Below, one piece after another: positions 1 to 23,206 of a stretch of 23,206 nucleotides of DNA (position 1 is the stretch's first letter; each line of letters opens with the position of its first letter). The notes below the pieces were generated by a model. That model searched no databases and had not been told where the DNA came from. It saw only the letters and a list, made by a program, of their open reading frames with translations. A program made the translations under genes and the position numbers. This stretch comes from a virus, in the IMG/VR virus record IMGVR_UViG_3300021356_000177, positions 1 through 23,206 of that record; one strand, written 5' to 3'.

Positions 1-583
1 TAGTAGGATAAACAGAGGCAAAGAACGAGTCAGCAATGTGATTCGGGACGAATGCGAACTCGTCGAGAAAGATGATGTTGAACGACATACCTCTGACAGC
101 ACTCGCAGATGTAGATGCTGCCAATATTTTACTGCCATTTTCTAACTCCAATGAACCTTTGTTCCATGCTATGATACCCTGCTGCATCCACTTTGGTAGA
201 TTTTCGTAAGCAGTTTGTAACCTGCCGAGAAGTTCTCTAGCAGTTGCTGCTTTGTTAGCAAGAATGCCAATATTTACATTGTCATTGAAGACAGCATAAT
301 GTAGCAGAAAAGAAACCACTGTAGTGGATTTACCAGTCTGACGTGGCATCTTACAGATATTGAATCTGTTATTGTGAAAGTTCCTGATTAGTTTCTTCTG
401 AAACTTGTACATATCAAATGGTACAAGACCTTCATCAAGAGAAACAATCTTTACATATTTTGCTGCAAAATATACAGGATCTTTTTTACACTTAATAAAT
501 TCGGCAACTTGTTCTTTGGTAAATTGAATCGGCGTATTTGCCTTTTTTAAATTCGGATTACCAAGATATACATCATCAGGCAT
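1..583 (-). CDS. gp17: Terminase large subunit gp17, N-terminal part (cut by window edge)
   Basis: This is the packaging motor ATPase and nuclease that pumps DNA into the prohead. Only the first 194 residues are present; the frame stays open to base 1, so the end of the ATPase and the whole nuclease domain lie outside. The start ATG is at 583 and gives MPDDVYLGNP. A possible Q-motif region (MYKFQKKL, about residues 58-65) is followed by Walker A RQTGKST (81-87, Lys85) and Walker B IIFLDEF (170-176, Asp174/Glu175). This is the T4 gp17 arrangement. A Shine-Dalgarno is weak (GGA about 9 nt upstream), and only six T residues separate the start from the preceding stop. Translation probably depends on coupling to the upstream small gene. 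Identity is secure; the C-terminal half cannot be judged. Confidence 0.95.
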   Translation of the reverse strand, partial: MPDDVYLGNPNLKKANTPIQFTKEQVAEFIKCKKDPVYFAAKYVKIVSLDEGLVPFDMYKFQKKLIRNFHNNRFNICKMPRQTGKSTTVVSFLLHYAVFNDNVNIGILANKAATARELLGRLQTAYENLPKWMQQGIIAWNKGSLELENGSKILAASTSASAVRGMSFNIIFLDEFAFVPNHIADSFFASVYPT

Positions 584-589
584 AAAAAA

Positions 590-868
590 TCATCCAAACG
601 GAGCTACATTAGTCGCGTATACGTCAGCACCTGATGAATATATTAAATCAGTATGCTCTTTACGAATAATTAATGGATTGTTTCCTGCCATGTGGAAACT
701 TCCATAAGTTACTCCAGCACCAGTTCTTACTTCCACTAAACGGTCGGATGAATGACTATGCTGAACCATGGCATATTTGGCACCAACGCCATCACCACCA
801 GGAACTGTTGTTCCTAATCCAGCATTTACTTGTGTGGATTCACCTAAAATTTTTACTATGTTAGCCAT
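590..868 (-). CDS. Small conserved-type virion-operon protein, function unknown
   Basis: This gene encodes 92 residues starting MANIVKILGES. It begins one base after the stop of the 418-residue gene and ends six bases before gp17, so it is translated inside the packaging block. The sequence is Gly/Val/Thr-rich with alternating hydrophobic residues, which suggests a small beta-sandwich. It has no membrane segment or signal peptide and no motif I can name. Small beta-rich proteins of this kind are common in marine T4-like structural operons, sometimes as head or neck decorations, but that is a guess by context. The Shine-Dalgarno is weak. That it is a real gene is supported by its fit between two coding regions and by the lack of a better frame. 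Confidence 0.7.
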   Translation of the reverse strand: MANIVKILGESTQVNAGLGTTVPGGDGVGAKYAMVQHSHSSDRLVEVRTGAGVTYGSFHMAGNNPLIIRKEHTDLIYSSGADVYATNVAPFG

Positions 869-869
869 G

Positions 870-2126
870 TTAGCAATTCCAAGCTCTAAGGGACTTATTG
901 ATCCTGCTATCGGGATCGTTAGCAGTTTTTGAAGAAGTGAGTTTCTTCTTCATACCTTTCATTCTCGCACAAAAACTTGCTCTACGAGGGTTCCCAACTT
1001 TTTTTGAAGGTGCCTTAAGATCGCTTCCTGGGTTCTCACGCTCATACGACTTCCTCCCCTTCTCGTTGAGTCCACCTGACTTATTCTTTCCTGCCTTTCT
1101 GGTCCATGCTGCTGCTTCATCTACTTTCTCCACTTCTTCTTTTTTAACACAGTTTGGATATCTCTTACCAAACATTGTCTTCATACCTTTCTTCTCATAT
1201 CCCTTCCAGCACTTTTCACCGAGAAGTTCGGATGGTGAAAGAAGACTCTCACCAATCTTTGTGGTTACTTTTTTCTTTCCATCTGACGATGGAACAAATT
1301 CACCAAACTCACCCATGGACTTGTCTTTTTTATCGACATCACCACTTACGTTGGTATCAATTCTTTTTACTGCTCTCTTAACAAGTTTTTTCAGTCCATT
1401 GGATGGAACTTCGACATCGGAAGATAATCCTTCAGTAACATCTTCTTTTGCCATCTTAGTGGCAGTGGCATACATCACGGACTTATAATCATCACCATAA
1501 CGTGCTTTGAAATCCTTAGCAGATTTCTTCATACCCTTCACATACTTTTCCTTATCTTTCTCTTCACCTTTACTTAGAGACCTCTCTTCAATTGCTTCCT
1601 CACCAACGGGAACACAGTTAGGAACCATACGGTTGCCTTTCTTTTTTAAACCCTTAGCGGTATATCCCTTCCAGCACTTTTCATCAAGTGCTTCTTCCTT
1701 GTTCAGTTTTGGAAGTTCTGCAGTCTTGCCAAGTTTTCTCTTAGCAGCATCTCTTTCACCACCGACACCACGTTGCATCAGTGCTCTCATTTTTTCTCTT
1801 CTCTGCTTTACCTTATGTGCAGAAGAGTCAATCGTCATGTTGGTCTCTTCGGTCTTCACGTTGATTGCCTTCCCTTTTCTATCTGGATTTGGATCTTCAC
1901 GATTCTTACGACGAAATGCTGCTTGCTCCTCATCTTTGGAGAGAGCACGCTTCATTTTACTGGAACCACACTTTGGTTTAGTGGTTTGTCCTGGTTGCTT
2001 GGCACATGGTTTTCCTGCGTATTTGCCACCCAGTTGAACCCAACCAGGCTTGCCATCAGAAGACTTACTCTTGCTAAACCAGTCACGCAGAGAAGAATCA
2101 CCACTTTTGTTTTCATTCAATGCCAT
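870..2126 (-). CDS. Lysine-rich modular protein with four cysteine pairs (DUF6321-like C-terminus), between the terminase genes
   Basis: This 418-residue, strongly basic protein has unknown function. From the ATG at 2126 the modules in order are: an N-terminal SLRDWF...GKPC...KPKC block (about 12-60; Cys41, Cys53); a basic helix with KQRREKMRALM (about 106-132); a CWKGY...VPNCV block (Cys151-x19-Cys171); a YKSVMYATATKMAKE block (about 214-228); a second CWKGY...YPNCV block (Cys306-x19-Cys326); and a C-terminal AAWTRKAGKNKSGGLNEKGR block ending in RAWNC (Cys386, Cys418). The last block matches my memory of DUF6321 in marine phages, unverified. ATG 2126 is preferred over an in-frame TTG at 2135. 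A candidate late promoter lies 24 nt upstream. Basic charge and position between gp16 and gp17 fit a nucleic-acid or capsid-internal role, but this is inference. Confidence 0.8.
   Translation of the reverse strand: MALNENKSGDSSLRDWFSKSKSSDGKPGWVQLGGKYAGKPCAKQPGQTTKPKCGSSKMKRALSKDEEQAAFRRKNREDPNPDRKGKAINVKTEETNMTIDSSAHKVKQRREKMRALMQRGVGGERDAAKRKLGKTAELPKLNKEEALDEKCWKGYTAKGLKKKGNRMVPNCVPVGEEAIEERSLSKGEEKDKEKYVKGMKKSAKDFKARYGDDYKSVMYATATKMAKEDVTEGLSSDVEVPSNGLKKLVKRAVKRIDTNVSGDVDKKDKSMGEFGEFVPSSDGKKKVTTKIGESLLSPSELLGEKCWKGYEKKGMKTMFGKRYPNCVKKEEVEKVDEAAAWTRKAGKNKSGGLNEKGRKSYERENPGSDLKAPSKKVGNPRRASFCARMKGMKKKLTSSKTANDPDSRINKSLRAWNC
1197..1218. repeat. 22-bp perfect direct repeat, copy A (CWKGY module)
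   Basis: This stretch is identical to 1662-1683. Both copies encode the GEKCWKGY/DEKCWKGY segment of the modular basic protein. Identity at DNA level over 22 bp, with divergence on both sides, suggests a module duplication under selection for the motif or kept alike by recombination. Confidence 0.85.
1662..1683. repeat. 22-bp perfect direct repeat, copy B (CWKGY module)
   Basis: This is the partner of 1197-1218, in the same orientation and the same reading frame, 465 bp apart (an exact multiple of three). Recombination between the two copies would delete 155 codons in frame. Confidence 0.85.
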
Positions 2127-2150
2127 TGTCTGCAACAGGGTAGTATAACT

Positions 2151-2158
2151 TATTTATT
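2151..2158 (-). promoter_or_regulatory. Candidate T4-type late promoter box AATAAATA
   Basis: Read on the minus strand, the box is AATAAATA, one mismatch from the T4 late consensus TATAAATA. It overlaps the gp16 stop codon and sits 24 nt before the ATG at 2126, in one of only three gaps longer than 6 nt in the window. The same octamer occurs by chance inside coding sequence (3552-3559, 5897-5904, 18623-18630), so the sequence alone is weak evidence; position and spacing make the case. Confidence 0.45.
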
Positions 2159-2570
2159 TCTTTTCGTCCATTAGACCTTGCTTAATAAGTTTTTGCAACT
2201 CAGCAGTGGTTCCAACAATCAAAGCGTTATTGGTTACATGAGATGGACCTTTCTTATCCTCTGCATTCAAATCTTTTAATTTTTTCTGCAAATCAATTAG
2301 TTTATCCGTCGCATCAGAAACATTCTTGATCAACTGTCCAGCAACTTCATATGCTCTGGGTGAGTTGGTTTCTTGTGCCAACTCCATCACACCATCTAGA
2401 GTTTCCTGACCTTTTTCAATAATAGAATACAATTGACCTCTACTGTATTGATAGTCCTTATCAATGTCAGTTTTGGTTAATCTATCAGGTTTTTCTTTTT
2501 TAACTGGTGTGGACTCTACAGTCTCAGTTGTTATATCTAAAGCTTCATCAATACCATCATATCCAGACAT
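2154..2570 (-). CDS. gp16: Terminase small subunit gp16
   Basis: The encoded protein is 138 residues (T4 gp16 is 164) and starts MSGYDGIDEA. It should recognise concatemeric DNA and regulate the gp17 ATPase and nuclease as a ring-shaped oligomer. An acidic, flexible N-terminus is followed by a charged helical region (about 30-110), including SRGQLYSIIEKGQETLDGVM and a Lys-rich helix IDLQKKLKDL, as expected for the coiled-coil core of gp16. A basic tail follows. The ATG at 2570 is chosen over the in-frame TTG at 2576 because an AGAGG Shine-Dalgarno lies 10 nt before the ATG and only 4 nt before the TTG. Two bases separate it from the gp15 stop. The assignment rests mainly on position between gp15 and gp17 and on helical character, since small terminases diverge quickly. 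Confidence 0.8.
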   Translation of the reverse strand: MSGYDGIDEALDITTETVESTPVKKEKPDRLTKTDIDKDYQYSRGQLYSIIEKGQETLDGVMELAQETNSPRAYEVAGQLIKNVSDATDKLIDLQKKLKDLNAEDKKGPSHVTNNALIVGTTAELQKLIKQGLMDEKK

Positions 2571-2572
2571 GA

Positions 2573-3376
2573 TCAAATATCCTCTTGTTTAGTGGGACTA
2601 TACTTCTTGGAGTCTTGGAAGAATTCGAATGTCTCTGAGAATCCGAAATCATCTGCAGGATCAGCATCAATTGGATCAGGAACTGCAGTATATCTTTGCT
2701 CCCTCTTGGCAACTGTCTGATCTGTATTTGTATACATATCGACTTGAACTTTTCTGATAAGACCATCTGAGGAGTCTGCGATTGGACCAAACAGATAAGT
2801 CTTGGCAGTAAAATCGAAAGTATAAATTAGTGACCTTCTACTTGTGAAGTCACCTTCATAGTCATCTTGCATGTTGATGCTATTCAACACCACGGGAATA
2901 TCTTTCTTTTCCCCGATAGAAGAAACTAAATCAACTGTAAGATTAAAAGATGGTTGGAAGTATGGAAGAATCTGCTCTGTAATTTGAAGAGCGTCATCAT
3001 TCAACTTGCAGAAAGCAGCGAGTTGAAAATTAATGTTATATGGAACAGGATGATAGACTTGTCTAACACCATTGCCGTCTGCGGCAACAGCTTTAAAAGT
3101 TTTAGTTACCGTCGTTTTTCTAGTAGGATCATATGAAATACCAGACATCTCAAATGACATTCTTGGCAAAGTAATTGCAACTGGTTTGCTCAGATCTGCT
3201 TGCTGTTGAATCTTGGCAAGGAACTTTTGCATTGGAGCATATGCCAATGGCACCTTGATATCATCAATAACGGTTCCACTATCGTCTCGTTTCTTAATAT
3301 GGATGTTATTGAAAAGAGTACCGAAGGAAACAATGGTCCTTCTAATAATTTCGTGATAGTAGTATGTTCCTAACAT
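2573..3376 (-). CDS. gp15: Tail terminator / proximal sheath stabiliser gp15
   Basis: The encoded protein is 267 residues, close to T4 gp15 (272). In T4, gp15 caps the finished tail as a hexameric ring and forms the surface that docks to the gp13/gp14 neck on the head. The N-terminus LGTYYYHEIIRRTIVSFGTLFNNI followed by the KVPLAYAPMQKFLAK block (about 41-55) and LPRMSFEM (about 70-77) is the characteristic conserved start of this family in T4-like phages. No insertion is apparent, unlike its neighbour gp14. The start codon overlaps the gp14 stop by one base (TAATG), and no strong Shine-Dalgarno is visible, so it is likely translated by coupling. Order 13-14-15-16 is kept as in T4. Identity is considered firm. 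Confidence 0.92.
   Translation of the reverse strand: MLGTYYYHEIIRRTIVSFGTLFNNIHIKKRDDSGTVIDDIKVPLAYAPMQKFLAKIQQQADLSKPVAITLPRMSFEMSGISYDPTRKTTVTKTFKAVAADGNGVRQVYHPVPYNINFQLAAFCKLNDDALQITEQILPYFQPSFNLTVDLVSSIGEKKDIPVVLNSINMQDDYEGDFTSRRSLIYTFDFTAKTYLFGPIADSSDGLIRKVQVDMYTNTDQTVAKREQRYTAVPDPIDADPADDFGFSETFEFFQDSKKYSPTKQEDI
2581..2585 (-). promoter_or_regulatory. Shine-Dalgarno AGAGG deciding the gp16 start
   Basis: AGAGG on the minus strand lies inside the last codons of gp15. It is 10 nt upstream of ATG 2570, against 4 nt for the alternative TTG at 2576, and so favours the shorter gp16. Confidence 0.6.
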
Positions 3377-4791
3377 TAGAAGTCACCAAATGGATTATTT
3401 TCACTAAAGTCTAAGATGCTCAAGCCCTCAGATTCAAATTCATCATTCTGATCAAATGGTGCGTCTTCATCATAATCATTGTAAGAAGAAACTTTCCATC
3501 TAGCAGAAGATGCAGCTCCAATAATTGCCTCACCAACTTGGAACCTTCCACTATTTATTCCAACCTTAAGAATCTTGGTATCGGCATTCCAATCTCTTAC
3601 CTTAGCAGTTACAGAAGAAGCTTGTCCAACAATATTTTCATTATACTGGAAATTATTCTCTATCAGAGATCCATCTTCACCAACTCTCAATACATTGATG
3701 CTAGGTGCTTCAGTGTATGCAATTCCAGTATCAGAGAACAGAACATTTGTGAGAACACCATTGACAACAACTGATTCTGCTCTTGCTGGAGTAATTCCTG
3801 TGCTTGATCCAAAGGAAATAACTGGTGTGTTGAAATAATTGCTTCCACCATTAATAACACGGACAGATGTAATACCAGTGTCAGTAAGAACTGATGTAGC
3901 AGCAGCTCCAGAACCATAAACACCCTGACCACCAGGAGCAGTGTTAGCAATACTGGTAATTGTTACGGACGGTGGAAGAGTATATCCAAATCCAGGATTA
4001 GATATCAAAATTCTATCAATTGAATGAATACCTCTCCTTACAGTTGTAATAGCGACCGCTTCTGCCGTAGATCCAGGTAAAAGTGCAGGTGAATCTTCAA
4101 TAGTAACTGTTGGTACTTGAGTATATCCAGCACCATCATCAGTCAGAACGATTTTCTGCAAAATACCAGTTCTTCCAAAGTTGTCAATTCTACAGGTAGC
4201 AGTTACGCCTTGACCAACAAGAGTGAGTTCTGTAATGTATCCAATCTCTTTAATTTCATCGTCGATAACTTCAATACTAGTGTCAATGTCTTCACCCTCA
4301 TACTGGAAGAGTTCGCATTCTAGTTTGTAAGTATAGTTTGTTCCAAGTTGATAGAATGGTTGTTCATGTTCTACTCTTTTGATTTCAAATAATCTCTCAC
4401 CAAGTGGGAAATAAACCAAGTCTCCCTCTCTTGGTCTGCTATCAATAAGCATCTGACTATCATCAACCTCTGCCATAAAAGGTTGGATGAACTCTTCAAA
4501 TCTTTCTTTAGAAAGAGTCAAAGTAACTTCATTCTGAAGATTGATTCCAAACTTCGTCATAATGTCAGAACCAGGAGCATATCCCTCAAAGTTTTCAAGA
4601 TACGCTTCAATGGCAAAGTTATCATCGAACTTGGAAGTTTCGATTTCTCTAATAATATTATCTTTACCAAGAACTTTTCTGGGAATATAGTAAATCTCTA
4701 TCCCATATGTCTTTAGGTGTTCATTGATCAGATCTTGTAAAAGATACTGTTCGTTGGCAGAGCCTTGCAAAAAGAATGGATTGAGTGCCAT
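3376..4791 (-). CDS. gp14: Neck protein gp14 with internal beta-repeat insertion
   Basis: The encoded protein is 471 residues against about 256 in T4. gp14 and gp13 form the head completion complex at the portal vertex, to which the tail attaches. The N-terminal part (1-185; FFLQGSANEQYLLQDLI, YYIPRKVLGKDNIIREI, LVYFPLGERLFEI) and the C-terminal DFSENNPFGDF are typical gp14. Between them, residues about 188-370 (nt about 3682-4230) hold four degenerate repeats built on Gly-x-Gly-Tyr...Pro-x-Val-x-Ile, centred near residues 222, 269, 318 and 358. Residues 385-437 hold a second module (GQASSVTAKV...GEAIIGAASSARWKV). Similar modules occur in gp8 and the big tail proteins here. The start overlaps the gp13 stop by one base (TAATG). 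The extra length is an in-frame insertion, not a misjoined gene. Confidence 0.92.
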   Translation of the reverse strand: MALNPFFLQGSANEQYLLQDLINEHLKTYGIEIYYIPRKVLGKDNIIREIETSKFDDNFAIEAYLENFEGYAPGSDIMTKFGINLQNEVTLTLSKERFEEFIQPFMAEVDDSQMLIDSRPREGDLVYFPLGERLFEIKRVEHEQPFYQLGTNYTYKLECELFQYEGEDIDTSIEVIDDEIKEIGYITELTLVGQGVTATCRIDNFGRTGILQKIVLTDDGAGYTQVPTVTIEDSPALLPGSTAEAVAITTVRRGIHSIDRILISNPGFGYTLPPSVTITSIANTAPGGQGVYGSGAAATSVLTDTGITSVRVINGGSNYFNTPVISFGSSTGITPARAESVVVNGVLTNVLFSDTGIAYTEAPSINVLRVGEDGSLIENNFQYNENIVGQASSVTAKVRDWNADTKILKVGINSGRFQVGEAIIGAASSARWKVSSYNDYDEDAPFDQNDEFESEGLSILDFSENNPFGDF

Positions 4792-5618
4792 TATCCGATA
4801 AGATCAAGGGGAGGAATTTCGTATTCTGAGAGCATTCTATTCTTAATGTCTTGAATCTCTCTTTCTGCATCATCGTAGATTTCTCTACCATTTAGTTCGA
4901 TGCCACCAGGAAGTTTTGCTCCCTTGAACTTGATTAAGTTCTGACCCCACTGTCTCTTAATTAAAGCAGTTAGATATAACTTTACGAAAGAGTCATTGTA
5001 TACGTTAGTAAAATCATCTGGATTAATAATTCTGTAGCAATCTAATACAATATAATCACTAGGCACTGCGCTTGCCCAGTCAATATCCATGTACAATCTA
5101 TTTTGTCTTTTATTAAATCTGACTTGCTTATCTGTTGTCAATAAGAAATCAATATCTTCAAGATAACTCTTAGTCATTGCATAGGAAAGAAGACCCTGAT
5201 ATCCAAGGTCAAATGCAATGTCATTCAAGAATAACTGATACTTGACACTAAACATTCCATTAGAAATAGAACTAGAGTCAAACTTAAATACTTTTTCAAT
5301 TCCAATAATAGAATCTGGAACTTGAATATAATTACCGTTCTCGTACCAAGTGAAATTAGTCGTTACACCAACAGCAGTCTCGCTTGAAATACCTGTCCCA
5401 CCAGGACCAGCTCTTCCACGATCTTTGTCTTCTGTGGTAATTTGATATTTTAAGAAGGTCCTTACAACACCATCAAAATGCCTTTCATGAAACAACTGGA
5501 GAGCGTCGTCTACGGCATCATCAATCTGCTCATCGGCAACGTTGATTTCCAGAACAGGGGCACCAAGTTTTCTAAGACAATAATCAATGAGTGATTGTCT
5601 ACTATTCGGTTTTGCCAT
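4791..5618 (-). CDS. gp13: Neck protein gp13 (head completion)
   Basis: The encoded protein is 275 residues (T4 gp13 is 309). It binds the portal after DNA packaging and, with gp14, makes the platform for tail joining. The N-terminus SRQSLIDYCLRKLGAPVLEINV and the acidic helix DEQIDDAVDDALQLFHERHFDG (about 29-50) are the hallmark of gp13 in marine T4-like phages. The mid region YIVLDCYRII...DFTNVYNDSFVKLYLTALIKRQWGQN and the C-terminal IPPLDLIG also fit. The ATG at 5618 overlaps the TGA of the fibre gene (TGATG), and a good GGAGG Shine-Dalgarno lies 9 nt upstream inside the fibre gene. Product levels may therefore be less dependent on coupling than for gp14 and gp15. No anomalies were seen. 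Confidence 0.94.
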   Translation of the reverse strand: MAKPNSRQSLIDYCLRKLGAPVLEINVADEQIDDAVDDALQLFHERHFDGVVRTFLKYQITTEDKDRGRAGPGGTGISSETAVGVTTNFTWYENGNYIQVPDSIIGIEKVFKFDSSSISNGMFSVKYQLFLNDIAFDLGYQGLLSYAMTKSYLEDIDFLLTTDKQVRFNKRQNRLYMDIDWASAVPSDYIVLDCYRIINPDDFTNVYNDSFVKLYLTALIKRQWGQNLIKFKGAKLPGGIELNGREIYDDAEREIQDIKNRMLSEYEIPPLDLIG

Positions 5619-8600
5619 CAGAAGGAGCCTCCGTCAAATACGTCTGTCCACACTGGAACACCAGATGCGTTAGTTGTGAGAAGATAATTAGAAGTTGTAA
5701 TACCACTAGTTGTCGCACCACTGCTGACGATTAATCCGTCACCATCAAAGAATGCGATTCCATTAGGACCATTGTAATCACCAGAATCATAATAAATGCC
5801 ATCCGTTGCGGAAAGGAATCCGACAATGTTGACGTGAGTGCTGATGGCAACATTGCTACCAATCTCAGAGTTTAGAGTCAGAGCACCCGTCTTGCTATTT
5901 ATTGTGTTATTGCTAGCAGAACCAATCTCGATGTTAGCTGCTGTTGTAATACCAGAGACTTGTAATGTGTCAGTCTCAGTATGACCTGTTACATCAATAC
6001 CATCAGCAGTGGTTTCAAATGTCTTGGTGTTGTCGTAGTAGAGTTCTACCGCTCCATCTGTAATGAATTTAGCTTTAGTTTCGGCACCATTTATATTGCC
6101 AATAATTACTTCACTATCTCCCCAGATGTTTAGATTTCCAGGTCCAATATCTTGAATAACAGATCCAACTGCAGGATCTGAAGAATGATAAATCTGTAGG
6201 TCAAGATCATCACCAAAAGTTAATTTATAATCATCCAGAAGTTCAACTGAATTTTGGAATGTAGAAGCAGCAGAAACAAGAACACCGCCAGTAATCGTTA
6301 CACCATGAGTAGTGGTTTCAAATTTCTTGACGTTATCAAAGTAAAGATCTACTGAACTATTCTTGTTAAATTGTCCATATACTTCATTACCACCAACATC
6401 AGTAATCCTTACATCGGAATCTCCCTGAATGAAAAGAACACCAGTTCCTTCATCTCTAATGACTGAGTGTGATCCATTATGGAAGATTTTTAAGTCATCA
6501 GAGTTACCAAAGTTCAGAACATTGTTGTCACCGAAGTAAACATTATCTTGGAATGTGGCAATACCAGAGAACGTGAAGTTGGTAGCAAAACCAGAACTAA
6601 TGTTGATGGTATCAAACTCACCAAGAGGAGAATCGACTTGAGTGAGAGTAGCAATGCCACTGGCATTAATATTTTCAACTAGAGTATCACCGACAACATC
6701 CAGTCTGGCTCTTGGTGAGTCTGTTCCGACTCCAAGATTTTGGTTGTTATCCAACCGCATTCCTTCAACAGCATCAGTATTGAATCTGATAGTTCCGTTA
6801 GAACCACTGTCGTCAAGAGCAATTGAAGTATCACCTCTCTGGAAAGCATCAATCTGAACGACCTGTGCCGTCAAGATACCAACAATATTCACGTTACCGA
6901 CAACATTAACTTCACCAGAACCAGCGGGGTTAATGTTTAGATCACCCGAAAGTGTTTCAATACTGTTGCCCGAGATAGAAACATTGCCAAACTGACCACT
7001 GGTTGGTGTGATGACGCTGCTATTTGTACCATCAGTGATGGTCAAAGAAGAAAGTGCCTGAAGACTTGTTACTTGGTTAGTGAACGATACTGTTCCGTTT
7101 TCTTGGTCAACAAAGAATGCCTCACCAACTCTGAAATCACCCTTATGGTCAATGCTGACATAGGAAACTTCACCGTTGTTCAGTTCTGTAACTTCGTTTG
7201 CTTGAACAGCAAGGTTGGGATCGTTGGAGAAATCTCCACCAGCACCAATAAAGTTGAAGTTAACTGCGAAGAATCTCAGAGTAACACCGTCACCATCGGC
7301 AACAACACCCTTCTGACCATATTCAACAGCACATCCAACAGAACGCATGTCAGCACCAAACTGACTAAAGTCTGCCAATGTGAACTTGGTTGCGGTTCCG
7401 ATACCACCACCTGCTTGAGTGATGCGGATGTCCTGGTTAACAATGATGTCATCAGATGTAGTAGTTACACCAGCGGCACCGTTGAAGTGAAGAAGAATAG
7501 AGGTATCTCTGTCACCTAAAAGTTCCTCTACTGGGGCAGTAAAGTTTGATGTATACTTACTGACATCTTTTTCAACTCTGAACTCATCAATGTATCCCTT
7601 ATAAGCACCTGTAGCACCATCATATTCGGCACCAAGGACCATTGGCTTGGTGCTTCCATAGTCATTGCTATCTGAGTAGGTAGAACCCTCTTGTGTGCCG
7701 TTAATGAATAGTTTTGTAGATGTGGACTCTCTGGCAAGAGCAATGTGATAATAAGTTCCAGTGCTCAATCCTGTATTACCAAGAATGGCAGTCGTAGCAC
7801 CTACTTGTACACCGATACTAGCACCAACAGAAACGATGTTAAGAGCAGTATCAGATGCTGACCCATTTCTTAAGTCAAAGATTGTTTTCTTACCAGTGAT
7901 TTCATCTGGTCTAATGAAGAACTCAACGGTGAAGTCGTTCGTTCCAAAACCGAATCCACCAGCAGTTTCGGCACTAATAGAATCGTTTGTACCGTCAAGA
8001 TATAGTGCTGCTGTACCAAACTTGGGGAAGTTCGTGGAAAGCTGTGCGTCACCATTGAAGGTAACTGCCTGAGCAGATCTGTTTGACAGAACTTCAAATC
8101 CAGTGCTCTTACCAGAGATTCTGAAGTAAGTGGCATCGGCACTAGCAACAATACCAGTTGCCAGACCAGTTACACCGTCAGTATCAAAGTAGGTAACGGT
8201 GTTGCCGACTCCAACGTCTGTCGTGAGACCAGTTGCTCTCAGTCTTGTCTTACCATCAGAAGCGAGTCCAACAGTGCCAGACGTACCTTCAATACCAGTT
8301 GCAGCAAAGTAAGAGAAGCAGTTCAGGAACTCAACACGAGCTCCGTTTGTCATTTCAATACCCTTACTGTTTGGTACAATAAAAGTACACTCATTGAATA
8401 GGAAAGCTGCCTCCAGAGAATCACTGGTTACTTCAGAACCATCAATATAAGCACCACCACCAGCGATGTAAGAGGATGGTGGAGAGTCAGCAGAGTTGTA
8501 ACCATATGGATCATCAGCAGTGGTGTTACTACCAAAGTTCAGAACGGTTACTCTCTGAACATATGGAGATCTCTGTGTAATACCAATTCCAGGAGCATAC

Positions 8601-10657
8601 TTGAATGCATAACCTTGATTACCAGCAGTATCAAAATACTGACCACCAATGGTAAGGTCTTCAACAACGGTTCTGTTGTTCATCAAGAAACCATCTTTCT
8701 GCTGAGTAGCAGTGGTGGGCATAATCTTCGTAGCACGAAGACCAGCACCTTTAACTGTCAGTCCCTCTGGAACTGTCAGTGGGAATGTTTCTTCATATAC
8801 ACCAGCTCCGATATTCAGAATATCATTTTCACCAATGTCACTGATATTTGCTAAAGCGTATCCAATTGTTCTCCAGGGTCTTTCTGCTCTGTTTCCTTCA
8901 TTTGCGTCACTTCCATTTTCAGCAACAAAATAAGTGCTACCAGGAGCAAACGACGTGGAGATGTTTGCTTCTTGAGGATTTTGCCAGATTAACTTACCAC
9001 CAGAAATAGTCAGGATGGAGTTAGCGGCACCTACATTGTTGTTGCTGTCATAGATGGCAGTATCAACTCTTACAATCTCACCAGTGACCGTTGTAGCACT
9101 GACAATACCACTTCTGAAGGTAATTGCCGTTCCTACGGTTAACGTGTCTGTAATCGTGGCATAGGTGCCAGTCAGAGACGTTACAATACCAGTTGTAATC
9201 TTGGCATCAAGAGCATCAAGATTTTCTACATCCAGAGTTGGGATTGTAGATACACCAGTTGTGATGAGGTTGGCAATGGTGCCAACACCAGTGATATTGA
9301 TATTTCTACCACTTACCTCATCATATACAACGTCACCAATGACGTTAAGGTTACCAGCAACGTAAACATCATCTTGGAATGTTGCTACACCTACTACTGT
9401 AGAGGCACCAGATACTTGAATGTCAGTGACAATACCAGCAGTAATGTAGGCACTGGTAATCATGCCAACGTTAATGTTGGCAGCAACTAGATCAGCAGTA
9501 TTAGCATCAATCGTAGTAATTGTAGCAGCAGTACCGACAATATCAGTAATGATGCCAGCTGTGATCTTGACATCTTTTGCGTCAAGAACTTCGATATCTA
9601 CTGTATTAATCGTCGCATAAGTACCAACCTGACTGGTTATAATACCAGACGTGATTTTAACATCATTAAGATCAGCAGTTTCAGAATCAAGAGTGGTGAT
9701 TGTACCAAGACCACTATTGAAATTGGCAATAGTACCAACACCACTAATATTGAGATTACGACCTCTTACCTCATCATATACAATATCACCAGTTACATTT
9801 AAATCACCAAGGACATAAACATCGGATTCAAACCTAGCGTCACCAACTACGGTAGATGCACCAGATACTTGAATATCAGTGAAGATGCCAGCTCTAAGTG
9901 TAAGGTCTGTAGCAACAAGATTAGTTACATCAACAGTGGTGATAGTGGCAGCAGTACCAACAATATCGGTAATGATACCAGCAGTGATCTTAGCATTAAC
10001 GATATCACCTTCTGTAGCATCAATCGTCGTGATGGTAGCAGCAGTACCAACAATGTCTGTGATAATGCCAGCGGTGATATTAACATCTCTGGCATCTAGA
10101 GTCTCAATGTCTACAGTCGTGACTGTGGCATAGGTGCCAACCAGAGAGGTTACGAGACCTGCAGCAATATAAGCATTGGGTACACCGACACTTACACCAA
10201 CAGACAGAGAATCATTGATGGTGCCAACACCAGTTATAACGAATTGTCTTGCGGTAAACTCGTCGAAAGACAGGTCACCTGTAATATCTACATTTGCTTC
10301 AAAAACTACATCATCTTTAAATGTCGAAATACCAGAAACCGACAGTCCACTTCCTACTTGGATTCTATCGATTAAAGCGTTCTCGTTTGCAGAGAGAACC
10401 TTTCTGGGTAGCAGAACACCTTCCTGAGTAAGATCATCAGGAAGTCTCTCCATGTAGTACTGACCACCTACAGGATAAGGCAGTGTGCTTACACCAGCAG
10501 CACTACCAATGTAGAGTTTCCTGTAGGTGCCACCAACACCAATATTATTAATATCGTAAACGTATACTAGTTCACCATCTGTCGCACCTGTACCTACTGG
10601 AGGTAAATCAGGTAAACCAACACCAAACGTTCTTTTTAACTGAATCTGACTGGGCAT
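5618..10657 (-). CDS. Large fibre-like virion protein: 30-residue repeats, split beta-helix with LamG lectin insert, tandem C-terminal modules
   Basis: This 1679-residue protein is probably a receptor-binding or tail-fibre component. It sits where T4 has genes 12 and wac, but it does not resemble either. Layout: capping N-terminus (1-110); fibrous repeats (about 160-510) with AGIITDIVGTAATITT units; beta-helix start (about 572-800) with STYFVAENGSDANEGNRAER and YALANISDIGENDILNIGAG; LamG/concanavalin-type lectin domain (about 864-1046) with FGTAALYLDGTNDSI, FTVEFFIRPDE, YHIALARESTSTKLFINGT and KGYIDEFRV; beta-helix resumption (about 1077-1195) ending NGTVSF; connector with GVGTDSPRARLDVVGD (about 1309-1324); two copies of a module ending LYFDNVKKFETT / LYYDNTKTFETT (about 1367-1558); end VPVWTDVFDGGSF. 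No S74-type self-cleaving chaperone is visible. Start and stop each overlap a neighbour by one base. Confidence 0.88.
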   Translation of the reverse strand: MPSQIQLKRTFGVGLPDLPPVGTGATDGELVYVYDINNIGVGGTYRKLYIGSAAGVSTLPYPVGGQYYMERLPDDLTQEGVLLPRKVLSANENALIDRIQVGSGLSVSGISTFKDDVVFEANVDITGDLSFDEFTARQFVITGVGTINDSLSVGVSVGVPNAYIAAGLVTSLVGTYATVTTVDIETLDARDVNITAGIITDIVGTAATITTIDATEGDIVNAKITAGIITDIVGTAATITTVDVTNLVATDLTLRAGIFTDIQVSGASTVVGDARFESDVYVLGDLNVTGDIVYDEVRGRNLNISGVGTIANFNSGLGTITTLDSETADLNDVKITSGIITSQVGTYATINTVDIEVLDAKDVKITAGIITDIVGTAATITTIDANTADLVAANINVGMITSAYITAGIVTDIQVSGASTVVGVATFQDDVYVAGNLNVIGDVVYDEVSGRNINITGVGTIANLITTGVSTIPTLDVENLDALDAKITTGIVTSLTGTYATITDTLTVGTAITFRSGIVSATTVTGEIVRVDTAIYDSNNNVGAANSILTISGGKLIWQNPQEANISTSFAPGSTYFVAENGSDANEGNRAERPWRTIGYALANISDIGENDILNIGAGVYEETFPLTVPEGLTVKGAGLRATKIMPTTATQQKDGFLMNNRTVVEDLTIGGQYFDTAGNQGYAFKYAPGIGITQRSPYVQRVTVLNFGSNTTADDPYGYNSADSPPSSYIAGGGAYIDGSEVTSDSLEAAFLFNECTFIVPNSKGIEMTNGARVEFLNCFSYFAATGIEGTSGTVGLASDGKTRLRATGLTTDVGVGNTVTYFDTDGVTGLATGIVASADATYFRISGKSTGFEVLSNRSAQAVTFNGDAQLSTNFPKFGTAALYLDGTNDSISAETAGGFGFGTNDFTVEFFIRPDEITGKKTIFDLRNGSASDTALNIVSVGASIGVQVGATTAILGNTGLSTGTYYHIALARESTSTKLFINGTQEGSTYSDSNDYGSTKPMVLGAEYDGATGAYKGYIDEFRVEKDVSKYTSNFTAPVEELLGDRDTSILLHFNGAAGVTTTSDDIIVNQDIRITQAGGGIGTATKFTLADFSQFGADMRSVGCAVEYGQKGVVADGDGVTLRFFAVNFNFIGAGGDFSNDPNLAVQANEVTELNNGEVSYVSIDHKGDFRVGEAFFVDQENGTVSFTNQVTSLQALSSLTITDGTNSSVITPTSGQFGNVSISGNSIETLSGDLNINPAGSGEVNVVGNVNIVGILTAQVVQIDAFQRGDTSIALDDSGSNGTIRFNTDAVEGMRLDNNQNLGVGTDSPRARLDVVGDTLVENINASGIATLTQVDSPLGEFDTINISSGFATNFTFSGIATFQDNVYFGDNNVLNFGNSDDLKIFHNGSHSVIRDEGTGVLFIQGDSDVRITDVGGNEVYGQFNKNSSVDLYFDNVKKFETTTHGVTITGGVLVSAASTFQNSVELLDDYKLTFGDDLDLQIYHSSDPAVGSVIQDIGPGNLNIWGDSEVIIGNINGAETKAKFITDGAVELYYDNTKTFETTADGIDVTGHTETDTLQVSGITTAANIEIGSASNNTINSKTGALTLNSEIGSNVAISTHVNIVGFLSATDGIYYDSGDYNGPNGIAFFDGDGLIVSSGATTSGITTSNYLLTTNASGVPVWTDVFDGGSF
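5628..5632 (-). promoter_or_regulatory. Shine-Dalgarno GGAGG of gp13
   Basis: GGAGG on the minus strand lies 9 nt before ATG 5618, within the final codons of the fibre-like gene. It is one of the four clear ribosome sites in the window and sets neck gene translation apart from that of the fibre gene. Confidence 0.65.
5984..6559 (-). repeat. Two tandem copies of a C-terminal fibre module
   Basis: Residues about 1367-1458 and 1466-1558 of the fibre protein align as two copies. Shared points are FQDNVYF / FQNSVEL, LKIFHNGSHSVI / LQIYHSSDPAVGSVI, a Gly-Asp-Ser dipeptide region (IQGDSDVRI / IWGDSEVII), and VDLYFDNVKKFETTTHGVTITG / VELYYDNTKTFETTADGIDVTG. This module is frequent in marine phage fibre proteins and is probably a beta-rich trimer-forming unit; that last point is inference. 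Confidence 0.8.
9190..10165 (-). repeat. In-frame 90-bp (30-residue) coding repeats of the fibre gene
   Basis: Units begin with the pattern A/S-G-I-I/V-T at residues 166, 196, 226, 256, then 337, 367, 397, 407 and 489. Successive units are exactly 30 residues apart except 397 to 407. There the first of the two units is only 10 residues long, equal to loss of 60 bp. Residues about 171-310 and 342-461 also form a larger duplicated block; both contain IQVSGASTVVG and end YDEV.GRN.NI.GVGTIAN. DNA copies stay very similar, for example around 9520-9560, 9945-9985 and 10030-10075. Repeats of this sort are open to slippage or recombination. Confidence 0.85.
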
Positions 10658-10881
10658 TAGTAAACACCTCCATCAACATTTAATTCAGAAGCGGTAGAAG
10701 CGTTAACCCACCTTCCAATCGAACTTTGATACACCAAAATTTGACCGTCTTGTTTATTTGTAATACTTGTGTCGGTTAGAGATTCTAAGGAACCACCTCC
10801 ACCTCCACCACTGCCAGTAGCACCCGTGGTTAAAACCTTAACCGCTGGTTGCTGACCAACACGAACTTTTACCCTTGTCAT
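10657..10881 (-). CDS. Small protein with Gly-rich linker, fibre-associated, function unknown
   Basis: The encoded protein is 74 residues. A basic beta-like N-terminus (MTRVKVRVGQQPAVKVL) is joined by a run of Gly/Ser (about 22-31) to SLESLTDTSITNKQDGQILVYQ and RWVNASTASEL. The LTD...DGQ.LVY...RW pattern is seen in many phage tail fibres as a short collar or attachment repeat, and the final VDGGVY resembles the DGGSF end of the following fibre protein. It could be an adaptor that holds the fibre or a leftover piece of one. It starts with one-base overlap on the 112-residue gene (TAATG), with a strong AGGAGGAG 10 nt upstream, and ends in one-base overlap with the fibre gene, so the two are likely made together. 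Confidence 0.78.
   Translation of the reverse strand: MTRVKVRVGQQPAVKVLTTGATGSGGGGGGSLESLTDTSITNKQDGQILVYQSSIGRWVNASTASELNVDGGVY
10665..10671 (-). promoter_or_regulatory. Strong Shine-Dalgarno GGAGGTG of the fibre-like gene
   Basis: GGAGGTG lies 7 nt before ATG 10657, inside the end of the 74-codon gene. It is the best-spaced ribosome site in the window and suggests high expression of the 1679-residue protein. Confidence 0.7.
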
Positions 10882-11219
10882 TACCTGGTAACTCCTCCTC
10901 TGACAAGAACGGTTCCCTCTACTACTCGTGTTCTGGTCCCACCAGTTTCAATTACCAAATCATAAACATATCTTCCAGGTTTTAATGTCGAAGTCAAAGT
11001 CGATCCCATTGAGACACTGATGACACCACCAGCAGCATCGGTCACGGTTGTTTGGAATGGTGTGCTAGTTGTTGCGAGAAAATGTTTTCTCAAAGCAGCA
11101 CTATGTGCATAACCAGTCAAATCTAAAGCACTGTCAGACGATGCATCTGCCAATGTGAATGATTGGTCAAAAGTTGCACCAACATTTACGCTTAGATTTG
11201 ATATGTATACGGCAGCCAT
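10881..11219 (-). CDS. Small beta-rich virion-type protein, function unknown
   Basis: The encoded protein is 112 residues starting MAAVYISNLSVNVGATFDQSF. Alternating hydrophobic strands, LDLTGYAHSAALRKHF (about 33-48) and LKPGRYVYDLVIE...TRVVEGTVLVRGGVTR at the end suggest a compact Ig-like or BppU-N-like beta-sandwich of the sort used in phage baseplates. That comparison is by pattern only. There are no cysteines or membrane segments. It heads the group 112-74-fibre-gp13-14-15-16, all coupled or 2 nt apart. It follows one of only three sizeable gaps, where a GATAAATA late promoter box sits 24 nt upstream. The Shine-Dalgarno is poor. Probably a minor baseplate or fibre-attachment protein, judged from context. 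Confidence 0.78.
   Translation of the reverse strand: MAAVYISNLSVNVGATFDQSFTLADASSDSALDLTGYAHSAALRKHFLATTSTPFQTTVTDAAGGVISVSMGSTLTSTLKPGRYVYDLVIETGGTRTRVVEGTVLVRGGVTR
10892..10899 (-). promoter_or_regulatory. Shine-Dalgarno AGGAGGAG of the 74-codon gene
   Basis: AGGAGGAG lies 10 nt before ATG 10881, within the C-terminal codons of the preceding gene. It confirms this start and shows that this small gene is strongly translated. Confidence 0.65.
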
Positions 11220-11243
11220 TTAACGAAAAGCACCCTATAGAGG

Positions 11244-11251
11244 TATTTATC
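11244..11251 (-). promoter_or_regulatory. Candidate T4-type late promoter box GATAAATA
   Basis: Minus-strand GATAAATA, one mismatch at the first base from TATAAATA, overlaps the stop codon of the 71-residue gene and lies 24 nt before ATG 11219. It is the only copy of this octamer I found in the window, and it occupies one of the three longer gaps. It would drive the fibre, neck and small terminase genes. Confidence 0.5.
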
Positions 11252-11462
11252 TACCTAATAAGTCATGAACTAATCTTTTCAATTCATTTACTTCTTCGTG
11301 AAGATTAGAGAGTTCTTTTTCCATGTCTCTCTTCTCTTCTTTTTGTTTTTTTAATGTATTTCTTTGACGGACATATTCTAGATATGCCCGTCTATCTGTA
11401 TTGACTATCGCTCCAGTATTTTGGTCACGATAGAGATTTTGATGTCCCTCTACTTTTATCAT
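11247..11462 (-). CDS. Small coiled-coil protein of the tail operon, function unknown
   Basis: The encoded protein is 71 residues. The N-terminal motif MIKVEGHQNLYRDQNTGAIV and the TD..AY..Y segment recur in small proteins of marine cyanomyoviruses as I recall them. The C-terminal half (about 34-69) is a clear coiled coil: hydrophobic residues at Leu51, Leu54, Val58, Leu61, Val65 and Leu68 follow a perfect 3-4 heptad pattern, in a stretch rich in Lys and Glu. The start overlaps the stop of the 2354-residue gene by four bases (ATGA), implying coupled translation. A trimeric or dimeric chaperone or clamp for a large tail protein would fit, but nothing in the sequence proves it. Confidence 0.8.
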   Translation of the reverse strand: MIKVEGHQNLYRDQNTGAIVNTDRRAYLEYVRQRNTLKKQKEEKRDMEKELSNLHEEVNELKRLVHDLLGR

Positions 11463-14400
11463 GCAAGAGCCAGTGTTCTGATATCTCTGAACATTGGAAC
11501 CTTAGATTGATTAGTTGTTGTACATACAATCTTAATTACATATCCAGTGAACTGTTCCAGATTATCAGCAGTGAACTGATATTCTAGATAATCATTAGGT
11601 GTCAAACTTGGTGGGACAATTGCATCTGGATGTCCAGTGTTTGCAGCAATATTTTGAACTTGATCACCGAATCCATCACCGTCAGTATCAATGAGATTCT
11701 CATATCCAGGGAAGAGTTCGTATGTTTGATCAATCTCACTGGAGTCTGCTCTAACCAACTTATACAGAACTCTGAAGTCGGCTTCAGATGGTCTGACAGC
11801 AGTAAGAAGAACTTTCAACGAACTAGCAGGTTGCTGAAGATCAATTCTTTGAGAAATATAAATCGCAGAATGTGGATCTGCATCATCAGAATTGACTCTG
11901 GGATCAGTTGCATAATTCATTCCAGGATTATCAATTCTGCTAGAGAGAAGTTGCAGAGATGCCTGATCAAGATTGATATATGGTGAAACGTAACTATCTG
12001 TCGTTTGAAGTTCTACACCAAATGTGAGAGACTTGCTACGAGGAAGATCAGTTGTTCTAGCGTCTTCATTGACTTTAGAAGCAATCAATCTTGGAGTCTC
12101 AAGTTCGTTGATGGTATTAATACCAACAGATTCAAATCCCTGATCGAGGAATGATACCTCTGTTCCGTTAATACTGGTTCCAGAGACTGTTCTTACTCTT
12201 GCAGAAACACTGGTTCCTTCTCCAGGTGTGACAACATCAAACTGAGGAGCAATGTAGTTAAACTGAATGTTTTGAGTTGCCTCAGCACGGTTTCCACCAA
12301 CGAGTGCATTTGTAGTGAACGAAAGTTGTGGTTCCTGATTGGTGTTGTCATCAGTGTCTCTATTAGATCTATCGATTTGAATGTAGTATCCATCGATAGT
12401 CCTATCAACAGAACCCATGTCATGAGTCTTGTTAATTCTTCTCAAACCAACTCCATTCAATTCATACTTACGAGCTTGATCATTGGTTTGGTGTGCAATA
12501 GTCAGAGTGTTATCAACACCTCTTTGAAGGACACCAACAGTTCCAACACCAATAGAATCATAAGCAATGATTTCTTCATTGAGAACCAGATATCCAGTGT
12601 TTGCAGCACCAACAGCGATTCCTTCATAAGTAAGCAATCCAGATGTATTTCCAAGAGAGATTACGGCATCATCAACACCAAGAGGTGCAGAGAGAACATT
12701 GATTGGTGTATTTGGTTCAATCTTGGAAAGGGTTACCTTATTATTATCAGCATACATTCCATGATTGTAATGATCAACACCGAACCAAGATCCATCATTG
12801 ACATCTCCTGTAGTTACATTTGAAGATGTAACATCAACTGCAAGTAACGTAGTGGATGAAGCACCTTTGATGTTTCCAGAACCATCGTAGTAAGAGAGTG
12901 CGGCACCTACCTGCATATCCTCACCTTGAACATTGGTCAGATATAAGGTGTCAATACCCCAAAGATTATCAATGTTGATAACAGCACCGTCACCGAAACC
13001 ACCCATCTGAGATGTGACAAGTCCTACAGTATCTCCAACAACATATCCAGTACCAGAAGAAGCGACGGAAACTGCAGTTACATTACTGATTCCCATTCCA
13101 ACAGTGACGTTAAGTTGTAGTCCTGTTCCATTGCTATTAATATTAAAGGTATCAACAGTTGCATCGGGTGTTCCATACCCACTGCCACCAGTGAATACTC
13201 CAACTCCATTTGTGGGAGAAAGAGGACCACCCTGTTGCTCAACAAATCCAAAGGTATATCCCTTAGCAGATGTTGTTACTTTTCTTCCAATAGCAAGAGT
13301 TGTAATTCCTGCTTGTCCATTAGCATAAGTTTCAATACCAACAGTAAGTTTTCTTGGATAGGTTTCAATAGGATCTTCACCAAGAATTCTAGTTCCAGCG
13401 TTACTAACATCAAGTTTTGGATTATAGAAGAATGCAGTTCCAGCATTGGCTGTGAAGTTCGCACGATAAAGTTTGAACGTCATGTCTTCATACTGATTAG
13501 CAGTCCAAATAGACCCGTTCTGAGACAAGAACAAGGAACCCATGGAGTATTGTGTTGCGTAGACAACACCAGTTGCAGCAGGTAGATCACTGGCATTAAC
13601 GGTCTTCTGACCCATCTCAGCAACCCACACTTCATACTGATCTGTGTCAGCAAGAAGAACAACGGCAAATTCTCTATTCGGTTCCAGATAAATTGGTGAT
13701 GGGAACTTGATATTTGTCGCAACGCTAGCATCCCTAGACGTTACAATATCACCTGGTTTTACAAGAACCCTAGCAGCTGGTGAGACAAGAGTTGTTGTTG
13801 GTGTGCCAAGTTCCATGGTGCGAAGTTGAACTTCGCAAGGAATATTTCCACCGTCTTTATTGGCAAAGAAGACATCAACAGAAGTGATAAATGCTCCCTC
13901 ATCTTCAACCAAGAAGGATTGTGCCAGTGGATCATAGAAGATTGTCTGTACTCTCTGTCTAACAATGACACGTCCATTCGCAGTGTAGTTTGTAACTGCT
14001 GAGGAAATCAACTTACTACCTGGCAGTGGTTCTGCGTTGGTAGCACTGGTGGTAAGTTTATATTCTTTAGTTCCTGTGGTAATTCTGACCGCAGGTGCTG
14101 GTCTTGCTAATGGATTTCTGAGGAAGAATGTGCCTTGGAGATCACCACCATTATCGGCAATCAACTTAATATCTGACACATTTGCCTGAGCACCACTGCT
14201 AAGACCTCTCAGTCTCGCACCAACTTCAAGTCTTCCAGAGAAAGCACCCTGAGCTTGTGCTGCAAGTGCTACGATATCAACGTTGAGAACTGTAGAAGCA
14301 AGTGAATATTGTGTTGGTAGTGTAGTTGTATTGTCATATGGGTTGATTGTATAAGATACTGTTGGGGTAGCAAAAGCACCAGACTTGTGATCTGGTCTCG

Positions 14401-17400
14401 CAAGTCTGAATCTAATGATGTCAACACCACCGACAGATCCAACAACGGTTTCACCAACTTGGAATACACCTGTTACATCTTCGACTTCAACCAATTTGGG
14501 AACAACATCCACACCACCGTTTCCATCAAGGAATTGATAGTATCTTCCGTATGGTTTATTTCCTACAGAATCAAACGCTACATTTCTAGATCGCATAAAA
14601 CGATCAGCAGTATTTGATACAACTCTTACTCCACCAGAACTGCTTCCTGCTCTGCCTGGGTTTGGAATCCAGGAAACCTGGGCAGCACGCCAGAGATTTC
14701 TAACCCAGAAGTCAGACTTTGGTGTAAGATCAACACTTCCGTTATATAAAACAACGTTGAATGGGTTTACGTTCTCAACCTTAGTAGCATGTGGTTGACT
14801 CAGATACTCAACTTCATCATAGTTGAGTGTAATCATTCGACCAGTCTTAGTGACATTTGGATCTAAGAGATCAAAATCAACACCGAGATCGATCTCATTA
14901 TCTGGAATATTAACATTAGATGAAACGAGAGCATCTAGTGAAATTGCATCCAAGAATGGTTTTAATTCATTATCTTGTGGAAGCATTACCGATCTAGGAT
15001 CGATAAAGTTGGCATTTCTAAAATTATCAACAAAGAAACCAGACTTAAATCTATTAAGTCCCGTGGTATCTTGAACCTGAAGTGATTGAGTCTCCAATTC
15101 CAGAAGATTCAAAGAGGTTACTTCCTCAAGACTTTCAATCCTATCCTCAAGTTTTCCGATATCACGCATAGTGTATCTTCTATTATCTTCCATCGTGATG
15201 GAAACATTATCAAGATTATAAAGATAGGCAGGAAGTTCAAGAGTCGCTAGAAGCATTGCTTCACTGTTCTTATCAGGTGCCTTTGGATTTCTATCAGGAA
15301 CACCTTCTACATATACGAATTTGCCAAGTGTATCGACATACAATCTGTCAATTCTAGGAGCGTAGAACTTGTACCCAATTACAGAACTTTCATTAGCAGA
15401 AAGAATAATTTTGGGTTGATCCGTGAATACTCTTGATTTGAAATCAAATGGTGATGCTGCTGCACTGCTTGGATCGAAGACAGCAACTCTAGGTCTAAAA
15501 TCTAAAGTATCCGAAGCTCTTTGCTGCTGATTTCCGATGAGTGGAATATCCTCAGAAAATCTCTCTGCATCGTAACTATCTACAGTAAAGATATCACCCT
15601 CATCATTAGAAGGCACGGTGTAATGATCATATACAACGAAAAGTCTTCTGGTTGGTTCAGAATAACCATCATTTCTTACCAATCTAGCATAATCATAATA
15701 CTGACTCTTTTGACCTTTATCTAAGGTAAATCTATTGGTAACATCAGTATATCTTCCAGATACAATTGATTGGATTCTTCCAATCACATTTGACTCTTCA
15801 AACAATACATTTTCTTGAGTTGTAAATCTACTCTCGGTGAGATAGACAAATGTGATTTGATTAGCACCTTTTGTCACTACTTTTGCAATGGCACCTGAAC
15901 TTGATCCGATCAAGTTTTCACCAAGGATTACGCTATCATTGATGTCAGGATTTGTGAAGAAGTTGAGAGTGTCTAAGGTTACTCCAGTTTCATCAATTGA
16001 TTGAAAAACAGCAAATACATTGGCAACATCTGGATAGTTTAGGCAGATTTCTTTATCCTGAACTCTCAATCCATAAAAAGTGCTCTTTTCGAGACCGTCA
16101 TTGATGCTGCTGTTTGCATCAGTTCCAGAGTTACTATACTTGGATCTGGTTACCTCAAGAGTTCTTACTCTATTGTAGACCTTCTGTTTATTTTGAACTG
16201 CAGTTTTTCTGACTGTAGCAATGACATTTACGTTAGATTGACTTGCTCTAAGTCCATTAATAGTGACAACATTTGAGGAGATTGATACTTGATCATCACG
16301 GAGTGGTTCAACATCACCATCACTATAAATGACGGAATATCTTTCCTCATCAAATGCTTCAAAAAGAATATCTGTAAGACCAGTGATATCTGTAGCAGAG
16401 AGTGTAAGAACACCTGCGGCATTGGTAGTTTTTCCAGTTGCCTCTACAGTTGCTTTCAGAGTAGAACCAGTAAAATCAACTGTAGCGATGTTTCCATCAT
16501 CTAACTGTGCATACAGGAATCCTTCATCTTCATTTCTGATAGTGGATCTTCCTCTTCTAAACTGCACTGTTGTGGTAGAAGTTGGAAGGGCACCATCAGC
16601 AACGTTGTTAACACTATGAACAGATTCTAAGGTCATTTTCAGACCATCAGCAGTAATAGAATTTACTCTATTAAATGTTGCTGTAGAGAATCCAGGTCTT
16701 TGATATCTAATGATGTCACCAACCTTAAAATTGGTAAAATCATTTCCAGCAGAAGTTGTGATGCCAGCTGGGTTAATATTAATTGTATCAGCAACAGTGA
16801 ATCCATTGGGGACAGTAAAGTCTAAAACTGTGTCTGCCGTAAAATCAGTGGTGTATCCAGATAAAGAACTGCTATCTTGGAAAACCATCTTGACATCACC
16901 AGCACCATAAGACTTAACGTTATTTACGGTTCTGGGTGTTGTAGAGATGCCGTTGATACTAATAGATTCTCCTTGAATAAAACTACCAGCAGTTTGTCTC
17001 AGGAAGACATTGGAGCTACCTGATCCTACAGTTGTGGCATATCCAGTTGCACCACTGCTCAAACCTCTAATGAATGAGGTATCTGGCAATTCACCAGCGC
17101 TTAGAGTATTGTTTAATTGGATTCTGGTATATGTTTGAACGTCATAAAGATAACAATCATAAATTGTTGTCTCTGTTCTGGCAATACTTACCTGAGATTC
17201 TGGTTTTACTGTATATACTCTTGCTTCACCAATCTGAGTTCCATTACTACCACCAGTGTTATCTCTTCTCTCGTCATAAAGTTGAATAGCATCTTTGAAC
17301 TTGGGAATACCATTGACGTTGTTCAACTTGATGAGATTACCCATCTCAAAGTCAACAGCAGAAGATTTGACTTCTTTAGTTGCTCTAGTTTTGTTTACAT

Positions 17401-18523
17401 CAAGAATTGTAGTTCCGTTCTTTTCTACGTCATATCCTCTGACATATGCAACACCTGGTCCTACTTTTAAACAGGCAAGATCATCATTAGGAATGCTTCC
17501 CTGAGATGTAGATTGATTAGAGAAGTAAAGTCCATCATTACCAAGTCTATCATTCAAAGAATTAAAGAGACCGATCTCAAAATCTTCTACAGAGTAATCT
17601 CCAGACTCATCATAAGTTCTCTTAGCGAGATAGTCACGAATCTGACTGTATTGAGTGCTCTTAATAATTTTTCTGATTTGACCGTTATCAACCCTGAGAA
17701 GTTCAATGAAGTTTACATCGACTGTATCGGTGATGCTCTTCTTACCAAGAACGAGTTCAATCTTTAATCTATCAGCACCTGGTGCAGTATAGTTAGAGAA
17801 CCCTTTAGCATTATCGTACAGAGTTCCATCTTCTTTTGCTGTAGCGATGGTTTCTGCAATAACTAAACCAACCCTAAGCGATGGTTGATTACTGTACTGC
17901 TCAAGTAAAATAGTCTGCTTTGTTACTCTGACAAAAGCTCCTCTAAGGAACATAATGCCCTCACCAATGTGAGCGGCAGAACCAATGGATGTTGCATTTT
18001 CAGAGATACAGGTAGCAAATGTATTACCTGCAGGAATAGTTGTATTACCGTAATCTACTGCCTCTAAAGTCTCTAAATTTTCTCCATCAGTAAATGATGC
18101 AATTGCATCATTTGAGTTACCAGAGTCAATATATTTAACATATAGAGTTACATTATTTCTGTCAGAAAGTGTCTCTGCAAGAACATATTGAACTTGGGCA
18201 GTGACATTAGATTCCTGACCAACAATTCTTTTACCGACAAAATTATCAATGTAAACACTTACGTCTGTACCTAAGTGTGTTGCATTGATTTCTACAGCAT
18301 AAAATTGATCATCATATGTTACGTTACCAGGGATGACAATAGATCCCTCTTTAAAAATATGACTGCCGAACTGTTCAATCTGATTCTGAAGAATCGATTG
18401 CAGAGTTGTCAGTTCTCTTGCCTGAATTGGGAATCCAGGTTTGAACAGCACACGATGATAATCCTTAGCAGGATCAAAATCATCATAGTAAGGATTGACA
18501 TTGAGATTTGTCTGCTGTGGCAT
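11459..18523 (-). CDS. Giant baseplate/tail virion protein with DUF4815-type architecture
   Basis: This 2354-residue protein occupies the T4 gene 9-10-11 position. The N-terminus (YYDDFDPAKDYHRVLFKPGF, PIQARELTTLQSILQNQIEQ, about 12-52) and FYDPLAQSFLV (about 1529-1539) with LEPNREFAVVLLADTD (about 1613-1628) match the DUF4815 virion proteins I know from marine T4-like phages. Further parts: GESI/SSGA beta modules near 93-131, 485-530, 864-925 and 1437-1455; a helical stretch RDIGKLEDRIESLEEV (about 1120-1135) that may trimerise; two Gly-Tyr repeats (about 1779-1832); an EEIIAYDSIGVG...RGVDNT cassette (about 1983-2006); and a DTDGDGFGD calcium-loop-like motif (2279-2287). It begins 4 nt after gp8 without a strong Shine-Dalgarno. 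The frame is open throughout, so it is one gene. Probable role: outer baseplate or fibre-connector shell. Confidence 0.87.
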   Translation of the reverse strand: MPQQTNLNVNPYYDDFDPAKDYHRVLFKPGFPIQARELTTLQSILQNQIEQFGSHIFKEGSIVIPGNVTYDDQFYAVEINATHLGTDVSVYIDNFVGKRIVGQESNVTAQVQYVLAETLSDRNNVTLYVKYIDSGNSNDAIASFTDGENLETLEAVDYGNTTIPAGNTFATCISENATSIGSAAHIGEGIMFLRGAFVRVTKQTILLEQYSNQPSLRVGLVIAETIATAKEDGTLYDNAKGFSNYTAPGADRLKIELVLGKKSITDTVDVNFIELLRVDNGQIRKIIKSTQYSQIRDYLAKRTYDESGDYSVEDFEIGLFNSLNDRLGNDGLYFSNQSTSQGSIPNDDLACLKVGPGVAYVRGYDVEKNGTTILDVNKTRATKEVKSSAVDFEMGNLIKLNNVNGIPKFKDAIQLYDERRDNTGGSNGTQIGEARVYTVKPESQVSIARTETTIYDCYLYDVQTYTRIQLNNTLSAGELPDTSFIRGLSSGATGYATTVGSGSSNVFLRQTAGSFIQGESISINGISTTPRTVNNVKSYGAGDVKMVFQDSSSLSGYTTDFTADTVLDFTVPNGFTVADTININPAGITTSAGNDFTNFKVGDIIRYQRPGFSTATFNRVNSITADGLKMTLESVHSVNNVADGALPTSTTTVQFRRGRSTIRNEDEGFLYAQLDDGNIATVDFTGSTLKATVEATGKTTNAAGVLTLSATDITGLTDILFEAFDEERYSVIYSDGDVEPLRDDQVSISSNVVTINGLRASQSNVNVIATVRKTAVQNKQKVYNRVRTLEVTRSKYSNSGTDANSSINDGLEKSTFYGLRVQDKEICLNYPDVANVFAVFQSIDETGVTLDTLNFFTNPDINDSVILGENLIGSSSGAIAKVVTKGANQITFVYLTESRFTTQENVLFEESNVIGRIQSIVSGRYTDVTNRFTLDKGQKSQYYDYARLVRNDGYSEPTRRLFVVYDHYTVPSNDEGDIFTVDSYDAERFSEDIPLIGNQQQRASDTLDFRPRVAVFDPSSAAASPFDFKSRVFTDQPKIILSANESSVIGYKFYAPRIDRLYVDTLGKFVYVEGVPDRNPKAPDKNSEAMLLATLELPAYLYNLDNVSITMEDNRRYTMRDIGKLEDRIESLEEVTSLNLLELETQSLQVQDTTGLNRFKSGFFVDNFRNANFIDPRSVMLPQDNELKPFLDAISLDALVSSNVNIPDNEIDLGVDFDLLDPNVTKTGRMITLNYDEVEYLSQPHATKVENVNPFNVVLYNGSVDLTPKSDFWVRNLWRAAQVSWIPNPGRAGSSSGGVRVVSNTADRFMRSRNVAFDSVGNKPYGRYYQFLDGNGGVDVVPKLVEVEDVTGVFQVGETVVGSVGGVDIIRFRLARPDHKSGAFATPTVSYTINPYDNTTTLPTQYSLASTVLNVDIVALAAQAQGAFSGRLEVGARLRGLSSGAQANVSDIKLIADNGGDLQGTFFLRNPLARPAPAVRITTGTKEYKLTTSATNAEPLPGSKLISSAVTNYTANGRVIVRQRVQTIFYDPLAQSFLVEDEGAFITSVDVFFANKDGGNIPCEVQLRTMELGTPTTTLVSPAARVLVKPGDIVTSRDASVATNIKFPSPIYLEPNREFAVVLLADTDQYEVWVAEMGQKTVNASDLPAATGVVYATQYSMGSLFLSQNGSIWTANQYEDMTFKLYRANFTANAGTAFFYNPKLDVSNAGTRILGEDPIETYPRKLTVGIETYANGQAGITTLAIGRKVTTSAKGYTFGFVEQQGGPLSPTNGVGVFTGGSGYGTPDATVDTFNINSNGTGLQLNVTVGMGISNVTAVSVASSGTGYVVGDTVGLVTSQMGGFGDGAVINIDNLWGIDTLYLTNVQGEDMQVGAALSYYDGSGNIKGASSTTLLAVDVTSSNVTTGDVNDGSWFGVDHYNHGMYADNNKVTLSKIEPNTPINVLSAPLGVDDAVISLGNTSGLLTYEGIAVGAANTGYLVLNEEIIAYDSIGVGTVGVLQRGVDNTLTIAHQTNDQARKYELNGVGLRRINKTHDMGSVDRTIDGYYIQIDRSNRDTDDNTNQEPQLSFTTNALVGGNRAEATQNIQFNYIAPQFDVVTPGEGTSVSARVRTVSGTSINGTEVSFLDQGFESVGINTINELETPRLIASKVNEDARTTDLPRSKSLTFGVELQTTDSYVSPYINLDQASLQLLSSRIDNPGMNYATDPRVNSDDADPHSAIYISQRIDLQQPASSLKVLLTAVRPSEADFRVLYKLVRADSSEIDQTYELFPGYENLIDTDGDGFGDQVQNIAANTGHPDAIVPPSLTPNDYLEYQFTADNLEQFTGYVIKIVCTTTNQSKVPMFRDIRTLALA

Positions 18524-18527
18524 TTTA

Positions 18528-20111
18528 TTAGAACTCTAATACGATTTTAACATCTTCCTTCTGTCTTTCATTCCTGGTAACAGAAGGTCTATTGTCAAGG
18601 TAGATGATTTCACCTTTCCTTTTATTTATTTCTGGATTTGCAAGACCATCTGTGAAGTTTACACCAAGGTTGACAACCTTTCCGTTGTTAAGTGTAGTTG
18701 TAACTCCACTGAAGTTTTGGTCCACGTTCACACTAAAAGAACCACCGCTCTTTGTAATTGCGTTAGAACTTGAGGTAAACTCAATTACTGGTGCTCTAGA
18801 TCTTACATCAATTGCATCAGTTTCATCACTAGTAGAAGCATTGTAATACAGACTTCTGTCCTGATAATATCTAATGATTTTAGTTTCGGTATCGTAAGAA
18901 GCAACGATTCCTTTAGCCGTAGATCCAACACCAACAGTCTGCTCAATAGTATCACCAATCACCAAGTCTTGAGCAGCACTCTGAGTCTCATATTTAATAG
19001 AGAATAATGAAGAGAATTGATTATCAGTAAAGATCGTATTGGAATTTAAAATCGTTGGATTCTTGACAATACCCACTTGTGCAAAGATTGTATCATCGGA
19101 GAAATCATAAGATGAATTGTCAAATCTTGCATACATCAGAACTTTGTCTGCACCAAGTTCTTTGTAAACATTGAATCCATGTCCTCTGGATGGAGGAATG
19201 ATTGGTGTCAATTTGGCAAATGCAGATGTCGCTGTTTGAACACCAGCATTTTCACTAGAAAGATCAACTCTTCCGAAGGAGTATCCACTACCACCTGACG
19301 TTACTTGAGTCTCAATAATTTGACCAAGAGAGTTTGTGGTTAGTCTTACTCTACCACCCTGACCATCACCAAGAATTGGGAATTCTTTAGCAGTAAACTG
19401 GGGATATCCAAGACCTGGTTCGTCAATAGCAACAATTTTAATTTGATTATTATTGACTTCAGAGTCTGCATTATCTCTAACCGCCTGAATTCCAGTATTA
19501 GTTGTAGTCAACCAATCATTAGGAACAGTAATATACTCAGTAGAGTCAAATTTAACAATGTCACTGGGGTTAATAGTATAGAGATATTTCCACAAATATC
19601 CATCACCACTAGTACCTGCTCTACTGGGTTCAACATCAGTGAATGTTGGTTCATCCAAAGAAGCCGATGGTGTAGTGGAAATGCCAGTGGCAGTTCCATT
19701 CTCTAAGCAAATATAAACACGAAACTCACTATTTACGACATAATAGTTGGAATCATACAGTCTATTTGAGTTTGTTACCTGCGATGAATTAGTGGCACTG
19801 TAATCATGCCGATAGTAATCATAGGTAGAACCCTGAACCCAATTCACCTTCCTAATCAACCTTCTTGTGTTAGAAGAAGTGACACGCTTACCAAAAAGCA
19901 TGGTGTCATAGACATGATTGGAATAGTTTATATTATCGGTAGGAAACGGTGGTCCACCAAGATCATTCCAAGTCGATGTTCTACCATATCCAGATCCAGT
20001 AGGATTGGATAAACTCATAAAAGCATAATAAGAGTTAGCTGTATTTGCGACAGATGCCACAAAGTTTTCAGCATTCAAAATCCTAAATTGATCTGTAATA
20101 ATCGCAGACAT
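18528..20111 (-). CDS. gp8: Baseplate wedge protein gp8
   Basis: The encoded protein is 527 residues against 334 in T4. gp8 is a structural subunit of the six baseplate wedges that links gp6/gp7 to the periphery. The family signature is strong at both ends: MSAIITDQFRILNAENF and NSYYAFMSLSNP, WVQGSTYDYYRHDYS (about 91-105), SLDEPTFTDVEPSRAG (151-166) followed by TSGDGYLWKYLYTI (167-180), and C-terminal GEIIYLDNRPSVTRNERQKED then KIVLEF. The extra length is central: two Gly-Tyr type repeats (LGYPQF about 234; GSGYSFGRVDL about 274-284) and a GDTIEQTVGVGSTAKGIV module (about 386-403), both types also found in gp14 and the large tail proteins here. The start follows AAAGG by 6 nt and a TATAAATA box by 21 nt. 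Identity is firm. Confidence 0.92.
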   Translation of the reverse strand: MSAIITDQFRILNAENFVASVANTANSYYAFMSLSNPTGSGYGRTSTWNDLGGPPFPTDNINYSNHVYDTMLFGKRVTSSNTRRLIRKVNWVQGSTYDYYRHDYSATNSSQVTNSNRLYDSNYYVVNSEFRVYICLENGTATGISTTPSASLDEPTFTDVEPSRAGTSGDGYLWKYLYTINPSDIVKFDSTEYITVPNDWLTTTNTGIQAVRDNADSEVNNNQIKIVAIDEPGLGYPQFTAKEFPILGDGQGGRVRLTTNSLGQIIETQVTSGGSGYSFGRVDLSSENAGVQTATSAFAKLTPIIPPSRGHGFNVYKELGADKVLMYARFDNSSYDFSDDTIFAQVGIVKNPTILNSNTIFTDNQFSSLFSIKYETQSAAQDLVIGDTIEQTVGVGSTAKGIVASYDTETKIIRYYQDRSLYYNASTSDETDAIDVRSRAPVIEFTSSSNAITKSGGSFSVNVDQNFSGVTTTLNNGKVVNLGVNFTDGLANPEINKRKGEIIYLDNRPSVTRNERQKEDVKIVLEF

Positions 20112-20132
20112 TATTAGCCTTTGTTTTTTCTG

Positions 20133-20140
20133 TATTTATA
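20133..20140 (-). promoter_or_regulatory. T4-type late promoter TATAAATA upstream of gp8
   Basis: An exact match to the T4 late -10 consensus on the minus strand, in the 38-nt gap before gp8 and 21 nt from its ATG. T4 late promoters need only this box, which is read by the phage sigma factor gp55 with the sliding clamp. It is the only exact copy I found in the window. Confidence 0.75.
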
Positions 20141-20149
20141 AGTTGAATT

Positions 20150-23100
20150 TTACTTTCGACTCAGAGCACCAGTCGATCTTAGTCCAGCATCTCTTCTTTG
20201 GATAGTTGGATAAGTTGTCATTCCAACCTCAAAGCTGTTTCCATCAACAGCAATTTCAATAGGATCATCCGATCTAGTTATGTTGGAAATTCTACCCCAA
20301 ACAATTTTACCTGCTGGTTCTAGATAAGTACCAGTGGTTGCAATACCAACAATGTTGGTGTCTGGATCAACCTGGCAAGTGAGAATACCAACGGTTCCAC
20401 TGAACTGGGTATAGTATGCTTCATAAATGTTATCAAGTTTATCAGTCGAAATACCAATAACATTTGTTGTTCCGATACCAACAGAAGTTGCAGAACCAAC
20501 CAAAGTGGTAAGTCCAGTACCAACACCAGTATCAAGAACCAATACTCTATATCCTTGAACTAATTGCTGTCTCTCGGCAAGAGTTGGAACATCACGCAAA
20601 TCAAGTTGGAAAGTAAGACCAAGACCCTCTGGTGGAATACTAAAGTGGTATTGTGATCCAACTCCAGAAAGGTTGAGAACATAGGCTCTCTCACCATCTG
20701 GTTTGGCAGTCATGGAAACTGTTGCTCCTGCACCAACACTCAATGTGGATGTGGTGGCAACTCCCACTGTGGTTACGTCATAAGGTGTAGACAAATCATA
20801 TTCAATAATCTTCTCAGAATCACCACCAAGAACAATCATCTTATCGCCAGCAGCACTCATGACAAAATCAGTTGTTGCGGCATCGTCATCTGTCAATGCT
20901 TGACTACTAGCAAAAGAAACACTGGTGATATCAAAAGCACTGGACAGGTCATATTTGTAAAGTGCCGAAGAATTGGGGGAAATCGTAATAATTGCAGATC
21001 CAGTATCAACAACCTGCAGACCTCTGTGGTTCTGAGTTTGGTTAGCAATAAGAGTTGAAGTTTCAACACCAGCTTGTGTATCACTAGTCAAGTCCCAAGC
21101 GGAGGAAAGAGTAAACTCATTAAACTGTGTAACAAATGGTGCTTGAGAACCACGACCCAGAGTAAACATCTTTGTTCCATCATCACGGAAATAGATGTCA
21201 TAGATGTTTTGGACTTGAGTGCTGATTCCAAGTTGGTTACTGTTATTGACAGTTGCTGTATCAATCTCAAAAGGAGTGGCAAGTTGCCATTCGGTAATTG
21301 TCAAAGTATTTTGATCAGCAACATACATTCTAGTTCCGTCAGGTTTCAGGAAGATTGACTGAAGATCATTCTTAGAACCATCGACGAGACTTATACCCTT
21401 TCTGTAGATGAGTTTTTCAGCGTCAAATGGATAGAACTCTTCCAATCTTGCAAATGCGGTAGTAATACCAGTTACAACACCAGCATATCCAGTGACATTA
21501 GTGTCAAGAATACCAGAGACCCTTTCTGTACCAACTGTAGTTGTAGATCCAATTCCAGAAGTAGGAATTCCTGCAACAAGAAGTCCACCAAAATTGCTAT
21601 CTGGATCACCAGTTGGATCAACACCTAAGAACAGAGAAGTATCTTCAACAAAGAAAGTAGTGGTATCGCTTTCAACACTCTTAAGGAGTTTTGCAGTTGG
21701 ATAAATTTGTGCTTCAAGTGAATCTCTCGATTTCGATATAAATTCTCCACCAATAACTCTATCAACCTTTTGCTTGGTCCAAGCAAGGAGTTTTGGTTCT
21801 GTGGTGCTTACACCATCACCACGATACAATGAAGTTTCTACCTCACTTGCAGATGTAATACCAACAATTGCACGATTAGAATCTTGAGATAGATTTGAGA
21901 AGGTGCGTGGAATTTCATTTAGTTCAATGCGTGGAGATCTTCTCAATTGAACTAAATCACCAGATTTAATTGTTTCAGTGGTTGCCTTAAGGAAACTATC
22001 AACACCTCCTTTTCCTCTATAGAAGAAGATAGAAACAACATCTTCTACTGCTGGTGGTTCAACAAAAGTGATTGAAGTGCCACCTTCAAACTCATATGCA
22101 TTACCTGGTTCTTGAAGAATACCATTTATAAAGACAAGGAGAAGCGAGTTCAGATCAATAAGAGCAGAATCTGCATCTTGCTTATCAACCTCAAAACTAA
22201 CCAGTTGGTCATTATATGCAAGTGGGAATCTAGTTCTATTACCATCTTGGAATGGTTTTACACTGTCAATATAATCCAATTCACCAAACTGCCATGATGA
22301 GAAAGAATCCTCGAAGGTATCAACAACTTCAATTTCAAATTCTCTAAAGTCATCCCCAGCAAGTGGATCGGTTGTCATACCAACAACTCTAACCTTATCA
22401 CCTCTTCTGAATGAATATCCAGGTTTGGTAATATCAAACTGCTGAACCTCAAACAGAGTTGCTCCAATTCCAGTTCTTACTACACCACCAGCACCAATAT
22501 AATTATATTTCACTTGAGTTGTGGCAGCACCAATATTAATGGTGAAGTTGCCGTCATCAATTACTGATAGAACAATATAGTCGCTAGGAGCATATCCAGG
22601 GAAGAAGTCACCAGCATCTCCTACTGGAGCATATGGTTCAAACTCCACATTGTTTACTTTAATGATGTCACCAGTGGTAAATCCATGTCCAGCAACGCTA
22701 ACTGTGGAAATACCAAGAATTTCATCATAAACAAAGTTAGTAATTGGTTTTGAATTGTAGTATGTATTAATGCCCAGAACACCAACAGTAATTGACATCC
22801 CGATACCAGTGATTGTTGTTGCTCCCGTGGCAAGTCTAGAAATACCTTCAACTACCAGGTTATCATAATTTGGTTCTTGAATGTTGATAGTTGGATTCGT
22901 GTATCCACTACCAGCAGCAACAATATTAAACGCCAGAGTGCCACCAGCACCTACAGTAGCAGTGATCTGTGCAGGAGTTCCAGTGTGTCCAGACTCAGTT
23001 ACTGCAATTGCAGGTGCGGTAATCGTTGAATATCCACTACCAAAATCAGCAGTAGTCCACTTTGCAAATGTTCCACCAGACTGATATGTGTGAGCAAATG

Positions 23101-23206
23101 TCACAACACCTACTTGAGTTTCAAATTTAGTGCTCGACAAAATGCGATTTGCATAGTAAGGACTGTATGGTTTTACTTCGTATGCGTCACCAGCAGATGC
23201 TCCAGC
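20150..23206 (-). CDS. Large baseplate/tail protein at the gene 7 position with beta-propeller-like segment (5' end outside window)
   Basis: The reading frame is open to the right edge: the first visible codons read AGASAGDAYEVKPYSPYYANR, so the true start is outside and the TTG at 23140 is not a real start. At least 1018 residues are present. T4 gp7 is 1032 residues and also precedes gp8, but the assignment is by position only. Numbered from 23140: Gly-Tyr repeats (34-90, FGSGYSTITAP, GSGYTNPTINI); a beta-rich region with FINGILQEPGNAYEFEGGTS (338-356); a segment of about five repeats (580-835, nt about 20635-21400) with FLKPDGTRMYV, FRDDGTKMFTL, AAGDKMIVLGG and YDLSTPYDVTT, typical of a beta-propeller; then a C-terminal wedge-like part ending GALSRK. 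It likely builds the baseplate, with the propeller exposed. Confidence 0.8.
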   Translation of the reverse strand, partial: AGASAGDAYEVKPYSPYYANRILSSTKFETQVGVVTFAHTYQSGGTFAKWTTADFGSGYSTITAPAIAVTESGHTGTPAQITATVGAGGTLAFNIVAAGSGYTNPTINIQEPNYDNLVVEGISRLATGATTITGIGMSITVGVLGINTYYNSKPITNFVYDEILGISTVSVAGHGFTTGDIIKVNNVEFEPYAPVGDAGDFFPGYAPSDYIVLSVIDDGNFTINIGAATTQVKYNYIGAGGVVRTGIGATLFEVQQFDITKPGYSFRRGDKVRVVGMTTDPLAGDDFREFEIEVVDTFEDSFSSWQFGELDYIDSVKPFQDGNRTRFPLAYNDQLVSFEVDKQDADSALIDLNSLLLVFINGILQEPGNAYEFEGGTSITFVEPPAVEDVVSIFFYRGKGGVDSFLKATTETIKSGDLVQLRRSPRIELNEIPRTFSNLSQDSNRAIVGITSASEVETSLYRGDGVSTTEPKLLAWTKQKVDRVIGGEFISKSRDSLEAQIYPTAKLLKSVESDTTTFFVEDTSLFLGVDPTGDPDSNFGGLLVAGIPTSGIGSTTTVGTERVSGILDTNVTGYAGVVTGITTAFARLEEFYPFDAEKLIYRKGISLVDGSKNDLQSIFLKPDGTRMYVADQNTLTITEWQLATPFEIDTATVNNSNQLGISTQVQNIYDIYFRDDGTKMFTLGRGSQAPFVTQFNEFTLSSAWDLTSDTQAGVETSTLIANQTQNHRGLQVVDTGSAIITISPNSSALYKYDLSSAFDITSVSFASSQALTDDDAATTDFVMSAAGDKMIVLGGDSEKIIEYDLSTPYDVTTVGVATTSTLSVGAGATVSMTAKPDGERAYVLNLSGVGSQYHFSIPPEGLGLTFQLDLRDVPTLAERQQLVQGYRVLVLDTGVGTGLTTLVGSATSVGIGTTNVIGISTDKLDNIYEAYYTQFSGTVGILTCQVDPDTNIVGIATTGTYLEPAGKIVWGRISNITRSDDPIEIAVDGNSFEVGMTTYPTIQRRDAGLRSTGALSRK

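Follow-up and report, generated by a model that had tools for sequence, protein, structure and literature searches.

Conserved late-promoter-like boxes between and within the structural genes of a T4-like cyanophage, and their depletion from the opposite strand

Do the few longer gaps between the tightly packed genes of this locus mark places where late transcription starts? The window, i.e., the whole stretch of DNA that was analysed, is a viral contig record of 23,206 bases, and all its 14 called genes lie on the minus strand (Table 1). Its DNA matches are mostly T4-like phages of Synechococcus and Prochlorococcus. Given these matches and the gene families, we identify the window as a late structural gene block from a T4-like cyanophage. 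From the gene calls, we reproduced the arrangement that raises the question: ten of the 13 junctions are overlaps or gaps of at most 6 nt, while the remaining three are gaps of 38, 27 and 27 nt. For each of the latter, the original prediction had named a late-promoter-like box, and all box coordinates and spacings to the next ATG (21, 24 and 24 nt) agree with our mapping. Two further features of the window were observed, namely degenerate direct repeats (52- to 209-nt families) at 9156-10176 of the wedge/fibre gene and terminator-like sites somewhat above the shuffle level (13 vs. 7.0; 13 vs. 7.3).

Table 1. Boxes and genes of the window with their coordinates and assignments.
Feature	Coordinates	Strand	Remark
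Gap box J3, TATAAATA	20133..20140	-	21 nt before gp8; probable late promoter
Gap box J2, GATAAATA	11244..11251	-	24 nt before fibre-assembly-like gene; probable late promoter
Gap box J1, AATAAATA	2151..2158	-	24 nt before phrog_727 gene; probable late promoter
In-gene box in gp8, AATAAATA	18623..18630	-	99 nt before phrog_358 gene; probable internal late promoter
In-gene box in gp14, AATAAATA	3552..3559	-	175 nt before gp15; probable internal late promoter
In-gene box near 3' end of wedge/fibre gene, AATAAATA	5896..5903	-	277 nt before gp13; possible internal late promoter, weakest case
gp8 baseplate wedge gene	18528..20111	-	phrog_438, E 1.2e-150
Giant 2354-aa gene, phrog_358	11459..18523	-	VrlC-like name in relatives
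phrog_473 virion structural gene	11247..11462	-	family search
L-shaped tail fibre assembly-like gene	10881..11219	-	phrog_3304
Baseplate wedge / fibre-like gene, 1679 aa	5618..10657	-	phrog_1469
gp13-like head-tail adaptor	4791..5618	-	phrog_211
gp14-like head closure	3376..4791	-	phrog_460
gp15 tail sheath stabilizer	2573..3376	-	phrog_227
gp16 terminase small subunit	2154..2576	-	phrog_445
phrog_727 gene, function unknown, downstream of J1	870..2126	-	family search
gp17 terminase large subunit, cut by record's end	2..583	-	phrog_5989

The window contains six copies of ATAAATA, all of them on the coding strand. This total is not unusual (the shuffle mean is 4.7), while the placement in all three gaps is improbable. 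Taking the in-gene background rate, the respective probability is about 7e-8; a conservative model derived from the gap sequences themselves yields about 9e-5. The boxes of J2 and J1 each cover the entire TAA stop codon of the preceding gene, which is gp16 for J1. One could regard the boxes as AT-rich chance matches, two of them made in part from a TAA stop followed by A/T, and assume that nothing is read from them. Both the ordinary total and the included stop codons speak for such an explanation, which is however at odds with the presence of a box in all three gaps and with the fact that the box is kept across distinct relatives though the stop codon moves. Based on the conservation in relatives, we reject the reading as chance or stop-codon by-product as hardly credible.

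This conservation was assessed on relatives collected for each junction, where [AC]TAAATA with any preceding base was counted as a box. Only distinct junctions were considered, i.e., distinct upstream regions for gp8 and junctions with a gap of at least 15 nt for phrog_473 and gp16. Upstream of gp8, all 52 distinct regions carry a box, which is TATAAATA in 47 of them. Boxes are also found in 8/8 distinct gapped junctions after phrog_473 and in 27/28 after gp16, and the phrog_473 junctions without a gap (n=3) show no box. The alignment test suggested in the original prediction, i.e., boxes kept in relatives while their flanks drift, thus had a positive outcome at all three junctions. The opposite case, a gap that is kept with its box lost, was observed once among the 36 distinct gapped junctions of gp16 and phrog_473 combined and in none of the 52 regions upstream of gp8. 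In one group of relatives (L019-L030), the gp16 stop codon is shifted by two codons and AATAAATA is unmoved. Named phages have boxes at the same junction places; in ACG-2014f, S-SSM7, SynMITS9220M01 and Syn9, some junctions have CTAAATA as their gap box.

Two of the predicted properties have to be revised. A near-constant distance between box and ATG is seen within the window but not in relatives, where it is mostly 13-44 nt. Furthermore, J1 had been considered the weakest of the three sites, given the coding-sequence copies of its box. We find AATAAATA to be kept in the junctions of close relatives (L002-L030), and the in-gene copies do not weaken J1. The assignment of the boxes in the three gaps as putative T4-style late promoters is well supported by these alignments. 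Next to the boxes, we observed a stretch following J2 (11220-11243; ACCTnTATAGGGTGCTT) that is nearly invariant in nine close relatives, beyond what is expected for a plain spacer, and a run of A that follows the gp8 box (20113-20132; homologous positions in L096-L175) in nearly all relatives, at the would-be transcript start.

Alternatively, the gaps may hold sigma-70 promoters of the host type, used early or in the middle of infection, with an incidental ATAAATA. A 9-of-12 match with TATACT is indeed found at 2170-2142, over the J1 gap, and an overlap of early and late promoters has been proposed for S-PM2 and Syn9 (PMC2984593). However, sigma-70-like matches are about as many as in shuffles (30 vs. 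31.1; 46 vs. 37.2, sd 6.8), on which grounds such promoters were rejected, and the element conserved across relatives is the box. We thus consider sigma-70-type promoters very unlikely.

Besides conservation, we investigated the depletion of the box on the antisense strand of genes. That is, observed counts were compared with the expectation from shuffling synonymous codons gene by gene. The gene pools were taken from the window, L002-L179 and L432-L591, where the first pool comprises 602 kb of non-redundant genes from T4-like cyanophage loci. In this pool, the antisense box TATTTAT is seen once vs. 152 expected occurrences. For new loci around gp18 and gp43, we find 0 vs. 43 and 3 vs. 89, respectively, such that all cyanophage pools together show 4 occurrences vs. 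about 284 expected. In the second pool, TATTTAT ranks 2 of 13092 7-mers by z, behind AAAAAAA. For the first pool, a maximum-order Markov model expects 29 occurrences, an estimate that is itself lowered by the depletion. T4 late genes are depleted as well (1 vs. 16), and no depletion of TATTTAT is found in cyanopodoviruses (49 vs. 47 expected) and in host genes (108 vs. 112 expected). A further pool (L184-L262) shows a weaker depletion (11 vs. 28.7). It was left out of the totals, which was decided after the result was seen, because many of its loci match via a short domain only, i.e., may not be T4-like, and because genes on both strands were counted. Other 7-mers are depleted too, many of which overlap palindromic sites of the restriction type. 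For several of them (with AAGCTT, GGTACC or CCGG-containing sites), the depletion is strong and resembles an avoidance of restriction sites.

The depletion depends on the position within the box. Antisense one-base variants of TATAAATA are depleted for every change of the first base only as well as for C at the second base (TCTAAATA; 1 vs. 40, cyanophage pool), and the self-complementary variant TATATATA is depleted on both strands. The remaining single-base variants show about 0.3 to 1.4 of their antisense expectation. In T4 late genes, antisense CTAAATA is not depleted (4 vs. 4.2). For Aeh1 late genes, its 0 occurrences face 1.5 expected, i.e., too few expected sites, with TATTTAT at 3 vs. 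8.4. On the sense strand, TATAAATA is rare inside genes of the first pool (1 vs. 21) and around gp18 (2 vs. 18), but neither around gp43 (6 vs. 8.1) nor in T4 late genes (4 vs. 3.4). The strand-specific depletion supports a function of the box independently of its conservation.

It has to be considered whether or not the depletion reflects harm in the phage mRNA only, e.g., with UAUUUAU being an RNase target, such that a promoter role of its complement is irrelevant. With most genes of these phages on one strand, an avoidance acting on the mRNA would give the same picture as one acting on antisense promoters. Against harm in the mRNA, neither host genes nor cyanopodoviruses of related hosts show the avoidance. 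Moreover, the avoided variants correspond to the promoter core, with CTAAATA among them in cyanophages but not in T4. The rarity of sense-strand TATAAATA inside genes points in the same direction, as do the reverse boxes of Syn9 and P-HM2 that precede late operons on the reverse strand. We regard this explanation as unlikely.

Respective boxes were located in whole genomes. The Syn9 genome has 37 forward ATAAATA and a single reverse one, which is placed 32 nt before the reverse-strand gp48/gp53 operon. For P-HM2, one of three reverse sites is 25 nt before the reverse-strand gp4 operon, and three of the five in SynMITS9220M01 are upstream of reverse-strand genes at 2, 14 and 129 nt. None of the three reverse sites of ACG-2014f could be explained in this way. 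The reverse sites that do not adjoin an annotated reverse-strand gene are 33931 and 147413 in SynMITS9220M01, 149264 and 171537 in P-HM2, and 4860, 147897 and 179106 in ACG-2014f (record coordinates). Candidate explanations for these stray sites are antisense RNAs, missed genes or chance. The unexplained reverse boxes in these three phages count against the explanation by late promoters.

Finally, we evaluated the copies of the box inside genes. The three coding-sequence copies of AATAAATA already noted in the original prediction were found at 3552, 5896 and 18623. Within gp8 (18623), the codons ATA-AAT are fixed in 40/40 representatives; ATA makes up 16% of the Ile codons in these phages, and the one other conserved Ile column examined in gp8 shows 0% ATA. 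Among the 1566 7-mers of the gene, only the box is conserved to at least 98% in each of its bases, and it recurs 99 nt (Sf-CH5) and 98 nt (ACG-2014f) upstream of the next gene. Within gp14 (3552), 19/19 relatives of at least 64% identity have NATAAATA with a changing preceding base, and ATA is used by 10/10 representatives. Below about 50% identity, this box is lost with one exception. In SynMITS9220M01 and ACG-2014f, the gp15 box sits in a gap, so the gp14-internal copy of the clade studied here may do the same job. The copy in the wedge/fibre gene (5896) is kept in 11/11 closer relatives (ATA 8/8) but forms a weaker case, because the surrounding stretch varies little.

The latter would also fit a local protein or codon-context constraint that keeps the in-gene boxes irrespective of any promoter role, and the Ile-Asn pair in gp8 is indeed conserved at the protein level. 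Still, Ile and Asn have other codons, other conserved Ile columns are almost never ATA in these genes, and the conserved codons adjoining the gp8 box vary freely, such that we consider this constraint doubtful as the cause. We rate the copies at 18623 and 3552 as probable internal late promoters and that at 5896, the weakest case, as a possible one. For the three nested late transcripts originally proposed, this means that predicted late promoters in the three gaps stand, given the boxes kept in relatives, while the count of three is incomplete. As the in-gene copies are conserved too, about six start points instead of three are suggested.

Our main reading, which we assign a probability of roughly 0.9, is that the gap boxes are T4-type late promoters, that the in-gene copies are most likely further ones, yielding about six units, and that the box is purged from the wrong strand. 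Promoter activity, start sites, gp55 dependence and the number of units are what we infer here from sequence comparison. The box would be recognised as the only promoter element by a gp55-like sigma factor that sits on the host RNA polymerase and is tethered via gp45/gp33, and RNA would start a few bases downstream of the box with a leader of about 15 nt. In-gene copies would be late promoters lying within the 3' portions of the preceding genes. The about six overlapping late units would then be gp8; phrog_358 and phrog_473; fibre assembly to wedge/fibre; gp13-gp14; gp15-gp16; and phrog_727 to gp17. The cyanophage core is probably [A/C]TAAATA. The box would be purged from the opposite strand because so short a site, which often arises by chance, suffices to start transcription. 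Homologues of gp55 are present in 6/9 related records, including the contigs of two close relatives (L009 and L010); the window itself is a fragment.

The proposed element resembles known late promoters. NATAAATA is the published cyanomyovirus late box (PMC2984593), and the late promoters of S-PM2 and Syn9 show this same box at the same place before late structural genes, with overlap of the upstream gene allowed, as here (PMC2984593, PMC3037559). We found no description of deep in-gene copies, of a C in second position or of the antisense depletion for these published promoters. In T4, binding of the box by gp55 suffices to place a start, and gp45 and gp33 act as activators (PMC2988020, PMC1524935). 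The T4 late promoter (TATAAATA; gp55/gp33/gp45) has the box as its only recognised element, i.e., no -35 element (PMC2988020), and T4 late genes share the antisense depletion with cyanophages. In contrast to T4, the first base is mostly free here and CTAAATA is depleted antisense. The late promoter of Aeromonas phage Aeh1 (CTAAATA) shares its second-position C with several cyanophage gaps; this C is dominant in Aeh1 (PMC1524935), whereas cyanophages use both A and C.

The gap boxes themselves are an expected feature of T4-like cyanophages and their element class is known. In the open-access literature searched, we found no earlier report of antisense late-promoter avoidance, which is weak evidence of novelty, and the searchable literature held no description of the in-gene promoters and of the cyanophage [A/C] core, which does not prove them unreported. 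In general, it appears likely that the 7-base site of the late sigma factor constrains the whole genome of T4-like cyanophages, with [A/C]TAAATA almost completely purged from the antisense strand of genes and extra late promoters written into coding sequence via the fixation of rare synonymous codons. By strand depletion and synonymous fixation, late promoters that are likely to work can be told apart from chance matches, even at 7 bases. This predicts internal promoters for the giant structural gene, for gp15 and perhaps for gp13, and it suggests that cyanophage late promoters take C as well as A in the box. If true, maps of depletion and fixation would read out late-promoter specificity as well as hidden promoters from sequence alone. 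The approach further allows the sigma-factor specificity of uncultured phages to be tested by their sequence only.
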